This document shows, in pieces, positions 1 through 64,000 of a DNA stretch of 64,000 nucleotides (position 1 is its first letter; each line of letters starts with the position of its first letter). Made by a program: the position numbers and the translations under genes. The stretch covers positions 28,413-92,412 of IMG/VR virus record IMGVR_UViG_3300037088_000882; one strand, written 5' to 3'. The notes beneath the pieces are model-generated. The model worked only from the letters and a program-made list of their open reading frames with translations, had not been told where the DNA came from and made no database searches. Source of the DNA: a virus.

Positions 1-27
1 ACACTCGTCTCATATACGGCTATTTAA

Positions 28-204
28 TTACCATAAGGGCTTTTGGTAGCCATTTTTTGAGTAATTCCCGTTTACACTTCCTTTGCTTTTATCCCGTTCC
101 GAAAGGGGCCTTGTTTCAGGGCTCCCGCATCCGGGACAAAGATCTGCACCCGTCTTATCTCTGAATGTTTTTCCACAGTCAATGCAAACTTTCTCACTGG
201 ACAT
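28..204 (-). CDS. Small zinc-ribbon protein, 58 aa
   Basis: The ORF begins at an ATG preceded by a strong Shine-Dalgarno site (AAAAAGGAG, spacing 5). Two CxxC pairs (C7/C10 and C23/C26) about 12 residues apart form a one-knuckle zinc ribbon. The C-terminal half is short, polar and Gly/Asn/Lys rich, probably disordered. It heads the leftmost minus-strand genes. Function unknown; a nucleic-acid or protein adaptor role is only a guess from the zinc ribbon. Confidence 0.65.
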   Translation of the reverse strand: MSSEKVCIDCGKTFRDKTGADLCPGCGSPETRPLSERDKSKGSVNGNYSKNGYQKPLW

Positions 205-216
205 AAATGCTCCTTT

Positions 217-333
217 TTAATGTTTTAAGGCTATTGCTTTAGACACTATAACTGAAGCTACGAGAAGGAAGATCACTATAAGGACGATTGCTTCCATTAT
301 AGTGACCCCTTTTTTGTTTTTGAGTTTAATCAT
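217..333 (-). CDS. Pilin-like membrane micropeptide, 38 aa
   Basis: The N-terminus is short and Lys-rich, followed by KKG-VTIMEA and about 20 hydrophobic residues. This matches a class III (prepilin) signal: Gly at -1, hydrophobic residues from +1, Glu at +5. The whole protein is little more than that signal and one membrane helix. An internal in-frame ATG (start 297) with a nearby AGGGG would give a 26-aa membrane peptide lacking the prepilin site. It lies 8 nt after the preceding gene's stop. It could be a holin-like or host-pilus-interfering peptide, or a chance ORF. Confidence 0.4.
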   Translation of the reverse strand: MIKLKNKKGVTIMEAIVLIVIFLLVASVIVSKAIALKH

Positions 334-341
334 AGTCAATT

Positions 342-1862
342 TTATTTAATAAATATTTTTGATCTGTATGTGTTATTTATGTTTGATATTTGAATTAGAC
401 ATTCTCCCGAGCAAGGGATTTTAATATTAGAATTATTTAATAAGGTTTGATAAATAAGTCGCCCTTGCAAATTCAGAACTGTTAAATGGTAAACATCTTT
501 GTCGAAAGATGTAAGATGAAAGATTGTTTGGCCATTTATTTTTATTGCTTTTTCAGCGTAAATTTTATTCCCCGTGTTTATGGCTACAGGAGGAGGACTA
601 GTGAAATGAAAAGAAATTGTATCTGGTACTGAGCCTCCCAAGTATACACATATTAGACCTGATCCAGTATCTATAGGTGAGAAAGTCCATACACTATCAT
701 TAGCTGGAATTTTACTTGTCCTAACACCATTGGTGATGGACCAATCGGCTTTTAAACAAACCCATTGATTATTATCTATACGTCTGCCTTGGACTTGTAG
801 TGACGTACTTTGGCCGGTGAGTAAATTTAGATTTTTTATAACCTGGCTATTTCCAGTGGTAATTCTGAGTGAGTCATAAAAAGATAATACTATAAAAGCT
901 TTTGCCGTTTTAGTCATTTTTCCTAATGAGTCAGTTACCGTTAGAGTGACTGAATCAATACCAAAAGCTGAAGGATTCCATGCATAAGATAAGGCTGTTC
1001 GACTCAACTGTACAGAAGTAGAATTTCCGATTTTTATGTATTGATATTGAATCCCTGCTGGTACTGTAGAAGTCCATGTTATTTGTTGCGGTGTTCCGAT
1101 ATATGCGATTAATGATGTGTTCGTTATAGATACGGTAGGAAGAGGGGCAGATATATTAAAAGAATCAGATGCAACATTATTAAAAGTGTCGGCATTCCAA
1201 GCACATATTTTGAAATTAACCCGGCCTATGTCAGTAGAGGTTGGAGTCCAGGAATAAGTGGATGATGTAGGACTAAGAGTGTCGAGTCTTGTAAAAGGTC
1301 TACCACTATGGCTTATCCATATAGATTGGGCTGTCACGGCAACGGTATCTTTTGTGATCCACTGGAATATAATTGGAGTTTTAATATAAGAATTTGGAGG
1401 AGTGGTTATTGAGATTGATGGAGGTTTTTCTAGTGCTCCTGATCCCATCATTGATAATGGCCAATGTTTACATATGTAAACTAAACTATCTACGAGGCTG
1501 TCCTTGAGATCTAGTAACCAATATGCTTTATTATGAATTGTAATTACACCTGTCCAATAATCTCCTGCAGTAATTGTATGAGTAAGAGTTTTAGCTGATG
1601 ATACGCCATTAGCCACAAAAGTTTTTATAGTATCATAAAAAATACTATCTGGACCGTATGGGTTGAGAGGCTTGTCATTAACGTCACATACTTTACCCCG
1701 AAATGATACATAAAAATTCGTTTTTGAGGAGGTCCCGTACTGGACTATTGAATTTGATGCGTTAAAGATGTTTCCTGAAATTTTAAAAGTGAAACCTAAT
1801 GCAGCTGAAGTAGAAAAGGACAGAAGAAACGTTAAGGTGATGGTGAGAATTAATTTATTCAC
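342..1862 (-). CDS. Exported Ig-like repeat protein with T9SS-like tail, about 506 aa
   Basis: A signal peptide (hydrophobic to about residue 22) is followed by several beta-sandwich, Ig/cadherin-like modules with recurring PxxSIT...I.W patterns. A C-terminal region of about 70 residues (HLTVLNLQGRLIYQ, then alternating beta strands ending SKIFIK) resembles type IX secretion sorting domains. I choose GTG at 1862, not the ATG two codons upstream, because AAGGAG sits 7 nt before the GTG and directly abuts the ATG. The related gene at 2930-3472 also starts with GTG in the same context. Probably exported or surface-displayed by the infected host; role unknown. Confidence 0.75.
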   Translation of the reverse strand: MNKLILTITLTFLLSFSTSAALGFTFKISGNIFNASNSIVQYGTSSKTNFYVSFRGKVCDVNDKPLNPYGPDSIFYDTIKTFVANGVSSAKTLTHTITAGDYWTGVITIHNKAYWLLDLKDSLVDSLVYICKHWPLSMMGSGALEKPPSISITTPPNSYIKTPIIFQWITKDTVAVTAQSIWISHSGRPFTRLDTLSPTSSTYSWTPTSTDIGRVNFKICAWNADTFNNVASDSFNISAPLPTVSITNTSLIAYIGTPQQITWTSTVPAGIQYQYIKIGNSTSVQLSRTALSYAWNPSAFGIDSVTLTVTDSLGKMTKTAKAFIVLSFYDSLRITTGNSQVIKNLNLLTGQSTSLQVQGRRIDNNQWVCLKADWSITNGVRTSKIPANDSVWTFSPIDTGSGLICVYLGGSVPDTISFHFTSPPPVAINTGNKIYAEKAIKINGQTIFHLTSFDKDVYHLTVLNLQGRLIYQTLLNNSNIKIPCSGECLIQISNINNTYRSKIFIK

Positions 1863-1913
1863 AGGCATCTCCTTTCTTTTTGGGTTTGAGTGCCTATGAC
1901 TATATTATACATG
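1860..1913 (-). promoter_or_regulatory. Promoter and leader, copy A (duplicated at 3470-3520)
   Basis: The minus strand has ACATGTATAATAT (-10 at 1904-1909), then CATAGGCA, AAAAAGAAAGGA and CCTGTGAA at the start codon. Nearly the same promoter, leader, RBS and GTG start precedes the exported-protein gene at 2930-3472, so the cassette was duplicated. No good -35 hexamer is visible. Confidence 0.6.
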
Positions 1914-1953
1914 TTTTTTTAAGAAAAGATTAGTATGTCGGAAAAATAGATTA

Positions 1954-2118
1954 TTATTTTTCTAAATCTAACTTGATTATTTTAACCGTATACCCTGTAC
2001 GTTTGTAAGGTTCTGACATTTTCTCGGCATGCTTCAAGGTCGAGATCTCTCGAGTGATAAGTTTCCATCGATCTGCTACTTTATAACAGGCAATATAATT
2101 ATCTGGCTCTTTACTCAT
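1954..2118 (-). CDS. Small hypothetical protein, 54 aa
   Basis: The ATG lies 4 nt after the stop of the 2123-2926 gene. The sequence is charged (MSKEPDNYIACYKVADRWKL...), with an alternating strand-helix-strand pattern ending KIIKLDLEK. No family recognised. The tight spacing suggests translational coupling with its neighbour. Confidence 0.55.
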   Translation of the reverse strand: MSKEPDNYIACYKVADRWKLITREISTLKHAEKMSEPYKRTGYTVKIIKLDLEK

Positions 2119-2122
2119 ATAT

Positions 2123-2926
2123 TTAATATCCAAGTACAGGATGACTCTTAAGGTTCTTTATAAGTTCATGGCATACTTCAAAGGGCATTTGCGGGGCCCC
2201 TTCCGTGATTATGTGGCCTGGACTGAGCTCGGGTGGCTCTTCTTCCCAGGCCTGGTCTCTTAGACCTGGACTTAGAATGACGGCTGGCATATAAGTGAAA
2301 GCCCAACCTTCTCTAGGGTAGTCCATTTCTGGAGTCAGGTATGTTTTCGCTATAAACAGATTATTAGTTATTTTCTCTACTACCAGAACCCCATAAATTA
2401 AATCCAAATATATGAATTTATCGGTTTCACAAAAATAAAAGGAATTCATGGTTAGTATTCTAAGGTAATCAGCAGGATTGGGGTTTGTAAATAAAGTTTT
2501 TTGAAAAGATATTCTAAGATATCGAAAATTCTCCTCGTTGTATCTTTCTTTGAATTGTTCGAAACAATGAGCTGTGTAGAAGAGATGGTCCAGGTAAGTC
2601 CCTGGCATACTGCCGTAAAGCCTTCCAAACTCAGTTTTATATGTAACTTCGAAATTAGTGTATGCACGTAATTTACGATCGAAATTATAGAGGTTTACCC
2701 ATTCTCCGTAATAAGTGTGGAGCTCAGTAAGGATGTATTCCATTAATCTTTTTCTTGCATTATCCGATATTTTGCTGACATCTTTATTTTTGAATTCTTT
2801 GAGGAAGGCTTTTTCTAAGCAAATATTAAGCATGGCTCTAGGGTATCGTTCCAAGGCCACGGTCTTGAAATGTTTGTTGAGATCAGCAATGACCTCTTCG
2901 GGATTTCCATAAGGTTTGAAAGCCAT
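2123..2926 (-). CDS. Hypothetical protein, 267 aa
   Basis: A soluble mixed alpha/beta protein rich in Tyr and Phe, with no signal peptide or membrane segment. No catalytic motif stands out. It sits 3 nt from the 2930-3472 gene and overlaps nothing on the other strand that is coding. It is probably cotranscribed with the exported protein upstream. Function unknown. Confidence 0.6.
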   Translation of the reverse strand: MAFKPYGNPEEVIADLNKHFKTVALERYPRAMLNICLEKAFLKEFKNKDVSKISDNARKRLMEYILTELHTYYGEWVNLYNFDRKLRAYTNFEVTYKTEFGRLYGSMPGTYLDHLFYTAHCFEQFKERYNEENFRYLRISFQKTLFTNPNPADYLRILTMNSFYFCETDKFIYLDLIYGVLVVEKITNNLFIAKTYLTPEMDYPREGWAFTYMPAVILSPGLRDQAWEEEPPELSPGHIITEGAPQMPFEVCHELIKNLKSHPVLGY

Positions 2927-2929
2927 TAA

Positions 2930-3472
2930 TTAAAACCCAAGGTTTGCTTTTGATTCTCTGCGTTTGTTAATTGAATCATATTTCATAGAATTTCTAAATA
3001 CAAAAGTAATTGGAGTTTTTTCATTGTAATAACTTGTAAGTACAAAGGTTCTTGTTTTAAATTCCCAGGTTATTTCTTGTTTTATGCCATTTTCTTTAGT
3101 TTCTTCTTTTTTGTTTTCGAAACTGGTTTCAGATCCTAATCTTTCAACAAGTCTGTTATATAAAGTTTGAAGGCCTCCAATTTCGTGGCATTCTTCTTCA
3201 TTATAAAAAATACCGATTGAATATAAAGTATCATCAAGAAAAGAGCATGCGGCGGCTGCGGCAGTTTTCATTACAGCAAGATACTGATAGACACCTATTT
3301 CATGCTCGATATCTTTGGCAGGGAATTCTTCAGCATCTGGGTGAGCTTTTTTGAAATGCCCTAGAGTCATTCCTATTTTTAAATCCTCAAATTTAAAATC
3401 TTCTGATTTTTGGGAATAGCTTAAGCTGAATAAGAAGAGAGACGTTAAGATTAGACGTGGGATTGTTTTCAC
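2930..3472 (-). CDS. Exported hypothetical protein, 180 aa, GTG start
   Basis: A typical signal peptide (KTIPRLILTSLFLFSLSYSQ) precedes a periplasmic or secreted domain containing FEDLKIGMTLGHFKKAHPDAEEF, a pattern like small periplasmic proteins with an 'IGMTLxxV/FK' start. Two Cys residues occur in the mature part. The start is GTG, with AAAGGA upstream in a leader shared with the 342-1862 gene. It has no T9SS-like tail. Function unknown. Confidence 0.7.
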   Translation of the reverse strand: MKTIPRLILTSLFLFSLSYSQKSEDFKFEDLKIGMTLGHFKKAHPDAEEFPAKDIEHEIGVYQYLAVMKTAAAAACSFLDDTLYSIGIFYNEEECHEIGGLQTLYNRLVERLGSETSFENKKEETKENGIKQEITWEFKTRTFVLTSYYNEKTPITFVFRNSMKYDSINKRRESKANLGF

Positions 3473-3520
3473 AGGCTTCCTTTCTTTTTGGTTTAGAATG
3501 CCTATGAATATTATACATGT
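3470..3520 (-). promoter_or_regulatory. Promoter and leader, copy B
   Basis: This repeats copy A (1860-1913): ACATGTATAATAT (-10 at 3510-3515), CATAGGCA, AAAAAGAAAGGA, then CCTGTGAA at the GTG start. The two copies differ by a few substitutions and a small indel. Confidence 0.6.
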
Positions 3521-3552
3521 ATTTTGAGAGAGGTATAGAGGATTTTTTTAGA

Positions 3553-3639
3553 TGGTACCGGAAGAGTGACTTGAACACTCACGGGATTGCTCCCAATAGA
3601 TCTTGAATCTATCGCGTCTCCCAATTTCGCCATTCCGGC
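3553..3639 (-). tRNA. tRNA-Leu(CAA)
   Basis: A class II tRNA with 7-bp acceptor GCCGGAA/UUCCGGU, a long variable arm and anticodon loop UUCAAGA within AUAGA/UCUAU. A73 and an encoded CCA are present. Last gene of array 1. It reads UUG, a codon used in the array leader peptide. Confidence 0.9.
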
Positions 3640-3672
3640 TTAAGTGGTCAGGACAGGTTTACGCCCTACGAT

Positions 3673-3773
3673 TTATGCCACACGCTTTTTCATTTTACTG
3701 TACAGTGTGGATCTATTAATATGAAGCATTTCAGCGATTTTTAAAGTGGGATTGGAGGAATTCGAATCCTCAT
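3673..3773 (-). pseudogene. Helix-turn-helix remnant between tRNAs
   Basis: One frame reads PTLKIAEMLHINRSTLYSK and ends KMKKRVA before a stop. This is a typical Fis/NtrC- or recombinase-type C-terminal helix-turn-helix. The frame is closed upstream by a stop inside the overlapping tRNA (3747-3820) and has no plausible start codon, so I read it as the 3' relic of a DNA-binding gene, perhaps an integrase or resolvase, displaced by the tRNA. Confidence 0.45.
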
Positions 3774-3820
3774 TGTGTTGATTTTAAGTCAACTGCCTCT
3801 ACCAGTTGGGCTACAATCCC
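3747..3820 (-). tRNA. tRNA with UAA anticodon on a Lys-like body (Leu?)
   Basis: A perfect class I cloverleaf: GGGAUUG/CAAUCCC acceptor, GUUGA-CUUAAAA-UCAAC anticodon arm, short variable loop, GAGGA-UUCGAAU-UCCUC T-arm, A73, no encoded CCA. Anticodon UAA should read UUA (Leu), yet bacterial tRNA-Leu is class II. The body closely resembles tRNA-Lys(UUU). Either an isotype switch or a tRNA charged with an unexpected amino acid. Confidence 0.85.
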
Positions 3821-3868
3821 TCAATATAAATCACATGTCTACCAATTTCAACACCTGAATAGTAAAAA

Positions 3869-3951
3869 TGGAAGGGGCAAGATTTGAACTTGCGAACTCC
3901 GAAGAGACGGGATTTACAGTCCCGGGCCTTTAACCACTCGACCACCCTTCC
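3869..3951 (-). tRNA. tRNA-Tyr(GUA)
   Basis: Class II tRNA: acceptor GGAAGGG/CCCUUCC, anticodon arm CGGGA-CUGUAAA-UCCCG, variable arm with UCUUCGGA loop, T-loop UUCAAAU, A73. CCA is not encoded, so the phage or host CCA-adding enzyme is needed. Tyr codons occur three times in the array leader. Confidence 0.9.
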
Positions 3952-3958
3952 GTAAATT

Positions 3959-4044
3959 TGCGGATAAGAAGATTTGAACTTCTAAAAGGATTACTCCTCG
4001 CTGGTCTCTGAAACCAGTGTGTTTACCAATTCCACCATATCCGC
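3959..4044 (-). tRNA. tRNA-Leu(CAG)
   Basis: Class II tRNA: acceptor GCGGAUA, D-arm of Leu type (UGGUGGAAUUGGUAAACAC), anticodon loop UUCAGAG within CUGGU/ACCAG, T-loop UUCAAAU, A73, no encoded CCA. Confidence 0.9.
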
Positions 4045-4053
4045 GTAATATAT

Positions 4054-4208
4054 AGATTGCGTTCAAGTTACTAAAGCATTTACCCCTTTCGGGATACTTG
4101 TCGATTCTCAAGATCGATGCCTTACCAATTTGGCTATATTTCCATTCGGAAACACTCGGAGTCGAACCGAGATTAGTAATGTAGGCTTTAATTGTAAAAA
4201 CGCAATCT
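4054..4208 (-). tRNA. Circularly permuted tRNA-Ser(UGA), element U1
   Basis: Read on the minus strand, the T-arm (CUCGG-UUCGACU-CCGAG) and 3' acceptor strand UGUUUCC with G73 come first (about 4172-4147). After a 3-nt linker come the 5' acceptor GGAAAUA (ending at 4143), a D-arm with UUGGU, and anticodon arm UCGAU-CUUGAGA-AUCGA. The two acceptor strands pair over 7 bp. Anticodon UGA and G73 fit Ser. A hairpin UAUCCC-GAAA-GGGGUA follows the anticodon stem. The element is closed by a 10-bp helix (AGAUUGCGUU/AACGCAAUCU), a 7x7 internal loop (UUUACAA/UAACUUG) and a 7-bp inner helix. No T-arm lies downstream, so normal gene order is excluded. Confidence 0.8.
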
Positions 4209-4212
4209 AATC

Positions 4213-4299
4213 TGGTGCGGTCGGTCTGATTTGAACAGGCATAGGATTGCTCCCACATGCACCTCAAGCATGCGTGGCTACCAATTACACCACGACCGC
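4213..4299 (-). tRNA. tRNA-Leu(GAG)
   Basis: Class II tRNA: acceptor GCGGUCG/CGACCGC, anticodon arm CAUGC-UUGAGGU-GCAUG, long variable arm, A73 and encoded CCA. The T-stem has one C-A mismatch. It reads CUC/CUU; CUU appears in the leader peptide. Confidence 0.88.
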
Positions 4300-4307
4300 A
4301 TAATTTA

Positions 4308-4452
4308 TAAAGCCATATCCGAGTTATCAATGCTATCTTGATAGATTCTATTCTATTGCCTTTACCATTTGGCTATTCCCCCATAATTGGGGGAACGTGG
4401 AATCGAACCACGAATTTTTAATGTAAGCATCAACGGTAAAGATATGGCTTTA
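4308..4452 (-). tRNA. Circularly permuted tRNA, element U2, isotype unclear
   Basis: Same permuted plan as U1. The T-arm CGUGG-UUCGAUU-CCACG and 3' acceptor UUCCCCC with A73 precede a 5-nt linker (AUUAU), the 5' acceptor GGGGGAA, a D-arm (GCC-AAAUGGUAAA-GGC) and the anticodon arm. The last is AUAGA-AUAGAA-UCUAU, a 6-nt loop (8 nt if the closing A-U opens), so the anticodon cannot be assigned; AGA is one reading. Enclosure: 12-bp perfect helix, 7x7 loop UUUACCG/UAACUCG, 8-bp inner helix. Elements shared with U1 are UACAUUA before the T-arm and CAAG after the anticodon stem. Confidence 0.75.
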
Positions 4453-4465
4453 ATTTCAAAGAACT

Positions 4466-4554
4466 TGGTGCGAATGTAGAGATTCGAACTCTAAAGAGCT
4501 GTTAAGCTTCCAGATTCTAAGTCTGGCCCCTGCTACCAATTCGGGTACATTCGC
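4466..4554 (-). tRNA. tRNA-Leu(UAG)
   Basis: Class II tRNA: acceptor GCGAAUG/CAUUCGC, anticodon arm CCAGA-CUUAGAA-UCUGG, long variable arm, T-loop UUCGAAU, A73 and encoded CCA. It reads CUA, used twice in the leader peptide of this array. Confidence 0.9.
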
Positions 4555-4563
4555 ATATATTTA

Positions 4564-4634
4564 AGACGGTGCCCAGGATCGAACTGGGGCTGTCGGTTTT
4601 GCGGACCGATGCCTTACCTCTTGGCTACACCGTC
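4564..4634 (-). tRNA. tRNA-Cys(GCA) with C33
   Basis: Acceptor GACGGUG/CACCGUC with U73, the bacterial Cys discriminator. Anticodon arm UCGGU-CCGCAAA-ACCGA gives GCA but puts C at position 33, where U is almost universal. No encoded CCA. First tRNA of array 1; it overlaps the 3' end of the small ORF 4625-4783 by 10 nt. Confidence 0.85.
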
Positions 4635-4783
4635 GGATAAAAGAATTTATCTAATTCAAAGACCTCGTTTAAACATATTTCATTGATTTTCTCATTTGTG
4701 AAATCAGGTTCTTGGCCTTCTTCTATGCACGAGAATTTAAATGGTACATTATCTCGTAATTCATGCCCTATTTTAATTTTCAT
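4625..4783 (-). CDS. Small acidic protein, 52 aa
   Basis: Start MKIKIGHELRDNVPFKFS, preceded by GAGGGG at good distance. It ends inside tRNA-Cys. It lies between the attenuator terminator and the first tRNA, so it would be made only on read-through transcripts. Acidic, with no recognised domain. The N-terminal MKIKI also opens the unrelated-looking small protein at 54268-54432. Confidence 0.5.
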   Translation of the reverse strand: MKIKIGHELRDNVPFKFSCIEEGQEPDFTNEKINEICLNEVFELDKFFYPTV

Positions 4784-4803
4784 TTAATCCCCTCAGTATA
4801 AAA

Positions 4804-4844
4804 CAAAAAACCCTGCTTGATCTTTAGAACCAAGCAGGGTTTTG
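4804..4844 (-). terminator. Intrinsic terminator / attenuator of tRNA array 1
   Basis: Hairpin AAAACCCUGCUUG / CAAGCAGGGUUUU followed on the minus strand by UUUUUUGUUU. An upstream segment of the leader (plus 4874-4888) can pair at 14 of 15 positions, counting G-U, with the 5' arm and flank (plus 4830-4844), so antiterminator and terminator are mutually exclusive. A second option pairs plus 4865-4872 with 4816-4823. Confidence 0.85.
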
Positions 4845-4867
4845 TTTATTTCTTTTTTAACTTTAGA

Positions 4868-4954
4868 TCAAGACAAAATCCTACCCGGTCCCTTTAGATA
4901 GCTAAGGTAATATGATAGACACAAAGGTAAGGATTGAATAGTCTTATTGCTCAT
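4868..4954 (-). CDS. Leader peptide of tRNA array 1, 28 aa
   Basis: The ATG is only 8 nt past the -10 box, so the mRNA is nearly leaderless and has no Shine-Dalgarno site. The core reads SLPLCLSYYLSYL: six Leu (UUA, UUG, CUA, CUU, CUA, UUG), three Tyr, one Cys and five Ser in 28 residues. The tRNAs downstream are Leu (five anticodons), Tyr, Cys and a permuted Ser. The stop codon lies 3 nt beyond the antiterminator 5' strand, so a ribosome finishing the ORF would mask it and one stalled on Leu/Tyr/Cys codons would not. Inferred to be an attenuation control peptide. Confidence 0.8.
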   Translation of the reverse strand: MSNKTIQSLPLCLSYYLSYLKGPGRILS

Positions 4955-4962
4955 GATAACTA

Positions 4963-4991
4963 AATATAACACAGAAAAAATAAAAAGTCAA
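4963..4991 (-). promoter_or_regulatory. Sigma70 promoter of tRNA array 1
   Basis: TTGACT (4986-4991) and TATATT (4963-4968) are separated by exactly 17 nt on the minus strand, with TG two bases upstream of the -10. It drives the leader ORF and array 1. Confidence 0.9.
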
Positions 4992-4999
4992 TTACTTTT

Positions 5000-7072
5000 T
5001 TAAGGTTCTACTGCTGTAAAGTCATTTTCAGGAACAGTGCTTTTATTTTTAGATCCGTATTTCCCAAGACGTGGCGAAATAAGAGAGTCTTCGGAAATAA
5101 ACCCCATAAGAGCTGAAGTTAAAGCTTGCTCACTAAGATATTCTTTTATTACCTGATCTTTATTCAAAACTTTAAAAAGTTTCATAACATGAGATACTTT
5201 GCATAATGCCACTTGTCGATAGGCACTAAGAACATCTTTTTTGATAGCATTAGAGTACATAACATTATGTTGTTTTTGATGAAATTCTGCAGTTTCTTGT
5301 ATGATTGGGGATTCTTCATTAAAAAATACTGCGGATCCCATATGTCCGTCTTCAAAACGGTGTTCATCTTTATAGAAGCATATATTTACTTCATGTTGCA
5401 TATCATTTTTTCCTACAGGGACAATTATTGGCATATCTTTTTTAATTTTTATTTCTATACTAGGAGTAGAATCTCCTGTGCTTTTTGCCTTTTTAACTCG
5501 AATACGTCGCCAAATTTGTTGAGAACCATCTATTGCTACGCCAGTTTTTTTCTCACCTGTATCGCTACCTTTACCCTCACTACTCCCTTTACTTACGCCA
5601 TTTAAAAAGCTCTCCCCCTCTTGGCTAGAGTCGATGAGACCGGTACTTTTTTGGTTTACAGGAACTTCTTCGTCAGTAGGGTCTTTTTTTATTTTTGATT
5701 TATTGGAATAATCTATGACATGGATACTATCGGCAAACCTATTACCGTATTTATCTAAAATTCTTTTTAGAAGAGCTTCATTGCCAGCAATTAGATCATC
5801 GCTGTCTCTGTCTTTATGTAATTCTTTGATTGTGTTAACTATTTCTTCTGGCATGTTTTTTATAAACAGGAGTCCCCAATATTCCATAGGAAGTTCAATA
5901 CTTTTTTTCCCGTTTCCAGTAAAGAATAAATTTGATCGGCTTTGATCAGGGAAGACGCCCCAATCTGTCTCTTGTGTGTGAATCTGGGGTTCTATAATAA
6001 TAGTTAATCGATTTTGAATTTCTTTGTCAATTATTCCGAAATTTCTAAAATTTGATATATGAGAATTAAAATTATATAGCTCTCCTTTATACATAACAGC
6101 AATGAAACCACTTTCTAGAGCATAGCCGTGACATACAGGACGGGCACCTTCCCAAAGGTACCAGCTAATTTTAAGTTTGCCATCTTCGAGATAGAAGGTA
6201 TCTGCTGTTTTAAGTTTACCTATTTTTGGGGCAATAACTTTAGCTTCTGTTATGTAATACTTAGCTCCATGGCATATCCTGGTATTTCCCCTGGTAGTAT
6301 TATATTTTTGTAATTTTTCATTGAATTCTTTTTCGCATCGCGGCCATTCATCTCGATTAGCTTTTCCATAATTAAATTCTTTAACACTAACTTGAATATT
6401 GTCCAGATTAAAAAAACGTGTATTAATATAACGTGTCAAATTTGAGGTATACCCTTTTTCCGATTGCATGTATGTGTCAGTTTTTGAGTCGTTCCCCATA
6501 AGAATGATGCAGGTTCCATGATCTCTAACCCATTTTGGAGCAACTAAAGACCAATCAATTTCATCCTCTTCCCATTCTACTGACATAGGGTCGATAACGG
6601 TTGCTATCTCATCGTTAAATTCCCAACTGGAAATGCTATAGGCTTTTTCCTCTATGTCATAATACATTCGTATCATTGATCCAATACCGTTTTGGTAAGA
6701 TATGTATACAACACCAGCCCCATTCCATGGCAGAAGAGATATTCTACATCCAATACCAAAATTTGTGTGAATGACTCTATCATTTTCATTCATTTCCTGC
6801 ATGACTGCTTTACCGCTGGATTGTATGTTTGTAAAATATTTTTTAAGTTGTTCTGCGGACATGCCATCCCCATCGTCGCAAATCATATGACGGTAAACAC
6901 CCTCTTTAGTAACCGATTGCCATTCAACTCCAAACTCTACTTTTTTAGCATGGGCTTCAATGGCATTCATTAAGACTTCACGGGCCCATTGATAAGGTTG
7001 GCAAAAACGGTATGTTCTGAGAATAAAATCTGTGGCATTTTCCATGCCAATGGGGAAGCTTTTGGAAGACAT
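5000..7072 (-). CDS. GHKL ATPase (Hsp90/MORC/rIIA-like), 690 aa
   Basis: The N-terminal third has the GHKL (Bergerat) fold motifs: REVLMNAIEAHA (N-box, about 31-42), CDDGDGMS (about 65-72) and NFGIGCRISLLPW (about 104-116). A Ser/Gly-rich linker near residue 490-530 leads to a C-terminal domain of unknown fold. T4 rIIA and many large-phage proteins share this N-terminal ATPase. RBS AAAGGAT is well placed. It could act in lysis inhibition, exclusion or nucleic-acid remodelling. Family confident, role open. Confidence 0.8.
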   Translation of the reverse strand: MSSKSFPIGMENATDFILRTYRFCQPYQWAREVLMNAIEAHAKKVEFGVEWQSVTKEGVYRHMICDDGDGMSAEQLKKYFTNIQSSGKAVMQEMNENDRVIHTNFGIGCRISLLPWNGAGVVYISYQNGIGSMIRMYYDIEEKAYSISSWEFNDEIATVIDPMSVEWEEDEIDWSLVAPKWVRDHGTCIILMGNDSKTDTYMQSEKGYTSNLTRYINTRFFNLDNIQVSVKEFNYGKANRDEWPRCEKEFNEKLQKYNTTRGNTRICHGAKYYITEAKVIAPKIGKLKTADTFYLEDGKLKISWYLWEGARPVCHGYALESGFIAVMYKGELYNFNSHISNFRNFGIIDKEIQNRLTIIIEPQIHTQETDWGVFPDQSRSNLFFTGNGKKSIELPMEYWGLLFIKNMPEEIVNTIKELHKDRDSDDLIAGNEALLKRILDKYGNRFADSIHVIDYSNKSKIKKDPTDEEVPVNQKSTGLIDSSQEGESFLNGVSKGSSEGKGSDTGEKKTGVAIDGSQQIWRRIRVKKAKSTGDSTPSIEIKIKKDMPIIVPVGKNDMQHEVNICFYKDEHRFEDGHMGSAVFFNEESPIIQETAEFHQKQHNVMYSNAIKKDVLSAYRQVALCKVSHVMKLFKVLNKDQVIKEYLSEQALTSALMGFISEDSLISPRLGKYGSKNKSTVPENDFTAVEP

Positions 7073-7176
7073 AAAAATTATCCTTTCACTAGTAGTACTA
7101 GGGATTGGTTAAAGTAAAAAATAAACTAAGATAAAACTTGAGTTTAAAACACAAGGTTTATCCATAACATTAAAAT

Positions 7177-8004
7177 TTATGGGAATATGACCATTTCGTT
7201 TGAAACAGGTATAGATCGATCCTCTTTTTTACTTTTATTACTACTTTTCGCTGAATATATAATGTCAATTCCTTGTAAATTATTTCCGTTGAATAGCGAT
7301 TCAGTCGCAGATAGTCTATCTATGGACAAGCACCAAGCTTTTTTAGTATTTAAAAAGTCTCTTAAACGTTCAAGATCTTTTAGGCCAAAGTCACAATTAT
7401 ACCATTTTTTTCCGTATTTAATATAAGGAGGGTCTGCGTAGATGAAATCGAATGGCACATTGTTTAGGAAAGTTTCGAAATCCTCACAAGAAACGGAAAG
7501 GATTTTATCTTTTAACAACATTCTTGTCCGTTCGATTTTTCTTATGATATTTGGAGGATTCCAGTATACGTCAACATTCCAGGCACTTTTTTGATCCCAC
7601 CCTCCGATTGGCAAAGACTCTGTAATAAAGCCGTTGTATGAGGTTTTATTAAGGAAGATTACTTTAAATGTTTTTTCTAAGTTTGTTGTTGGTTCACTGT
7701 GAAAAATATTTTTGTAGGTTTCTAAATTAACAACTTGAGTTGTAATTGCTTTATAAAGGGCTTCAAATTCAGAGTTTTTTGAGGCTTTAAAAAATTTCCA
7801 AAATGACCCTACATCTTTATTAGCGTCATTAAGATGGAATTTCCATAAAGGAAAATCCTTTGCCATGTTAATTAATGACCCGCCTCCTCCGACAAAAGGT
7901 TCAGCTACTGTCCATTCTGATGTGCGGGCTTCAGGATATGTGTTTTTTATCATTAAGTCTATTTTTTTCATTAGCCTTAATTTACCGCCGGGGTATCTTA
8001 GCAT
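7177..8004 (-). CDS. dam: DNA adenine methyltransferase (Dam/D12 class), 275 aa
   Basis: N6-adenine methylase signatures are present: RYPGGK (3-8), AdoMet motif EPFVGGGGS (35-43) and catalytic DPPY (191-194), in the order of D12/Dam enzymes. Length is usual for the family. RBS GGATAATAA precedes the ATG. No cognate endonuclease is adjacent, so it is likely an orphan protecting phage DNA from host restriction. Target site cannot be read from sequence. Confidence 0.9.
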   Translation of the reverse strand: MLRYPGGKLRLMKKIDLMIKNTYPEARTSEWTVAEPFVGGGGSLINMAKDFPLWKFHLNDANKDVGSFWKFFKASKNSEFEALYKAITTQVVNLETYKNIFHSEPTTNLEKTFKVIFLNKTSYNGFITESLPIGGWDQKSAWNVDVYWNPPNIIRKIERTRMLLKDKILSVSCEDFETFLNNVPFDFIYADPPYIKYGKKWYNCDFGLKDLERLRDFLNTKKAWCLSIDRLSATESLFNGNNLQGIDIIYSAKSSNKSKKEDRSIPVSNEMVIFP

Positions 8005-8129
8005 TTATTATCCAATTCGGGTTGTGGAGTGAAAATAACGCTTTATATATAATACTCGAATTATATATAAATATAAAAATAAATCGTTTAGAATCTACGA
8101 AAGGTAGGTAATATCAGGATGGGGAGTTT

Positions 8130-8447
8130 TCAGATTTTTATTTCTATAGGTTTTAAGATCATTGATTCGTCTTCTCCTGCATATACTACAGGGATTTCTG
8201 GGTACAGCTTTTTTAATTTATTTGCAAGTTCTATTCCCCAGGTATTAAGTTTTTTTGCTTTGCCTTTTTTGAATGTTGAATAATCTGATTCGAAGCAAGT
8301 ATCGTAATATCTTATCCAAGATTCAAATTCGTTGATTAATTCTTGAGGCAGTTTTAACTCTTCGTAATCAATCATGCCACCAAGATTCTCCCATATACCA
8401 GAACTTGAGAAGTCTGGCATTACTTTTAGCTTTGTTATCTCATTCAT
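8130..8447 (-). CDS. Hypothetical protein, 105 aa
   Basis: A soluble protein with the segment LPQELINEFESWIRYYDTCFESDYSTF and a basic stretch (KKGKAKKL) before a KKLYPEIPVVYAGEDES region. It starts at an ATG with AAAGGAAAATC upstream and overlaps the preceding gene by 8 nt. The pattern recalls small immunity or phage accessory proteins but I assign no family. Confidence 0.6.
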   Translation of the reverse strand: MNEITKLKVMPDFSSSGIWENLGGMIDYEELKLPQELINEFESWIRYYDTCFESDYSTFKKGKAKKLNTWGIELANKLKKLYPEIPVVYAGEDESMILKPIEIKI

Positions 8448-8802
8448 GATTTTCCTTTAAATAAGTGGAGCTACGGGGATTTGAACCCCGAACTTTCAGC
8501 TTGCAAAGCTGACACTCTTCCAATTGAGTTATAGCCCCATTATTTTCTATCTGAATTTCAGATTTCCAGTCTTTTTGTTTCTTTTCCTGCATTGTTAAAC
8601 TTCCACCACTTTCCCAGGCAGTACGCCTTGGGTTTCCACACATATCACAGCTACATAGTTTTGTAGTATTTCTAAGTATGTAAGAGAAATACCTCAATGT
8701 TTTTTCTGTAGGCTTTGAAGAACATAACAATCCTTGAGCACGTTTCTTCCCCTTATTGGCCCCAATAAGGAAACGTTCTCTACGATCTTTTGGATGAGAC
8801 AT
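8440..8802 (-). CDS. Conserved phage-type CxCxxCGNPR protein, reading through tRNA-Ala
   Basis: From the ATG at 8802 (RBS AAAAGGG) the protein begins MSHPKDRRERFLIGANKGKK and contains LCSCDMCGNPRR, the signature of a common small phage/bacterial protein. The expected domain ends after about 75 residues. The frame then runs on through the tRNA-Ala gene to a stop at 8440. The tail therefore encodes a tRNA in sense; the natural C-terminus could be shorter in relatives. Function unknown. Confidence 0.6.
   Translation of the reverse strand: MSHPKDRRERFLIGANKGKKRAQGLLCSSKPTEKTLRYFSYILRNTTKLCSCDMCGNPRRTAWESGGSLTMQEKKQKDWKSEIQIENNGAITQLEECQLCKLKVRGSNPRSSTYLKENHE
8466..8538 (-). tRNA. tRNA-Ala(UGC)
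   Basis: Acceptor GGGGCUA/UAGCUCC, anticodon arm UCAGC-UUUGCAA-GCUGA, T-loop UUCAAAU, A73, no encoded CCA. Lacks the G3-U70 of canonical tRNA-Ala in Watson-Crick form: position 3-70 is indeed G-U here. Belongs to operon 2, whose leader has three Ala codons. Confidence 0.9.
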
Positions 8803-8875
8803 AATGTACCCTTTTCTAGCGTCACTCACTGACGCATGATAGTGGATATCATTATGTGCTCCTTTCTTTAAAATA

Positions 8876-8948
8876 AGCCGATGAGAGGGCTCAAACCTCC
8901 AACTTGCTGATTACAAATCAGCTACTCTATCAATTGAGTTACACCGGC
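8876..8948 (-). tRNA. tRNA-Thr(UGU)
   Basis: Acceptor GCCGGUG/CAUCGGC, anticodon arm GCUGA-UUUGUAA-UCAGC, T-arm with UUUGAGC loop, U73, no encoded CCA. Overlaps the last 10 nt of the CCA-adding enzyme gene. Confidence 0.88.
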
Positions 8949-10249
8949 GTATGAACATATACGTTTTTAATATACTCCAAAGCATCTTCTTGATTCAAGA
9001 TCGTCCCCTCGAGTTGTTGGTCCTCGATATCGGTTAAGATAATACCGAACTCTGGGCCTTGTTTAAAGCCCATATTAAGCAAATCCTTACCAGTCACGAT
9101 TCTTGGAGGACGAATTTCTTCTGGCTCATAAGTCTTGAGCTTTTCGATAACGAAATCATAGTTCTCAAGATTCCTATGCGATGATAAACAATCTACCCGA
9201 TGAAGAGCTAAATGATCTTCAATATTAGGTAGAGCCAGAAATCTTTTCAGTCGAGAAACTCTCATTTTCTTCACATGCATAAATTTCATGTGGTTTTCGA
9301 CTAAGTCTGAAATTCGAGTTACGAAATCATTTGAAAATTTCAACCTTTTCAAAATTCCCCAAGCAATATACTTACCCTTGATATCGTGGCCACTAAACCT
9401 TATACGGTCCTCGAAGGTTTGAGTAGGTGGCTTACCCACATCATGCAATAAGGTTGCCATTCTCACCTCAATAGAAGCCTCAGTAGGAAGATTTTCAAGA
9501 GCTTTTATCGTATGCTCGAGAACATCTCCTTCGGGGTGGTATTGAGGTGGTTGCTCACAACCCTTCATGGCCCGGACCTCGGGCAGGATATGATCGATTA
9601 ATCCAGTATCAAAAAGAAGGTTTACTGCCTTCCTGTAATTACCTGCCATAAGAATCTTAGTAAGTTCATCTGCAACTCTCTCGGCCGAGACCTGGGTTAT
9701 TTCAAAGGCATGCCTTTGAACTGCCTCTATGGTGCCTGGATCGATTTTGAAATCAAACCTGGCAGAAAAACGTACAACTCTCATCATACGTAATTTATCC
9801 TCAGCAATACGGTCATCAGGATTACCTATAAGCTTTATGATACCCTTATGAAGATCTTCAATACCTCCAACAGAATCGTAAATCTTATCTTCAATTGGGT
9901 CATAGAACATCCCATTGATGGTAAGGTCCCTACGTTGAGCATCCTCTTCCATGGTGCAAAAAGAAACGCTATCGGGCCGTCGACCATCCGAGTACACTCC
10001 ATCAGTCCTATAAGTAGCTACTTCGACTTCCTGGCCTTCATGGACGACTACAATGACTCCGAAAGCTTTGCCAACTGCAAGAGTCTTATCGAATAATTGC
10101 TCGACCATTTCGGGACGTGCGTTAGTGGCTATGTCGATATCAGTTGAAGTCCTTTGTAAGAGCATGTCTCGGACATAGCCTCCAGCAAAGAGAGCTTCAT
10201 AGCCATGGTCTCGTAATTTTTTAACTACATATAATGCTTGTTGTAACAT
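8939..10249 (-). CDS. cca: CCA tRNA nucleotidyltransferase, 436 aa
   Basis: Class II CCA-adding enzyme: AGGYVRDMLL (22-31), the metal-binding DID (37-39), RRDLTINGMFYD with the D-L-T-I-N motif, nucleotide-binding EDKLRMMRVVRFSARF, and a C-terminal HD hydrolase domain (LLHDVGKP). It adds or repairs the 3' CCA of tRNAs. At least half of the tRNAs here lack an encoded CCA, and both permuted tRNAs need it. Embedded in tRNA operon 2, between tRNA-His and tRNA-Thr. RBS AGGATAAT. Confidence 0.95.
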   Translation of the reverse strand: MLQQALYVVKKLRDHGYEALFAGGYVRDMLLQRTSTDIDIATNARPEMVEQLFDKTLAVGKAFGVIVVVHEGQEVEVATYRTDGVYSDGRRPDSVSFCTMEEDAQRRDLTINGMFYDPIEDKIYDSVGGIEDLHKGIIKLIGNPDDRIAEDKLRMMRVVRFSARFDFKIDPGTIEAVQRHAFEITQVSAERVADELTKILMAGNYRKAVNLLFDTGLIDHILPEVRAMKGCEQPPQYHPEGDVLEHTIKALENLPTEASIEVRMATLLHDVGKPPTQTFEDRIRFSGHDIKGKYIAWGILKRLKFSNDFVTRISDLVENHMKFMHVKKMRVSRLKRFLALPNIEDHLALHRVDCLSSHRNLENYDFVIEKLKTYEPEEIRPPRIVTGKDLLNMGFKQGPEFGIILTDIEDQQLEGTILNQEDALEYIKNVYVHTPV

Positions 10250-10250
10250 A

Positions 10251-10562
10251 TTATCCTATTTTGATATTTTCTTCTTCAATTTTAACCCCTTGTTTTTCAA
10301 GGGATTTGAGATCTCTTTCCAGTTCCTTTATATCTTGTTTTTTATGCTCCAAAACATATATGATAAATCTTTTTATAGCTATGGCATCTTCATCTGAAAC
10401 TTGAACAGTTGAATAGCTTGAAAATTGTATCTCTGATTTTGTTGGATCATCTTTTTTATAGCACAGTATTCGTGTGTTTGCACTACCGCCTGTGAAAGAA
10501 TATTCAATGCCTTCTGAAAAAAAAGATCCAGTACAGACATGCATAATATTAACATTTTTCAT
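10251..10562 (-). CDS. Hypothetical protein, 103 aa
   Basis: The N-terminal half contains SGG-type turns and a beta pattern (TRILCYKKDDPTKSEIQFSSYSTVQVSDEDAIA, given here only as landmarks). The C-terminal 40 residues form a Lys/Glu-rich helix likely to be a coiled coil. RBS TAGGATAAAAT. It abuts cca by 1 nt. Role unknown. Confidence 0.6.
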   Translation of the reverse strand: MKNVNIMHVCTGSFFSEGIEYSFTGGSANTRILCYKKDDPTKSEIQFSSYSTVQVSDEDAIAIKRFIIYVLEHKKQDIKELERDLKSLEKQGVKIEEENIKIG

Positions 10563-10581
10563 ATTTTATCCTATTTAAATT

Positions 10582-10659
10582 TGGGGTGGAAGACGGGGCT
10601 TGAACCCGCAACCACTGGCTTCACAGGCCAGGGCTCTAGCCAATTGAGCTACCTCCACC
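10582..10659 (-). tRNA. tRNA-His(GUG) with encoded G-1 and CCA
   Basis: Acceptor GUGGAGG/CUUCCAC preceded by G-1, which faces C73, the bacterial His identity element. Anticodon arm CUGGC-CUGUGAA-GCCAG. CCA encoded. It lies 6 nt from the Thg1-like gene. The leader peptide of operon 2 has two His codons. Confidence 0.92.
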
Positions 10660-10665
10660 ATAAAA

Positions 10666-11355
10666 TCAGTCTTCTCTTACTTGAACAAATTTTTCGATGT
10701 ATTCTCGATCTTTAGTGAAAATCGGAATGTTTAAATCTACATCCCCATTAACAACACAAAAACCACGTTTCCGCACAACTGGATATTTATCGAAATTTAT
10801 TCCTTTTTTCTGGAATAGTAACTCTTGTATTTCCTTACAAGAGACTTTATTTAATTCCTTGTGTGAAAAGTTTTCTCGCCCTGCCATCTGGATTGAGTTC
10901 CTGGTGGCATCCACTTGTCTCCATATGAAATAGTTTACTACCTCATCCTGAGGAATTGAAAAAACTCTACTATCAAAACAGACGTTGCTTCCATAGAGTC
11001 GAGAAAAGACTGCACTGGCCAAGGAAGCTGATATTGAAATCATTTTTCGTGCATCGTATCCGAACCAGGCATCTGTCGAGATCTTTTTATAATCTGTTAA
11101 AAGAAAGCTTATTTCGTCGGATTGGCAGTAACAAAAACCGCACCCTTGAATGTCAGCTAATACCGTATTAGCAGTTGCGATCATTTGCTCGGTAAACTCC
11201 ATGGACCATCCTTTTCCGAATCTTTTTCTGGTGATGGTGTGGAAGGCCCGGCCATCGATCCTGAGTATTACCGGAATCCGTCTTGGTAAAGTCCAAGCTG
11301 AGACTGATTCATAACGCTTCATGCGATCGCCTAGGTCTAACCTATCACTACTCAT
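10666..11355 (-). CDS. Thg1-like 3'-5' polymerase (tRNA-His guanylyltransferase family), 229 aa
   Basis: Thg1 catalytic motifs are intact: VILRIDGRAFHT with metal ligands near D34, and CQSDEISFLL (77-86) supplying the second acidic pair. Length fits bacterial and phage Thg1-like proteins. Eukaryal Thg1 adds G-1 to tRNA-His. Bacterial/archaeal TLPs instead repair 5'-truncated tRNAs by templated 3'-5' addition. Since the neighbouring tRNA-His encodes G-1, repair or editing is the likelier role. Located directly upstream of tRNA-His in operon 2. Confidence 0.9.
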   Translation of the reverse strand: MSSDRLDLGDRMKRYESVSAWTLPRRIPVILRIDGRAFHTITRKRFGKGWSMEFTEQMIATANTVLADIQGCGFCYCQSDEISFLLTDYKKISTDAWFGYDARKMISISASLASAVFSRLYGSNVCFDSRVFSIPQDEVVNYFIWRQVDATRNSIQMAGRENFSHKELNKVSCKEIQELLFQKKGINFDKYPVVRKRGFCVVNGDVDLNIPIFTKDREYIEKFVQVRED

Positions 11356-11602
11356 TTTTATTCCGATCTGTTATATAAGATTTAAGTCTTTTAATTATCC
11401 CATTTCCTGTTTCTATACCGTAGAAATCATTCACACAGTTATGGATTCTTTCTACGATTCGATCTGATTTTGATCCTTGTTTTACTGCGTTTTCGTAATA
11501 ATCAATCCAGTCTACAAGCATGTTGTTTTTTTGCAGTACTTCTAACACAAATTCAAGAGGTAGCCCTATAGATGATACTACAAAATGGATTCCTCTAACC
11601 AC
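11348..11602 (-). CDS. Hypothetical protein, 84 aa
   Basis: A helical protein with FVLEVLQKNNMLVDWIDYYENAV and a basic C-terminus. It overlaps the Thg1-like start by 8 nt, suggesting translational coupling. The LVDWIDYYENAVKQG pattern recalls small phage proteins linked to tRNA or ligase modules, but no family is assigned. Confidence 0.6.
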   Translation of the reverse strand: MVRGIHFVVSSIGLPLEFVLEVLQKNNMLVDWIDYYENAVKQGSKSDRIVERIHNCVNDFYGIETGNGIIKRLKSYITDRNKNE

Positions 11603-11684
11603 TATTTTTTTATCGGTCGAGTATCCTGAGAACTGTGATACGTTGCGTTTAGCATGAAGCTATTACCCTTCTATTATACATAAA

Positions 11685-11770
11685 TGGCGGAGGCGAGACG
11701 AGTCGAACGTCCAAGGCCTTTCGGCCGGCGGTTTTCAAGACCGCTGAATTACCAGTTATCCTACGCCTCC
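11685..11770 (-). tRNA. tRNA-Ser(UGA)
   Basis: Normal-order class II tRNA: acceptor GGAGGCG/CGCCUCC, anticodon arm GCGGU-CUUGAAA-ACCGC, variable arm GGCCGAAAGGCC, T-loop UUCGACU, G73 and encoded CCA. Same anticodon as the permuted U1. Confidence 0.92.
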
Positions 11771-11780
11771 ATATATCTCA

Positions 11781-11853
11781 AGCCCACATCCTGGATCGAA
11801 CAGGAGACCTCATCCTTACCAAGGATGTGCTCTACCAACTGAGCTATGTGGGC
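11781..11853 (-). tRNA. tRNA-Thr(GGU)
   Basis: Acceptor GCCCACA/UGUGGGC, anticodon arm CAUCC-UUGGUAA-GGAUG, T-loop UUCGAUC, U73, no encoded CCA. Part of operon 2. Confidence 0.92.
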
Positions 11854-11856
11854 ATA

Positions 11857-12297
11857 TTACCTTAACCCGTAAAGGTACAGCAATCCTGCCCATCCACTTG
11901 GAAGGCATTCTGGTGCTGTTTCTAATTTCTTTCCGTATTTCACAGCCATTTCTAAAAAATACTTAGCATGAAAGAATGCCTCTAACATTGGCCGAGTGTG
12001 TTTGAGCCATTCCTTATTATGTTTTGAATCAAATACTTTACCAGTTCCTTCCTGGTATATTTGATCGAAGTCATCATTAAACATAACTCCTACAGGAGCT
12101 AAACTTTTTAAAGTTTCTATTATCTTTTGAGTGCTTCCCTGTATGCCGTATACTTTAAAAGAGGAATGGTAGAAACGGTAAACGTAATCCTCATAACACC
12201 AATGGTCATTAATATCTTCCAGGAGCTTTTCAAGCTCGGGGAGTCTTGCCTTGATATTTACCAAGAGGTCTTTACTAAGATCTTGTCTCTCACTCAT
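11857..12297 (-). CDS. Hypothetical protein, 146 aa
   Basis: I start it at the ATG of MSERQDLSKD (RBS AAAAAGGGAG). Upstream codons in the same frame run through the tRNA-Trp and attenuator and are not credible coding. The protein has an N-terminal helix (ARLPELEKLLEDINDHW), then HxFK and YFLEMAVKYGKKLETAPECLPSGWAGLLYLYG. This resembles a conserved phage/bacterial family of unknown function. Sits between tRNA-Trp and tRNA-Thr. Confidence 0.65.
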   Translation of the reverse strand: MSERQDLSKDLLVNIKARLPELEKLLEDINDHWCYEDYVYRFYHSSFKVYGIQGSTQKIIETLKSLAPVGVMFNDDFDQIYQEGTGKVFDSKHNKEWLKHTRPMLEAFFHAKYFLEMAVKYGKKLETAPECLPSGWAGLLYLYGLR

Positions 12298-12317
12298 AAG
12301 AACTCCCTTTTTAAAGA

Positions 12318-12379
12318 TGGCAGGAGTGGATCGAACCCCCATCGTCGGTTTTGGAGACCGGGTGCTTAGCGACACTCCT
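12318..12379 (-). tRNA. Truncated 62-nt tRNA-Trp(CCA)
   Basis: Acceptor AGGAGUG/CACUCCU, G73, encoded CCA and an anticodon arm CGGU-CUCCAAA-ACCG with anticodon CCA are typical of tRNA-Trp. The D-arm is reduced to GC-UAA-GC and the T-arm to a 3-bp stem with UUCGAU, so about 14 nt are missing against a normal tRNA. A minimal functional tRNA or a decaying copy. First tRNA after the operon 2 attenuator. Confidence 0.7.
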
Positions 12380-12382
12380 ATA

Positions 12383-12422
12383 AAACAAAAAACCCCGCCG
12401 AATCTTTCGATCGAGCAGGGTT
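12383..12422 (-). terminator. Intrinsic terminator / attenuator of tRNA operon 2
   Basis: Minus-strand hairpin AACCCUGC...GCGGGGUU followed by UUUUUUGUUUU. A competing antiterminator pairs leader bases 12449-12462, which contain the leader stop codon, with the terminator 5' arm at 12409-12422 (13 of 14 positions including one G-U). Confidence 0.85.
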
Positions 12423-12452
12423 TGATTTGAAACACTTTATTTTTACTTAACC

Positions 12453-12551
12453 TTACTCGATCTCCAATATAGTATGCCAATGTGCCCATGATGTCGATGT
12501 GGTGGCCATTGCATTATTAGAGGATGATGTAGTAAGATTAATTGTTTTCAT
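12453..12551 (-). CDS. Leader peptide of tRNA operon 2, 32 aa
   Basis: The ATG is 7 nt past the -10 box, so the transcript is essentially leaderless. The peptide contains LTTSSSNNAMATTSTSWAHW followed by HT: seven Thr, five Ser (all UCN), three Ala, two Trp and two His among 32 residues. The operon encodes tRNA-Trp, Thr(GGU), Ser(UGA), His, Thr(UGU) and Ala, exactly those isotypes. The stop codon lies within the antiterminator 5' strand. Inferred to be a stall-sensing attenuation peptide. Confidence 0.82.
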   Translation of the reverse strand: MKTINLTTSSSNNAMATTSTSWAHWHTILEIE

Positions 12552-12558
12552 GGTTATA

Positions 12559-12587
12559 ATTATACTATATATTTCGGTTCGTGTCAA
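12559..12587 (-). promoter_or_regulatory. Consensus sigma70 promoter of tRNA operon 2
   Basis: Perfect TTGACA (12582-12587) and TATAAT (12559-12564) with a 17-nt spacer on the minus strand. The strongest-looking promoter in the window. Confidence 0.95.
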
Positions 12588-12597
12588 TATTTTTAAT

Positions 12598-13056
12598 TTA
12601 TTTCATATTTCTGCTTTTGAACTCTTCTATTATTTGTAAATGATCAAAAGCCATTTTTTCAGGTAATTCTGATATACGGAACCATTTAGCCTCTTTAGCG
12701 TCATCTCTAGCCTCTACTGCATCAATAAGTTTCTTGCTGTATGGGATGAGGGCATAATAGACAACAGACACTACTCGGCCTCTCGGGTCTCGGCCTGGGT
12801 CTCCAAAAGTTTTAAATTGTTTTAGAGGGATATTTTTTAAATCCTTGGTAGACAGAGATGTTTCTTCTTTTAATTCTCTGTAGGCGGCTTCTTCAAGGGT
12901 TTCTCCTGAGTCCAAATAGCCTCCAGGTATTGCCCACATATCTTTAAATGGGTTATTCACACGTTTTATGAGTAATATGTTTACCCATTTTCTTATTGGG
13001 GTCATGATCACAATATCAACTGTTACGTTTTGTTTTTCGTATTTTCTTTTATTCAT
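12598..13056 (-). CDS. Nudix hydrolase, 152 aa
   Basis: The Nudix box is complete: GGYLDSGETLEEAAYREL continuing KEETSL (about 45-68), matching GX5EX7REUXEEXGU. The flanking region (LLIKRVNNPFKDMWAIPGG) is of the ADP-ribose / NAD-related or 8-oxo-dGTP type. It cleaves a nucleoside diphosphate linked to another group; the substrate is not decidable here. RBS AAAGGT. Preceded by a structured leader (13053-13160). Other NAD-related enzymes are encoded nearby. Confidence 0.9.
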   Translation of the reverse strand: MNKRKYEKQNVTVDIVIMTPIRKWVNILLIKRVNNPFKDMWAIPGGYLDSGETLEEAAYRELKEETSLSTKDLKNIPLKQFKTFGDPGRDPRGRVVSVVYYALIPYSKKLIDAVEARDDAKEAKWFRISELPEKMAFDHLQIIEEFKSRNMK

Positions 13057-13148
13057 ATATTACCTTTGTTAAGAGAGGAAGTCCGAGAGACTGGAGGAAA
13101 AACTCGGACTTCCAAGAGCACCAGCATTTGACGCTGCTGTAGCTCCAT
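13053..13148 (-). CDS. Possible leaderless micropeptide before the Nudix gene, 31 aa
   Basis: An ATG 5 nt after a TATAAT box opens a 31-codon frame whose TGA overlaps the Nudix ATG (ATGA). The RNA folds: a 9-10 bp hairpin (GGAAGUCCGAG/CUCGGACUUCC type) occupies the middle and a GGAGC...GCUC helix the 5' part. No U-run follows, so it is not an intrinsic terminator. It resembles the leaderless tRNA leaders but may be regulatory RNA only. Confidence 0.35.
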   Translation of the reverse strand: MELQQRQMLVLLEVRVFPPVSRTSSLNKGNI

Positions 13149-13153
13149 AATTT

Positions 13154-13159
13154 ATTATA
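13154..13159 (-). promoter_or_regulatory. Candidate -10 box of the Nudix transcript
   Basis: TATAAT on the minus strand 6-7 nt upstream of the leaderless ATG at 13148. The -35 (TCAGAT at 17 nt) is poor. Confidence 0.4.
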
Positions 13160-13170
13160 CTGTATTGCTA

Positions 13171-13329
13171 CTATCGATCTGAAATACGCTCTCTGGTTGA
13201 AAATCTATATTCACATTCAACACATTTTCTACGCCTTCGGATATATGTGGCATAATCACGGGAATCTATTACTATGGTTTTGCCTTTACATTTTGGGCAA
13301 ACAAGGTTTTTACGGTTGAGGTTTAACAT
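13171..13329 (-). CDS. Stand-alone NrdR-type zinc ribbon, 52 aa
   Basis: The sequence matches the NrdR N-terminal zinc ribbon: CPKCKGK, VIDSRDYATYIRRRRKCVEC, and YRFSTRE. NrdR normally carries a C-terminal ATP-cone and represses ribonucleotide reductase genes by binding NrdR boxes. Here the ATP-cone is absent, so it could bind the same DNA without nucleotide control, or interfere with host NrdR. Neighbours include dCMP deaminase, consistent with nucleotide metabolism. Confidence 0.8.
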   Translation of the reverse strand: MLNLNRKNLVCPKCKGKTIVIDSRDYATYIRRRRKCVECEYRFSTRERISDR

Positions 13330-13459
13330 CTGGTATCCTATCTTCGATCGTTACTATTGCGTGACATTGAGGACACGTAAGTTTTTTAGGGTTAAAAAGA
13401 ATAGGTTCTAATTTTTCTTCTTCTGAAAGGGCTCCACAAAAACCGCATTTGTATTTCAT
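13310..13459 (-). CDS. Small zinc-ribbon protein, 49 aa
   Basis: Two CxxC knuckles (CGFC near residue 5, CPQC near 29) separated by about 20 residues. It overlaps the start of the NrdR-like gene by 20 nt in another frame. Role unknown. Confidence 0.6.
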   Translation of the reverse strand: MKYKCGFCGALSEEEKLEPILFNPKKLTCPQCHAIVTIEDRIPDVKPQP

Positions 13460-13460
13460 G

Positions 13461-13736
13461 TCACTTATTCCCTATCTCATTATTGGCGTCTAAAGACATA
13501 AGTGTGTTAGATGAAGCATCCTGTGACGTTCTTATTTCTTCACAATATCCTGAGCATTCCGTTACTACCCAATAAAGGCCGTCTTGCTTTTTTTCCTTAG
13601 TGAATTTATTACATACAGAGAAAGGGTCCCCAGCAATGAGAACACATGAAGCACACCTAGTTTCTCTACGTACTTCTCCTACGTGTCGAGCTGCGAGGCG
13701 AAAAGATGAATCGACTGGAATAAAGATGTAGTTCAC
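13461..13736 (-). CDS. Cysteine-containing hypothetical protein, 91 aa
   Basis: Contains RRETRCASCVL and a second pair in TECSGYCEE, suggesting a metal site, between two zinc-ribbon genes and dCMP deaminase. It begins MNYIFIPVDSSFRLAARH, ends acidic, and is 1-5 nt from its neighbours. Family not recognised. Confidence 0.55.
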   Translation of the reverse strand: MNYIFIPVDSSFRLAARHVGEVRRETRCASCVLIAGDPFSVCNKFTKEKKQDGLYWVVTECSGYCEEIRTSQDASSNTLMSLDANNEIGNK

Positions 13737-13741
13737 GGTTT

Positions 13742-14317
13742 TTATTCATATTGCTGGACGGTTTGATCTAAATGCTCGATCGGTATATTTGCTTTCTTTA
13801 ACATATCAATTGATTCTTGTGCTTTTTGGTAAAGTTTTTTTGCAATGATTTTAGAAACTCCTATGCTTATAAGCATCATGGTGCAGGTTCTGCATGGGGT
13901 CATTGATACGTATACCATGGAACCATCTAAAGAGATTCCTCGACGAGCTGCTTGTAATATAGCATTTTGCTCTGCATGAATAGTTCGAATACAGTGTTGT
14001 GATGGTGGCATCTCATATCGACTTTTAGCTGAGTTGTATGTGTGTGTATCTTTTCTTACTTGCATAATTATTTCTGCATCGTTGAATGCAGGCCACCCAT
14101 TAACTCCAATCGTTTCATCTACAAATCTAATATGTTCTTCCATTTCATGCCCATATTTATCACAATGATCAAATCCTGGTGGGCTTCCAGCATATCCTGT
14201 GGTAAGTATTTGGTTATTCTTTACAAAGACGCATCCAGGTTTACCTCGATCGCAGGTAGACCTTTGAGATATTGAATCGACGACACTCATGAAATATTCA
14301 GTCCAAGTAGGTCTCAT
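13742..14317 (-). CDS. dCMP deaminase, 191 aa
   Basis: Zinc-dependent cytidine/deoxycytidylate deaminase fold: HAEQNAI (H114, E116) and PCRTC (C142, C145) bind zinc; N-terminal CDRGKPGCVFV and GYAGSPPGFDHC match phage dCMP deaminases. It converts dCMP to dUMP for dTMP synthesis. It overlaps the AAA ATPase gene by 4 nt. Confidence 0.92.
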   Translation of the reverse strand: MRPTWTEYFMSVVDSISQRSTCDRGKPGCVFVKNNQILTTGYAGSPPGFDHCDKYGHEMEEHIRFVDETIGVNGWPAFNDAEIIMQVRKDTHTYNSAKSRYEMPPSQHCIRTIHAEQNAILQAARRGISLDGSMVYVSMTPCRTCTMMLISIGVSKIIAKKLYQKAQESIDMLKKANIPIEHLDQTVQQYE

Positions 14318-15669
14318 TTTTTAAATCCTAAACTTTTTGGTTCTTTGAAATGATTTTCGCATAATTTCTTATGGTCCTTAATAGCTGTTAAAATGGTATA
14401 TGTCTCTTCATTTGTTATATTGTTACGTTTAAACTTCATTTTAGCCAGTTTTACGAACTCCGCTACAAAAGCCATACTCGAACCCTCTAATTCTTTAGCA
14501 AGGTCTCTAAGGGCTTCTTCTGATGTTATGTGGCTTGTGTAATCTATGCTGATATTGTAATACTTCAATAATTTATATATGTTATCCGGTGTAGGCTTTT
14601 CAACCTTATAGATTTTATCGAAGCGACCTGGTCGCCCTATTAATGCTTCATGTAAAATATCTGGAAAATTGGTGGTAGCAAAAAGAATAATATCATCGAA
14701 TTGGTCTACTCCGTCCATCCCTTTGAGAAGGCTGTGTAGTGAAATGCTTCCATAGTCCTTATCCATTTCACCGCTTTGAAAGGCCACAAATTTATCTATA
14801 TCTTCCAAGACACATACACGAGGTTTTACTTCTTCTGGATAGAGTAAATAATCTATGCTGCTTTCATGTATATTATCAAAATTCAAAGTGCCATCCCGTT
14901 CAATTGCTCTTCTTATATCAAAATGCTCGAGTCCGTAATACTCACAAACTTTACGAATAAGAAGAGTTTTGCCATTGCCTGGGCTACCTGCAAGCATGTA
15001 TCCACGACGCCATGCTAATTTAAGATCGTTTTTATAAAGATCTCGACTGATTAAAAAGTTATCGATATCTTCTCGAATATTCTTTAGTATTTCATCTGGC
15101 AGAAAGATTGAATTAAAAGCATCCTTATCGCAGTTTTGTTCGGTAAGTTTTATTGCTCTGAGTTTTTTTGAGAATCTTTTAATAAAAGAGGTGATAGTGC
15201 TTTCATTCCACTCTTTATTTTTAGGGTCAAAGACAATCCATATATTGTTTGTGCTGCTAGATACGTAGGATTCATCGTAACTTAAGTAGTAAACTCCAGG
15301 CTCGATCTCGGCAAAACCGTTAGGGCATCGTAAGTCTAACCCGAGATTATTCCCATAAATATTTACATATGAAAAAGCAATTCCACCATATGAGGATATT
15401 TTTGGGCCTATGTATGTTTCTAATCTCTTTGTATCAAAAGGATTATTCATCAATAAGCTATTCTCAGATAGACCGTATTTATTTAAGATTAAGGCTATGC
15501 GGTTGAAATAGACTAAATCTGTGAGTGGGTCGTAAAGGGGTAGAATTTTTGGAATGTTTTTGATTTTTAAACCTAATTTAGGTTTTACATTACGTTGAGG
15601 CTTCCACCCTAGTCCTATTCCTGGTGGTGTGGCAACAGCTTGAGTTGTTTTACAGTATTGAGGATTCAT
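14314..15669 (-). CDS. AAA+ ATPase (BCS1/FtsH-like), 451 aa
   Basis: An N-terminal unknown domain (1-200) precedes a full AAA module: Walker A GSPGNGKT (228-235), Walker B VCVLEDID (285-292), sensor 1 ATTN, and SRH GRPGRFD with two arginines. It overlaps the kinase-like gene by 4 nt and dCMP deaminase by 4 nt. Probably a remodelling ATPase acting on a protein complex. It may work with the kinase / phosphatase / vWA set of this strand. Confidence 0.85.
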   Translation of the reverse strand: MNPQYCKTTQAVATPPGIGLGWKPQRNVKPKLGLKIKNIPKILPLYDPLTDLVYFNRIALILNKYGLSENSLLMNNPFDTKRLETYIGPKISSYGGIAFSYVNIYGNNLGLDLRCPNGFAEIEPGVYYLSYDESYVSSSTNNIWIVFDPKNKEWNESTITSFIKRFSKKLRAIKLTEQNCDKDAFNSIFLPDEILKNIREDIDNFLISRDLYKNDLKLAWRRGYMLAGSPGNGKTLLIRKVCEYYGLEHFDIRRAIERDGTLNFDNIHESSIDYLLYPEEVKPRVCVLEDIDKFVAFQSGEMDKDYGSISLHSLLKGMDGVDQFDDIILFATTNFPDILHEALIGRPGRFDKIYKVEKPTPDNIYKLLKYYNISIDYTSHITSEEALRDLAKELEGSSMAFVAEFVKLAKMKFKRNNITNEETYTILTAIKDHKKLCENHFKEPKSLGFKK

Positions 15670-17354
15670 GACATTTTTACCTTATAAAGTTTAGTTCCAT
15701 CCGCAAAGTATACTTCCACGCCATTATGGTATAACCTTGTTGATGAATTGATTGGTGAATTTTTTATTTCCTTTTTATGGTCCTTATCTCTAAATAATAC
15801 TGTTTTATCATCGTCGGCTAAAATATTTAATCCATTTTCTAGTGAGATAAAATTAACTGCCCCAGGACCCGTCATGGGTTCTATCCAAACTGAATATTTT
15901 GAGAAATTTTCATTAAAGATCAATATGTACTGCCAAAAATTTCCACCTTTTTCTACAATAAGAACAGAGGTGTGTCCTTCATGTTTTGCATCTATTATTC
16001 GAAACCCATTTAACTCGCTTACCAGAATATTGACGCAATGTCCCGGACTGTAGGGTACAGCAAGATGGCATTTCATGAAATCGTCTTGAGTTATTATGCC
16101 AGGGAAGATCTTATAGGAAGGGCATAGGTTGCTTACGGGCTTAGTTTGATGTAGGAGTCTACCTAATCGTTCAAAAGAGTTCTCTACGAGTTCTCCGTTG
16201 TTTATAGAATAGATTAAACCATTCGCACCAAACATTGCTTCAGCTGACATGACACTTACAGGTTTTTTAGATAAATCATAGAAGCATATTTGCCCATCTA
16301 ATCCTGGATGACCTATAATTGGGTCTTCTCCATAAATAGATAACATTTCAAGATTGTTTCGGCCAGTTTTAGTGAAATTAAATACTTGTTTATCCTCTTT
16401 ATAAACCCCTGAATTTGTTATGGCATAACGGGTTTTATCGAAGAAGTAAATTTTTTGTATTGTTGATGAGAATTCTTTTACCAGTTCCACTATAAAGCCT
16501 CCTTGACTGGAGACTGACTTTCCTTGAGAAATTGCAATAGAAACCAAATCAGCATAAGGAGGAATTGATCTTTCTCCTTTACTGAAAACAGCCTTGTACC
16601 AATCAAGATGTTTTTTAGGAATTACTGAGAAATCCTGGCAGGACTTGGGTAAAGTTACGTCTTTATCGAAAACTGAGATTCCCTTATCCATTCTTTTACC
16701 CCATTCAGCAGGAGCAAAATTAGGATGAAAACCTTTATAAGGGTGTATGCCAACATACATCTGGAAGGTAACTACTGCAAAACTAAACCAGTCAGTAAGT
16801 TCAGTGAACACCCCTTGAGGAGCCTGTCGGTCTCGTACGGATTCCATCAAGGCCATGGCCGGGAATGACGGAGTTTTCCAAGAATCCACATCGATACAAT
16901 AAACAATTTTCATGTCACTGCTTATTAGAAAATTCATTTCATTATAATCGACTATAAGAAATTTGTTTTTATGAACAAATTCTAATGTTTTTTGCATGCC
17001 CGAGATCATTTCAATTATATCTTTGGGGCTAATGTTTTTTTCATCTCTGAAGTTTTTAGTAAAAATTTTACACAGAAATTCTGTGCTGTCGACATAGGGC
17101 ATGGTAAACCCTATAGGCATCATATCTTTTGGATCATATAAGGGCTCGATGGGGGCGAGAATATTGTCTCTATTAAGGGTCCCGAGTTCCTGGATCTTGG
17201 CCACAGGGATCATTTGTTTAGGGTCGTGGTATATTTTATAAGCTATTGAATCCTTACAATAAACAACGCCTTGGCCTCCCGCAGCTTTATAATCTTTATC
17301 GGTAAGGGTTATAATTCCACTTTTCTTTTTTACTTTGGTTACTTTTGAATTCAT
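15666..17354 (-). CDS. Protein-kinase-fold protein with C-terminal propeller-like region, 562 aa
   Basis: Residues 20-270 match a divergent Ser/Thr kinase: GGQGVVY glycine loop, AYKIYHD lysine, LIVDYNEMNFLI catalytic-loop equivalent (D-Y-N-E-M-N), and CIDVDSWKTP as the DFG-region equivalent. The last 270 residues are beta-rich and repetitive, like a WD/PQQ-type propeller. Such kinases occur with PP2C phosphatases and TerY-type vWA proteins in the TerY-P triad described for bacterial ter systems. PP2C (22891-23700) and vWA (26036-26809) genes are on the same strand here. Confidence 0.75.
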   Translation of the reverse strand: MNSKVTKVKKKSGIITLTDKDYKAAGGQGVVYCKDSIAYKIYHDPKQMIPVAKIQELGTLNRDNILAPIEPLYDPKDMMPIGFTMPYVDSTEFLCKIFTKNFRDEKNISPKDIIEMISGMQKTLEFVHKNKFLIVDYNEMNFLISSDMKIVYCIDVDSWKTPSFPAMALMESVRDRQAPQGVFTELTDWFSFAVVTFQMYVGIHPYKGFHPNFAPAEWGKRMDKGISVFDKDVTLPKSCQDFSVIPKKHLDWYKAVFSKGERSIPPYADLVSIAISQGKSVSSQGGFIVELVKEFSSTIQKIYFFDKTRYAITNSGVYKEDKQVFNFTKTGRNNLEMLSIYGEDPIIGHPGLDGQICFYDLSKKPVSVMSAEAMFGANGLIYSINNGELVENSFERLGRLLHQTKPVSNLCPSYKIFPGIITQDDFMKCHLAVPYSPGHCVNILVSELNGFRIIDAKHEGHTSVLIVEKGGNFWQYILIFNENFSKYSVWIEPMTGPGAVNFISLENGLNILADDDKTVLFRDKDHKKEIKNSPINSSTRLYHNGVEVYFADGTKLYKVKMS

Positions 17355-17576
17355 TTAATCCCATCCATAGGAACGAATTTCTTGAGCTATGCTTCTTAGG
17401 CTGTCTTCAGTCTTTTCTCTTTGATGCCCAAATACTTCGTAACCACTGTCGATTAATGGTGTAGGGTCTAAAAAAGCGTCGGCTATACCTTCTAATATGT
17501 TAGCTGGAGTCATACCTACACTGATCCATGTTTGTACGGTTTTACGAATTAAGAGTTTTTCTTCTGTTAAAGTCAT
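17355..17576 (-). CDS. Hypothetical protein, 73 aa
   Basis: A helical acidic protein (MTLTEEKLLIRKTVQTWISVGMTPANILEGIADAF given as landmark up to 20: LTEEKLLIRKTVQTW). It abuts the kinase gene without a gap, suggesting cotranslation. No domain recognised. Confidence 0.55.
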   Translation of the reverse strand: MTLTEEKLLIRKTVQTWISVGMTPANILEGIADAFLDPTPLIDSGYEVFGHQREKTEDSLRSIAQEIRSYGWD

Positions 17577-17579
17577 ATG

Positions 17580-18023
17580 TTATCCGTAATAGGCAGATAG
17601 GAGCCATTTAGGTTTTTCATCCGTATTAAGATGAGTTTTACAAAATTCTGTGAAAGCTTTTAGATTCTCTTCTTTTACCTCTAAATGATAAGGAATTTCA
17701 AGAGCAGCATCCCATTCTGTGCTTAATTTTGTTTTGAGAACTGATAAAATTGGGCTTGGTTCATCTCCGTAACCTTGATAGATTAATTCTACTGGAAGTG
17801 GGTGGGCTTTCTTGAACCCGTTTTTATGGTTATAGTATTCATCACATTTTTCATCTTGTATCCCATTTAGAAAATTCCCCTTTTCGTCAAATACTCTAAA
17901 AGGAGGAATATAGCCACAAACAGCGTTAAACCACCAATCCTCAATATCATCCGACCAAGGATATTCTGTTTCATTATCTAATACGATACCAAAACAAATT
18001 GTTGCCCGTGCATCTGAGCCCAT
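17580..18023 (-). CDS. Hypothetical protein, 147 aa
   Basis: Starts MGSDARATICFGIVLDN, with an EEYPWSDDIEDWWF-like acidic aromatic segment in the first third. Patterns such as these are common in large-phage proteins of unknown function. It has RBS AGGAGG-like sequence upstream and lies 3 nt from its neighbour. Confidence 0.6.
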   Translation of the reverse strand: MGSDARATICFGIVLDNETEYPWSDDIEDWWFNAVCGYIPPFRVFDEKGNFLNGIQDEKCDEYYNHKNGFKKAHPLPVELIYQGYGDEPSPILSVLKTKLSTEWDAALEIPYHLEVKEENLKAFTEFCKTHLNTDEKPKWLLSAYYG

Positions 18024-18031
18024 GATTCCTC

Positions 18032-18130
18032 CTAAATATTATATAGAATGCATAGTGTGATAAAAGCCATAGTAAATAAACCTGCTATGGCCGAGATTAA
18101 ATGCTTTTCTAAAAACTTTTTATATGGCAT
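18032..18130 (-). CDS. Single-helix membrane micropeptide, 32 aa
   Basis: MPYKKFLEKHLISAIAGLFT followed by a hydrophobic stretch: a cytoplasmic basic end and one transmembrane helix. Its ATG overlaps the TGA of the lipoprotein gene (ATGA). A small membrane protein paired with a lipoprotein resembles a spanin pair, but the order and sizes are unusual, so this is speculative. Confidence 0.5.
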   Translation of the reverse strand: MPYKKFLEKHLISAIAGLFTMAFITLCILYNI

Positions 18131-18684
18131 CAATCCCCGCCTCCTCCGCCACCACCAGCATCTCCTGAAGCGTCACCTGAGGGGCTTTCTGTGGCCGTTT
18201 CAGGTGCTGGAGAGGGGGCTTCATGATCTACTTCGGGAGCAGGTGATGGTAATGCATGGTCAACCTCTGTGACAGGTGTTGGGGTAGATGGTGTTGTAGC
18301 TTGTCCAACTTCTGTAATAGGCTCTGAGGCCACAGGAGCACTATGGTCGACTTCTATCTCAGGGGATCCATTAGGGTTATTAGTGACATCAACCTCTTGT
18401 TCTAACCCTTTTACTTCTTCAATTTTTTCTATTTGGTTATTATTTTGAACAGGGGATTGAGTTGATCGAGACCATATTACGGCATTGTAATTATTGCTTA
18501 TTGGAGTTCTCGATGTTGTGTAATAATAATCGTTATTTGAATTACAGATGATGTAATAATATAACCAGGAATCATCTGATTGTTGGGCCCGATAAACCTT
18601 TACTTGTTCTTTTGCTGCTTGATGAACTGGTTTTGATTCACAAGCAATTAGTAACATAAAAGCAATGAGAATAAAGTTTTTCAT
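18130..18684 (-). CDS. Lipoprotein with proline/acidic repeats and Gly tail, 184 aa
   Basis: A short signal peptide ends in the lipobox LIAC (C15), so the protein is probably lipidated and envelope-anchored. Residues 95-165 contain imperfect EVDH(S/A) repeats spaced by Pro/Thr, then a Gly run. The middle holds a YYYIICNSNNDYYYTTS segment. The disordered repeats look like a spacer across the periplasm. Role in lysis or superinfection exclusion is possible; not assigned. Confidence 0.7.
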   Translation of the reverse strand: MKNFILIAFMLLIACESKPVHQAAKEQVKVYRAQQSDDSWLYYYIICNSNNDYYYTTSRTPISNNYNAVIWSRSTQSPVQNNNQIEKIEEVKGLEQEVDVTNNPNGSPEIEVDHSAPVASEPITEVGQATTPSTPTPVTEVDHALPSPAPEVDHEAPSPAPETATESPSGDASGDAGGGGGGGD

Positions 18685-19175
18685 GCTACCTTCCTTTCTT
18701 CGAAGATTTTGGATTTTTGATGCATATATTCAACAAGGGATAAGGCTATGGTACTTAGTAAAAAAATAACGTGTATAGAGCATTTTACTATGACTTCTCG
18801 GTCAGATGTAGCATTAGAATCAATGAAGACTTTCAGTAAATGTATGGATGACACACCGATGAGGGACATCCCAATTTTAACTTTTAAATAACCACTGCTG
18901 ATATGTTCGGAATTATCGGTCATTTTTTCAACAAAGGCATGATAACTACCTGTGATAATGATTCTGACCAGGTTGGCTATCATAACAATATCGACCAGAG
19001 AGAGGACGGCCATCATCATTAAATTTTCATCCATATGATGAAAATCTTTGCCTAATAAATAAACACTTTCGACGAATTTAACTGCATAAAATACTTGACA
19101 GATAATCAGGCCTAAGTAAAACGGGACTAATAGCCATTTACTGCTTTTGATTATTGCTTGAATACCCTTACTCAT
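18681..19175 (-). CDS. YqhA/UPF0114-family membrane protein, about 164 aa
   Basis: Three to four hydrophobic helices. SSKWLLVPFYLGLIICQVFY at the N-terminus, LSLVDIVMIANLVRIIITGSY and SSIHLLKVF match the UPF0114 (YqhA) family of inner-membrane proteins. I start at the ATG (19175, RBS AGGATAATA) rather than the upstream GTG. Function of the family is unknown. It overlaps both neighbours slightly. Confidence 0.8.
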   Translation of the reverse strand: MSKGIQAIIKSSKWLLVPFYLGLIICQVFYAVKFVESVYLLGKDFHHMDENLMMMAVLSLVDIVMIANLVRIIITGSYHAFVEKMTDNSEHISSGYLKVKIGMSLIGVSSIHLLKVFIDSNATSDREVIVKCSIHVIFLLSTIALSLVEYMHQKSKIFEERKVA

Positions 19176-19686
19176 TATTATCCTCACTTTTTATGACTTT
19201 TGTAATAGAGTTCCTTCTCACAATTGCTATAAGATCGTAATCAGTAAACCTCTCTAATTCTTTATGTACAAGTTCGAGAACCTGGTCATGGGTCTCGGCC
19301 ACTACGAACTGGGTTGTAGTTGTTAAAGCTATTGAACTTACAATAGATACTCCATCTGAATCACTCCCGATTTTAGGTTTTGCCTGTTCTTTTATTGATC
19401 CTTTACTTAAATCTGGGTGCTCGTAGACAATCTCGTAAGAATACATTATACTACCTTTCTTTGTCTTTTTTATCGAGTATATTGGATTTCCTCTAATAAG
19501 TGAAATTAGTAGGGAAAATTGATGACTCTTTATTTCTTTTCTGGCATAACTTAAAACCAGCTCCTGGGAATCTGCCGCGATATATTCCGTTATTTTTTTA
19601 TAATAAAGGGCATTTTTTGAAACCTGTTCAGCAACAGTTCCTTTGCTTAGATCGGGGCATTCATAAGTTAATTCGTAAAGGGTCAT
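19168..19686 (-). CDS. Tandem-duplicated hypothetical protein, 172 aa
   Basis: Two similar halves: YELTYECPDLSKGTVAEQ near residue 4 and YEIVYEHPDLSKGSIKEQ near residue 82, each followed by a strand-helix region (AADSQELVLSYARKEI; AETHDQVLELVHKEL). It is an in-frame duplication of an 80-90 aa domain. Function unknown; the repeated PDLSKG motif may be a binding loop. Confidence 0.65.
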   Translation of the reverse strand: MTLYELTYECPDLSKGTVAEQVSKNALYYKKITEYIAADSQELVLSYARKEIKSHQFSLLISLIRGNPIYSIKKTKKGSIMYSYEIVYEHPDLSKGSIKEQAKPKIGSDSDGVSIVSSIALTTTTQFVVAETHDQVLELVHKELERFTDYDLIAIVRRNSITKVIKSEDNNE

Positions 19687-20582
19687 TTTTTATAAAGCCC
19701 ATTTGTAATTATGTAATTAAATAATTCCTCGGGAATAAGCTTTAATATTTGCTCTTTAATTCCATTATCAGCAAGGTACTCATGCTCAGAGGACTCGAAA
19801 AGGTTACGTACTTTAGTCGAGGACATTTCTGCTAAAGGTTTATCTGGAAGCAGGTAAATGTGTGGTTGTTTTAAAAACCAATTAACTTTAGCAACATCAA
19901 AAGAAATCCCGGCTCTCGGGATGACAATAAAACGAATCATTCGTTCAAGGTATTCATAATTATACCAGGAATCAAAAGTTAAGGCGTTATCTAGGCCTAT
20001 TGCCATTGAAAATTCGTATTGGTCTCCAGCAAGGTTTTTAGATATGGATTTAACAAGGTGATAGGTTTCTCCTTGAAATTGGTTATCAATTTCATAAGAA
20101 GAGACCCTTATTCGGGCATCTTGTTTTACGAGAATTTTGAGCATTTCAAGGCGCTGTTTTGCGGAAGCAAGTTTCTTATTATCCATGTGGGCTGCACAGG
20201 GCATTAACCATACCTCATCGAAGTTTCGGCTGAAAGAGAGAATAGCTTGAGCTGCTTGAAGATGCCCGTAGTGAGGAGGATTGAAAGCTCCACCTAATAT
20301 GGCAACTTTAGTTTTTCGTCCCAAGGTTTTATATTGTAATTGACGTCTGTTTATTTTAACTAAAGTGTTATCAATAAGCTCTTTAGGGGACCATTCGTTC
20401 TCATTACAGAGTTGAAGAACCGAGCATAACAAATCACCAGTCTCTTCTTTAAGATTGGGGACATCGATATATCTGCTTAACTCGATTGTTTCTCGAAGAA
20501 TGTCATCAATTCTTTCTTTAAGAGGAGTTCGGCCAAAGTTGTTAACGAAAACTTCATTGATCTTTTTTATCGATTCTTCCAT
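19683..20582 (-). CDS. MazG-like / NMN adenylyltransferase (NadD-type) fusion, 299 aa
   Basis: Residues 1-90 have a MazG-type NTP pyrophosphohydrolase pattern (REtIEL at about 30-35, KEETGDLL 45-52). Residues 93-299 are a nucleotidylyltransferase: GGAFNPPHYGH (97-107) and SSTKVR near 258, diagnostic of NadD/NadR adenylyltransferases. The enzyme would make NAD or deamido-NAD from the mononucleotide. A fusion with a pyrophosphatase domain could hydrolyse the product or cleanse NTPs. See the nicotinamidase-like gene at 26886 and the NadR-like kinase at 61927. Confidence 0.85.
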   Translation of the reverse strand: MEESIKKINEVFVNNFGRTPLKERIDDILRETIELSRYIDVPNLKEETGDLLCSVLQLCNENEWSPKELIDNTLVKINRRQLQYKTLGRKTKVAILGGAFNPPHYGHLQAAQAILSFSRNFDEVWLMPCAAHMDNKKLASAKQRLEMLKILVKQDARIRVSSYEIDNQFQGETYHLVKSISKNLAGDQYEFSMAIGLDNALTFDSWYNYEYLERMIRFIVIPRAGISFDVAKVNWFLKQPHIYLLPDKPLAEMSSTKVRNLFESSEHEYLADNGIKEQILKLIPEELFNYIITNGLYKK

Positions 20583-20588
20583 TTTTCC

Positions 20589-20987
20589 TCATTCCGTTAT
20601 TTTTTTCAAGTCCTCCGCACGTTTATCTACGGTCGCTTTCTTATTATACATATTTATCGTAATGAAATCTTTGTTGGATACCAGATCCCATAACCCGCAT
20701 GTTTTAAGATTGTTTATAATTGAGAATAAGAAAGTTTTATTTCGAACCCATCTACGTTCAGGTTTATTAAAATCATAATAAGAGATTTTACTTAGGAATT
20801 TTACATCAGGAGGTTGCATTTCGATAGTGTTTGTGCTATCAAAATAGAAAAGTTTTAGAGATAACTCTTTATCTTTGAACCATTTAATAATTTCGATAAT
20901 AGGGTAGTTCATGACGACACAGCTTTTTTGACCTTTGTACAAACCTCTTAAAGTAAATACTGAATCGATTATAGCTGTAGGGAACAT
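20589..20987 (-). CDS. Hypothetical protein, 132 aa
   Basis: A basic, mixed alpha/beta protein (IIEIIKWFKDKELSLKLFYF; PERRWVRNKTFLFSIINNL). No motif recognised. It lies in the same run as the sigma-like and NadD genes with gaps of under 10 nt. Confidence 0.55.
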   Translation of the reverse strand: MFPTAIIDSVFTLRGLYKGQKSCVVMNYPIIEIIKWFKDKELSLKLFYFDSTNTIEMQPPDVKFLSKISYYDFNKPERRWVRNKTFLFSIINNLKTCGLWDLVSNKDFITINMYNKKATVDKRAEDLKKITE

Positions 20988-20989
20988 AA

Positions 20990-21760
20990 TTACCTTACCT
21001 CTCGTATTTCAATTACAGACGGATTGGTACATTCGACAAATTCAAGATTTGCTCGGCCTAGTGTGTTTAGGTTATTAACGAAGCACTTTAAAAGACTTTT
21101 TGATTCTTCGGAATGGCTGTCTGCGGGAAATTGAAAAAGGGTGACATACAATTTAAATTTTACAGATCTTTCCGCTTTTAATTTGGAGAAGAAGTTCTTT
21201 AAACTGGGATCAAGGCTCATTACGTATTCTTTGAATTTTAAATGCTTTATCCGTTGTACAAATTCTATTCGTTCTGATTTTGTCATGTCCTCCCAATTAA
21301 CTGGAAGCATTTTAGAGAAATCGCTTTTAGTTTCTTTTTTAACGGACTCTTTTATTTCTATTTCACTTGCGATTACGGGCTCAATAACAGGAAAACTAAA
21401 ATCGGAAAGAATTTGAGCCCCTTTCTTTAAATCTTTCTTGGGTTGTTCGGGATCTTGCTGAGTGATGGGTTTTGTTTTTGCTATTTCTTTAACTGAAGCA
21501 TCCCAGAACTCTTTTGTTACAAAAAACCGTTCCTTACAAAATTTGTAATATCCGTGTTCTTTTTCATTTACGTAATAGGAACAGCATTCTCTTTTAAGTG
21601 CCTTTGCTGGCTCTTTATTTAATGTTAACATACCGCATTCAAAATCTTTTTGAGCCATGTCTGGATATTTAGCACAAAACCCTTTATAAAGGGTATCTAA
21701 AGGGACTCCAACAATTTTAAAGCTTTTACAAAAGTTTATTAGGTTATTTTTTTGTTTCAT
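20990..21760 (-). CDS. Hypothetical protein, 256 aa
   Basis: The N-terminal third includes several Cys (FECGML, RECCSYYV, YKFCKERF), then a disordered Pro/Lys linker and a helical C-terminus (SKMLPVNWEDMTKSERIEF). It overlaps the sigma-like gene by 4 nt, so is likely translated with it. Function unknown. Confidence 0.55.
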   Translation of the reverse strand: MKQKNNLINFCKSFKIVGVPLDTLYKGFCAKYPDMAQKDFECGMLTLNKEPAKALKRECCSYYVNEKEHGYYKFCKERFFVTKEFWDASVKEIAKTKPITQQDPEQPKKDLKKGAQILSDFSFPVIEPVIASEIEIKESVKKETKSDFSKMLPVNWEDMTKSERIEFVQRIKHLKFKEYVMSLDPSLKNFFSKLKAERSVKFKLYVTLFQFPADSHSEESKSLLKCFVNNLNTLGRANLEFVECTNPSVIEIREVR

Positions 21761-22311
21761 CTGAATCCCCTTGTGAAATGAGGGAGCCTCACCTCGTGTA
21801 ATTTATACAGATTTTTATTTATTAAAGAAAAAAGTTCGAAATAATAATGGGCTTGAGAGCCTTCATGAGTCTTACTTAGTTTTGTCAAGCATTTGCAAAA
21901 ACGATGTCTGATCTTAACTTGACTCATCGCATGTTCTTTTTTAAACTTAAAAATAACGTTAATTCTTCGAGCTGTTTCAGATTGGCATGTTGTGGTCAAC
22001 ATTGACTTTAAGATCTCTATTTCAAGAGGATTGAATATTTTAGAAAGATCGTTTTCAAGATTTTCTGTGTTAAAAGAATTTATTTCTTTCATGAATAAGA
22101 ATCTGGTTCTTATTCTTTTCATTCGACTTGAGATAGCTCCTTGAGTCACTCCGAGTAGTCTAGCTATTTCTCTTTGGTCTATTTTCTTGATAACATGATA
22201 AACAAATAAGTCTTGTTCTGATTTCGGCAGCTTATGAAAAAACTCAGGATTTTCTTCAAATGTTTGACGGAGAAAATTAATACGGCCCTTTACGGTTATT
22301 GTATCGTTCAT
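21757..22311 (-). CDS. Sigma-region-4-like HTH protein, 184 aa
   Basis: LPKSEQDLFVYHVIKKIDQREIARLLG, followed by VTQGAISSRMKRIRTRF, is a sigma70 region 4 / LuxR-like helix-turn-helix (landmarks only; residues about 28-70). A second helix-turn-helix may lie at about 100-130 (ILKSML..CQSETARRINV). There is no region 2, so it may be a regulator or a partial sigma. It likely directs phage transcription. Confidence 0.65.
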   Translation of the reverse strand: MNDTITVKGRINFLRQTFEENPEFFHKLPKSEQDLFVYHVIKKIDQREIARLLGVTQGAISSRMKRIRTRFLFMKEINSFNTENLENDLSKIFNPLEIEILKSMLTTTCQSETARRINVIFKFKKEHAMSQVKIRHRFCKCLTKLSKTHEGSQAHYYFELFSLINKNLYKLHEVRLPHFTRGFR

Positions 22312-22327
22312 AGATTATGATACTGTT

Positions 22328-22753
22328 TTATTTCCCTTCATAAAAGAAATATTTTTCACAGAGTGGGCAACGAATTTTTTCTCCCACAGGAGGTGTTTCA
22401 GATCTATGTGCAAATCCGTCATCCCCTATTACAAGAGCCCAGCAATCACCAATTTCCTCACCTTGAGCATCAAATTTTCCGGAAAGTTTAAAACCGGCAT
22501 TTATTTTTTTCATTTCTCGAATTATTAGATTTATAGCTTCGACCATACCGTAGTTTTTTTCTGACCCATCCCATTTGATTCCTGAGTAATCTTCAGTTAA
22601 TTCAAGATCAATGTGAACATAATCATCGTTGATTTTCCATTCGGGGTGGTCTCGTGTGTCTTCCCCTAGAAATTCATTAATTGCTTTTAATTCATTTATG
22701 TTTAACTCATTACCAAATTTAAGAACTCCAGAAAATTGAGTTGTATACCCCAT
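22328..22753 (-). CDS. Conserved phage hypothetical protein with zinc knuckle, 141 aa
   Basis: MGYTTQFSGVLKFGNELNIN opens a family seen in many phages; the middle has WKINDDYVHIDLELTEDYSGIKWDG and the C-terminus a CPLC knuckle. Probably a metal-stabilised fold. A long RNA stem-loop lies just upstream of its RBS (AAAGAAAGG). Confidence 0.65.
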   Translation of the reverse strand: MGYTTQFSGVLKFGNELNINELKAINEFLGEDTRDHPEWKINDDYVHIDLELTEDYSGIKWDGSEKNYGMVEAINLIIREMKKINAGFKLSGKFDAQGEEIGDCWALVIGDDGFAHRSETPPVGEKIRCPLCEKYFFYEGK

Positions 22754-22780
22754 TGTTAGACCTTTCTTTAAATAATTAGA

Positions 22781-22888
22781 GCATCTTTACACGCCAATGC
22801 AAAATGCCGAGTGTGTCAGCTACACCTGTGACCCGGCCTCCGTATCGTGTAGAGAACTTTTCTATCACATCTACTAATGTAAAGATGC
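22781..22888 (-). ncRNA. Structured intergenic RNA closed by an 11-bp helix
   Basis: GCATCTTTACA (22781-22791) and TGTAAAGATGC (22878-22888) are perfect inverted repeats enclosing about 86 nt with further helices (GCCG/CGGC, GTGT/ACAC). It fills the gap between the PP2C gene and the 22328-22753 gene. Could be a cis-regulator or an independent RNA; no T-loop is present, so it is not a permuted tRNA. Confidence 0.45.
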
Positions 22889-22890
22889 CC

Positions 22891-23700
22891 TTAAATTGAT
22901 ATTGCAGCGATTCCTATATCATCACTATGAGACCAGTTTTTTCCTAATAAGCTTTTTTTAAGAAATCCCATTGTTCTTTTTACAAAGACTCCCTGGGTAT
23001 TTGGGAAATCCATAACTTCTAACATCATTTGCTGGTCGAAGACTGGGTCCTTGTTATGGTTTAGGTAATGATCGAGTCCATCAGTTGTGACCGCTATTAT
23101 GTCACCAGGGCCAGGATTTACCACGGTACAAAAAGGATGGTCGAATGGGTTATCTGTTATGAAAGGCTCGTCTTTACCTAGTTCTCCTTCAGTCCTACGA
23201 ACTGTATTATCTGGACCGAGTTTTTTTATGTAATCGTCTCGAGATGTAATCAAATAGAAAGGAGCATTTGTTTGGGGGTATTCAATTTTTATGTATTCAA
23301 TGCAGTCTTTATCTCTCTTTTTATGTAATATGTACCCATCTCCCCATCCAAATAAATAGGTAAGATTGTCGTGAACGGATACTATCATTAAGAGAGTAGC
23401 TTGTAAGGAGTTTATGCTTATAGGGTATAATTTTCTGATTTCATCGGCACGTTTTATAATACTATTCCCTAATAGAGGTGCTAAGGTATTTATTTTTACT
23501 TCAAAAAACAGATCATGAAAAGATTGTAGAACATATCGAGATACATGGCAAAGAATTTGAGATCCAATTTCTGAATTCTCGGCAGAGGAGCAACCATCGG
23601 ATATGATTGCATAATGTAGGTTTTTATAAGTTCCAGATAAAGCGTAGTCTTGGCAAACTTGGTGAGTGGTACCTATTTCAAAATATGAGTCGGTATTCAT
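22891..23700 (-). CDS. PP2C-type protein phosphatase, 269 aa
   Basis: PP2C metal-site motifs are present: HQVCQDY (acidic residue near 18), IISDGCSSAE (the DG pair), FGWGDGYI, VTTDGLDHYL and HSDDIGIAAI. Such phosphatases hydrolyse phospho-Ser/Thr. With the kinase (15666-17354) and vWA protein (26036-26809) it makes up the components of the TerY-P triad. It overlaps the HAD gene by 4 nt. Confidence 0.85.
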   Translation of the reverse strand: MNTDSYFEIGTTHQVCQDYALSGTYKNLHYAIISDGCSSAENSEIGSQILCHVSRYVLQSFHDLFFEVKINTLAPLLGNSIIKRADEIRKLYPISINSLQATLLMIVSVHDNLTYLFGWGDGYILHKKRDKDCIEYIKIEYPQTNAPFYLITSRDDYIKKLGPDNTVRRTEGELGKDEPFITDNPFDHPFCTVVNPGPGDIIAVTTDGLDHYLNHNKDPVFDQQMMLEVMDFPNTQGVFVKRTMGFLKKSLLGKNWSHSDDIGIAAISI

Positions 23701-24071
23701 TTTGGCCTCTTTAAAAAGAGAAAAGGAGTTGTAAAGTAATCTCCATAAATTTCTGTGTCATCTATATGGAGGTCAATTTTTTGTGCTTTACAGTAGTCGG
23801 CTTTTGTTTTATTCCATAATTTTTTACTTAACCAAGGTTCTCCATTTTTATCGTATCGAACGGGAGTTCCTTTTCTTTTGTGGTAAGAAGTAATAGAAAA
23901 GACTTTATTGAAGCTTATTCCTAAAGCCTTTAACTTTTTTCGAAAAGCAGGTGAATCTTCTTCTCCTGTAATAATGTGTACTTTATGCCCTGCCTCGACA
24001 AGCGTGTTTGTTAATACTCGGAAGACTTCATAGGCATCCAAGATTCCATGGAAATCGAAACCAAAGTTCAT
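23697..24071 (-). CDS. HAD-like phosphatase, 124 aa
   Basis: The N-terminal GFDFHGILDAYE is a HAD motif I variant (DFHG for DxDG), HIITGEE is motif II, and LHIDDTEIYGDYF is motif III/IV. Small stand-alone HAD proteins of this size include nucleotide or polynucleotide 3'-phosphatases. Substrate not decidable. It lies between PP2C and a 52-aa ORF with ATGA overlaps. Confidence 0.7.
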   Translation of the reverse strand: MNFGFDFHGILDAYEVFRVLTNTLVEAGHKVHIITGEEDSPAFRKKLKALGISFNKVFSITSYHKRKGTPVRYDKNGEPWLSKKLWNKTKADYCKAQKIDLHIDDTEIYGDYFTTPFLFLKRPK

Positions 24072-24226
24072 TTTTTACCCTTTATCCTTGCTTTGTATTC
24101 TTTAATTTCTTCTTCTGTTGGATCCCAATCTAATAGTCCAAGAGAGTCATCAATTTCCCATTGTTCCCTTGCAGATCGATCATTGTAATTTGAGGGCCTT
24201 TGTAATGCACGGTCAACGCTACTCAT
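24068..24226 (-). CDS. Small hypothetical protein, 52 aa
   Basis: Acidic and soluble (QRPSNYNDRSAREQWEIDDS). Its TGA overlaps the HAD ATG (ATGA), indicating coupled translation. No family recognised. Confidence 0.55.
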   Translation of the reverse strand: MSSVDRALQRPSNYNDRSAREQWEIDDSLGLLDWDPTEEEIKEYKARIKGKK

Positions 24227-24233
24227 ATTATTC

Positions 24234-25007
24234 CTATCTGGTTAAAATAAGAGGCCTTATAAGGTTTGTCTTATTGTTAATGTGTATTTTGATATGCGTT
24301 TTAGTTAATTCAGTTGCTGGAATTTTTCTTCCAAGAATATCAAATAATTCTCCGTTTGTTGTACAAGATTTAATTGATTGCACAGGGCTATTTATTGTTG
24401 ATGTGATCCCATAAAAATCTGTTGTTCCGTCTGTTTGCAAGTACCAGTGAAGGACGACAGCTTGTGTGTAGTTTCGACAATCAGCATATGCAGGGGGCAT
24501 CATAGGGTCACAGCTTGTCCCTATAACAGTGGTCATAGATACTAAGACGTATTTTTTCTGACTTGTCTGTGCTATAAGAGGAGAAGTCCAATTGATCTTC
24601 CAACAGCTTCCTGGGAAATAACAAGAATTGTTTGTATCTATTAGTAGCCACGGGCTTTTACAATACCTTGTGGTATCTATTTTTAAAAAACTGTTTGTAT
24701 CTTTAAGATCTAAACTTTTTAAAGAAATAATTTCACTTAATTTTAATTTTGAAGTGTAAAAAGGTTTTACAGAATTTATTATCTCACAGGGACAATAATA
24801 CATACAGGTTCCACAATCATGAGAAAAAAACATAAGATCAGCAGAATCTATAGAAGTTGAACAATGTGCAGTTATTTTTGGTGAGAAAACCTTTGCCGAT
24901 GTGAAATTGATTGCTGTATTCATTTGAAGAGTGCCAACTCCAGAAATGATTTTTGCATTAGATAAGGTAAAAAGAACGAATAGACCTAAAAGCATTGAAC
25001 GTAACAT
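24234..25007 (-). CDS. Exported Cys-rich protein with T9SS-like tail, 257 aa
   Basis: Signal peptide MLRSMLLGLFVLFTLSNA, then a domain with ten or more Cys (HDCGTCMYYCPC, GSCW, TSCDP), suggesting disulfides and hence an exported location. The C-terminus (GELFDILGRKIPATEL) resembles the 'LYDxLGRxV' start of type IX secretion sorting domains. RBS AAAGGAG. Unknown target; it parallels the exported protein at 342-1862. Confidence 0.75.
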   Translation of the reverse strand: MLRSMLLGLFVLFTLSNAKIISGVGTLQMNTAINFTSAKVFSPKITAHCSTSIDSADLMFFSHDCGTCMYYCPCEIINSVKPFYTSKLKLSEIISLKSLDLKDTNSFLKIDTTRYCKSPWLLIDTNNSCYFPGSCWKINWTSPLIAQTSQKKYVLVSMTTVIGTSCDPMMPPAYADCRNYTQAVVLHWYLQTDGTTDFYGITSTINSPVQSIKSCTTNGELFDILGRKIPATELTKTHIKIHINNKTNLIRPLILTR

Positions 25008-25049
25008 ACTAATACTCCTTTGATTATGTGAAAGATATATAGGAATATA

Positions 25050-26027
25050 TTATCTTACAGATAACCCGTAAATACTTAAAGGACTATATTGGTCCTCTTG
25101 GTAATTTTTTTGCTCTTGTTTCTCGTCTTCTTCATGTTGTTTTTTACACTCGTTAAACAGTTTTGTAAGCAGGGCAATATCCTTAGTAGTGACAGACTTT
25201 TTTATTGCCGTAATCAAATCTTTAAAAATACGGTCGTAATGAAACCGTCTTCCAGCAAGAATGAGCATCGTTTCTGCTCGATCTATTATGGAGAGTTTCC
25301 CCTTTTTTTCAATTCGGTGCAATTTAATGTCAAGTTCTGCAAGAGCTTTTAAATCACCGTCTCTTGGCTGTATTATACGGCTTAAATTATGGTGAATAGC
25401 ATTTTTATCCATGAAAACTGTTAATGGGTCCCATTTATCCTTCTGGTAAGGATATAATGGATCATAGAGTTTTTTGGTGATGTTACTCAAGATGTAGGCC
25501 CGAGCATACACATCTTCATCTTTAAATAAGTTGAAACAATCACCTTGAATGTCACTGATTACCTTTGAAAGTCTTGATAGACTTTTGAGTAATGGGTCCT
25601 CATATCTACGTAGATGGTAAACAGCTTGTTCGCTATAGGCGTAGATCTCGTATATTTGTTTGTAAGGGCCTCTAACTTGACCAAGGAGTCCGGTAATATC
25701 AAGGAAGCCGTCAAAGGCATCAAAATCAACTTTTTCTGGCTCTAAAGAGTCCTCTTTCATAAGGCCATGGCAATGGTGGTTTATTGCGATTCCCCAAGAA
25801 GATACAGTGCCCCAAGTGACTGGGTTTGAGGCACTAGATCCTATAATCCAATGAGCTGCATTATGGTTTTGACCGAGAAAGGCATCCCATAAATCACCAA
25901 CGAAGGAGACTAAGGTCTCTGGGTATCCATAGTCCTCAGAATGGTCTTTTAGCTGATTTCCTAAACAAACCATCTGATTTATATCGTAAAATAATCCGCT
26001 AAGTCTTTCTTCGTTTGATAAGCCCAT
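25050..26027 (-). CDS. Hypothetical protein, 325 aa, paired with vWA protein
   Basis: A helical, soluble protein; contains NHNAAHWIIGSSASN, INHHCHGLMKEDS and IHHNLSRIIQPRDGD, with a Gln/Glu-rich C-terminus. The gap to the vWA gene is 8 nt, so they are probably one transcription unit. It may be a partner of that vWA protein. No family recognised. Confidence 0.6.
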   Translation of the reverse strand: MGLSNEERLSGLFYDINQMVCLGNQLKDHSEDYGYPETLVSFVGDLWDAFLGQNHNAAHWIIGSSASNPVTWGTVSSWGIAINHHCHGLMKEDSLEPEKVDFDAFDGFLDITGLLGQVRGPYKQIYEIYAYSEQAVYHLRRYEDPLLKSLSRLSKVISDIQGDCFNLFKDEDVYARAYILSNITKKLYDPLYPYQKDKWDPLTVFMDKNAIHHNLSRIIQPRDGDLKALAELDIKLHRIEKKGKLSIIDRAETMLILAGRRFHYDRIFKDLITAIKKSVTTKDIALLTKLFNECKKQHEEDEKQEQKNYQEDQYSPLSIYGLSVR

Positions 26028-26035
26028 TTTTCTCC

Positions 26036-26809
26036 TTAAAACTTGAAACTTACAGGTTGAGATGCTCCGCCCGTACCAAGAGCTTGGCTCTGGCTGGAAA
26101 CACTTTGACTTACAAATTGAGCCAATTTGGCCAATTTTCCTGCAGTTGCATCTCCTATAGAGATGTACTCATCGAGTCCGGCATTGATACGAAAGTTTTC
26201 AAGATAGCTTTTCATACTTGTATTAGCGTCATTGACACCAATTAGTATTGTACGAAGAGATTCTACGATACCTTCTGACCGTACCCTGGCTATGGCATCC
26301 TTAATTTCTCCTGGGTTTTGAACTTTTTGCGAGGCATTTTCTTCCCCATCGGTTAAAATGAAAAGAATAGCATTGCACAGGAATTTTTGTTTGTACAGCT
26401 TTTTTCCGTAATCATACAGAGCATCAACTGCTTCCATTGACCCATCATTAAGGGGAGTTCCACCATTGGGAGATAGGGCCCCTTTAAATTGAGCTGGGTC
26501 AAGAGTGCTTAAAAGAGAAAAGCCATGGAGTTCTTCAATACAAGGCTGGTTACCGTATTTTGAATTGAAAGTCGTTGTACGGTACAAAAGATTCTCCGCT
26601 CGAGGAGACTTCTTACAAGCATCAACACTAACAGCAAGCATGTCTTCCAAGGCTGCTTTAAAGGCCGCAACGGAACCAGATTGATCCGTGGCCATCTGAA
26701 CAATTGTATATTCCGAGGCTCCGAGTTTATCGATACTGACATTGGTGTATTGAAATCCGTGTACGGTTTTATTTACGTCGTCCACGGAGAGTCCTGCTAA
26801 TTTAGGCAT
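26036..26809 (-). CDS. vWA-domain protein (TerY-like), 257 aa
   Basis: MIDAS motif in ATDQSGSVAAFK (DxSxS), a Thr in NGGTPLND and an Asp in FILTDGEENASQ complete the metal site of a von Willebrand A domain, as in TerY. The domain binds protein partners through Mg2+. With the kinase and PP2C proteins on this strand it resembles the TerY-P triad. C-terminus is Gly/Ser rich. Confidence 0.85.
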   Translation of the reverse strand: MPKLAGLSVDDVNKTVHGFQYTNVSIDKLGASEYTIVQMATDQSGSVAAFKAALEDMLAVSVDACKKSPRAENLLYRTTTFNSKYGNQPCIEELHGFSLLSTLDPAQFKGALSPNGGTPLNDGSMEAVDALYDYGKKLYKQKFLCNAILFILTDGEENASQKVQNPGEIKDAIARVRSEGIVESLRTILIGVNDANTSMKSYLENFRINAGLDEYISIGDATAGKLAKLAQFVSQSVSSQSQALGTGGASQPVSFKF

Positions 26810-26876
26810 GTTTTCTCCTTATAGTTTCATATTTAAAATTTTTTTCACATTGATCGCACCACATATGGTCCATCAT
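26802..26876 (-). CDS. Possible CxxC micropeptide, 24 aa
   Basis: Tandem ATGs open WCDQCEKNFKYETIRRKHA, like a lone half zinc finger. It overlaps the vWA start by 8 nt. No strong RBS. May be a remnant or chance ORF. Confidence 0.3.
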   Translation of the reverse strand: MMDHMWCDQCEKNFKYETIRRKHA

Positions 26877-26885
26877 TATTCTCGA

Positions 26886-27677
26886 TTACTTAAAAAAAGT
26901 GTCTGTCCGAGATACTCTCATTCCTTTGGCTATCATTTCGGTTACGAAATCAGTACCCAATTTCTCGAAACCAGTTACACTGGACGAGGCATCTTCAAGA
27001 AGAACGAATTTCTTGATCTGATCTTCCGAAAATTCAGCAGCCACGTCCCGAACAGTATTGGCCACACAATGGGATAAGGCTTCACCAGAAATGAGAATGT
27101 CATCATACCCTTTAAGAGTGCTGATAAATCGTGTGTTTAATCCAGTAGTGATATCGTCCGATCGTGGGACATCCCCCTTAACAGCTGAATAGTGCTCTGT
27201 AAATGGATTCGATCCTTTGGTTAAACGGGGAGCCATAGCACTATATTGAATTTCCCATTCCGTTACAGCTTTGTAGAGTACGGGAACAAGGGTCTGGCCG
27301 ATAGACCCTATAATGCAATGAGGTGGCCATATGCACAGTGCATAGCGTTTATTGGCTGCGAGAGTAGTTACGTATTCTAAAGCCCAATCTTTCCAACTTG
27401 GGTTTTTAGGGCGCCATTTGCTCGTAGTTACATCATCTACTGAAATAATTGTGAAAGGGGTAGGTTCTTTACCTGTGGCATCCTGCCAGAACAAAGGATG
27501 AGATATATGCATTCTATAATGACTGTCAAGAGTAAGTTGAATTTCGTCGATATCTCTGCCGTATTTGGTGATCATTTTTGCAATACGCTCCATATCCTTA
27601 GTTGCCCCGGTAACTGGCAGAGCTCCACCTTCGGCAAAATCGACTTGGCCATCAATCGTTAAAAGACATACGGTCAT
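26886..27677 (-). CDS. Nicotinamidase-like isochorismatase-fold hydrolase, 263 aa
   Basis: PncA-type landmarks: LLTIDGQVDFAEGGALPV (catalytic Asp and the V-D-F signature), metal-binding TLDSHYRMHISHPLFW, CIWPPHC, and GEALSHCVANTVRD with the catalytic Cys. The reaction would be nicotinamide to nicotinate plus ammonia. The W-P-x-H-C loop matches nicotinamidases. Together with the NadD-type fusion it points to phage NAD salvage. Confidence 0.8.
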   Translation of the reverse strand: MTVCLLTIDGQVDFAEGGALPVTGATKDMERIAKMITKYGRDIDEIQLTLDSHYRMHISHPLFWQDATGKEPTPFTIISVDDVTTSKWRPKNPSWKDWALEYVTTLAANKRYALCIWPPHCIIGSIGQTLVPVLYKAVTEWEIQYSAMAPRLTKGSNPFTEHYSAVKGDVPRSDDITTGLNTRFISTLKGYDDILISGEALSHCVANTVRDVAAEFSEDQIKKFVLLEDASSSVTGFEKLGTDFVTEMIAKGMRVSRTDTFFK

Positions 27678-27696
27678 AAAACCTCCTGAAAGAATG

Positions 27697-28092
27697 TTAT
27701 TTGGATTTGATTTTTTTATTGGTAATATTTAAAGAGCAGTTTTTAGAAAGTTCTGGAATAACTTTTATAAATCCCCAAGCTTTATCTGGATGCAGTGTTT
27801 TAAAATCCTGCTCATCCCAATAATAGTCATCAGAGACATAAAAAGGCCCAGTTTCATGTTGAGCTCCATAAAGGACACGGTATTTTAGATGCTCAGGTTT
27901 GTAAACTCTGTATGAACCATCGCTAATGTCTAAGAAATGAAGATGGCCATCCATGTCGATAAGGAGACATTCAGGATCTCGGTATGGTCCATAAAGAACT
28001 CTTAATGGTTCTTTCTTTCCTTTTACAGAAATAACCCACATACCAGGATATATTTCTTGATCTTCATCTATAACTTTTAATTTTTTATCCAT
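27697..28092 (-). CDS. Hypothetical protein, 131 aa
   Basis: Beta-rich with two similar motifs: RVLYGPYRDPECLL and RVLYGAQHETGPFYV. Basic C-terminus. It is the first gene of the minus-strand run and is divergent from the structural genes at 28219. RBS AAAAGGAG. Function unknown. Confidence 0.6.
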   Translation of the reverse strand: MDKKLKVIDEDQEIYPGMWVISVKGKKEPLRVLYGPYRDPECLLIDMDGHLHFLDISDGSYRVYKPEHLKYRVLYGAQHETGPFYVSDDYYWDEQDFKTLHPDKAWGFIKVIPELSKNCSLNITNKKIKSK

Positions 28093-28218
28093 ATGGCTCC
28101 TTTTATACCTTAGCCTATTATACTAATTTTCTGCCATTAGTTATACTTATTTCATAATAATCATTTAATTTTGGTTTGATAATGGATTCCCTTACTTAAA
28201 AACTCACAGAAATAAAAC
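28093..28218. promoter_or_regulatory. Divergent intergenic region
   Basis: AT-rich 126 bp between oppositely oriented transcription units. On the minus strand AGTATAAT gives a candidate -10 for 27697-28092. On the plus side I see only weak boxes (TTGGTT / GATAAT) before 28219, consistent with late-gene promoters needing a phage factor. Confidence 0.4.
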
Positions 28219-31200
28219 ATGGCTATCTATACACCAAATCCTGAACAACTCGGCCGACGTCGTTTCCCGGATAATAAAGCCTTTAGAAAGCAACTTTCTA
28301 ACCTGGCTGACAATGTCCTGGGGCAAATGCAAGGCCTTCTTGCCAGTAATTACCCCAGTGATCCTAATACTAACCTGGCTGTGTTTTATAAAGTTCTTTC
28401 TCGAGAAGCTGCCCGACTCCAGCTCGGGATAAATGCTATAAATGACGATAAACAGTACACACTGACCCGCCCTCAATTCTTGCAACAGGTCTTAGGGGAA
28501 CGTCTTGGCCTGGGGTCTCGGATAGCTCCAACGAATTATGATGACCAATCTTATAGAAATTATCTTCTCTCAATTAAGAATGCCTACTTGGTAGGCAGCT
28601 TAAAAGATAATATCGAGGCCCTGGCCTCGGAATTTACAGGTCAAACTGTTAATATTCGGGAACTTTACCTTGAAGCTCGAGATCCTCATTCTTCTTTGGA
28701 TGTTGCTACTTCAGCTAATATGATGGTGGTCAATGTTTTAATTGATACCCTAAGGGCTGGAACTGATTTAGCTACTTTATCACAAGATTTAAACTTTTTT
28801 GTTGGTTTAGTTCGTCCTGCTCACGTTTTATACGATACGAGATTCATATGGACTGAACAAATCGATGTGAATAAGGTTCACGATATACTATTTGGAGATA
28901 CTGGCGGTGGCTGTGTTCCTATTTATAATTATGATTATTTTACTGAACCCACTATTAAAGCTCTATTGGTATTCGAACTTCCTGGTCCTGTAGGGGCTTT
29001 AGGTTCAATTGAAGCTATCCATCATGATGATTATGTGTTCTATCTCAATAATTCAACAAGAGTTATATACGAACCAGGATATTCCAGGGCATTTGATGAA
29101 ACGGGCCACGAAATCCCTTTTAACGACCTGGAGATCGGTAAATATGTCCGAATTACTTATCAAGAGATTCCTGGAAGCTTTAATTTCTGGTATCCTCCTA
29201 CAGGTTTAATAACAACTTGGGCTTCTCAGTTTTATAAGAGTGTTTTTCAACGCCCTTTATTTCAAGAAACTGTGAAGAAGGTAATGGACCGCAATGGACG
29301 CTTCCCTCTTCAAATAAAAACAACACCCACTACTGTATGCGATCGGTGGGTTCAGGATGCCTTACAGCCTTATTATGAAGATTTAAGAGGGAATTGTAAC
29401 GTTGGTCGAGTTCAGCCTGCCTTTAATAAATTTATCTTACAAGCTCGAATGGGTTTTCCGAGATTAGATTGGCCTTATGATTCAAGTACTGTTCATGATA
29501 AAGCCCTGTTAGGTAATGATTATATCTCTTTTATGCAGTACAGCCCTCTAACGGATGGATCCAGTCATGCTGCGGGTATAAATGACGTTTCAGTCAAATT
29601 TGATGGTACTTCTTTAAATAATGCTGTTACTTTAGTAGATGCTAGTACTGGCCGTGTAGAGCTTAATCAGACCCTGGCTTTCTGGGATGGTACTTTTAGT
29701 CGATACCCGATGCCTGGGGATGTCTTTGATTTTAATTATCATTATTTAAGTGATAGTACGAATTTTGATGCCTCAACTTCCAAGGTTTATGGAATAACTT
29801 ACTGGCAACTCCCCTATGCTCCTCTTATTAAAGATTCTAGTGGGACCCTTGCTGATACAAGTAGTGTTGATTTATACGTTGATGGAACTCATATTCCTGG
29901 GGCCCTTATATCTCTTGACCCGCTTCTTGGTCATGCAATTATTCAGTCGACACCAAGTTTTTGGAATTCTACATTAGGAAGAATTCCAGTTATAGGCGAT
30001 ACTTTTGAATTTGATTCCACATGGGGAGATCGATTTCAATACCCGGCCTTGTTTGATGATCTTGCAAGGCCAATGGATTATTGGATAGGGAATCCTTATG
30101 TAATAGTTTTAGATGGTACAGGTACGGGGAATATTGTTGATTCGAGTAGTGCTGCCACACATCCAGATCCTGTTCTGATTGGTTATCGATTTAGAACTGA
30201 TTTACTGCATCATGCTTCGGTTCTTAATTCGCCTGACACACTATTGCTTAATCAGTATCAAAAGCCAGCAACTCGTGCTTCCATAGTGAATCAGGAAGCG
30301 GTACTGAATCATTCCAATTATTTCTTCAGTCCTGAGTTCTTATACGATCAAAATCCTGTTACGAAGCCTTTAGGGGATGATTATCTCGATAATGGTTTGG
30401 ATCCTGTTTTAAAACTTAGGGAAGGTACTCCGACTTTTCAGCAGACCTTTTCTTATCAGCCTGGTCTTATTTATCAGAAGAAGTTGCAGGACATAAGGAA
30501 AAATCATCGTTTATTGATGTATGCTGATTTATTGCAGAAAGAATTTAGAGATGATGGTGAGAGCTTACCTCTAAGCAGTATTTGTGAAGATATTCTTACT
30601 TTTAAGACTCGTTTAGGTGAGGATGATTATAACGGTCCTTACGAATGTCAGCCATGGATTCTTTTTGACACTGTAGATGTTTCAACTCAGCCTGTTCAGA
30701 TACCAGGTGATTATAAGGGAGTTCCTAATTTAAGAGTTGCTGATAAGCTTTTACGCCAAAATTTTATCCTTCGAGAAGTTGAACCTTCTGGGACGGCCAC
30801 AGTATCTTATGAAGTAACTAATTCAGATGAGGTGGATCCTCCTACATCTTTTACTTTACCTTCGACTCTTGAAATTTTTTATAATGATGATTACATCGAT
30901 TTTCCATCCTTACCTGTTGTAGATCTCGATGATAATCTGGCAGGTATTGATGATATAACTTGTGTGGCTTATTTAGAAGATAATCCTAGTGTTGCAGTGC
31001 CTGTAACTATAACGTCAATAAATCCGACGGCTGGGATTGTTACAGTTGAATATCCAACAGCTACTACATACAGCGAGATTCATACGGTTACTGCAGAAGA
31101 ATCTGCCGCAAATCAAATAAGGCTTTCAGGGTTTATTTATTCTGATGCTATTGCTGTGAGTATTGTACGTGGTGTATCTCAATATTTGGATGATGATTTT

Positions 31201-31779
31201 AGAATATCTGGACGCAGGTTATTTTGGTATTTTGGAAATCTTCAGAATCGAGTTCTTCCTGGGGATGAATTAAGGATATCTTATACCTATAACCCCTTTG
31301 CAGGGGCAAAACTTGTTTTCACATACCATATCCAAAATGATGTTTCTGTTCCAGTAATAATTCGAGATTGGTCTCGAATTATGGATGATAAATATGTTTT
31401 TGCTGGATTATGCCATGATGTCGAGGCAGTTAAAATAGGCCTGAATATGACCGAGTACTTGCCAGGTCTTGATGATGATAGCGACAGTATAACAATACCA
31501 TTTTTCAATACAAATACTCTTGAAATTGAAAAGCACGAATTTACGGGCCCTGTTTTCGAGACCTATGAGGCCATTGAGGATGAAATTGGAGCACCAGGTA
31601 ATTTTTACAACTCACTTGTTCGGATCAAGAGATTTAGTGGAGATACTCCATTAAACTACTCTTCAACGTACAGTTTTATTAATGATAAATTAGTTCGTTT
31701 CAGGAAAAAAACTTTTAGGGAACTAATGCCAGATCGAACATTTAAAACTACGAAAATTGTTGAAATGCTTCCAGTTTAG
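28219..31779 (+). CDS. Large virion structural protein, probably tail/baseplate, 1186 aa
   Basis: No signal peptide or enzyme motif. The N-terminal 200 residues are helical, with a segment LGERLGLGSRIAPTNYDDQSYR typical of phage baseplate-associated proteins. The middle has two related beta modules (DVSVKFDGTSLNNAVTLVDAS...; SVDLYVDGTHIPGALISLDP), each followed by an FW..T..R.P..GD.F.F motif. Acidic beta-rich C-terminus. First of five plus-strand genes overlapping or abutting, a typical late structural operon. Confidence 0.7.
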   Translation: MAIYTPNPEQLGRRRFPDNKAFRKQLSNLADNVLGQMQGLLASNYPSDPNTNLAVFYKVLSREAARLQLGINAINDDKQYTLTRPQFLQQVLGERLGLGSRIAPTNYDDQSYRNYLLSIKNAYLVGSLKDNIEALASEFTGQTVNIRELYLEARDPHSSLDVATSANMMVVNVLIDTLRAGTDLATLSQDLNFFVGLVRPAHVLYDTRFIWTEQIDVNKVHDILFGDTGGGCVPIYNYDYFTEPTIKALLVFELPGPVGALGSIEAIHHDDYVFYLNNSTRVIYEPGYSRAFDETGHEIPFNDLEIGKYVRITYQEIPGSFNFWYPPTGLITTWASQFYKSVFQRPLFQETVKKVMDRNGRFPLQIKTTPTTVCDRWVQDALQPYYEDLRGNCNVGRVQPAFNKFILQARMGFPRLDWPYDSSTVHDKALLGNDYISFMQYSPLTDGSSHAAGINDVSVKFDGTSLNNAVTLVDASTGRVELNQTLAFWDGTFSRYPMPGDVFDFNYHYLSDSTNFDASTSKVYGITYWQLPYAPLIKDSSGTLADTSSVDLYVDGTHIPGALISLDPLLGHAIIQSTPSFWNSTLGRIPVIGDTFEFDSTWGDRFQYPALFDDLARPMDYWIGNPYVIVLDGTGTGNIVDSSSAATHPDPVLIGYRFRTDLLHHASVLNSPDTLLLNQYQKPATRASIVNQEAVLNHSNYFFSPEFLYDQNPVTKPLGDDYLDNGLDPVLKLREGTPTFQQTFSYQPGLIYQKKLQDIRKNHRLLMYADLLQKEFRDDGESLPLSSICEDILTFKTRLGEDDYNGPYECQPWILFDTVDVSTQPVQIPGDYKGVPNLRVADKLLRQNFILREVEPSGTATVSYEVTNSDEVDPPTSFTLPSTLEIFYNDDYIDFPSLPVVDLDDNLAGIDDITCVAYLEDNPSVAVPVTITSINPTAGIVTVEYPTATTYSEIHTVTAEESAANQIRLSGFIYSDAIAVSIVRGVSQYLDDDFRISGRRLFWYFGNLQNRVLPGDELRISYTYNPFAGAKLVFTYHIQNDVSVPVIIRDWSRIMDDKYVFAGLCHDVEAVKIGLNMTEYLPGLDDDSDSITIPFFNTNTLEIEKHEFTGPVFETYEAIEDEIGAPGNFYNSLVRIKRFSGDTPLNYSSTYSFINDKLVRFRKKTFRELMPDRTFKTTKIVEMLPV

Positions 31780-31842
31780 TAGGTGATAATCTTTTAATAC
31801 GTCGTGCCTTTTACTGAATGTACCCCTAAAGGAGATTTTAAA

Positions 31843-32430
31843 ATGATTTTTTTAGAGAAGTTGCATAAGGCATTTGAGCACACCTTTGGTGGATTTCTTC
31901 TAAGACAGGAAGAAAACACCAGAACCCTTCGTGGGGAATATCGCATAATATTAAGAGATGCCTCAACTGGTAAGATTCTTGAAGAGAGACGAAACCACAA
32001 TCTTATCGTTAATTCAGCTTCGATATTAATCGCTCGTCTTTTAAAAGACAGTAGTGAACCTTTAGGTGGAATAACTTATTTAGCAGTAGGCACAGGAGCT
32101 TCTGGATGGAATTTACAGAATCCTCCTCAACCTGTCCCTACCCAGACGCAGCTCTTTAACGAGATAGCACGTAAAGCTTTTACGACACAGGATGTGACCT
32201 TTATTGACCCTACAACAGGTGACCCTACTGTGATTCCTACGAACGTTGTAGATTATACATGTACGTTTGCAGAAACGGAAGCTGTGGGGCCTATTGTAGA
32301 AATGGGAATGTTCGGTGGAGACGCTACAGATCTCGCTGATAGCGGGTCCATGGTCAATGACCGGAATTTTCCTGTCATTAATAAAACCAATTCAATGACG
32401 CTCACAATAATATTCAGGATTACAGCCTAA
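31843..32430 (+). CDS. Phage tail-associated protein, 195 aa
   Basis: I start at the ATG with AAAGGAG (7 nt upstream) rather than an in-frame GTG at 31804. YLAVGTGASGWN..NPPQPVPTQTQLFNEIARK is a common pattern in tail-fibre or baseplate accessory proteins, where repeats 'xVGtG' precede 'T.L..EI.R'. Its stop overlaps the next start (TAATG). Confidence 0.7.
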   Translation: MIFLEKLHKAFEHTFGGFLLRQEENTRTLRGEYRIILRDASTGKILEERRNHNLIVNSASILIARLLKDSSEPLGGITYLAVGTGASGWNLQNPPQPVPTQTQLFNEIARKAFTTQDVTFIDPTTGDPTVIPTNVVDYTCTFAETEAVGPIVEMGMFGGDATDLADSGSMVNDRNFPVINKTNSMTLTIIFRITA

Positions 32431-33359
32431 TGATACAAGATCTGGGTGTATGTAAAGGACCTGGAAAGGCCCTTTGCGAAATAAGAATTGGTCGGGATAA
32501 AATCAGGCTTGCTAAAGTCGGTCGATTCTTGTATGCTCTTTTAAATAATCGAGCAATTTTAGCCGCAGAATCTAAAAAAGACTTTATTTCAAAGAGTCTT
32601 CCTGTCCTGGCCTTGGCCATAAAAGACATGGCTAAGAAGGCCCAGATGGATACCATTAGATGGAACCCGATTAAACAGACAACGGATATGGTAGATGAAG
32701 CAATAAATTGCATTAAAGACAATATTACTCCGGTTCAAGTATTTATGTTAGAACAGAAGCCAGATGAAATTGAAGATAACCATGAGATCGAAGCAAGTGA
32801 ACGCCTTAGTTTAGTCCAGAGGCTTGAAAATTATAGGAAAGATATGGATGACTTTGGGACAAACCTTGCTGGAATTAGGCAGACTTCTGGAGTTTTATTA
32901 AAGACAAGTCTTACTCCTAAGATGTGGGGGAGTAAGGAAGTGATGAAAGTTATCAATGAGATGCATTCGGAAAAAGAGGATATAGATAGTGGATTTGAGC
33001 TTGTAGAGGCTTGTATGGAGCATTCAAATGGGCATATTGATTTAATTCGAGCTTCTTTAAATAAAAAGACTGCTTCTAATAATTTAATGCCTTTTGTAGG
33101 AAAAGTTATTGAGAGTTTCTCAACAACAAAATCCTTTATGTCTAAACTTGCTCAATCACTTCAAAGTCTTCATACAATCGATCGAGTATTTAAGGCTCAT
33201 ACGGGTTATCCAGCTACTTGGTTTTTTGACCCAACAACATATATGGATTTTAATTTTGAGTATGGAAATTTGATAAGTAATTTGATAAAAACTGCATCAA
33301 TTGAGTCCGAGATTGTTGAGCCCTTACTACTATGGAAAATCAAAACGGGAGCATGTTAA
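32430..33359 (+). CDS. Hypothetical structural-operon protein, 309 aa
   Basis: Mostly alpha-helical. It lies between two structural genes without gaps, so it is likely a virion or assembly component. No motif recognised. Confidence 0.6.
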   Translation: MIQDLGVCKGPGKALCEIRIGRDKIRLAKVGRFLYALLNNRAILAAESKKDFISKSLPVLALAIKDMAKKAQMDTIRWNPIKQTTDMVDEAINCIKDNITPVQVFMLEQKPDEIEDNHEIEASERLSLVQRLENYRKDMDDFGTNLAGIRQTSGVLLKTSLTPKMWGSKEVMKVINEMHSEKEDIDSGFELVEACMEHSNGHIDLIRASLNKKTASNNLMPFVGKVIESFSTTKSFMSKLAQSLQSLHTIDRVFKAHTGYPATWFFDPTTYMDFNFEYGNLISNLIKTASIESEIVEPLLLWKIKTGAC

Positions 33360-36300
33360 ATGTCTGATTATTTAGGCCTGAACCAAACCAGAGTATTAGA
33401 TTCATCCAATCGTAGTTTTGAAGCAGTTGTTTATCAGAGGAAAAAACCGCCTCTATCCTGTGAAGTTAATTTCATGGGAAATCTCGAATCTGCTCATCTG
33501 CGGGATGTTGCTGAATTGGTGGGCCCAAGTGGTTGGGTCTCGGTTGGAAATATTAAAGACAATGTCTCAGAGATCTCTGCTCGTTGTGGTGATGTTATAA
33601 CTTCTCCTACTTACGGTGCTAATACTTTTAAACTCATGGCTACAGATAAAGGCCTCGTAACAGGGGAATTGGTTGCCTGGGTTAATGGAATGAAAGTTGT
33701 TGTTCAGGGTACAAATTCCCCTGACGAAAATAACGTAATCACATTACCTGCTCCTCCTTCTTTAAGTAATCGAGTTGATTTTGTGTTTCTGGAAGTATGG
33801 AGAAAATTGGTAACTCCTTCTGATGTTATTTATACCCATGGTAATGTCCTTTACGGTAGTGCAAACTATTTGAATGATCTTATTGATCCTGCTGCAAGTG
33901 TCGAAACAACTTTAAGAATTCAAGTTCAATATAGAATCAGAGTAGCTTCGGTAGATATCGATTCTTATCCTGAAGGCTTTGATCCTAATCAAGTGTATGC
34001 TCAAGGTCCTCTGGCAAATCCTTTGACTTGTACAGGTGCTGCTTTTGTTCAGATGCCAGATGATCCAGGATTATGGAGAGCAGGACTTGGGGATTCAGCT
34101 GCACAACAAAGTTTGCAAACAGTTGATGGGTATACTTATGGTATTCCAATGTTTGCTATTTGCCGTAGGAATACTAGTCAGTTTAATCCTAATACACATA
34201 CAAATGGTGCTGGATATGATCTGACTCATTATTTGAATGGCTGGACTTCCGATCGTCCCGATAATCTTTTCAGTGACTGGGTAGTTACTGATGATATCAT
34301 GGATATGAGACATACGATTAAAGCTGATAATTTAAGAGATAAATGTAATGAAGCTTTTCAAAAACTGATCAGTGGCAAACTCCGTGGAAAGATGCAAAAA
34401 AACACTTTAGGGGAAGATCGTTTTGAAAATGTTGCAGTGCAAATTGATGGCATAAGTTCAGCTGATCCTGGATGGTTTAATCGTATTACGGTAGGAGATG
34501 GCATTCGAAGAACATTTTCAAATGCTGCTCTTACTCAAGAGCATGCTCTTATAGAAGTTCCTGCCTCAGGAACTTGGAATTCTTTAAGTACTATAGGTCT
34601 TGCAGCTGTATTTAATTACCCTATTGGAACTACTATTTATAATGTGGCTTCTGTATGGGCCCAGGTAGATCCTGTAACTCTCATACCTCTTACTTTAGGG
34701 GTTGATTATAATGTTACCTATAACGGATCAACGGCTGTAATCGATTTTAATCTTGGAAGTTCCTTTATTTTTGGTACCTCTTATACGCTCACAGTGGATT
34801 ATACTATTCAATATCCTGCTGTGACCAATATAAGCGGTTATCCAAAAGATAGTGGTTTATATTACTTGCCTTATAAGTTTCTCGAATCTCGTATGGGAAG
34901 TGATTCTACCGTTGCTTTCCCGTTATCTGTAGGTTCAAGTGTAAATCTCCATGGTATATCTCCTGTGATTTCTTCTGATGGGACTTTTTCCAGTTCTGTT
35001 TTTAATAAAGGGGCTAATTCAACAGAGCCTTACGATTTTGGCATTCAAATGACGTATAGTTTATTAGGAAGTCCTTCAAATACTATCGTTATTCCTCGCA
35101 ATATATGGGGTTATGAGATCTTAGGTGTTGTAAGTATCTACATTCCTAGTACACTTTCTTATCGACCTATTGTTACGGTAGCCAGAAATGCTACTTCTTA
35201 CAATATTGTTTATAGCGGTACGGTAGCTACAAGTAATCAAACAATTCAATTAGTCCTATATGTAGGTGCTTCGAATTTAAATCCAAGTGTCCCAAGTAAG
35301 TTTTTTCAGACAAATAAACAAGGTAAAGCAATAGTTGATACATTCCAGATGAAGGAATTAGTTCCAACTCAGGCAGCTACTGGACAAACGACCTTTTATG
35401 TGGATGCTCATACCAGTGTTATTCAGGGTATTGCAAGCATAAGGAATCAGAGTGGGTATGGTATTGCTTATATTGACGGTACGATGACAACAACCCTTAC
35501 TAATAACGCCTTTTTACCTACAGATAATACATGTTCGAGAGCCACTATAACTTTTTCAGTTCCTCCTCCTAACGGATCTCTTATTGAGGTTCCAGCTTTA
35601 ATGAAAAGTCCTTTGGAAGTTACGGATAATTATCAGTTTTATTATCAAACAATTCCTTATCAAGGACTTTTGGATACTACGACTTCTGGGATAATAGAGG
35701 CTGAAGGACCTACAACTATAACTACTGCTGGATCTGGGCATATAACTGATTATCAACTTTCTCAGGTGACAGCTACTTTTTCAGGAATTTTGACAGATAA
35801 TTCTTCTACAGTAACGGGCTCTGGAACTGATTGGCTATCTACTGTAAAACCTGGTTATTTGATTAATCCTAGTGCTCATCCAGGTCAGTTTTATACAATT
35901 ACTGAAATTCTCGATAGTACAACGTTAATTATTAACGGTAGTGCGGGGACATTCTTAGACTATTATTCTACTATTATTGCTTTAGATAGACCGAGCTTTA
36001 ATACTGCCAATGTAATCGACCGTTTACCTACTTTAGATGTCGATCGTGACTCCAGTGGTTTTAGTGAAAGTATTTCAAATAATCCTTCTATATCAGATGA
36101 ATATTTTCCTGTGCTAAATACCCACATAATGGGAAGGGTCCAGGATATTATAGATGTTCCTCCAAATGGAGTTGAAATAGGGCCTAGGATCGCAGGTCGA
36201 GGCAGATCAACAGTACATATCACAGATTCTGACGATTTGCTTGGATTAGGGAATCTCGGGCTTAATTTAGGAACAGTTTACTCAGTTTATTCACTTAATT

Positions 36301-36491
36301 ATCAAAAAGGATATCAGGCATATATCTTAAATAAAGAAGATACTGGTAAACTTTATCTAATGGTAGTAGGTAGTGAGACAAATAATAGCGGTTATACTCC
36401 AGTTTCAAGGCTTAGCCCATTTTCAAATAATGATACAGTCGATATTTTCCAGATTCCTGGTCGACCTCTTATGAATGGGAAATCTGTGTAA
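33360..36491 (+). CDS. Large virion structural protein, probably tail/fibre, 1043 aa
   Basis: Beta-rich throughout, with repeated strand-turn elements (VTYNGSTAVIDFNLGSSFIFGT; VTGSGTDWLSTVKPG). The N-terminal 300 residues (VDFVFLEVWRKLV, VQYRIRVASVD, TSDRPDNLFSDWVV) resemble baseplate or fibre-base proteins of large phages. The GDTW-like 'TGSGTDWLSTVKPGYLI' region resembles adhesin modules. No enzymatic site seen. Confidence 0.65.
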   Translation: MSDYLGLNQTRVLDSSNRSFEAVVYQRKKPPLSCEVNFMGNLESAHLRDVAELVGPSGWVSVGNIKDNVSEISARCGDVITSPTYGANTFKLMATDKGLVTGELVAWVNGMKVVVQGTNSPDENNVITLPAPPSLSNRVDFVFLEVWRKLVTPSDVIYTHGNVLYGSANYLNDLIDPAASVETTLRIQVQYRIRVASVDIDSYPEGFDPNQVYAQGPLANPLTCTGAAFVQMPDDPGLWRAGLGDSAAQQSLQTVDGYTYGIPMFAICRRNTSQFNPNTHTNGAGYDLTHYLNGWTSDRPDNLFSDWVVTDDIMDMRHTIKADNLRDKCNEAFQKLISGKLRGKMQKNTLGEDRFENVAVQIDGISSADPGWFNRITVGDGIRRTFSNAALTQEHALIEVPASGTWNSLSTIGLAAVFNYPIGTTIYNVASVWAQVDPVTLIPLTLGVDYNVTYNGSTAVIDFNLGSSFIFGTSYTLTVDYTIQYPAVTNISGYPKDSGLYYLPYKFLESRMGSDSTVAFPLSVGSSVNLHGISPVISSDGTFSSSVFNKGANSTEPYDFGIQMTYSLLGSPSNTIVIPRNIWGYEILGVVSIYIPSTLSYRPIVTVARNATSYNIVYSGTVATSNQTIQLVLYVGASNLNPSVPSKFFQTNKQGKAIVDTFQMKELVPTQAATGQTTFYVDAHTSVIQGIASIRNQSGYGIAYIDGTMTTTLTNNAFLPTDNTCSRATITFSVPPPNGSLIEVPALMKSPLEVTDNYQFYYQTIPYQGLLDTTTSGIIEAEGPTTITTAGSGHITDYQLSQVTATFSGILTDNSSTVTGSGTDWLSTVKPGYLINPSAHPGQFYTITEILDSTTLIINGSAGTFLDYYSTIIALDRPSFNTANVIDRLPTLDVDRDSSGFSESISNNPSISDEYFPVLNTHIMGRVQDIIDVPPNGVEIGPRIAGRGRSTVHITDSDDLLGLGNLGLNLGTVYSVYSLNYQKGYQAYILNKEDTGKLYLMVVGSETNNSGYTPVSRLSPFSNNDTVDIFQIPGRPLMNGKSV

Positions 36492-37309
36492 TGGAAAGTT
36501 TGAGTGGTTACTTGAAAAATATAGCTAAAGAGCAAAAGAAATACATTGTCCATCAAATTCGGATATTTTTTGATGCTCCTCCGAAACAATTGGCCAATAA
36601 GGTATTGGATGATAAAGGTCAGAATTTTCAATGGCTGTATTACACGATAACTTTCTCGGATGATAAGAAAGAAAAATGGTACATTTATAAGACTCCACTC
36701 GAACCCTGGGGAGTTACTCAGACTGGTGGTCAACAAGTTTTTGTTTCTGATCCTGAAGGTAATATTGCAAAGAATGAGACTCCAGATATAACAGAAGAGG
36801 AAGTAAAAAGTAATCCTGTTTTTGAGAAGTTTTTAAGAGGCCCAAATCTTAATCCCAAACTTCCTTCTGAAACCATGCTTGAATATGTTCAGTTTTATAA
36901 TAAGCATGAAATAGCAAGATTCACTTCAACTTTATTTACCCAAAAAATTGAAAATGCTAAAGACGAAAATAATAAGCCCTTTTATATGATGGTGACGAAA
37001 AAAGGTCTGTACACCCCACTTGGTCAGGGACCTTTTGGAAATAAAGGGACTCCAGGTCATTTTAAAGCCGCTGTGCGATTAGCTGCTGGGGATAAAGGTC
37101 CTGGTTTTGATATAATGAAGCGTTTAGTTCAAAAGCAACGTACTGTTAAGACTCCTTCTCATCCCAAGGAATATGAAACAGGTGGATTTAGTATTCTACA
37201 GGATTGGGAACGTAAGAAACAAAAGCACTCTCCTACGAAAACAGATGTTAACGATGGCTTCGATACAATGAAAAAGCTCGTTAAACATCCTGTAAAAATA
37301 AAGAAATAG
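36491..37309 (+). CDS. Hypothetical structural-operon protein, 272 aa
   Basis: The ATG overlaps the previous stop (TAATG). Basic C-terminal third with repeats FDIMKRLVQKQ and FDTMKKLVKHP. Last gene of the structural operon; probably virion-associated. Confidence 0.6.
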   Translation: MESLSGYLKNIAKEQKKYIVHQIRIFFDAPPKQLANKVLDDKGQNFQWLYYTITFSDDKKEKWYIYKTPLEPWGVTQTGGQQVFVSDPEGNIAKNETPDITEEEVKSNPVFEKFLRGPNLNPKLPSETMLEYVQFYNKHEIARFTSTLFTQKIENAKDENNKPFYMMVTKKGLYTPLGQGPFGNKGTPGHFKAAVRLAAGDKGPGFDIMKRLVQKQRTVKTPSHPKEYETGGFSILQDWERKKQKHSPTKTDVNDGFDTMKKLVKHPVKIKK

Positions 37310-37383
37310 CTATCTATTTCTTTTAATTCCAGTCATATATAAAATATTTCTTTAATTACCCTCATTTAGGCGGTATTATTGCT

Positions 37384-39072
37384 ATGGCACAAACCTTTAT
37401 TGGCGTTCCTTCCTGTTATCCTCAGCTCGTAAATTTGAGGCAATCTAAAACTGCATCCTTTAAGGGTAATAAATACCTTAAGGAAACGACCAAATTACGC
37501 TATTATCAGGTTATAGGTTCTCTCCATATGATGATGTTGGAGAGAATGGTTTTAGGCGACGGCACAGGCCTTGGAAAGACCATTCAATCAATAGCAGCTT
37601 ACACCTGGCTTCTTGATAGCGATCCTACCCTTAAGATGCTTATAGTGACTCCGAAATCGGCTATGCATCAATGGGCTGAAGAATTTGATAAATTCACTCA
37701 AGGTATAACTGTAAGAGTGATAACAGCAGAGTATAAGCCTGAAGGGAGCAAAAAATTAGAAGGTTTTGAAGCTCGTCAGGTACAGTATAAGGAATTCAAA
37801 GAAAATGTTTTAGTGATTAATTATGATCCGCTTGTGAATGAGTATGAATTTGTTAAAAGTCTTTTAGTTCCTAATTACATGGTAATCCTCGATGAGGTTA
37901 CTGCAGTTAAGAATAGGAAAGCTCAAAGATCTTTTGCATGTAAACTTCTTACTGAGACAGCTAAACGGGTATATGGCCTCTCGGCAACTATTATCAAGAA
38001 TGGCCTTGAAGAGGTCTTTGGCATTTATGATGTAGTGGTCCCGGGGCTCTTCGGAAATGTGACTAAGTTTCGGAAGGATTACTGTGTTCAGGAATTAATG
38101 AAACTTAGAATTAATGGGAAAGAGCGTAGAATTCCCAAGACCGTTGGATATAAAAACCTTGCCAATTTTAAGCAAGTACTCGATCCATATCTTTTAGTGC
38201 GTAAAAAAGAGGCTGTTGCTTCCGAGTTACCTAAGCTTATTTCCCGTAAAGTCATACTCGATATGTTGCCTGAACAAAAAGAACTTTACAGACAGGCCCT
38301 ATCGGGGATTCTTTATGAGGAAAAAGTTAAACAGGAGTATTTTGAAATAACTGATGCCATTCGTAATGGTCAAACTGATGACAAGACCCAGAAGCGGTTC
38401 TTGGAGTTGAAGGAAAAGTATGACCAGTTTATGACTACTGAGGGTAAGAAGAAGGGCAAACTGGCAGCTCTTACTTACTGTCAGATGATAAGTAATGGCC
38501 CTCAATTATTGAATATTAAATCTGAATCGAGTAAAGAACTCGAATTTGAACGGTTGATGAAGGAAGAACTGGCCAATGAAAAGGTAATACTTTTTACTCG
38601 CTTTAAAAGTGGTATTCCTTATTTGGAAGTTATTTGTGAAAGAAACCACATTCAGTATGCGAAGATTACTGGAGATGTGACCTCGGGCGATCGATTAAAA
38701 GCCCAGCATCTATTTCAAGACACTGCATGCCCCTTGATTTTCATTACCACGGCTGGTTCAGCTGCTTTAAATCTACAATCTGCAAGTGTGATTATTCTCT
38801 ATGATACTCCATGGTCTTATGGGGACTTGGTACAGACTTTAGGTAGGGCCCAGCGAATTGGGAGTCTACAAGATCATATTCTTGTTATACATTTCATAAA
38901 TAAAGGTACTATAGATGTCCGAGTTATGAGTAAGGTTTCGAGTAAGAAAAATTTAAGTGATGAAGTCCTTGGGGATACAGCCGTAGGGGCCTTAGATTTT
39001 ACCCATAATGACGAGAAATTGGTTGATTTGTTGTACAGTGATATTTTGGAAGATGCGGAGGCTTTGAAATGA
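37384..39072 (+). CDS. SNF2-type DEAD-like helicase / ATPase, 562 aa
   Basis: Superfamily 2 motifs: LGDGTGLGKTIQS (Walker A), VTPKSAMHQW (Ia), VILDEVTAVKN (II), LSATIIKNGLEEVF (III), FTRFKSGI (IV), ITTAGSAALNLQSAS (V) and LGRAQRIGS (VI). This is the order of SNF2/RapA helicases such as T4 UvsW-like and phage dsDNA translocases. Probably acts in replication, repair or transcription. It overlaps the next gene by 4 nt. Confidence 0.9.
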   Translation: MAQTFIGVPSCYPQLVNLRQSKTASFKGNKYLKETTKLRYYQVIGSLHMMMLERMVLGDGTGLGKTIQSIAAYTWLLDSDPTLKMLIVTPKSAMHQWAEEFDKFTQGITVRVITAEYKPEGSKKLEGFEARQVQYKEFKENVLVINYDPLVNEYEFVKSLLVPNYMVILDEVTAVKNRKAQRSFACKLLTETAKRVYGLSATIIKNGLEEVFGIYDVVVPGLFGNVTKFRKDYCVQELMKLRINGKERRIPKTVGYKNLANFKQVLDPYLLVRKKEAVASELPKLISRKVILDMLPEQKELYRQALSGILYEEKVKQEYFEITDAIRNGQTDDKTQKRFLELKEKYDQFMTTEGKKKGKLAALTYCQMISNGPQLLNIKSESSKELEFERLMKEELANEKVILFTRFKSGIPYLEVICERNHIQYAKITGDVTSGDRLKAQHLFQDTACPLIFITTAGSAALNLQSASVIILYDTPWSYGDLVQTLGRAQRIGSLQDHILVIHFINKGTIDVRVMSKVSSKKNLSDEVLGDTAVGALDFTHNDEKLVDLLYSDILEDAEALK

Positions 39073-39770
39073 TGTCTGAGAGACCTTGCCCCTATTGTAA
39101 AAATGAACGTAAGGCAGTTGTGGTTGTTCCACATCCTTACATAGATAATAAATTTAAGACTGCGATTAGATGGTGTATCTGTATGTTGGCTCAATTTGTT
39201 TCCGAATCTACTGAGAATACTATCCTTTCTTCTTTTGAAGGGGATATAATTCCTTTAGATAAAATAAATTCTAATTTAGAATTTATTCCCGATGAATTGT
39301 TTAAAAGCCCTAATTTACTTATCAGAGGTGATTACGATACTTTCTGCAATCATTTAAGAAGTACCCTTATTAAATACCGTTATAAGGATCCACCGAGTTC
39401 TATTTATTGCTGTGAGGCTATAAACGTCCTCCAGAGATTTTATGTGGAGCAAAATGATAAGTCCTGCATGACTCTTTCTGAGACAGAGAAATACGATCTT
39501 ATGGTTATTTGTCTTGGAAATAAGCAAAAGAATGATCAGTTGAAAACTTGTATTGCTGAAGTAGTTTACATGAGGAAGAAAAAGAAAAAGCCTACATGGG
39601 TATATATGCCTCATCCAAGTCTGGAGCAATGTGTGTGGGAAAAGTCTCCTGAACTTGAGGAGTATTTAAAAGAGTATAAAGCAATAAATATTGCTGCAGA
39701 TGGAATTGCAGTTGATCGAACATCAAAAACAAATAGCAAGCTTTCTAATTTTAATATTGGTGGACGATAA
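39069..39770 (+). CDS. Hypothetical protein with N-terminal zinc knuckle, possibly a helicase loader, 233 aa
   Basis: CPYCKNERK and WCICMLAQF near the N-terminus suggest a zinc site. The middle has LLIRGDYDTFCNHLRSTLIKYR, which loosely resembles the N-terminal part of loader ATPases but lacks a Walker A. It sits between the SNF2 and DnaB-type helicases. Loader role is inferred from position only. Confidence 0.5.
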   Translation: MMSERPCPYCKNERKAVVVVPHPYIDNKFKTAIRWCICMLAQFVSESTENTILSSFEGDIIPLDKINSNLEFIPDELFKSPNLLIRGDYDTFCNHLRSTLIKYRYKDPPSSIYCCEAINVLQRFYVEQNDKSCMTLSETEKYDLMVICLGNKQKNDQLKTCIAEVVYMRKKKKKPTWVYMPHPSLEQCVWEKSPELEEYLKEYKAINIAADGIAVDRTSKTNSKLSNFNIGGR

Positions 39771-39772
39771 CC

Positions 39773-41275
39773 ATGAAAAGAATATTTAGATCAATAATAG
39801 ATGTTAAAAAAGGTGGGATGCCCACCATTCCTTATGACGAGCTTATAAGAAATTATAAGGCTTTCGAGTCAAGCCATGTTCTGGCTGAAGACCCCTCTTA
39901 TTTACAAATTTACCATTGGATTGAAGCTCACTTTCGTAAATATAAAGAGCTACCCTCTATTGATCTTTTAAAAGAAAAAGCTCAAAATGAAGGTAGTGAG
40001 ATCATATTTGCCAATCTTGAAGAGATCCTTGTTCAAACTCCTTTTTATAGGTCCGATTATCAAGCAATTTTAAAGGAGAAGTTTGAAGAACAAAACAGTT
40101 CAAATTTTAAAGAAATACTTAATAAAACCTGGCAGGTTGCAAGTTCTGGGTTAAAAATCGGGAAGAATAAACAGGTTAAAGGTATTGATGAAGCTCTAAA
40201 TTATTTCATTGGAGAAGCAAGAAAATTTAGATACGCTTCTGGCGAGATCAAGACCGAGGGAGAGATTCGTAGTGTTGAGGATCAAAAAGAGGTTATAGAA
40301 GCTTATCAGTTAAGAAAGAAAAATCCCACTGTTGGGTTATTTACAAATATTGATAAGATTGATGAGGTTTTCAGGGGAGTTCAGTTAGGGCATTTATTTA
40401 TTGTAGCTGCCTATGTCAGTCAGGGAAAAACAACTTTTGTGGCTAACATGGCTTATAATGGAATTATGCAGGGTATGAATGGGGCCTATGTGAGTCTCGA
40501 AATGACTTACGAGGAAATGAGAGATTTGATGTATGTCCTACATTGCTCAAATCCTGATTGGTATAAACATCCAAAGTACAAGCATTTGGCTGGTAAAATA
40601 TCTTATGATAAAGTTAGGCATGGGGAATTGAATGAGTTGGAAGAAGAGTTTTTTATAACTGCATCAGAAGATTTTAAGAATCGTCCTGATTTCGGTAAGC
40701 TCGAGCTCATGCAGTATTCAGGCATAACTCCATCAGTTCTTGAAATGGAATTATACGATCGAAAAGCAAAACTCTCAGAGAGTGGCCGTAATCTAGAATT
40801 TGCCATTATAGATTATGTGGGATTAATGTCTCAGGATAAGGAACTTCGATCGGGTGATGTTAAAGCTGATTTGAACCATATGTTGAAGAGACTTAAAGCT
40901 TTTGCTTTGAATTTTGATAGTGGACGTGGACTCCGAGTAATTACTCCTCACCAGATAAACCGTGAAGGGTATAAAGAAGCCATTAAAAATGAGGGCATTT
41001 ATAGGATTACAGCTCTTTCGGATGCTAATGAATCAGAGCGTTCAGCCGATGGTGTTGTTGCTTTGTATATGAATGAGGATATGAGACGTCATGGAACAAT
41101 TAAGGTTACTTGTTTAAAAAACCGTCATGGTGCAATATTTTCTCCGTTTGATGCCAATCTTGATGTGTCTATATCGAAATGTCTTCGAGATGCTATCCAG
41201 GTTAAAGGTAATGAAGGTATAAACGATGAAGCCATGGCAATTGCTAACGTTATGGACACTGTTTTGGGGGATTAA
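39773..41275 (+). CDS. Replicative DnaB-type helicase, 500 aa
   Basis: RecA-like core: AAYVSQGKTTFVANMAYN (Walker A), YVSLEMTYEEMRDLMY (H1a-type), LEFAIIDYVGLMS (Walker B) and ITPHQINREGYKEAI (sensor region). An N-terminal domain of about 180 residues precedes it. It unwinds DNA at the fork as a hexamer. It lies in a replication block with Pol I and CHC2 protein. Confidence 0.9.
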   Translation: MKRIFRSIIDVKKGGMPTIPYDELIRNYKAFESSHVLAEDPSYLQIYHWIEAHFRKYKELPSIDLLKEKAQNEGSEIIFANLEEILVQTPFYRSDYQAILKEKFEEQNSSNFKEILNKTWQVASSGLKIGKNKQVKGIDEALNYFIGEARKFRYASGEIKTEGEIRSVEDQKEVIEAYQLRKKNPTVGLFTNIDKIDEVFRGVQLGHLFIVAAYVSQGKTTFVANMAYNGIMQGMNGAYVSLEMTYEEMRDLMYVLHCSNPDWYKHPKYKHLAGKISYDKVRHGELNELEEEFFITASEDFKNRPDFGKLELMQYSGITPSVLEMELYDRKAKLSESGRNLEFAIIDYVGLMSQDKELRSGDVKADLNHMLKRLKAFALNFDSGRGLRVITPHQINREGYKEAIKNEGIYRITALSDANESERSADGVVALYMNEDMRRHGTIKVTCLKNRHGAIFSPFDANLDVSISKCLRDAIQVKGNEGINDEAMAIANVMDTVLGD

Positions 41276-41389
41276 ATGGATGAATATAGATTCGCTCGAA
41301 TGGGTGATATTCTTTGTGAGATATCTGAATGGGATGAAGAGGATATAACTGAATTCATAGAACGCTTAATGGAGGTATTGGATAAATGA
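41276..41389 (+). CDS. Small acidic protein, 37 aa
   Basis: Starts one nucleotide after the helicase stop and ends in ATGA overlap with the next gene. Acidic helix (EISEWDEEDITEFIERLMEV). The tight packing supports translation. Function unknown. Confidence 0.5.
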   Translation: MDEYRFARMGDILCEISEWDEEDITEFIERLMEVLDK

Positions 41390-41778
41390 TTCATGAGTTA
41401 AAAACATGGCCCCAATATTATGATGTTATTATTTCTGGGCATAAAACTTTTGAAGTTAGGAAAAATGATCGTCATTTTGAAGTTGGCGACCTTTTGATTT
41501 TAAAAGAATATCACCCTATAACTGGGTACACAGGAAAACAGATAACAAAGGAAATAACTTATATCCTTCCTGGTGGAAGTCAGTTTGGCATTCATATGGA
41601 CCATGTTGTGATAGGTTTTAACCAATCGGAGGCCGAAGCCTTAAAAGAGACTGTTGGACTTCTTAAAGATGCCGTAGAAGCCTGGGAAGAGCGTGATATG
41701 GGAAATTGGTGGGATCATAATTATAAACATGTATGCGAGATCACAGGACATCAAATTCGTAACTCAGCTCAGGATTAG
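41386..41778 (+). CDS. ASCH-like / DUF3850 protein, 130 aa
   Basis: HELKTWPQYYDVIISGHKTFEVRKNDR (landmark: first 20 only IHELKTWPQYYDVIISGHKT) matches the DUF3850 pattern, related to ASCH/PUA RNA-binding folds. The C-terminal 40 residues are helical. It probably binds RNA or nucleotides. Common in phages next to replication genes. Confidence 0.8.
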   Translation: MIHELKTWPQYYDVIISGHKTFEVRKNDRHFEVGDLLILKEYHPITGYTGKQITKEITYILPGGSQFGIHMDHVVIGFNQSEAEALKETVGLLKDAVEAWEERDMGNWWDHNYKHVCEITGHQIRNSAQD

Positions 41779-41782
41779 TTTG

Positions 41783-42331
41783 ATGAAAGACCCTACCCTA
41801 GTAAAAGATCTCATTCTTGAGAAGGTTGACCTTGCCAAAGTCATGATGGACTATAAGGTTGATTTCATGTATAACCCTTCTAAGCAGGATGAAGCTCAGT
41901 TTCGTTGTCCCTTCCATGGTCAGGATACTAAACCCTCGGCTCGATATTACCGAGCTACTCAGTCCTGTTGGTGTTGGGTATGTGGTAAGCGATGGGATGT
42001 GATAGGGTTTATCATGGAACGGGAGACAATGACTTTTGTCGGGGCGGTTAATTATATTGCTAATCGTTACAAGGTTGATACCTCATCTATTCCTGATACA
42101 CCTGAATTTAAAAATCCTAAGGTTCAAAAAATTTCTGAAGATTCTGTTTTAATGACGGTACTCACAAACAGTATTATGGAGAGTAGGAAAAAATTACCTT
42201 TAGAAAAATATCGTGTAATATGTTCATTTTTTTATAAGCTTGCCTATGAGAAGAGTCTTGGACAAGACACATCTGAAGGTGTGAAAAAATTAATAGGAAA
42301 ACTGGAAAAAATAAATAATGAGTCGATATAA
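41783..42331 (+). CDS. CHC2 zinc-binding primase-like protein, 182 aa
   Basis: I choose the ATG of MKDPTLVKDL (AGGATTAG upstream); earlier codons overlap the ASCH gene. FRCPFHGQDTKPSARYY and CWCWVCGKRWDVIGFIM form the DnaG-type CHC2 zinc finger. No TOPRIM domain follows. It may be the zinc domain of a split primase; the catalytic subunit was not found here. Confidence 0.8.
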   Translation: MKDPTLVKDLILEKVDLAKVMMDYKVDFMYNPSKQDEAQFRCPFHGQDTKPSARYYRATQSCWCWVCGKRWDVIGFIMERETMTFVGAVNYIANRYKVDTSSIPDTPEFKNPKVQKISEDSVLMTVLTNSIMESRKKLPLEKYRVICSFFYKLAYEKSLGQDTSEGVKKLIGKLEKINNESI

Positions 42332-45300
42332 AGCAGCTACAGTTAGTTCAGGGGACCTTTTTGAAGAGGATAAGATTCAGACCCTTACGGGCGAGAAGCC
42401 TTGGATGAAGGATAGAGTTTTTAAGTGTGCTGAAACAATTGAAGACGTAAGGAAGTTTGTAGATAATGCTATCGATCCTGCCATTAATCCTTCGAGAAGA
42501 TGTGTCCTGGATCTTGAAACTACAGGATTAAACAGCCGAACTAAAAAACAAGTTGGTCCTGATGGTAAAATTCGTCAGGTCCCTATAACTCCTATTGTAG
42601 GTTTTTGTGTTTCCTACGACTCAAAATTTGGTTTTTATATTCCCATTAAACATTGGGATGATCCTAATAATCCAGAAGGCTATAATTTACCTGAAAAGGA
42701 AGTTTTCGAGGAAATCCGTAGGTTATGTGCGTTTTGTGTGACTATCTACCATAATGCTAAATTCGATCTACAGTTTCTGAAAAATTACGGCATTATTGTA
42801 TCTGATTTCAGAAAGTTTGAAGATACTCTCCTAAAAGCACATCTCTTTGATCCAGCCCAAAAAGATAATAAGCTTAAGCATCTATCAGAACGCCTGCTTA
42901 ATCAACCCATGATAGAATTCAGTGATATAACAGGTAAGGAAAAACGTTTTGATCTTCTTGATCCCAGGAAGATTGGTTACGTCTATGGGTCTTCGGATGG
43001 AGTCTGCACCTTTGATCTTAATAATTATTTTGATGCTCAAGAAATTGTTACAAGCCAGAAATCCATATACGACCTTGAGAGAAGAATAACCCTGGTTGTT
43101 ATGGAAATGGAATCAAACCTTGTTAAGTTGAATATCCCGTATTTAAAAGATTTACAGCATCGAACTCAAACTCGAATAGATGAAATTGAAAAGCAGATCC
43201 ATGCATTTGCTGGCCGTGATATAAATATTGCAAGTCCTCAACAATTAGGTAAGTTTCTTTTTGATGAAAAGCAATATACTTACCCTGAGAAGTCCAAGAC
43301 CGCGTCCGGGCAATATAGCACTGCAGATGCTACTCTTGAAAAGATAGCTGAGTTATACCCCATCGTTAAAAGGATTATGGAGTATCGGGGATTAGAAAAA
43401 ATAAATGGGACCTATATAACTAAACTGCTGAATAATTATGATGAGGATGAGTGTGTAAAACTTTGTTTTAATCAGTCTGGAACGGATACTGGCCGATTCT
43501 CGTCTCCTGGAGGCCAGGGCATTGATGAGGATGGTTATTCAGGGACTAACGTTCAAAGTATTCCAAAAAAGCCTGATGAGGATAATCCATGGATGGATAT
43601 GCGTAAGGCTTTTGTCCCTCGACCTGGCTTTACAATGATTGCGGCAGATTATGAAAACGAAGAGATGCGTATTGCTACGAATTACTCATTAGAGACTAAG
43701 TGGATTGATGCTGTAAAAAATGATATTGACTTTCATACGGCAACAGGAGCTATTATTGCTGGTGGTAAGGAAGCTAGCCAGGTTACTTCAAGTGAAAGAA
43801 AATTGGGTAAATGTGTTGCAAAGGGAACATTAATAGCTTCAGACCGAGGATGGCTTCCTATCGAGAAATTAAAAAAAGGGGATAAAGTAGTTACTCATAC
43901 TGGAGAGCTTAAAAGAATTACCAAGATATGGGATATGGGTGTAAAACCGGGAATGGTACTTCACACTAAAGGGAAGCATAAAATAACTTGTGGGTTAAAT
44001 CATAAGTTTCTTACAGAGAATAATGAATGGGTAAGAGCGGAAGAATTAAAAATAGGCTGTATAATAAAAACAATGGCTGTTTCTATCAAACCTTTTTTAA
44101 GTTTAGATAAAGATTGGAAATCAGGTTCGACTGAGATAAGTAAAATTAAATTTATAAATCAGGTAGATTTAATGGATCTTACAATTGAAGGGGATCATAC
44201 TTATATAGCTCAGGGTTTAGTGACTCATAATACAACTAATTTTCTGGCTCTTTATCTCGGAGGACCCAAAACATTAGCAGCAAAAGCAAAAATATCGATG
44301 ATGGAGGCCAAAAAGGTCCTGTATACTTTCTGGGAAGGTGTTCCCAAATTAAAGAAGTGGAAGGATACTGAGATTCTTAAAGCTCGAAAATTAAGGATGG
44401 TTAAAACTGCTTTCGGTCGGGTACGTTCTCTGACTAAGTATTATGAAAGTGGTGATCCTATTATCGAGTCTCATGGGGACCGTTGTGCTATAAACACGCA
44501 GATCCAGGGTTCGGCTGCAGACATGATGAAGATTGTTATGTCTAGGGTATACTTATGGATACATGAGAATAATCTTCAGGATGAGGTAAGGCTTCTTATT
44601 ACCATGCATGATGAGCTTGTTTTTGAGATAAAGACTGAGAAGCTTGAAGAGTATGTTCCATATATTGCTCGGATCATGATGTTACCCGAGATTGTAACTG
44701 ACATGCTTCATTGGCCGGTGCCTTTAACTGTAGACATCAAATATGGGGATTCCTGGAGAGCTAAGAAAACTTTCTTTAAGGATTTTCCAAATGCGAAGGA
44801 AAAACTTAATGATCTCCTAAAGTCTAAAGTTATTGAGATGCCTAAGAATCGTTATGAGATTCTTAAACAGCAAATTCCTGATCCTGTTTCTCAACAACAA
44901 GAAGTTGTTAAAGATTCAACCCCAATTAAAGAGGAGCCCATTGTTGTTGAAAAGAAAGAAGAGCCTGCTCCTGTTGTAGTAGATGTTACTCCCCAGACTG
45001 AGGCCATCTTAAAAGATCCTGTAGATTCCTTGATAACTGATGTGAGTATCCAGGAAACTGTACCGGAGGAAAAAAAAGAACCTGAAGTTGACAAGGTACA
45101 AATCGAAGATAAGATATTAGTGTTTACATTAAGGGATCGTCGGGATGTCACATTACGGCATATGAACGATATAATACGGTTTTTTATTCGAGAGATTAAA
45201 AGAGGGAGGAAATACAAGAGTCCTATGAAAACATTAAGGGTTAGGGATTCTATAGGTAATAGTCTCATGGTATCAGAGACTGAAGTACCAGAAGAGCCTT

Positions 45301-45332
45301 TTTTGACATTAGCAAGATTTTATGAAGTATAA
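42318..45332 (+). CDS. polA: Pol I-family DNA polymerase containing a mini-intein, 1004 aa
   Basis: The 3'-5' exonuclease motifs are present: CVLDLETTGLN (Exo I), IYHNAKFDLQFLKNYG (Exo II), and DLLDPR..YVYGSSDGV (Exo III region). Polymerase motif A is AADYENEEMRIA, motif B is the O helix GK-TTNFLALYLGG, split by the intein, and motif C is TMHDELVFE. The last 150 residues are an acidic Pro/Glu linker plus a small basic domain (VFTLRDRRDVTLRHMND). Intein at residues 499-638. It overlaps the CHC2 gene by 14 nt. Confidence 0.95.
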   Translation: MSRYKAATVSSGDLFEEDKIQTLTGEKPWMKDRVFKCAETIEDVRKFVDNAIDPAINPSRRCVLDLETTGLNSRTKKQVGPDGKIRQVPITPIVGFCVSYDSKFGFYIPIKHWDDPNNPEGYNLPEKEVFEEIRRLCAFCVTIYHNAKFDLQFLKNYGIIVSDFRKFEDTLLKAHLFDPAQKDNKLKHLSERLLNQPMIEFSDITGKEKRFDLLDPRKIGYVYGSSDGVCTFDLNNYFDAQEIVTSQKSIYDLERRITLVVMEMESNLVKLNIPYLKDLQHRTQTRIDEIEKQIHAFAGRDINIASPQQLGKFLFDEKQYTYPEKSKTASGQYSTADATLEKIAELYPIVKRIMEYRGLEKINGTYITKLLNNYDEDECVKLCFNQSGTDTGRFSSPGGQGIDEDGYSGTNVQSIPKKPDEDNPWMDMRKAFVPRPGFTMIAADYENEEMRIATNYSLETKWIDAVKNDIDFHTATGAIIAGGKEASQVTSSERKLGKCVAKGTLIASDRGWLPIEKLKKGDKVVTHTGELKRITKIWDMGVKPGMVLHTKGKHKITCGLNHKFLTENNEWVRAEELKIGCIIKTMAVSIKPFLSLDKDWKSGSTEISKIKFINQVDLMDLTIEGDHTYIAQGLVTHNTTNFLALYLGGPKTLAAKAKISMMEAKKVLYTFWEGVPKLKKWKDTEILKARKLRMVKTAFGRVRSLTKYYESGDPIIESHGDRCAINTQIQGSAADMMKIVMSRVYLWIHENNLQDEVRLLITMHDELVFEIKTEKLEEYVPYIARIMMLPEIVTDMLHWPVPLTVDIKYGDSWRAKKTFFKDFPNAKEKLNDLLKSKVIEMPKNRYEILKQQIPDPVSQQQEVVKDSTPIKEEPIVVEKKEEPAPVVVDVTPQTEAILKDPVDSLITDVSIQETVPEEKKEPEVDKVQIEDKILVFTLRDRRDVTLRHMNDIIRFFIREIKRGRKYKSPMKTLRVRDSIGNSLMVSETEVPEEPFLTLARFYEV
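43812..44231 (+). mobile_element. Mini-intein in DNA polymerase, 140 aa, no endonuclease
   Basis: Starts at Cys499 (CVAKGTLIASDRGWLP), contains block B-like GLNHKFLTENNEW, and ends VTHN before Thr. Splicing joins GK to TTNFLALYLGG, restoring the O helix of motif B, the nucleotide-binding helix. Only about 140 residues, so the homing endonuclease is absent. Loss or failure of splicing would inactivate the polymerase. Confidence 0.92.
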
Positions 45333-45530
45333 TCTTTAAAAAACCCTTGATCTATTTTTTCATATCAGTTATATTGATTTTATCGGGAGTTTTTCAAAAA
45401 AGAATATCTCCTGTAAGTAACTCGAAATAATAGAGTTACACACAATTCAAGATTGAACTTTAATACAAAAATTTAGTTCAAAAACAAAAAGTCCGTTATA
45501 TTACCACAATTAAAAAAAGGAGCCTCAAGA
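45333..45530 (+). promoter_or_regulatory. Promoter and leader before the sigma-like gene
   Basis: TTGATC (45347-45352), 17 nt, TATATT (45370-45375) is a good sigma70 promoter. Downstream there is an inverted repeat GTAACTC...GAGTTAC (about 45417-45440) and the leader is AT-rich. RBS AAAAAGGAG is just before 45531. About 150 nt of leader could be regulatory. Confidence 0.7.
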
Positions 45531-46235
45531 ATGGTTTCTACTAATTGTATCCCTGTCTTCATCCGCTACAATGATTCGGAATTTAGAGCTCTCGTTACCT
45601 CCATTTGTAATTCTCTCAATTATCAAGGATCTTATGAAGAAATAATTGCCGAGTTATATGAAAAAATTTGTGATAGTCCGATTCTTCAGTCTTTTAATCG
45701 GCATTATTATCGAGGTGTTGCCTCAAATAAAATGTCTACTTATCTTTACCCTATAATACGCAATCATGTAATTTCCCGTCTTAAATCTCCCGAGCATAAA
45801 ATTTTTCAGTCAATTGCCTATTCCCCATCTTACGACTCAGAAGAAACTAATGATATGGATCATGTTCTGAGTAACAATAACATTGCACCAGATTACGAAG
45901 AATTACTTTTACACAATGCTGAGGTGGATCAGGTTGATGGGCTTCGTTTAGAGTTGCAGGATTTTGCACGTCGTTATTTACATCAGTCTAAATCACGTAG
46001 GGGTAAGAAAAGTCTTTCAAAAAAATCAAGCTGTACTTTATTGGATATATATAATTATCTTTATGAGGGCTATTCGAATAAAGAGATTGCCGATATATAT
46101 GAAGTTTCTCAAATGTCAGTCAGCCATTATAAAAACAAACTTGCTAAAGCGTTATTAAAATACGGGTTCACTGTATCACCAAGACGTAAAAGGAAGGTTT
46201 GTGATGATTCAGATAACGACATGTCCGAAATGTAA
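45531..46235 (+). CDS. Phage sigma factor (sigma70-like), 234 aa
   Basis: Region 2-like helices lie at about 60-95 (STYLYPIIRNHVISRLKS). A C-terminal region 4 helix-turn-helix is at about 175-210 (LYEGYSNKEIADIYEVSQMS followed by VSHYKNKLAKALL). Spacing resembles compact phage sigma factors for late or middle promoters. Basic tail. It has its own promoter. Confidence 0.75.
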   Translation: MVSTNCIPVFIRYNDSEFRALVTSICNSLNYQGSYEEIIAELYEKICDSPILQSFNRHYYRGVASNKMSTYLYPIIRNHVISRLKSPEHKIFQSIAYSPSYDSEETNDMDHVLSNNNIAPDYEELLLHNAEVDQVDGLRLELQDFARRYLHQSKSRRGKKSLSKKSSCTLLDIYNYLYEGYSNKEIADIYEVSQMSVSHYKNKLAKALLKYGFTVSPRRKRKVCDDSDNDMSEM

Positions 46236-46395
46236 ATCGGGAATTGAAATTACTGAATGCAAAGAAGATGCTATCGATAGTGTTGGTGTTTTTTGCGTTA
46301 ATGAAGAATGTTTTTTCCATAGAAGTGCTATCGTAGGTCTGGATCGAACTGAACCGAGCGTTTATATTGCTGAGGAATTAAAAGTAAATTTTTAA
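46204..46395 (+). CDS. Zinc-ribbon microprotein, 63 aa
   Basis: CPKCKSG and GVFCVNEECFF supply a four-Cys site. It overlaps the sigma gene by 32 nt in another frame. AAGGAAGG lies upstream; I take the ATG at 46204 rather than GTG at 46201. Confidence 0.65.
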   Translation: MIQITTCPKCKSGIEITECKEDAIDSVGVFCVNEECFFHRSAIVGLDRTEPSVYIAEELKVNF

Positions 46396-46524
46396 ATGTG
46401 AATTATGGCTGATATTATAAGTATAATATATTAGACCACAATCTGTTGTGGCCATGAGAACAATAGAGCTCAACTGGTAGATCCCCTATGTGCTCCTTTA
46501 TCACCCTATAAGAAAGGCTCATAA
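46396..46524 (+). promoter_or_regulatory. Leader of the ParB gene
   Basis: A TATAAT box is followed by the hairpin CCACAA-UCUG-UUGUGG and a helix-forming GAGCUC...segment, then AGAAAGG before 46525. No U-run, so probably an RNA structure rather than an intrinsic terminator. Confidence 0.4.
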
Positions 46525-47316
46525 ATGAGTTTGAAAGACCTTTTTTCCAGCAAGGATTTCTTTTATTACATCCCTCTTGATAATATCAAGGTGGATCCTG
46601 ATTTTAATGTTCGAACGGAATTCGGGGATATTCCAGCACTCGCAAAAGATATAGCGACGAACGGTCTTACGCATGCCCTTACAGTACGTTTATCTGAAGA
46701 TAAAAAGTGTGTTTACATTGTAGATGGGGAACGCCGTTTTCGTGCTATCAATTACATCAATAACAATAAGCTGGTCGAAAATGGAATGCTTGATGTGAAA
46801 TGTAGCCTTGAGGAAAAAGGGTCCAATGAACAGTCTCGTATTATTCGAATGTTCTCTACTGGAGCAAATTCAAAAGCATTAACAGAAATCGAACAGGCTA
46901 AGGTTGTTTTTCGTTTGATGTCGGTTCACCATTTAAAAGTAAAAGAAATTGCTAACTCGATTGGAAGACCTCAAACATACGTTAATCACCTCCTTGACCT
47001 GCATAGTGCCCCCACCAATATTAAAGAAGCGGTAGTTGAAAAGAAAATGTCCCCAACAGCTGCTATTAAATTATCTAAAGCCCCTAAAGAAAAAAGGGAT
47101 GAAATTTTACGTAAAGCAGCCTCAGGCACAGGTAAGGTTAAAGTAAAAGACGTTGAGAAAGCTACTCAAGGAACCTCTTCTGAAATATCCTCTCGTACAG
47201 TTAAAAATTACATTAAAAAGGTCGATAAACTTATTGATGCTGGAGTGAGTAAGTACAAATGGGAATGTGTAAAACTTGGTCTTGAGATTGCTCTTGGCCT
47301 TAAAGAATTGCCCTGA
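46525..47316 (+). CDS. parB: ParB/Spo0J-like protein, 263 aa
   Basis: ParB N-terminal domain: IKVDPDFNVRTEFGDIPALA, GLTHALTVRL, VDGERRFRA. Then the HTH (KVKEIANSIGRPQTYVNHLL), a linker and a C-terminal helical domain. It binds parS-like sites or acts as a CTPase clamp; it could serve in phage DNA segregation or regulation. No ParA is adjacent. Confidence 0.88.
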   Translation: MSLKDLFSSKDFFYYIPLDNIKVDPDFNVRTEFGDIPALAKDIATNGLTHALTVRLSEDKKCVYIVDGERRFRAINYINNNKLVENGMLDVKCSLEEKGSNEQSRIIRMFSTGANSKALTEIEQAKVVFRLMSVHHLKVKEIANSIGRPQTYVNHLLDLHSAPTNIKEAVVEKKMSPTAAIKLSKAPKEKRDEILRKAASGTGKVKVKDVEKATQGTSSEISSRTVKNYIKKVDKLIDAGVSKYKWECVKLGLEIALGLKELP

Positions 47317-47324
47317 GGAATAAA

Positions 47325-47429
47325 ATGGTAAAAATGAAACAAGCACTTTTAGGCTTTGGTGTAGGGCTTGTAGTGGGTTTTGTTTTAGGTGTCGGAGCAA
47401 CACTTTTTTGGATGCTTATATCACCATGA
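47325..47429 (+). CDS. Membrane micropeptide, 34 aa
   Basis: MVKMKQALLGFGVGLVVGFV and more: a Gly-rich single transmembrane helix after a Lys-rich start. GAGGAAT RBS 8 nt upstream. Function unknown; a possible holin-like or envelope peptide. Confidence 0.55.
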   Translation: MVKMKQALLGFGVGLVVGFVLGVGATLFWMLISP

Positions 47430-47442
47430 AAAGAGTAAAAAG

Positions 47443-48153
47443 ATGATTACCACAGACATTATTATTATTTCATATAAAGACCAGGTTCCTCTCGAAAAAT
47501 GTATTGCTTCGATTAAAAAGCATTGCAAAGATTACAATCTTATTATTGAAGATAATAATGTTGTTAATAACGGGTTTACTAAAGCCGTTAATAATGGGGT
47601 AAGAAAGGGCACAGCTCCTTATATTTGGTTGGTTAATTCTGATGCCTTGATTAGAGATAAGAAAACTCAGCAAGCCCTGATCGATCGTTTCTCTTATTGC
47701 CCTCAGGTAGGAGTAGTTGGAAGCATGCAGGTGGATTTTGATAACCATGATTTAATCAGGCATGCTGGAACAGTGCGAGCTTTTCCTGGGGGAATTCATA
47801 AGAATGGGTTGATTTCCATGGGCCATGGTAGAGTGCCTGAGAAACAGACATGGGTTAATTTTGCTAGTGTTATGTTTTCTCGTTCCATGTATAACGATAT
47901 TGGGCCTCTGGATGAATCAATGTTCTTAATCTATTCTGATAGTGATTATTGTTATTTTGCTCGGTCTAAAGGATATGAAGTATGGTATGAACCACGAAGT
48001 ATGGTCTACCATAAGCTAAATGCTTCCAAAACGGTTACTGAATGGCATAAAAAGGATATGGAAGCTTTTATGGAAAAATGGGGCATCGTTCCAGCTCCAA
48101 ATGGAAATTTTATGTACAGTGCTTTATTTTCTAAATTGGATATGTTTCCATAA
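47443..48153 (+). CDS. Family 2 glycosyltransferase, 236 aa
   Basis: Start chosen at ATG 47443 (AAAAGAG upstream). ITTDIIIISYKDQVPLEKCI and NNVVNNGFTKAVNNG match the GT2 start; WLVNSDALI holds the DxD-like motif and YFARSKGYEVWYEPRSMVYH the acceptor region. It may glycosylate phage DNA, a protein or host glycan. Confidence 0.85.
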   Translation: MITTDIIIISYKDQVPLEKCIASIKKHCKDYNLIIEDNNVVNNGFTKAVNNGVRKGTAPYIWLVNSDALIRDKKTQQALIDRFSYCPQVGVVGSMQVDFDNHDLIRHAGTVRAFPGGIHKNGLISMGHGRVPEKQTWVNFASVMFSRSMYNDIGPLDESMFLIYSDSDYCYFARSKGYEVWYEPRSMVYHKLNASKTVTEWHKKDMEAFMEKWGIVPAPNGNFMYSALFSKLDMFP

Positions 48154-48156
48154 TGT

Positions 48157-48268
48157 GGGCATAATAATAAGTGAAACATAACGGTTTGCGTACCTCCTAC
48201 TATATTGACGCCTTCGGGCCATGTAATATAGTCCTAATGTGAGGAATGTTTTAACGGAGATTGTGCCC
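48157..48268 (+). ncRNA. Structured RNA with nested helices and a 7x7 internal loop
   Basis: Outer helix GGGCATAAT / ATTGTGCCC, internal loop 7x7 (AATAAGT / AACGGAG), inner helix GAAACAT / ATGTTTT, then ACTATATT / AATATAGT around a GCC-UUCG-GGC tetraloop and CCTC/GAGG. It fills the gap before 48292. Loop size recalls the permuted tRNAs but the sequences differ. Confidence 0.5.
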
Positions 48269-48291
48269 ATATTATAAAAATTGAGGTTTGA

Positions 48292-48726
48292 ATGATAAGT
48301 CGAGATTTCGAACAAAGTAAATACCCTATATGTCGTCGTGCCCCAGTCATTTGTTTTTTCGAAAATGGGCTAACTGTTGTTTATAATAGGTTCGATTTGC
48401 GTGCTTTTTTTGCTAAAAATGGGACCACTTGTCGTTGTGTCGGTGTGTGGCCTGGTAAAAAGAGCACAGACTGCTTTACTTTAAATTCAAAAAGTTACAG
48501 CCTCATAGACACCCCCCCTGAAATACACAAGGAAATAGATAGTGCAGAATCAATTGCAGTGACATTGGATGAAAACGGTGCCTTTGAAGAAATTACTTAT
48601 ATTCCAAGTCTTTTTTTCGAGGGCCGTACTCCTATTGTTTCTAAAGAAAAGGCTTTATTCGAATATGTAAGGAAAGTAGGATTACGGTATGCTATTTCCT
48701 TATCTTCCTCTAAAAACCCTAAATAA
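48292..48726 (+). CDS. Hypothetical protein, 144 aa
   Basis: A soluble protein beginning MISRDFEQSKYPICRRAPVI, with Cys pairs (TCRCVGVWPG) and an acidic middle. It follows the structured RNA. Function unknown. Confidence 0.55.
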   Translation: MISRDFEQSKYPICRRAPVICFFENGLTVVYNRFDLRAFFAKNGTTCRCVGVWPGKKSTDCFTLNSKSYSLIDTPPEIHKEIDSAESIAVTLDENGAFEEITYIPSLFFEGRTPIVSKEKALFEYVRKVGLRYAISLSSSKNPK

Positions 48727-48792
48727 TCGATAATCTATTAATTTTGCTCTCATTTGTGAACATTGTAGAAACAACACTGAAAAGGAGAGCTT

Positions 48793-49584
48793 ATGTGGGA
48801 TTTTTTTTCTGGATTACCTACCCCTATCTCAGTCGCTTTAATCGCTTTAGGAATAATCGCAATAGCTGTTATAGCAGTACGAGGAAAGATTCGGGCAAAA
48901 TTTGGAAATAAAGAAATCAATATAGGCAAAGAAGATCCTTCCTCTATTCCTCCTCCTCCCCAGTCTGGTACATTATCTTTAAGAAAATACTCCTGCGGTG
49001 ATTGTATTTTAATGCTTATGAGTAAACGGGAGAATTATGAAATTCAAGTTCGAAAAGAGAGTAATTACGTACTTAAAAGTCAAATGACATACTCTGAACA
49101 AAAATTAGCTGAATTACAATTAACATATATGGATATGATTTCTAAACTTATTCATGATTTTGTACAAAAAGATACTACAAGTGTTGAGGAGTCTGTTCAA
49201 TATAAACTTGTTGATAGCCTTTTAAGGGATGCTTTACTTAATGTTAAAAATGAGATCCGTAGATCATTCAAAGATAATGGGTTTTATGATATGGATAACT
49301 CGGAATTTTATAATTATGTGAAGAATCGTACTAAGACAGTTGAAGCCATTATCCATCAATATATGAGAAGTATTTATCCAGACCGAGGCGGAGTTTTACC
49401 TATTCATGAAATTTTAATAAATTTTGATGAACAGCAATCTTTTTTAAGTGCTTTAATGAATGATATTTATAACAATGCCCAGGATATTAAAAAGGCATCA
49501 AAAAGAAAAATAGCCGATATTGATCAAGAGTTTAAAGTATGGCTTGATCAATTTACGGCTCCTATCAGCATGATAAAAATTTAA
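48793..49584 (+). CDS. Membrane-anchored helical protein, 263 aa
   Basis: One N-terminal transmembrane helix (TPISVALIALGIIAIAVIAV) then a basic stretch and a mostly helical cytoplasmic domain with a Pro linker (SSIPPPPQSG). Converges with 49587-50321. Might be envelope-bound lysis or exclusion factor; not assigned. Confidence 0.6.
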   Translation: MWDFFSGLPTPISVALIALGIIAIAVIAVRGKIRAKFGNKEINIGKEDPSSIPPPPQSGTLSLRKYSCGDCILMLMSKRENYEIQVRKESNYVLKSQMTYSEQKLAELQLTYMDMISKLIHDFVQKDTTSVEESVQYKLVDSLLRDALLNVKNEIRRSFKDNGFYDMDNSEFYNYVKNRTKTVEAIIHQYMRSIYPDRGGVLPIHEILINFDEQQSFLSALMNDIYNNAQDIKKASKRKIADIDQEFKVWLDQFTAPISMIKI

Positions 49585-49586
49585 AC

Positions 49587-50321
49587 TCATTTTTTACCTG
49601 TCAATACTTCGTTAAAAGTGCTCTCCCAACGATCTTTTGCATAATCGGTTTTAATAAACCATTTTAGCCATCTACGATTAATCTCAGAAGCTTCAACCCT
49701 TGTATACTTAGGATTATGTATTAAGCGGGATCCTTTTTTACTGTCTTTAGTTAAAAACAATTGATTTTTTTCATGGTTCTTTTTCTCTGCTTTAGTTAAG
49801 AAATCATCCTCATTAAATTTTCCAAAAACTTTGAAAAATTCTTTCCCGGTGTTAATGATCATTTCTTCGAAAGATCGGCCCCCGGTCTCGGTTCCTGCAA
49901 AGTGCCCCCAATTATCTCGATTAAACCATTTATCTAAATCTTTATCCATATAGACTGTGAAGTTAAGTTCGCTCCAATATTCGATATGATCTGGTTTCCA
50001 TTCTTCTCCATACATTTTTTTGTAAGAGACGCTTGTCTGGATGAGTCCTTTATTATCTTTTAATTCCTCTTCTGTGTAGTCTTTAAACTCTCTATCAAAT
50101 TCCTCTTTATAGAGATTATAATTTTTTGGTGTGTAGAAGAGTTCTAAAAAGCCTTTTCTTGGTTCGGTATAACCTCGTTTACAAACTTGTACGATATCAA
50201 CACATAAAAGTTGGAAAGGGGTGTATACTGTATCTAAAGATAAAGCAGGGTGGTCAGATAAATCGCATAATGTGTCCCGTGCTTTAAGGTGTTTGTTCAT
50301 TTCTGATAAGTTTTGGGGCAT
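49587..50321 (-). CDS. Hypothetical protein, 244 aa
   Basis: A soluble, aromatic-rich protein with no motif I recognise (PQNLSEMNKHLKARDTLCDL). Converges with 48793-49584. Not predicted to be exported. Confidence 0.55.
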   Translation of the reverse strand: MPQNLSEMNKHLKARDTLCDLSDHPALSLDTVYTPFQLLCVDIVQVCKRGYTEPRKGFLELFYTPKNYNLYKEEFDREFKDYTEEELKDNKGLIQTSVSYKKMYGEEWKPDHIEYWSELNFTVYMDKDLDKWFNRDNWGHFAGTETGGRSFEEMIINTGKEFFKVFGKFNEDDFLTKAEKKNHEKNQLFLTKDSKKGSRLIHNPKYTRVEASEINRRWLKWFIKTDYAKDRWESTFNEVLTGKK

Positions 50322-50335
50322 TTTAATCTCCTATT

Positions 50336-50626
50336 TTATTCGATATCTTCAATTATAAACCCTTGACTCAAGGGATCAGTTGCAGCATCTAATATAGCAT
50401 CTTCTGCAGAGTCGTGAAACCATATAAGTGATCCTAAAGGTAAATTTATAGTTTCTGTTTTTTCAATTAGAATTTGTTTATCAGTTTTACGCACAATGAT
50501 TTTTTGCATAATATCGTTAGAGTCTTTGCCATTAACTACGATGCCTTCTTTTTCTTTTAGTAGGTATGAAAGGGCATTGGCAAAAGAATTTAGCATTAGC
50601 TCGTAATCTGGTTGTTCGTCTTCCAT
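50336..50626 (-). CDS. Hypothetical protein, 96 aa
   Basis: Acidic, contains VNGKDSNDIMQKIIVRKTDKQ and a SLIWFHDS segment. Starts directly at the stop of the HU gene. Unknown. Confidence 0.55.
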   Translation of the reverse strand: MEDEQPDYELMLNSFANALSYLLKEKEGIVVNGKDSNDIMQKIIVRKTDKQILIEKTETINLPLGSLIWFHDSAEDAILDAATDPLSQGFIIEDIE

Positions 50627-50913
50627 TATTCCTCGTAAATAAGTATTTGCCGTGAAGGTTTAAATTTTAAAGTCATTCGGCCTTTTACTTCTCGAGTCTC
50701 TTTCAGACGGGGGATATTATATGTTCGAGCTTTTTTAAAATAAGGATAGAGAGTGCCAAAGCCTCTTATTTCAATGCTATTACCTTTTTTAAATTGGACT
50801 TTTATTTCTTCTATAAAAAGATCAACAATAAGAGCTACTACAGTTTTCGATACTTTGGGAGAGTCTTTAGAATCTATAATTGCTTGGACTAATTTTTGTT
50901 TATTTACTCGCAT
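50626..50913 (-). CDS. HU/IHF-type DNA-binding protein, 95 aa
   Basis: HU/IHF fold: N-terminal helices (KLVQAIIDSKDSPKVSKTVV), EIRGFGTLYPYFKKART (beta arm start) and the C-terminal helix. It bends DNA and may compact the phage genome. Length is normal for HU. Confidence 0.85.
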   Translation of the reverse strand: MRVNKQKLVQAIIDSKDSPKVSKTVVALIVDLFIEEIKVQFKKGNSIEIRGFGTLYPYFKKARTYNIPRLKETREVKGRMTLKFKPSRQILIYEE

Positions 50914-51070
50914 GGTCCTCTTTATCTTTCTTTATACGTATTGGTTTTCTACAACAAGAGCATCTGTGAATCATTTCACCTTTAGGTCCATACTCACCCC
51001 ATCGAATATTACCTATATGCCCAAAAACCCAACAAAGAAATGATCCCCATAAATTACGTTTAGTCGGCAT
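50900..51070 (-). CDS. Small Cys-rich protein, 56 aa
   Basis: Begins MPTKRNLWGSFLCWVFGHIG; ends with HRCSCCRKPIRIKKDK, a likely metal site. Overlaps HU by 14 nt and the methyltransferase stop by 11 nt. Weak RBS. Confidence 0.5.
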   Translation of the reverse strand: MPTKRNLWGSFLCWVFGHIGNIRWGEYGPKGEMIHRCSCCRKPIRIKKDKEDHASK

Positions 51071-53000
51071 CATCGAGAAATAGACTCTTTTCAGTAATTA
51101 TGTGTTTCAATCTCTTATTGGTATAATCAACATATTTTTCTGAGATATCAAATCCTATGTAATTTCGTCCAAGTTTCTTGCACTCTTCAGCAGTTGTACC
51201 ACTTCCAATAAATGGATCGAACACTGTAGACCCTATCCAGCTAAGCATTTTAATAAGGCGCCTGGGTAATTCTGGAGGAAATGGGGCAGGATGAATTGAA
51301 TTATTTATCAATCGTGAAGATTCTTTATAAGCAGCTCGAGCAAATTCCCAGGGAGTTAAAGACCATTCTACAAACTCATCTTTAGTAAGATCGGTTTCAC
51401 CTTTGTCCTGTAGCTCGTAAGTATCCTTACAAAAAATAAGGATGTATTCCATAGCTGTTGGAAAAGAAGGATTATTTGGGCTCTTAAACGATCCCCAAGC
51501 ACAATTATGGTATAATACTTTACCTAAGTAACTATTATCTTCTTCTACTTCCATATTATAAACTTCAATATTTTCAACATTTTCAGTAATAATTTCTTTT
51601 ACCCTATAGAAAGCGTGGTAGCTCCCAATTTTAACTTTGTTGTAGAGATATTTTCTATTATCCATGTCAAAAGGAGCATCACATATATCATGTAGCTTTT
51701 TTCCGTATTTACCACAAAGTCTTATTTCATAGCATTCGTGTTTACCTTGAATGGTTCTTCCGTCTTTTAATATGCTTGAGGATAATTTTTTTCTTTTGTG
51801 TATAGATGGTGGCAATTTTAGGCGTATAAGAATATCACGTAATTGATAAACTAAATATTCAGATACTGTGACAAGAGAGCTTTGATGGGAATTAAAATGA
51901 CCGTCAGCGTGAAAAACACCTTTAATTAACTCTTTTTGAAGATCATAAGGAACTTGAAATAAAAAGGGGTGCATTTTTTTTTGATGCGCATATTCCCCAC
52001 ATAAAATTTTAAGCATCTTTGGTAGAATTTTATTTGAACTGATAATTATTCTTTTTAAATTATCTCGGTATTCTTTATGTGTTGTAAATCCTAATTTTAG
52101 GGCTATAGAAACTATATCATCAGTTAAGTAATCTTCATTTGGCCCAAAATCTAAACGAATTTCATTTTTATGTATACTACCATCTCCTAAATAATAACCT
52201 ATAAGTCTGAATAATTCTTTTGAGTTGTAATTAAAAAGAATTCCAGTTATTTTTTCTAACCTTTTATTGAAATTATTTACTCCTGCATGATGTTGCGTTG
52301 TATATCGAGGGACCATTAAGTAATACTCATAAGGCTCTAATTCTATAGGAATTTTCCACAAGGGAGTAAGCGGGACTCTTTTTCTTGGACAGCCCTTAGG
52401 GCAAAATTTACTAATCAGGCTTTTACGGTGCAATACTGGTGATACATATAAAGGATGCTCACCATAAACCGTAATCGGCTGTCCCCCTATTGTATGTATT
52501 GTATATTTATTTCCTGTAAAAACGGATTTATGTAAATCTAAAACTTTTCTAAAGCGTCGTTTATGTGTTAAAACCATATCGCCTATTTTTACATCTTTTA
52601 TATGTTTATAGCCATCTAAAGTATTGATTAATTCTTCTGGTGGTAAACATCTATTACTGGTATTGTTTTTATTCCAAGCAATTGTTGTGTATTGGAGATA
52701 GTGCAAAGAATGGGTCATGAATTGAATAATATCGGAGTGGGTAGGTATCTTTCCATTTTCTCCGTCTCCAATATTAATAACGACTCTACCTCCCTTTTTT
52801 AATTTAGGGTAGAGGGCTTTAAATATTTCTCGTAACCATTTTATATAATTTTTGTGGCCCATTTTATCGTTGAATGAATCATAACCTTCAAGACCTACAT
52901 TATATGGAGGACTTGTGATTACAAGATCGATACTTTTATCCGTGAGTTTGGGTATTAATTCTAAACAATCCCCTTGGACTATTTCATTTAAAAATTGCAT
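51060..53000 (-). CDS. DNA methyltransferase (N4/N6 type) interrupted by an intein, 646 aa
   Basis: Extein about 264 residues. Catalytic TSPPYNVGLEGYDSF (29-43) and AdoMet motif FDPFIGSGTTAEECKKLGRNYIGFDI show a beta-class N4-cytosine or N6-adenine enzyme. Intein at residues 118-499 between TSNR and CAWGS. With Dam at 7177 the phage has two orphan methylases, a likely anti-restriction pair. Confidence 0.93.
   Translation of the reverse strand: MQFLNEIVQGDCLELIPKLTDKSIDLVITSPPYNVGLEGYDSFNDKMGHKNYIKWLREIFKALYPKLKKGGRVVINIGDGENGKIPTHSDIIQFMTHSLHYLQYTTIAWNKNNTSNRCLPPEELINTLDGYKHIKDVKIGDMVLTHKRRFRKVLDLHKSVFTGNKYTIHTIGGQPITVYGEHPLYVSPVLHRKSLISKFCPKGCPRKRVPLTPLWKIPIELEPYEYYLMVPRYTTQHHAGVNNFNKRLEKITGILFNYNSKELFRLIGYYLGDGSIHKNEIRLDFGPNEDYLTDDIVSIALKLGFTTHKEYRDNLKRIIISSNKILPKMLKILCGEYAHQKKMHPFLFQVPYDLQKELIKGVFHADGHFNSHQSSLVTVSEYLVYQLRDILIRLKLPPSIHKRKKLSSSILKDGRTIQGKHECYEIRLCGKYGKKLHDICDAPFDMDNRKYLYNKVKIGSYHAFYRVKEIITENVENIEVYNMEVEEDNSYLGKVLYHNCAWGSFKSPNNPSFPTAMEYILIFCKDTYELQDKGETDLTKDEFVEWSLTPWEFARAAYKESSRLINNSIHPAPFPPELPRRLIKMLSWIGSTVFDPFIGSGTTAEECKKLGRNYIGFDISEKYVDYTNKRLKHIITEKSLFLDDAD
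51504..52649 (-). mobile_element. Full intein with LAGLIDADG endonuclease in the methyltransferase, 382 aa
   Basis: Cys118 start (CLPPEELINTLDGYKHI), block B GEHPLYVSP, endonuclease motifs LIGYYLGDGSIH and LIKGVFHADGHF, and C-terminal VLYHN before Cys. Complete intein and homing endonuclease, so mobile in principle. The insertion lies just before the CAWGS conserved motif. Confidence 0.93.
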
Positions 53001-53012
53001 GTGTTTTTCTCT

Positions 53013-53192
53013 TTAAGCATGATGAAAGTGATTTTTATTAGCACAAATCTTACATAAATTCCAGCCATCCCGACCTATGCATAACTTACAATCTTTTATT
53101 GGTTCCCAATAAAAATATTTTCGGCAGTGCATGCAGGGGTATTCCTCTGACGTTTTTTCATTGTATTTACAATTACTGCATGACTTACCCAT
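53013..53192 (-). CDS. Four-knuckle zinc protein, 59 aa
   Basis: Four CxxC pairs (CSNC, CMHC, CKLC, CKIC) in 59 residues, so at least two zinc sites, with His/Phe C-terminus. It sits 0 nt after the YhaM-like stop. Might be a rubredoxin-like or nucleic-acid adaptor. Confidence 0.65.
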   Translation of the reverse strand: MGKSCSNCKYNEKTSEEYPCMHCRKYFYWEPIKDCKLCIGRDGWNLCKICANKNHFHHA

Positions 53193-54194
53193 TTAATCAG
53201 CAAACAGGTCGTTAAGAACGTCTGTTTCTGCTTTAGCCTCAGTTTCAATTTTAGGCTGAGTGCTTGGAACATAATACTGCCGACCTGTAAGGCTGCAGAA
53301 ACGAGTCCAATTTGAATTTGGGTCTTTATTCTCAGGTATAGATGAGAAATTGATAGCGTGTTTTACCATAGCGTCCATGGCATCTACCTGTGCCACGGCA
53401 TGGGCCTCGGCAAACATGGTTTTACGTATACCCTCGTCTTCGTGATGTGCTACAATGATATGGGAAAGTTTTAAGAATGTAACATCATCCATTGGTATAT
53501 TCAATCTTCTGGCTATATCAAGGAGCATACCGTAACCAATAAATGTATGGTGTAGAAGCCGGCCAGCATCGGACATTTCTATAACGAGATCCCAATGGTA
53601 GCTGTTTATCTTACCGATGTCATGAATTAGGCATCCTGTGAGGACTATATCCGAGTCCAGGTTCTGGTATTGAGCAATGAGTTCACCTGCCCGTATCATC
53701 GAATAAGAGTGCTCAGCAAGGCCTCCAATGTAATTATGGTGGACTTCTCCGACTCCACCTGGACAGGACATGTACTGAGGTCTTAGGTTTCCCAGGATTT
53801 CAGCCCATATCTTCTCGCAGATCTCGTTTTTAATTTTAGACTGAAAAGTCATTAACCCTGATTCGATCTCTTTGATCTTATCGGGTGGAAGAGAGGGTAT
53901 GAGCTGGCTTATATCATAGGTTTTGGCTTGAGCCATACTTTTCACTTGTATTTGAGATACTTCTTTAAAAGTGCTGAGTTCTCCTACGACTTCGACAACG
54001 GATTTATTTTTGAGCCAAGTTTTATAAGAGGAGAAGCCGTCCCACATAATTGCTTTAATTGATCCCGAGAGATCGGTGAACTCGCAAGCCATGAAAGTTC
54101 CAGGCTTATTAGCGAAAGGTTTATAATCAATTTTAGATATGAGGAAGGTTCCCTTAATGGGTCCTGAAGTTTTAGTTTTGTAATCTTTAATCAT
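53193..54194 (-). CDS. YhaM-type 3'-5' exoribonuclease (OB + HD), 333 aa
   Basis: An N-terminal OB-fold (GTFLISKIDYKPFANKPGTF, IMWDGF) precedes an HD domain (GGLAEHSYSM; LIHDIGKINSYHW; LSHIIVAHHED). This is the YhaM/CBF1 architecture, 3'-5' exonuclease on RNA or ssDNA. Could take part in RNA turnover or tRNA processing. RBS AAAGGAC. Confidence 0.85.
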   Translation of the reverse strand: MIKDYKTKTSGPIKGTFLISKIDYKPFANKPGTFMACEFTDLSGSIKAIMWDGFSSYKTWLKNKSVVEVVGELSTFKEVSQIQVKSMAQAKTYDISQLIPSLPPDKIKEIESGLMTFQSKIKNEICEKIWAEILGNLRPQYMSCPGGVGEVHHNYIGGLAEHSYSMIRAGELIAQYQNLDSDIVLTGCLIHDIGKINSYHWDLVIEMSDAGRLLHHTFIGYGMLLDIARRLNIPMDDVTFLKLSHIIVAHHEDEGIRKTMFAEAHAVAQVDAMDAMVKHAINFSSIPENKDPNSNWTRFCSLTGRQYYVPSTQPKIETEAKAETDVLNDLFAD

Positions 54195-54267
54195 TGAAAA
54201 GTCCTTTATAAGAGGTAAGATTACTATAATACGTTAAAGATTAATGGGAATAAAGCAGTTTTTTAGA

Positions 54268-54432
54268 TTATTCTAAATCTAACCAAATTTCCCCGAAGGA
54301 GTTTGTTTCTACTTTAGTTATTTTTTTATTGATGATTGATTCTTCTGGTAGGTGTGAACCACATTCATCTACAATCACATGCTTTGATCCAGGATAATCA
54401 GGATGATCACTGTAATCAATTTTTATTTTCAT
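54268..54432 (-). CDS. Small hypothetical protein, 54 aa
   Basis: Starts MKIKIDYSDHPDYPGSKHVI; a beta pattern ends in IWLDLE. Its ATG overlaps the stop of the next gene (TAATG). Unknown. Confidence 0.5.
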   Translation of the reverse strand: MKIKIDYSDHPDYPGSKHVIVDECGSHLPEESIINKKITKVETNSFGEIWLDLE

Positions 54433-54632
54433 TATACCGCTCTCATCAAGCCGAAAATTTCTTTTAATCTTTTAACAGCATAAACATAATTTTTGGTTTT
54501 GTTATTTTCATAAGCAATAACCATTTTTTGAATTCTCATTATTTTAGCTTTTGTAAGATCCAATTCAATGCTATCACTTATTAAGTTTCCTATTATTTTG
54601 TCGAGAATTTCTTTAGGCGATTTTTTCATCAC
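54432..54632 (-). CDS. Small helical protein, 66 aa
   Basis: Basic amphipathic helices (KAKIMRIQKMVIAYENNKTK). Overlaps 54629-55345 by 4 nt. Unknown. Confidence 0.5.
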   Translation of the reverse strand: MMKKSPKEILDKIIGNLISDSIELDLTKAKIMRIQKMVIAYENNKTKNYVYAVKRLKEIFGLMRAV

Positions 54633-55345
54633 TTCTCCAATTTGATAAGTTTTCTATCTACAACTAGTTTTGAATATTCTATCATATCTTTACAGTCTGA
54701 AATGGTTATGTTTTTTTCTTCTATTTCTCGGTTACATCGGGAAATATGTTTAGCAAGAAGATCTCTGGCTATGACTCTATCCGCCGTTGTAAGAATGTTT
54801 TTAGTCGGATAAATACCTTGATCTTTAAGAGATATTCCGCAAAGATCTCCTGAAAATTGAATTTCACTTGAATTTAGGGTTAAGTCTCTTAAAGCATTAT
54901 TGTTTTTTTCAATTTTTTCGCATAGTTTTTGCACAGTTCGTCCAGAAGTTGTATTTCCTAGATTACTATACAATTTACGTCCTTCTTCTTCGTTTTTGTC
55001 TATGTAGTAATCGATAGTGTAATCTGATTTTAGTAAAGTAAGACTCTCTAATTTTTTAGATAATGTATTACTTTTTTCTAAACTCATGACCCAGAAACTC
55101 TTGTCGAGCTCAGTGTTTTTTATTTTTCTTTCAATGTTTTTTAAAGCCCTTTGAAAAGCATCTTGAGTTTTTAATTGTTCTGAATATCTGCATTCTATTG
55201 AAACCAATTTTGTAAAGCAGAATAGTACCGACATAATGCTGTGAGTATCGAGGCGGTCAGTGCAATCAATTGCTCCTATAACTCCTTGACGAGGGTTATA
55301 TACAAGGGTATTGAAGTTAGGGTTCCAAGAGATTTCTTTTTTCAT
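54629..55345 (-). CDS. Coiled-coil hypothetical protein, 238 aa
   Basis: A short beta N-terminus (WNPNFNTLVYNPRQGVIGAI) then long helices rich in Lys/Glu/Leu (KNIERKIKNTELDKSFWVMS, ISRCNREIEEKNITISDCKD). Probably a coiled coil that mediates assembly. Unknown role. Confidence 0.55.
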   Translation of the reverse strand: MKKEISWNPNFNTLVYNPRQGVIGAIDCTDRLDTHSIMSVLFCFTKLVSIECRYSEQLKTQDAFQRALKNIERKIKNTELDKSFWVMSLEKSNTLSKKLESLTLLKSDYTIDYYIDKNEEEGRKLYSNLGNTTSGRTVQKLCEKIEKNNNALRDLTLNSSEIQFSGDLCGISLKDQGIYPTKNILTTADRVIARDLLAKHISRCNREIEEKNITISDCKDMIEYSKLVVDRKLIKLEK

Positions 55346-55376
55346 GTATAACCTTCATGTTGCCTTATTGGGTGTT

Positions 55377-55745
55377 CTATGAGTGAATGAAGTTATTTGT
55401 GTGAATCAATTGGTCATAACGATAATAATCAGGTGTAGTTGGATCTTCTATTCTTTTAAGGCCCATTTCTCTTAATGCAGTATCAGATAGTGACTTAATA
55501 TCAAGACCTTCATTTAAAACAACAACAAACACGCCGATTGGATGAGTCGTAAATAAGTTATATATGTTTTGCGCTTGAAGTTCATTTATAAGCTTGTCTG
55601 GAGTTATTACTATTGTGTCACCTGTTTTTATATTTAACTTTTTTATGTTTAAATTAAGGTGAGCGATGTCTGATTGTATTTCAGTAAGTTCAGGCTTAGA
55701 GTCTTCGGGAACTGGCTTTTGTAACGTTATGTCAAATCGGTTCAT
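55377..55745 (-). CDS. Hypothetical protein, 122 aa
   Basis: Soluble alpha/beta protein (TIVITPDKLINELQAQNIYN) with a His-Ser tail. Overlaps the activase gene by 4 nt, suggesting coupled translation. Unknown. Confidence 0.5.
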   Translation of the reverse strand: MNRFDITLQKPVPEDSKPELTEIQSDIAHLNLNIKKLNIKTGDTIVITPDKLINELQAQNIYNLFTTHPIGVFVVVLNEGLDIKSLSDTALREMGLKRIEDPTTPDYYRYDQLIHTNNFIHS

Positions 55746-56296
55746 ACTCGAAATCCTGTCTTTATAATTTGACCGCCCTTACGTGAAATTATAAATTCTT
55801 TTTTTACTACAGGTAAGTCTTCTAATTTTATACCCCGTTCGGTTAAATGTATTACCTTTTGATTTGATGATCCCTTCCAGCCTTTATTACATATCTCATC
55901 TTGTTCAAAAGGACCTATGCTTACAATGTCCAATACAGTTAATAATGCAAGGTGGTAACAATGCTCTGTTGCAGGAGAAAGACTCAATGATGAATATCCA
56001 GTTGTTAGAAAAACACTGGTATAATCGAACACTCCCTTGCAAAGCTCATAGACCGCTTTGTATTGATCCAAGGGCTCGCCTCCAGTTATGGAGATACCAT
56101 CGATACCCTCAGTTGAAAGAATGTCTTTAATGAGGTCCTGAACATCGTACTCAATGCCTCCGCTAAAGTCCCAGGTATCGGTATTACTACATCCAGGGCA
56201 ATGTATGCTACATCCTTGAACCCATATAGTGTAGCGAGTCCCAGGTCCCTGGGCTCGGAGTTTTTTTCCGATATAGTTAACACGTAATTTAGACAT
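55742..56296 (-). CDS. Radical-SAM activase (NrdG-like), about 184 aa
   Basis: I start at MSKLRVNYIG (RBS AAGG). Radical-SAM motif CSIHCPGC (Cx3Cx2C), GGEPLDQY and IGPFEQDEI match anaerobic ribonucleotide reductase-activating proteins. It would install a glycyl radical on a class III RNR, not seen here; that could be elsewhere or the host's. Suggests an anoxic host. Confidence 0.85.
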   Translation of the reverse strand: MSKLRVNYIGKKLRAQGPGTRYTIWVQGCSIHCPGCSNTDTWDFSGGIEYDVQDLIKDILSTEGIDGISITGGEPLDQYKAVYELCKGVFDYTSVFLTTGYSSLSLSPATEHCYHLALLTVLDIVSIGPFEQDEICNKGWKGSSNQKVIHLTERGIKLEDLPVVKKEFIISRKGGQIIKTGFRV

Positions 56297-56501
56297 CTTT
56301 TTTAGCCTTAACCGCTTCGATTTTCTTTCGAGCTTCATCGTGATACTTTTCCATCAAATCTCCGATGTAACAGGCTCCACGTTTTGGCCTTTTAGTCTTC
56401 CATCCACAGGAGCATTTATCTTTAGCTGTTCCATTACCGCCTCGTTCGCATTCTGAGCAATCAACGGATAGATTTCCTTTAGTATCTACTGTACTATGCA
56501 T
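56289..56501 (-). CDS. Small Cys-rich protein, 70 aa
   Basis: From ATG 56501 (GGGAG upstream): CSECERGGNGTAKDKCSCGW is a metal site, then KRPKRGACYIGD and a basic helix. Overlaps neighbours by 8 nt each. Unknown. Confidence 0.55.
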   Translation of the reverse strand: MHSTVDTKGNLSVDCSECERGGNGTAKDKCSCGWKTKRPKRGACYIGDLMEKYHDEARKKIEAVKAKKDV

Positions 56502-56730
56502 TTTTATTCTCCCGTGAAAGAGCTCCCTGAACACGACCCATAACGGTTCTGTAGGGTAAATTAATGATATAAGTTGTATTATTAAAGTCCCTGAGGGCCG
56601 TCTGATCTTTACTTTGAGGATAAATTAAAGTAATATGATCAATGTTTGTCAAGCCATCCTCTTGGTTAATATCAATTCTTGGTACTCCCAATGGCGTGAC
56701 ACAAGCAATAGGAAAATTTAAAAACTTCAT
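56494..56730 (-). CDS. Hypothetical protein, 78 aa
   Basis: Starts MKFLNFPIACVTPLGVPRID; a beta-rich protein with LRDFNNTTYIINLPYRT. RBS GGAT. Overlaps the next gene by 8 nt. Unknown. Confidence 0.5.
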   Translation of the reverse strand: MKFLNFPIACVTPLGVPRIDINQEDGLTNIDHITLIYPQSKDQTALRDFNNTTYIINLPYRTVMGRVQGALSRENKNA

Positions 56731-56731
56731 T

Positions 56732-57130
56732 TTACATCCATTTCTTTGATAGCCCTGCAAGCCACAGGACAAATTTCCAGTATTTACGAACCCTTATATG
56801 CTTACCATTAGGCATGTTATGGTAAGTCACATTGCCACTCATATCTGTTCTTTTATAAGAAGTGTTCATAAGCCATGTACGGAGCCGTATAGTATTATAC
56901 TCAGCTGTTCGTACTAGTTCTTCTGTTATGGGAACGTTTTCCTTAAATCTATGAATGCCTCCAGCACAGCCCCCATTACACCATACGTAATGTAAGGCAT
57001 CGAGTTCGAGATTCTTTTTTCTCGTCGCTTCATTGAGCATTTGAAGGGCGTGTTTTTGATGATGGATTAATTCTTCAAGTTGTTTTATATGTATAGCTTG
57101 GTTTTTTATTTTTAATTCTAGATCAGACAT
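56732..57130 (-). CDS. Hypothetical protein with N-terminal coiled coil, 132 aa
   Basis: Starts at the ATG overlapping the ligase stop (TAATG). First 45 residues are a likely coiled coil; then WCNGGCAGGIHRFKEN and WLMNTSYKRTDMSGNVTYH. Seen next to the ligase; role unknown. Confidence 0.55.
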   Translation of the reverse strand: MSDLELKIKNQAIHIKQLEELIHHQKHALQMLNEATRKKNLELDALHYVWCNGGCAGGIHRFKENVPITEELVRTAEYNTIRLRTWLMNTSYKRTDMSGNVTYHNMPNGKHIRVRKYWKFVLWLAGLSKKWM

Positions 57131-58146
57131 TATAAGCCCCATTTAAGAATGTATTCATTAGATAAGGCCTTGAAGCTGATTTTTTCTAAACTGTCATACA
57201 GCCTGAAAACCGTACCCTCTTGTAAAAGTTGGGGGTTTAAAGGGCTTGGAATATCGGCCATTTTTAAAAGTTCATCACAAGTATGGTTCAGAATGAAATT
57301 ATCATTGAGGATCGGAACTGTTTTTAATCCTAATCCTTTAACAAATGAAAGCATATCATCAAGCTTTAAGTACTGCTGTTTTTTAATGTCAAAAACATAA
57401 AACACATAAAGGTCAACACCTTTTAATTTGATCCGATTGCTTTGAATTCCTTCTCCTGCAGTTTCAGCCTGGATAGCATACCCATCAGGAAGTTTTTCTT
57501 TCAAATTGTATCGGTTAGCAAGTTTCCAAAATATGTTTTTATCATTCTCTATAAATTCTAAGCTATGACCACAGGCCCCGAATATTCCATCACTTTTGTA
57601 AAAGGTTGATGAAGTTCCATCTATTTTAGATGTTAAGTAAAATCTTTGCCCCTTATATTTATTAAGCAAGCTAAGACAGTTTTGAACTCTCTCTTCATCA
57701 GTTTTCGGTATTATTCCTGGTAATAACCCCTTCATTTCTCCGGCCAGGTGTACGGGAATAGGGGGTTCGTATCTATAAACCCCAATTTGCTTAGTAACTT
57801 CAGTTCCGATTTCTCGATCGGTTATTTCTGGGAATTGAAATAAAGGGAGAGCTAGACCTTGCGAGATTTGGCCTCTGAGCCTTATTGTCTTTAAGCGGAA
57901 TCCTATAACTTCTTTACCGTCCTCTATAATGGATTTTTTTAAAGTATTTCCTTTTGAAAGGAAGGAGAACTGGGGAATATTAGGTAATAATGAATCCACT
58001 TCAAAGTACAAACAGAGATCTTGAGGTTTGAAATTACCTTTTTGTGTTACACACCACCATCCTTGAATTCTTATTTTTTCAATAGCATCGGCCCCTTCAA
58101 TGGGCAAAACTTCTTCAATACGCTGTATAGAGGCGAGTTTACGCAT
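57130..58146 (-). CDS. RNA ligase, DraRnl/Rnl5 type, 338 aa
   Basis: Nucleotidyltransferase motif I KIDGTS (K174-S179) is preceded by an N-terminal OB-like domain of about 120 residues (IQGWWCVTQKGNFKPQDLCL; LRGQISQGLALPL), the layout of Deinococcus RNA ligase DraRnl (DRB0094). Motif III/IV region IQAETAGEGIQ and terminal ISFKAL (motif V) fit. It seals RNA nicks with 3'-OH/5'-phosphate ends. It is the obvious candidate to close the permuted tRNAs or to repair host-cleaved tRNAs. Confidence 0.88.
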   Translation of the reverse strand: MRKLASIQRIEEVLPIEGADAIEKIRIQGWWCVTQKGNFKPQDLCLYFEVDSLLPNIPQFSFLSKGNTLKKSIIEDGKEVIGFRLKTIRLRGQISQGLALPLFQFPEITDREIGTEVTKQIGVYRYEPPIPVHLAGEMKGLLPGIIPKTDEERVQNCLSLLNKYKGQRFYLTSKIDGTSSTFYKSDGIFGACGHSLEFIENDKNIFWKLANRYNLKEKLPDGYAIQAETAGEGIQSNRIKLKGVDLYVFYVFDIKKQQYLKLDDMLSFVKGLGLKTVPILNDNFILNHTCDELLKMADIPSPLNPQLLQEGTVFRLYDSLEKISFKALSNEYILKWGL

Positions 58147-58203
58147 TACTGTCCTTTTGTTTGGTTTATCTTATTATACTAAGTTGCAGGAGGAAAAATC
58201 AGA

Positions 58204-58884
58204 TCAAATTTTATTGTGGGCAAAAATGTAATTACCGCCCGTATTCTTCATCAGTTTATAATTGGGGCCAATAATATTTTCGAACTCTTTTTGGGTTGTG
58301 GGGAATTTCTTTAGAGGGGCATATTCTACAATAATTATTTTTGGGTCGTATTCTTCAAAATTTAATCCTCGCAAGACCGCCAGGTCGTTTCCTTCTGTAT
58401 CAATACACAGGGCATCAATATCTTTAATGTTGTGTTTCTTAAAAAGATCGTTTAGCGTTAAAACTGATACTTCTTCCTGTCCTATATCTGGACCAAGTCT
58501 ACGGTCATTAGGGTCTTCTGGTTTTGTTTCTTGCTCTCTTAATGAATGGCATCCTTGCTCTCTTTTTATGAATAAAGTAGCTTTTTTTGATACACTTGAT
58601 ACTGCTATATTTTCCAAAATCACTTTATTATTGTTATCGTAAAGATATTTTAATTGTTTAAAATAAATAGAATAAGGCTCCACTAAAAGAGCACTCCAAT
58701 CATATTCATTGATCAATTTAAATGAGTTAGATACACTAACTCCATCAGCAGCTCCTACATCAACAATAAGGCCATTTTTCTTACTGTTAAAGTAATTAAT
58801 AATAAAGTCGTCTTCATTGTTTGATGCAGTAAATGTACGGCTGGCACGAAAAGCACTTATTTTGGGATCTTTTAGGTTGATCAT
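58204..58884 (-). CDS. FkbM-family methyltransferase, 226 aa
   Basis: LIVDVGAADGVSVSNSFKLI (AdoMet motif), LLVEPYSIYFKQL, LTLNDLFKKHNI and CIDTEGNDLAVLRGL are FkbM signatures. O-methyltransferases of this family often modify sugars or lipids. May act with the GT2 gene on a glycan. Confidence 0.85.
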   Translation of the reverse strand: MINLKDPKISAFRASRTFTASNNEDDFIINYFNSKKNGLIVDVGAADGVSVSNSFKLINEYDWSALLVEPYSIYFKQLKYLYDNNNKVILENIAVSSVSKKATLFIKREQGCHSLREQETKPEDPNDRRLGPDIGQEEVSVLTLNDLFKKHNIKDIDALCIDTEGNDLAVLRGLNFEEYDPKIIIVEYAPLKKFPTTQKEFENIIGPNYKLMKNTGGNYIFAHNKI

Positions 58885-58976
58885 GTTTTTCCCTTCTTAT
58901 TCGTATTTGAATCTTTATTAAATAAATATAATAGAAGATTATGCGGTTCTGAATAAGAAATGTTTTAAAGAGGGAG

Positions 58977-59062
58977 TGGCGGAGAGCCGGCGATTTGAAC
59001 GCCGAAGCCCTTTCGGGCGCTGGTTTAGCAAACCAGGGTCATACCATTAGACATAGCTCTCC
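58977..59062 (-). tRNA. tRNA-Ser(GCU)
   Basis: Class II tRNA: acceptor GGAGAGC/GCUCUCC, anticodon arm CUGGU-UUGCUAA-ACCAG, long variable arm GCCCGAAAGGGC, G73, encoded CCA. Reads AGU/AGC, the four Ser(AGY) codons of the array 3 leader. Confidence 0.92.
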
Positions 59063-59310
59063 ATAATTTGTTTGATAAGGTTTTGTTCTATAAATCTTTT
59101 TACATCAGCAGGATAGATAGTGTAAGCAATATTATCAATCTCATAATCTGGGTCGTCGCCTAAAAATTCAATAAATCTTTCTAAAGGTATTTCTTCTCGT
59201 TTTCTGTTTGGGGTAAATATTATAAGGTTCCCTCGTTGTCCTCGGAGATACCATTTCCATGTATCAGCCCCGATGTGAATTTTTCTTAGAGCTTTCATTT
59301 TACGAGACAT
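59047..59310 (-). CDS. Hypothetical protein, 87 aa
   Basis: Basic protein starting MSRKMKALRKIHIGADTWKW; DDPDYEIDNIAYTIYPADVK toward the C-terminus. It overlaps tRNA-Ser by 16 nt. Between tRNAs of array 3. Unknown. Confidence 0.55.
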   Translation of the reverse strand: MSRKMKALRKIHIGADTWKWYLRGQRGNLIIFTPNRKREEIPLERFIEFLGDDPDYEIDNIAYTIYPADVKRFIEQNLIKQIMESYV

Positions 59311-59328
59311 GCGTTTTCCTTAAAATAG

Positions 59329-59404
59329 TGGTGGGTGTTTCCAGACTCGAACTGGAATAACAGGATTTTCAGTCCCGCACCTTGACCCCGTTGGTAAAAC
59401 ACCC
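59329..59404 (-). tRNA. tRNA-Phe(GAA)
   Basis: Acceptor GGGUGUU/AACACCC, anticodon arm CGGGA-CUGAAAA-UCCUG (one G-U), T-loop UUCGAGU, A73 and encoded CCA. Three Phe codons in the leader. Confidence 0.9.
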
Positions 59405-59458
59405 ATTATAAAGACACTAAAGCCATCGTTGTCCATTGGGTGTTTCCTTTCTTGTTAA

Positions 59459-59535
59459 TGGTAGGCCCGGACCGAGTTGAACGGTCGACCCCTACCTTAT
59501 CAGGGTAATGCTCTAACCATCTGAGCTACGGGCCT
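59459..59535 (-). tRNA. tRNA-Ile(GAU)
   Basis: Acceptor AGGCCCG/CGGGCCU, anticodon arm UUACC-CUGAUAA-GGUAG, T-loop UUCAACU, A73 and encoded CCA. Three Ile AUY codons in the leader. Confidence 0.92.
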
Positions 59536-59542
59536 GTAAATC

Positions 59543-59629
59543 TAGCGGGAGCAGGATTCGAACCTGCGTCCTCTGTTAAGAGGTGAGGCTTATGAGACCC
59601 CCGAGTTAGACCAACTACTCTATCCCGCG
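59543..59629 (-). tRNA. Initiator-like tRNA-Met(CAU) with long variable arm
   Basis: Begins CGCGGGA and ends UCCCGC-U-A: C1-U72 are unpaired, like the C1-A72 of initiator tRNA. The anticodon loop is CUCAUAA with a GGGGU/GCCUC stem. The variable region ACCUCUUAACAGAGGAC forms a 5-bp hairpin, unknown in normal tRNA-fMet. No encoded CCA. Could be an initiator-like decoy or a specialised start tRNA. Confidence 0.75.
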
Positions 59630-59637
59630 ATAATTTA

Positions 59638-59715
59638 TGGTGGTGGTAGCTGGATTTAAACCAGCGAATCTCTGGATTATGATTCCAGGGCATTAATCAG
59701 CTATGCTATACCACC
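59638..59715 (-). tRNA. tRNA with CAU anticodon (Met or Ile2)
   Basis: Acceptor GGUGGUA/UACCACC, anticodon arm CUGGA-AUCAUAA-UCCAG, T-loop UUUAAAU, A73 and encoded CCA. Cannot be told whether C34 becomes lysidine (Ile AUA) or is elongator Met; the leader has three internal Met codons. Confidence 0.88.
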
Positions 59716-59769
59716 ATATTAGCTCCTCCAATTTTTTGTGCTTTTAGTGTGTACATCTAAACTCCATAA

Positions 59770-59846
59770 TGGCGGGCCCGACGTGGATCGAACACGCGAC
59801 CTCCGCAGTGACAGTGCGGCGTTCTAGCCAATTGAACTACGAGCCC
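59770..59846 (-). tRNA. tRNA-Asp(GUC)
   Basis: Acceptor GGGCUCG/CGGGCCC, anticodon arm CCGCA-CUGUCAC-UGCGG, T-loop UUCGAUC, G73 and encoded CCA. First tRNA of array 3. Two Asp codons in the leader. Confidence 0.92.
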
Positions 59847-59854
59847 AAAAAACA

Positions 59855-59884
59855 AAAAACCTCGTTGGTTTCCCAGCGAGGTTT
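59855..59884 (-). terminator. Intrinsic terminator / attenuator of tRNA array 3
   Basis: CCUCGCUGG-GAAA-CCAACGAGG (one C-A) then UUUUUUGUUUUUUG on the minus strand. Antiterminator: leader 59911-59926 (includes the stop codon) pairs with 59875-59890 at 15 of 16 positions including G-U, disrupting the terminator 5' arm. Also CAAGACC upstream can pair with GGUCUUG. Confidence 0.88.
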
Positions 59885-59913
59885 TGATTTAATCTATTTT
59901 GTTACTTGTTAAA

Positions 59914-60003
59914 TCAAGACCCCGCCTTAGGCATAGTATCAAACATGCTATCACTAATGATAAACATAAAGCTGATACTGACGGTCTTGGTTGAAAGTAA
60001 CAT
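59914..60003 (-). CDS. Leader peptide of tRNA array 3, 29 aa
   Basis: The peptide contains SISFMFIISDSMFDTM: Ser AGY x4, Ile AUY x3, Phe x3, internal Met x3, Asp x2. The array encodes tRNA-Ser(GCU), Ile(GAU), Phe, two CAU tRNAs and Asp. This leader has a 5' UTR with AAGGA 11 nt upstream. The stop codon is inside the antiterminator strand. Inferred to be an attenuation peptide. Confidence 0.85.
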   Translation of the reverse strand: MLLSTKTVSISFMFIISDSMFDTMPKAGS

Positions 60004-60046
60004 TGAAAGTAATTTCCTTAGTAAAGTAAACTGCGAATCTTAATTA

Positions 60047-60075
60047 AAGATAACACATAAAAAAGTTTTTGTCAA
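60047..60075 (-). promoter_or_regulatory. Sigma70 promoter of tRNA array 3
   Basis: TTGACA (60070-60075), 17 nt, TATCTT (60047-60052) on the minus strand, with TGTG just before the -10. Confidence 0.88.
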
Positions 60076-60157
60076 TATATTTTTTTAAAAAAATAATTTA
60101 TACTCGATTTCATGTATAAGAGTGTATAATTTGTTATAAATAATTTTAAAGATAAAT

Positions 60158-60186
60158 TTGCACTTAAGTTATTTTTATGCTATATT
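60158..60186 (+). promoter_or_regulatory. Sigma70 promoter upstream of 60380
   Basis: TTGCAC (60158-60163), 17 nt, TATATT (60181-60186) on the plus strand. It drives a leader of about 190 nt and the 60380-60985 gene. Confidence 0.8.
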
Positions 60187-60233
60187 AAGGTCTAATAGTT
60201 TATCTCTATAGGTTTTTTACTTATTTGTTTTTC

Positions 60234-60252
60234 AAAGGAGTTTTATATGTAA
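60234..60252 (+). promoter_or_regulatory. Shine-Dalgarno with start-stop codon pair
   Basis: AAAGGAG, 6 nt, then ATG immediately followed by TAA. A perfect ribosome site that encodes only Met. It may act as a ribosome parking or reinitiation site. No longer peptide opens here. Confidence 0.5.
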
Positions 60253-60259
60253 TCGCAAA

Positions 60260-60334
60260 ATGTTTACTCGCTTCATTTGTGTAATAGCCAGTTGGGTCGG
60301 GCCATTAAGTGTCCCATTAATACTGACAGGCTAA
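60260..60334 (+). CDS. Possible hydrophobic micropeptide, 24 aa
   Basis: MFTRFICVIASWVGPLSVPL then LILTG: a hydrophobic, single-helix peptide 8 nt after the start-stop pair, without its own RBS. It could be translated by reinitiation. Low confidence. Confidence 0.3.
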   Translation: MFTRFICVIASWVGPLSVPLILTG

Positions 60335-60379
60335 CGTTTTAAGATCACTAAACGCAAAACAACTAACAAGGAGTCTATC

Positions 60380-60985
60380 ATGGTTTCTCTATCCGCCCTC
60401 ATTGACTTACACGCCTCTTTTGACACTCAGTACGGAATCGGTAACAATCTCATTCATTATCTTGCTCAACTTCGAACTACTCAGAATTTTGATTTTGAAG
60501 GTATAAAACAGCTCTTTATTACCCGTCAAAGCCCACAAAGATTTGATGAGTTTAATTTAAAAGTAGCTCCTATGGATATATCTCTTTTAAAAAAGAGACT
60601 TGTACTTCCTGCAAGTGATAATGAAATTTACCGAATTGTTATGTCAGAGGATCCGACAATCCCAGAATTGGAACTCTTTTCTTTTAAATGCCCTGGCTGG
60701 TCGAATTTATTTGCCCTGAAATGGTATTTGGTGCATCACATGGATAAGGCTAAGGCCTTTACTGGGTTTCTTCCCTATGGCTCTCCTGTAGTAGCCTTTG
60801 TAAATTCTTTGAGATCTAAACCTCGAAACATCCCGATGAACCCAGATTATGCAGATCATGTGTACTTGCAGACAATTAGTAATCAGGAGGCCTTGACTTT
60901 TAATATGCCTTCAATCGAAATAAATAATATTATGTATCTTAAAGGATTGAAGTATACAAAGGCTGAAAAAGAAATATCTGAATAA
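60380..60985 (+). CDS. Hypothetical protein, 201 aa
   Basis: Soluble mixed alpha/beta protein; has LLKKRLVLPASDNEIYRIV and HMDKAKAFTGFLPYGSPVVA. RBS AAGGAG 8 nt upstream. Own promoter and structured leader. Function unknown; possibly an early protein. Confidence 0.6.
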   Translation: MVSLSALIDLHASFDTQYGIGNNLIHYLAQLRTTQNFDFEGIKQLFITRQSPQRFDEFNLKVAPMDISLLKKRLVLPASDNEIYRIVMSEDPTIPELELFSFKCPGWSNLFALKWYLVHHMDKAKAFTGFLPYGSPVVAFVNSLRSKPRNIPMNPDYADHVYLQTISNQEALTFNMPSIEINNIMYLKGLKYTKAEKEISE

Positions 60986-60991
60986 TTTTTC

Positions 60992-61020
60992 TTGACTTTA
61001 CTTTTTAAAACAGTTATAAT
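60992..61020 (+). promoter_or_regulatory. Consensus sigma70 promoter of tRNA array 4
   Basis: TTGACT (60992-60997), 17 nt, TATAAT (61015-61020), on the plus strand. Confidence 0.92.
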
Positions 61021-61026
61021 TATACC

Positions 61027-61104
61027 ATGTTAAAAAATACGTTAAACACAATTATAGGTACGGTCGGGATAAGTGAACGTAAGGTAGGAGGATTTCTAAC
61101 CTGA
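61027..61104 (+). CDS. Leader peptide of tRNA array 4, 25 aa
   Basis: ATG 6 nt past TATAAT, so leaderless. The peptide has two AUA Ile codons and one GAA Glu near GISE; the array encodes two tRNA-Glu(UUC) and a tRNA-like RNA with UAU anticodon loop. Its TGA lies in the antiterminator strand. The codon match is weaker than for the other three leaders. Confidence 0.65.
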   Translation: MLKNTLNTIIGTVGISERKVGGFLT

Positions 61105-61136
61105 CAGGGCCTGTATTGTATAAAAAGTAAGTTCAA

Positions 61137-61168
61137 GGCCCCGTCAGGAAACCGACGGGGCCTTTTTT
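61137..61168 (+). terminator. Intrinsic terminator / attenuator of tRNA array 4
   Basis: GGCCCCGUC-AGGAAACC-GACGGGGCC followed by UUUUUU. Antiterminator: 61100-61111 (contains the leader stop codon) pairs with 61137-61148 at 11 of 12 positions, taking over the terminator 5' arm. Confidence 0.92.
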
Positions 61169-61215
61169 ATTGTTTGTTCTTTTACATTGTTGTTCGAATT
61201 AAGAAGCACCTTTAT

Positions 61216-61288
61216 GGTCCGTTCGTCTAGTGGTTAGGACATGAGATTTTCATTCTCAAGATCACCAGTTCAATCCTGGTACGGACTA
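61216..61288 (+). tRNA. tRNA-Glu(UUC), copy 1
   Basis: Acceptor GGUCCGU/ACGGACU, anticodon arm UGAGA-UUUUCAU-UCUCA, T-loop UUCAAUC, A73 and no encoded CCA. First tRNA after attenuator 4. Confidence 0.9.
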
Positions 61289-61292
61289 TTAC

Positions 61293-61367
61293 GGCTCTAT
61301 CGTCTAACGGCTAGGACGAAGGTTTTTCGAACCTTAGACTGGAGTTCAACTCTCCATAGAGCTACCA
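61293..61367 (+). tRNA. tRNA-Glu(UUC), copy 2
   Basis: Acceptor GGCUCUA/UAGAGCU, anticodon arm AAGGU-UUUUCGA-ACCUU, T-loop UUCAACU, A73 and encoded CCA. Differs from copy 1 throughout, so not a recent duplicate. Confidence 0.9.
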
Positions 61368-61457
61368 ATTTAACCCTTGTTGCATAGACTTGGGTTCAGC
61401 TCCTTAATAGGAGTTGTGAGTTGAAATAGGTAAGAACTGACACGCTGCCAGGAATAT
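61368..61457 (+). other. Structured gap in tRNA array 4
   Basis: Contains AACCC...GGGUU and the 7-bp hairpin CAGCUCC-UUAAUA-GGAGUUG, but I cannot fold a tRNA. Possibly part of the following tRNA-like RNA or another altered tRNA. Confidence 0.35.
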
Positions 61458-61538
61458 AGGGTAGTACCGAGCCGCTCTTATAAGGCGGATAGTCGTAATG
61501 GTATGTGGAAGATATGAGTTCAAGTCTCATCTACCCTA
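61458..61538 (+). tRNA. Non-canonical tRNA-like RNA with UAU anticodon-type loop
   Basis: AGGGUAG/CUACCCU ends, A73, a perfect T-arm AUGAG-UUCAAGU-CUCAU and an anticodon-like arm CCGCU-CUUAUAA-GGCGG (UAU, Ile AUA). There is only a 7-nt stretch where the D-arm should be and 25 nt between the anticodon arm and T-arm. Either a D-armless or rearranged tRNA. Confidence 0.55.
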
Positions 61539-61579
61539 CTTTTCTTTTTATATTAAGATTAAATTTCAGTATAATTAGC

Positions 61580-61918
61580 ATGTCTGTAAGAGCTGTTATA
61601 ACATCAGGTGGTAAAGACCTTACTATATCTTTTAGTGAGCCTTTATTTATAGGTAGTGGGCTTTATTTTAATGTTGAAGAAAGAATAAAAGAAATTTGTT
61701 ATTCTTTTATTTCAAAACCTAATACTGTAGAGAATCGACAAATATTAGCCTCGGCTATAACTCAATTTTTATATCAAATGCTGGCACAAGACTATTTAAC
61801 AATGAATGGCATTTTTGGGAATCCCCAACTTCAAGATATTCTTATAGATAAGACACAAAGTCCCTTGTTTAAACTAAATTCTCGGTATGATCTTTTATTA
61901 AGAAACCCTTCTTTATAG
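61580..61918 (+). CDS. Hypothetical protein, 112 aa, possibly leaderless
   Basis: I start at the ATG 4 nt after a TATAAT box (61570-61575), since upstream codons run through the tRNA-like RNA. SVRAVITSGGKDLTISFSEP is beta-rich; the C-terminal half is helical. Function unknown. Confidence 0.55.
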   Translation: MSVRAVITSGGKDLTISFSEPLFIGSGLYFNVEERIKEICYSFISKPNTVENRQILASAITQFLYQMLAQDYLTMNGIFGNPQLQDILIDKTQSPLFKLNSRYDLLLRNPSL

Positions 61919-61926
61919 GAGTTTAC

Positions 61927-62499
61927 TTGAAACGTATAGGTTTTATAGGTGTTCCTGGATCTGGTAAATCTTGTGTCGCCCGTGGTCTGGCTGCTCGAGG
62001 GTATGAGAAATTAAATAAGATCGAGCTTGTTTCTGAGTATGCAAGACGTTTTATAGCAAAATATGGTACAGTTGACGTAAGTGACCAATATAAAATAATG
62101 CAGAAGCAGCTTGAGTGGGAAGACGTGATTCCCCAAGATAAAACTGATGTACTTATTACGGATAGCCCTGTATTTCTAGGATTTCTTTATGCTTTAAATT
62201 TAAGAGACTCGAATAATGCGAAAGACGTTATGTATATCAATGACATTTTTAAACGTATGAGTAAACTGAATTGTCCAAATAGGTACGATATAATATTCCA
62301 TCTGCCTCCAATATGGAAACCTGTCCAGGACGGGGTTCGTCCACAGGATCATTTTGACGATACCTGGAGAAATGAAGCGGATAACCTATTACAGTTTATT
62401 TTTAAGCTTTTTCCTCCTAAGCATTTTGTGACCTTAAAGACAGACACTTTAGATCTCAGAATAAATGAATGCCTCGAAATATCAGAAAAATACCTTTAG
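61927..62499 (+). CDS. NadR-like P-loop kinase (AAA_28 type), 190 aa, TTG start
   Basis: Walker A GVPGSGKSC (9-16), LVSEYARRFI, ITDSPVFLGF, and DGVRPQ match the NadR ribosylnicotinamide-kinase-like AAA_28 family. AGGAG sits 6 nt before a TTG start. It may phosphorylate nicotinamide riboside or another nucleoside. With the PncA- and NadD-like genes it suggests an NAD pathway. Confidence 0.75.
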   Translation: MKRIGFIGVPGSGKSCVARGLAARGYEKLNKIELVSEYARRFIAKYGTVDVSDQYKIMQKQLEWEDVIPQDKTDVLITDSPVFLGFLYALNLRDSNNAKDVMYINDIFKRMSKLNCPNRYDIIFHLPPIWKPVQDGVRPQDHFDDTWRNEADNLLQFIFKLFPPKHFVTLKTDTLDLRINECLEISEKYL

Positions 62500-62538
62500 A
62501 CTAATCCGCCAATTCTGTATAATACAATCAGGAGGATT

Positions 62539-63024
62539 ATGGGAACTGAATACTATCTATACAATCATGCCAATGCTACTTATTATGAGTTAGGTAAGGG
62601 CCCTTTTGGAGCACATATTATAGACACCCATAAAAAGGATCTCTATAATGCTGAGGCTTTTTTAGATGTTTTGAAAAAAGAATGGAATAGCTTTTCTACT
62701 TCTGTGCCCGAAGATGATCGGATAAAATATTTCACCCTTATCGCTCAGGATCTTCAAGCTTTTGTGAAAGACACACCCGAAGATCAGATTCAGTGTTTTG
62801 GGGATAACGGTGATGAGGATTTGTGGGCAGATTGGCTTAAATATGAATTTGTAGGAACACGGTATGGTTTAGGGTCTCCTGACCATGAGACTTACATGAA
62901 AGAAATGAAGAATCGTATTTTGGAAGATCAGGTCGAAGCAGACCTCACTTTAGATTTCAGTGAGCGTGAAATAAAAATCATGAAAGTAGAAGGCTGGAAT
63001 TTTAAACACCGGGAATCAGCATGA
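62539..63024 (+). CDS. Hypothetical conserved phage protein, 161 aa
   Basis: Starts MGTEYYLYNHANATYYELGK, a pattern common in phages; acidic, with DLWADWLKYEFVGTRYGLGS. No enzyme motif. Overlaps the next gene by 4 nt. RBS CAGGAGG. Confidence 0.65.
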   Translation: MGTEYYLYNHANATYYELGKGPFGAHIIDTHKKDLYNAEAFLDVLKKEWNSFSTSVPEDDRIKYFTLIAQDLQAFVKDTPEDQIQCFGDNGDEDLWADWLKYEFVGTRYGLGSPDHETYMKEMKNRILEDQVEADLTLDFSEREIKIMKVEGWNFKHRESA

Positions 63025-63260
63025 AGATACATTGTATCGGACATAGACTTACAAAAAACTTTGCTTGGGAATTAGCTTATTTTAATTTCATCCGAAAATT
63101 TTCAGATGGCATTACATTCTTTAATTTCTTAATTGATTTTGACCTATTCAAAGAAGACCACAACCCTCAATTTAGAATTTGTTTAACTGTACTTAATACA
63201 GTAATTTTTGAGTTCCAAATATATAATACCAATCATATTCCCGAGGAGCTTTATGTCTAA
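63021..63260 (+). CDS. Hypothetical protein, 79 aa
   Basis: An aromatic-rich protein (FAWELAYFNFIRKFSDGITF). It overlaps the secreted HNH gene start by 8 nt, suggesting coupling. Unknown. Confidence 0.5.
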   Translation: MKIHCIGHRLTKNFAWELAYFNFIRKFSDGITFFNFLIDFDLFKEDHNPQFRICLTVLNTVIFEFQIYNTNHIPEELYV

Positions 63261-63699
63261 GTCCTTTATCTTAATGCTTATTGCCGTTAGTTTTTGTTTT
63301 GCAGATTCAGATAGCCTTCCCAATCCTTCATTATCGCCTGGGGATACAATCCCAGGTGCTGGGGCCTTGCTCTGTACTCCTGGGTATTCTAAGTCAGTTC
63401 GTCATGTATCTGGATCGACTAAGCATAAGGTTTATGAAGAGTATGGTATTACGAGCCGTAAGCCAGCAGAATACGAAGTCGATCACCTTATCTCCCTCGA
63501 GCTGGGGGGTAGTAATGACATCCAGAATCTATGGCCTCAGAGTTATGTAACTCAACCTTGGAATGCACATAAGAAGGATGTTCTGGAAAATAAATTGCAT
63601 CAATTGGTATGCTCGGGTCAGATTCCTTTGCATCAGGCTCAGTATGAGATTGCACATGATTGGATTGCAGCTTATAAAAAGTATGTGGGAAATAAATAG
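63253..63699 (+). CDS. Secreted HNH-type nuclease, 148 aa
   Basis: Signal peptide (MSKSFILMLIAVSFCFA), then YEVDHLISLELGGSNDIQNL with WPQSY and NAHKKDVLENKLHQLV, the HNH family of exported nucleases (His in VDHL, Asn in LGGSN). I start at the ATG with GAGGAG. It would degrade DNA outside or in the periplasm, for example competitors' DNA. Confidence 0.85.
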   Translation: MSKSFILMLIAVSFCFADSDSLPNPSLSPGDTIPGAGALLCTPGYSKSVRHVSGSTKHKVYEEYGITSRKPAEYEVDHLISLELGGSNDIQNLWPQSYVTQPWNAHKKDVLENKLHQLVCSGQIPLHQAQYEIAHDWIAAYKKYVGNK

Positions 63700-63706
63700 G
63701 TGTTTT

Positions 63707-64000
63707 ATGTTTAGACTTCAAGCAATGCGTTATTTGACAACAGAATCTTTAAGACACTTAGACCAAGCCCCAGCACTTAAAGAGCCTGAATATGTGATAG
63801 TCTTATCTTACATTGCAACACTTAAAAGTTTAGAGAAAAAAATATTTCTTAAATGTTTGGATAAAGAGAATAGCCGCATATATAAGGCTTATTTAAAAAT
63901 TGAAGAAGAAATAAATAAGGAGAAAGAACAAAGAGAATTTTTAAAACGAGAAAAGCGTAAAAAGGCTAAGGAGAAAAAAGAGAAGGCCTTTTCTAAAATA
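63707..64000 (+). CDS. Partial hypothetical protein, at least 98 aa
   Basis: Open at the window edge. FRLQAMRYLTTESLRHLDQA starts a helical protein turning into a Lys/Glu-rich coiled coil (KEQREFLKREKRKKAKEKK). The frame continues past the window. Unknown. Confidence 0.55.
   Translation, partial: MFRLQAMRYLTTESLRHLDQAPALKEPEYVIVLSYIATLKSLEKKIFLKCLDKENSRIYKAYLKIEEEINKEKEQREFLKREKRKKAKEKKEKAFSKI

What the first reader, a model, noticed from the sequence alone, without database searches (positions are those of the whole stretch)
4804..61168. Four phage tRNA operons each controlled by a leader-peptide attenuator matched to their tRNAs
Each tRNA operon in the window (arrays 1, 3 and 4; operon 2) starts with a 17-nt-spaced sigma70 promoter, a 25-32 codon leader ORF and an intrinsic terminator before the first tRNA. 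In all four the leader can form an antiterminator that takes over the terminator's 5' arm, and its 5' strand contains the leader stop codon or ends 3 nt before it. This is the trp/his attenuation logic. In three leaders the codons match the downstream tRNA isotypes: Leu/Tyr/Cys/Ser, Thr/Ser/Ala/Trp/His, and Ser(AGY)/Ile/Phe/Met/Asp. The inferred circuit is that lack of a charged tRNA stalls the ribosome, allowing read-through and production of that tRNA. I know of no such system for tRNA genes.
Basis: partly seen in the sequence, partly recalled or inferred. Interest (0 to 1): 0.97.

Follow-up and report, generated by a model that had tools for sequence, protein, structure and literature searches.

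The report
Attenuators switch on phage tRNA operons
Several unrelated large phages, including lab-cultured Caulobacter phage CcrColossus and Bacillus phage G, place before their tRNA gene clusters a short test gene whose codons are those read by the tRNAs that follow, so a ribosome that runs short of those tRNAs should switch on their production; this is a trp/his-type switch that I found no report of for tRNA genes.

Summary
All four leaders in the window are present: a 17-nt-spaced promoter, an ORF of 25-32 codons, a strong terminator, and a competing antiterminator at the leader stop codon. Three of the four leaders match their own operon's tRNAs; leader 4 does not.

I found the same arrangement in further phages, including cultured Bacillus phage G and nine Caulobacter/Brevundimonas giant phages. 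Examples: RQPQPQP before tRNA-Pro/Gln, SSSRSSR before Arg/Ser, LLSISIILLL before Leu/Ile. Over 15 leader families, 13 fit their own operon best, and none of 200,000 permutations matched the observed fit. A scan blind to leader choice gave 14 of 28 matching sites (1.2 expected); shifted frames gave 0 and 1. Leaders match isoacceptors, not only amino acids (z = 7.2). In the Caulobacter phages the 1:2 and 3:4 helices covary clearly; 2:3 is conserved with weaker covariation.

Best reading: trp/his-type ribosome-mediated attenuation, with phage tRNA operons as targets and tRNA supply as the signal. The sequence logic is strong; read-through on tRNA shortage is inferred. I found no prior report. It is a new variant of a known mechanism.

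The parts
4963..4991 (-). promoter 1 (TTGACT-17-TATATT, 8 nt before the leader ATG)
4868..4954 (-). leader ORF 1 MSNKTIQSLPLCLSYYLSYLKGPGRILS*
   Evidence: 10/27 codons read by operon tRNAs, p=8.5e-4
4872..4893 (-). antiterminator 5' strand (region 2) of attenuator 1
   Evidence: dG -25.0, p=0.002
4807..4843 (-). intrinsic terminator 1 (16 pairs)
3553..4634 (-). tRNA operon 1: Cys(GCA), Leu(UAG), permuted tRNA, Leu(GAG), permuted Ser(UGA), Leu(CAG), Tyr(GUA), Leu(UAA), Leu(CAA)
12559..12587 (-). promoter 2 (TTGACA-17-TATAAT, 7 nt before ATG)
12453..12551 (-). leader ORF 2 MKTINLTTSSSNNAMATTSTSWAHWHTILEIE*
   Evidence: 16/31 codons, p=5e-5
12448..12463 (-). region 2 of attenuator 2, over the stop codon
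   Evidence: dG -19.3, p=0.007
12390..12423 (-). intrinsic terminator 2
8465..12378 (-). operon 2: degenerate tRNA-Trp(CCA), Thr(GGU), Ser(UGA), Thg1-like protein, His(GUG), CCA-adding enzyme, Thr(UGU), Ala(UGC)
60047..60075 (-). promoter 3 (TTGACA-17-TATCTT)
59914..60003 (-). leader ORF 3 MLLSTKTVSISFMFIISDSMFDTMPKAGS* (AAGGA upstream)
   Evidence: 15/28 codons, p=5.5e-4; 4 AGY codons fit Ser(GCU)
59912..59932 (-). region 2 of attenuator 3, over the stop codon
   Evidence: dG -20.0, p=0.002
59856..59885 (-). intrinsic terminator 3
58977..59846 (-). tRNA operon 3: Asp(GUC), Met(CAU) x2, Ile(GAU), Phe(GAA), Ser(GCU)
60992..61020 (+). promoter 4 (TTGACT-17-TATAAT, 6 nt before ATG)
61027..61104 (+). 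leader ORF 4 MLKNTLNTIIGTVGISERKVGGFLT* (weak codon match: two AUA, one GAA)
   Evidence: p=0.52
61100..61113 (+). region 2 of attenuator 4, over the stop codon
   Evidence: dG -20.5, p=0.007
61135..61164 (+). intrinsic terminator 4
61215..61538 (+). tRNA operon 4: Glu(UUC), Glu(UUC), atypical tRNA read as Ile(UAU)

Best explanation
Each element is a trp/his-type, ribosome-mediated transcription attenuator that controls a phage tRNA operon. Transcription starts just upstream of, or at, a short leader ORF whose middle is loaded with codons read by the tRNAs encoded downstream. With enough of those charged tRNAs the ribosome reaches the leader stop and covers (or has moved beyond) region 2; the 3:4 terminator forms and the operon stays off. 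When one of those tRNA species is short the ribosome stalls on its codon, region 2 pairs with the terminator's 5' arm (2:3), RNA polymerase reads through, and the missing tRNAs are made, in operon 2 together with the enzymes that mature them (CCA-adding enzyme, Thg1). The circuit supplies tRNA on demand, for example when host tRNAs run down or are cut by defence nucleases. Shown by sequence: all parts, the codon match, its isoacceptor specificity, the competing helices and their conservation. Inferred: translation of the leaders, direction of the response, and the physiological trigger.
For: Codon match: own operon ranks first for 13 of 15 independent leader families, 0 of 200,000 permutations reach the observed fit. 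Unselected scan of every ATG ORF at every terminator close upstream of tRNAs: 14 of 28 sites match versus 1.2 under permutation (maximum 7 in 20,000); shifted reading frames give 0 and 1. Isoacceptor level: 79 of 102 codons in partly covered amino acids are the decodable ones versus 45.2 expected, z=7.2; operons with only Ser(GCU) have 18 of 20 Ser codons AGY. Helices: 2:3 pairing exceeds shuffles, Fisher p 1e-16 over 15 families. Folding model: with a stalled ribosome the nascent 5' arm is mostly held by upstream RNA (mean 0.57-1.0); at the stop codon 0.05-0.51 for the 14 window, G001, G002, G004, G006 and G008 leaders other than those noted against. Caulobacter family: 1:2 and 3:4 have five pairs with compensatory changes (1 of 500 shuffles reaches this; covariation score 0 of 500), 2:3 is 96.8% paired, and CcrSC changes regions 2, 3 and 4 together. 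Brevundimonas phage Kikimora has an extra tRNA-Tyr and a Tyr codon in the leader core where CcrColossus, CcrPW and Papperlapapp have Asn.
Against: No expression data. Leader 4 does not match its operon (p=0.52). Leaders for large mixed operons (G001/G002 operon B) or weak ones (operon C) match only marginally (p=0.06-0.13). In the Caulobacter family, phage G, G014 and G015 a ribosome parked at the stop does not free the 5' arm in the simple model, so these need the 1:2 hairpin or another step. At thermodynamic equilibrium the terminator often wins even with a stalled ribosome, so the switch must be kinetic. 2:3 pairing is not individually significant in phage G and the three G008 leaders (p 0.05-0.09), and its covariation in the Caulobacter family is modest (49-67 of 500 shuffles).
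Confidence: 0.9

Rival explanations
1. Amino-acid attenuator: the leaders sense amino-acid starvation in general, as in biosynthetic operons, and tRNA operons are simply what the phage chose to control.
For: Architecture is that of amino-acid attenuators; a charged tRNA is short in both cases.
Against: Leaders discriminate isoacceptors that carry the same amino acid: AGY versus UCN serine according to the tRNA gene present, ACG for Thr(CGU), TTA only for Leu(UAA) (z=7.2). The product (tRNA) does not cure amino-acid shortage.
Confidence: 0.12
2. Sensor of translation failure: the leader reports slowing or arrest of host translation during infection and times tRNA expression; codon choice only tunes it.
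For: In most leaders region 3 is held by upstream RNA also when no ribosome is on the leader, so loss of translation could also give read-through.
Against: Codon match is far too specific for a general sensor; some leaders have a 1:2 hairpin that closes the switch without a ribosome (G2A, G8a and G8c; Caulobacter family).
Confidence: 0.1
3. The terminator ends an upstream gene and the short ORF is a chance or unrelated small gene.
For: Terminators between phage genes are common, and leader 4 alone would fit this.
Against: the frame-shift control; promoters directly before the leader ORFs in the window phage, G004, G006 and the Caulobacter family; conservation in nine Caulobacter/Brevundimonas phages.
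Confidence: 0.01
4. T-box-like element in which uncharged tRNA binds the leader RNA directly.
For: Also couples tRNA charging to antitermination.
Against: No Rfam family other than tRNA reaches threshold in the window; the signal is in one reading frame of an ORF, which a direct RNA-tRNA contact does not need.
Confidence: 0.01

Closest known systems
Ribosome-mediated transcription attenuators of amino-acid operons (trp, his, leu, thr, ilv, pheA; general knowledge)
   Same: Leader peptide with control codons, 1:2 / 2:3 / 3:4 alternative helices, U-run terminator, stall-to-read-through logic.
   Different: Controls tRNA genes, not biosynthesis enzymes; one leader samples up to eight tRNA species; matched to isoacceptors; carried by phages; ATG often only 6-8 nt from the -10 box (leaderless type).
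T-box riboswitches
   Same: Antitermination in response to lack of charged tRNA.
   Different: Direct RNA-tRNA contact without translation; controls synthetase and biosynthesis genes; no T-box match here.
Phage tRNA arrays as counter-defence (PMC10264068, PMC11555353)
   Same: Phage tRNAs replace host tRNAs depleted by anticodon nucleases or retron effectors.
   Different: A keyword search of those papers finds no attenuator; PMC11555353 describes phage tRNA-Tyr made from a strong promoter.
Genome description of CcrColossus, Karma, Magneto and Swift (PMC3556154)
   Same: Same phages and tRNA genes; rho-independent terminators were predicted.
   Different: No mention of leader peptides or attenuation.

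Membership tests
ribosome-mediated transcription attenuator | promoter, short leader ORF, intrinsic terminator, regulated genes in this order | tested here: met
ribosome-mediated transcription attenuator | leader codons correspond to the product or regulated pathway | tested here: met
   (leader 4: not met)
ribosome-mediated transcription attenuator | antiterminator that takes the terminator's 5' arm | tested here: met
   conserved in relatives, covariation modest
ribosome-mediated transcription attenuator | 1:2 protector hairpin or ribosome at the stop masks region 2 | tested here: met
   stop-codon masking for window, G001, G002, G004, G006, G008 leaders; 1:2 hairpin in the Caulobacter family; inconclusive for phage G, G014, G015
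ribosome-mediated transcription attenuator | read-through depends on translation and on shortage of the cognate charged tRNA | not testable with these tools
   needs reporter or RNA-seq experiments
T-box riboswitch | T-box consensus and Stem I specifier | tested here: not met
   no T-box match in Rfam scans
known Rfam leader-peptide families (His_leader, Phe_leader and others) | match above gathering score | tested here: not met
   attenuator 4: best 18-19 bits against cut-offs 49-55; nothing above threshold in the window

The most novel reading that the evidence does not exclude
A widespread phage regulatory class: tRNA operons that sense loss of the particular tRNA species they encode and replace it on demand, as an inducible countermeasure to host tRNA nucleases or codon-specific exhaustion.
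Probability: 0.55. Interest if true: 0.97.

Novelty: new variant of a known kind. Interest (0 to 1): 0.93.

Why it matters
Why phages carry tRNAs is a long-standing question, and the papers checked discuss tRNA content and defence evasion, not regulation. If true, tRNA genes can be under closed-loop control by their own shortage, and the leader sequence states which tRNAs a phage expects to run short of. It occurs in culturable phages (CcrColossus, Karma and BL57 on Caulobacter; phage G on Bacillus megaterium), so it can be tested directly. It also offers a ready set of natural multi-codon tRNA-shortage sensors.

Tried and rejected
Megablast of the first 20 kb of the window against phage records: no match. 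Searches with P0008 and DNA polymerase: no relatives. Leaders were not found by my scan in these tRNA-bearing phages: G003, G009, G010, G011, G012, G013, XacN1, FADO, Stenotrophomonas CM1, Fnu1, Weasels2, GAP32, T4, T5, phiL47, SBSphiJ, Mildred21; the trait is not universal. Vibrio phage KVP40 has a candidate leader and terminator, but its antiterminator is no better than shuffles (p=0.31) and its operon covers nearly all amino acids, so it was not counted. A ribosome simply parked at the stop codon was rejected as the full mechanism for the Caulobacter family. T-box rejected. The 'permuted tRNA' signal in L102 was rejected as a junction of tandem tRNA copies.
Full report
WHAT IS THERE. The window is bases 28413-92412 of a 92.4-kb viral contig; the rest of that contig has no tRNA genes by ARAGORN. 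Four transcription units in the window carry tRNAs. Each begins with a sigma-70 promoter with a 17-nt spacer, an ORF of 25-32 codons and a strong intrinsic terminator. Translations: (1) MSNKTIQSLPLCLSYYLSYLKGPGRILS before Cys, Leu and Tyr tRNAs; (2) MKTINLTTSSSNNAMATTSTSWAHWHTILEIE before Trp, Thr, Ser, His, Thr and Ala; (3) MLLSTKTVSISFMFIISDSMFDTMPKAGS before Asp, Met, Met, Ile, Phe and Ser(GCU); (4) MLKNTLNTIIGTVGISERKVGGFLT before Glu, Glu and Ile(UAU).

CODON MATCH IN THE WINDOW. Against random windows taken from the phage's own ORFs, leaders 1-3 hold far more codons readable by their own operon's tRNAs than expected (p = 8.5e-4, 5e-5, 5.5e-4); leader 4 does not (p = 0.52). Of the 24 ways to pair the four leaders with the four operons, the real pairing scores highest.

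RELATIVES. Thg1 and DnaB-like helicase searches led to metagenome phages; their tRNA regions were fetched and scanned. Unrelated leader sequences in the same position fit their own operons. G001: MRITTNNTFSNSNCTCNFCFSNSRNELVEFA before Phe, Ser(GCU), Cys and Thr(CGU); its relative G002 has MRITTSTFNNNTYSCCFNSNSKLVEFV before Phe, Asn, Ser(GCU), Cys and Thr(CGU). G004: MKLTIRQPQPQPGYNTRGTCV before Pro, Pro, Gln, Gln. G006: MNTRRNPQPQPGVI before Pro, Pro, Gln, Pro. G008 has three: SSSRSSR before Arg and four Ser tRNAs; LLSISIILLL before Leu(UAA) and Ile; INQQWQPQP before Gln, Pro and Trp. G015: MMKSFKNSRCFASSTFKSTSCKLFWLFEKGIQ before Trp, Lys, Cys, Ser(GCU) and Leu. G014 has a related leader before Trp, Val, Cys and Leu.

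CULTURED PHAGES. Of the isolate records examined, two carry clear leaders: Bacillus phage G, KCSWFEFDTDFTDVFYCEYTFYSLYTFLD before Cys, Asp, Phe, Tyr, Glu, Thr and Ser; and Caulobacter phage CcrColossus, TYRNNVRQIRVRQFN before Val, Ile, Val, Gln, Asn and Arg. The Colossus element is conserved in further Caulobacter and Brevundimonas phages (eight were fetched). Leader cores drift but keep Arg, Gln, Val, Ile and Asn. Kikimora, which has an extra tRNA-Tyr, has a Tyr codon in the core where CcrColossus, CcrPW and Papperlapapp have Asn. A Phe codon, however, is present in all of them whether or not a tRNA-Phe gene is.

STATISTICS. Fifteen independent leader families against fifteen operons: own operon ranks first for 13, second for 2; 0 of 200,000 permutations reach the observed sum (55.5 against a best of 31.4). 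Because I had picked ORFs by eye, I repeated the test blind: every ATG ORF near every terminator up to 350 nt upstream of a tRNA, best ORF taken in data and permutations alike. 14 of 28 sites pass, permuted mean 1.2, maximum 7 in 20,000; frames shifted by one or two give 0 and 1. Some sites are from related phages, so the 28 are not all independent.

WHAT IS SENSED. Among amino acids only partly covered by an operon's tRNAs, 79 of 102 leader codons are the decodable ones, against 45.2 expected from codon usage (z = 7.2). With only Ser(GCU) in the operon, 18 of 20 Ser codons are AGY; with only Ser(UGA) in operon 2, all five are UCN. This points to supply of a tRNA species rather than of the amino acid.

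SWITCH ANATOMY. A stretch at the end of each leader pairs with the terminator's 5' arm, usually as stably as the terminator itself; against dinucleotide shuffles Fisher p = 1e-16 over 15 families. In a partition-function model of the nascent RNA, a stalled ribosome leaves the 5' arm held upstream (mean 0.57-1.0), and a ribosome at the stop gives 0.05-0.51 for the window, G001, G002, G004, G006 and G008 leaders. In the Caulobacter family region 2 lies 28-47 nt before the stop, and the last control codons (GTC CGG) form region 1, pairing with region 2. Counted on nine isolates, 1:2 and 3:4 show five pairs with compensatory changes, 0-1 of 500 shuffles equal, and sliding the register destroys the pairing; 2:3 is 96.8% paired with two compensatory pairs, a modest signal. 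CcrSC changes regions 2, 3 and 4 in step. In ten leaders the ATG lies 6-8 nt after the -10 box, which suggests leaderless initiation (inference).

MECHANISM. Best explanation: ribosome-mediated attenuation in which shortage of any sampled tRNA gives read-through and makes those tRNAs. Operon 2 also encodes a CCA-adding enzyme and a Thg1-like protein, tRNA-maturation enzymes that fit such a regulon. Steps not shown: leader translation, direction of the response, trigger. Host tRNA depletion by defence nucleases, known to be countered by phage tRNAs (PMC10264068, PMC11555353), is an attractive trigger but is inference.

LITERATURE. Ten full-text searches and four papers queried by keyword gave no report of leader-peptide attenuation of tRNA genes. 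The library lacks most subscription journals, so absence is not proof.

LIMITS. Leader 4 is weak on codons. The trait is absent from many tRNA-bearing phages by my scan. Equilibrium folding favours the terminator in many states, so kinetics must decide. Hosts of the metagenome phages are unknown. All evidence is computational.

Noticed in passing
window 4466-4300 (-) and 4212-4045 (-): Two circularly permuted tRNA genes: T arm and 3' acceptor strand come first, then a 4-6-nt linker, then the 5' acceptor strand, D arm and anticodon arm, all inside a long closing helix. The second reads as Ser(UGA). A simple scan gives 0 such signals in 20 shuffles of the window.
   Followed up: partly
L139 5169 (Cronobacter phage GAP32), L135 6755 (Fusobacterium phage Fnu1), L027 728 and 932: Further candidate permuted tRNA genes at places where ARAGORN lists no tRNA. 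Tandem-copy junctions can mimic the signal (as in L102) and each needs checking. Literature search found no paper on permuted tRNA genes in phages.
   Followed up: partly
window 12378-12318 (-): About 60-nt tRNA-Trp(CCA)-like gene with little or no D arm, missed by ARAGORN; leader 2 has two Trp codons.
   Followed up: partly
L005 about 1213-1526; L006 about 1408-1706: tRNA-like gene (probably Leu) interrupted by about 230 nt that look like a group I intron.
   Followed up: no
window 10666-11355 (-) and 8939-10249 (-): Thg1-like protein directly beside tRNA-His, and a CCA-adding enzyme, both inside attenuated operon 2; several of the phage tRNA genes lack an encoded CCA.
   Followed up: partly
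window 42318-45332 (+) and 51060-53000 (-): DNA polymerase I with intein (Hint) domains, and a DNA methylase with an inserted LAGLIDADG (homing-endonuclease-like) domain.
   Followed up: no
L088, L089, L100: tRNAs with anticodon CUA (amber suppressor-like, called Pyl by ARAGORN) in or after attenuated operons.
   Followed up: no
window leaders 1, 2 and 4; L092, L102, L143, L145, L147, L148, L149: Leader ATG lies 6-8 nt after the -10 box, so the mRNA probably starts at or next to the start codon (leaderless type).
   Followed up: partly
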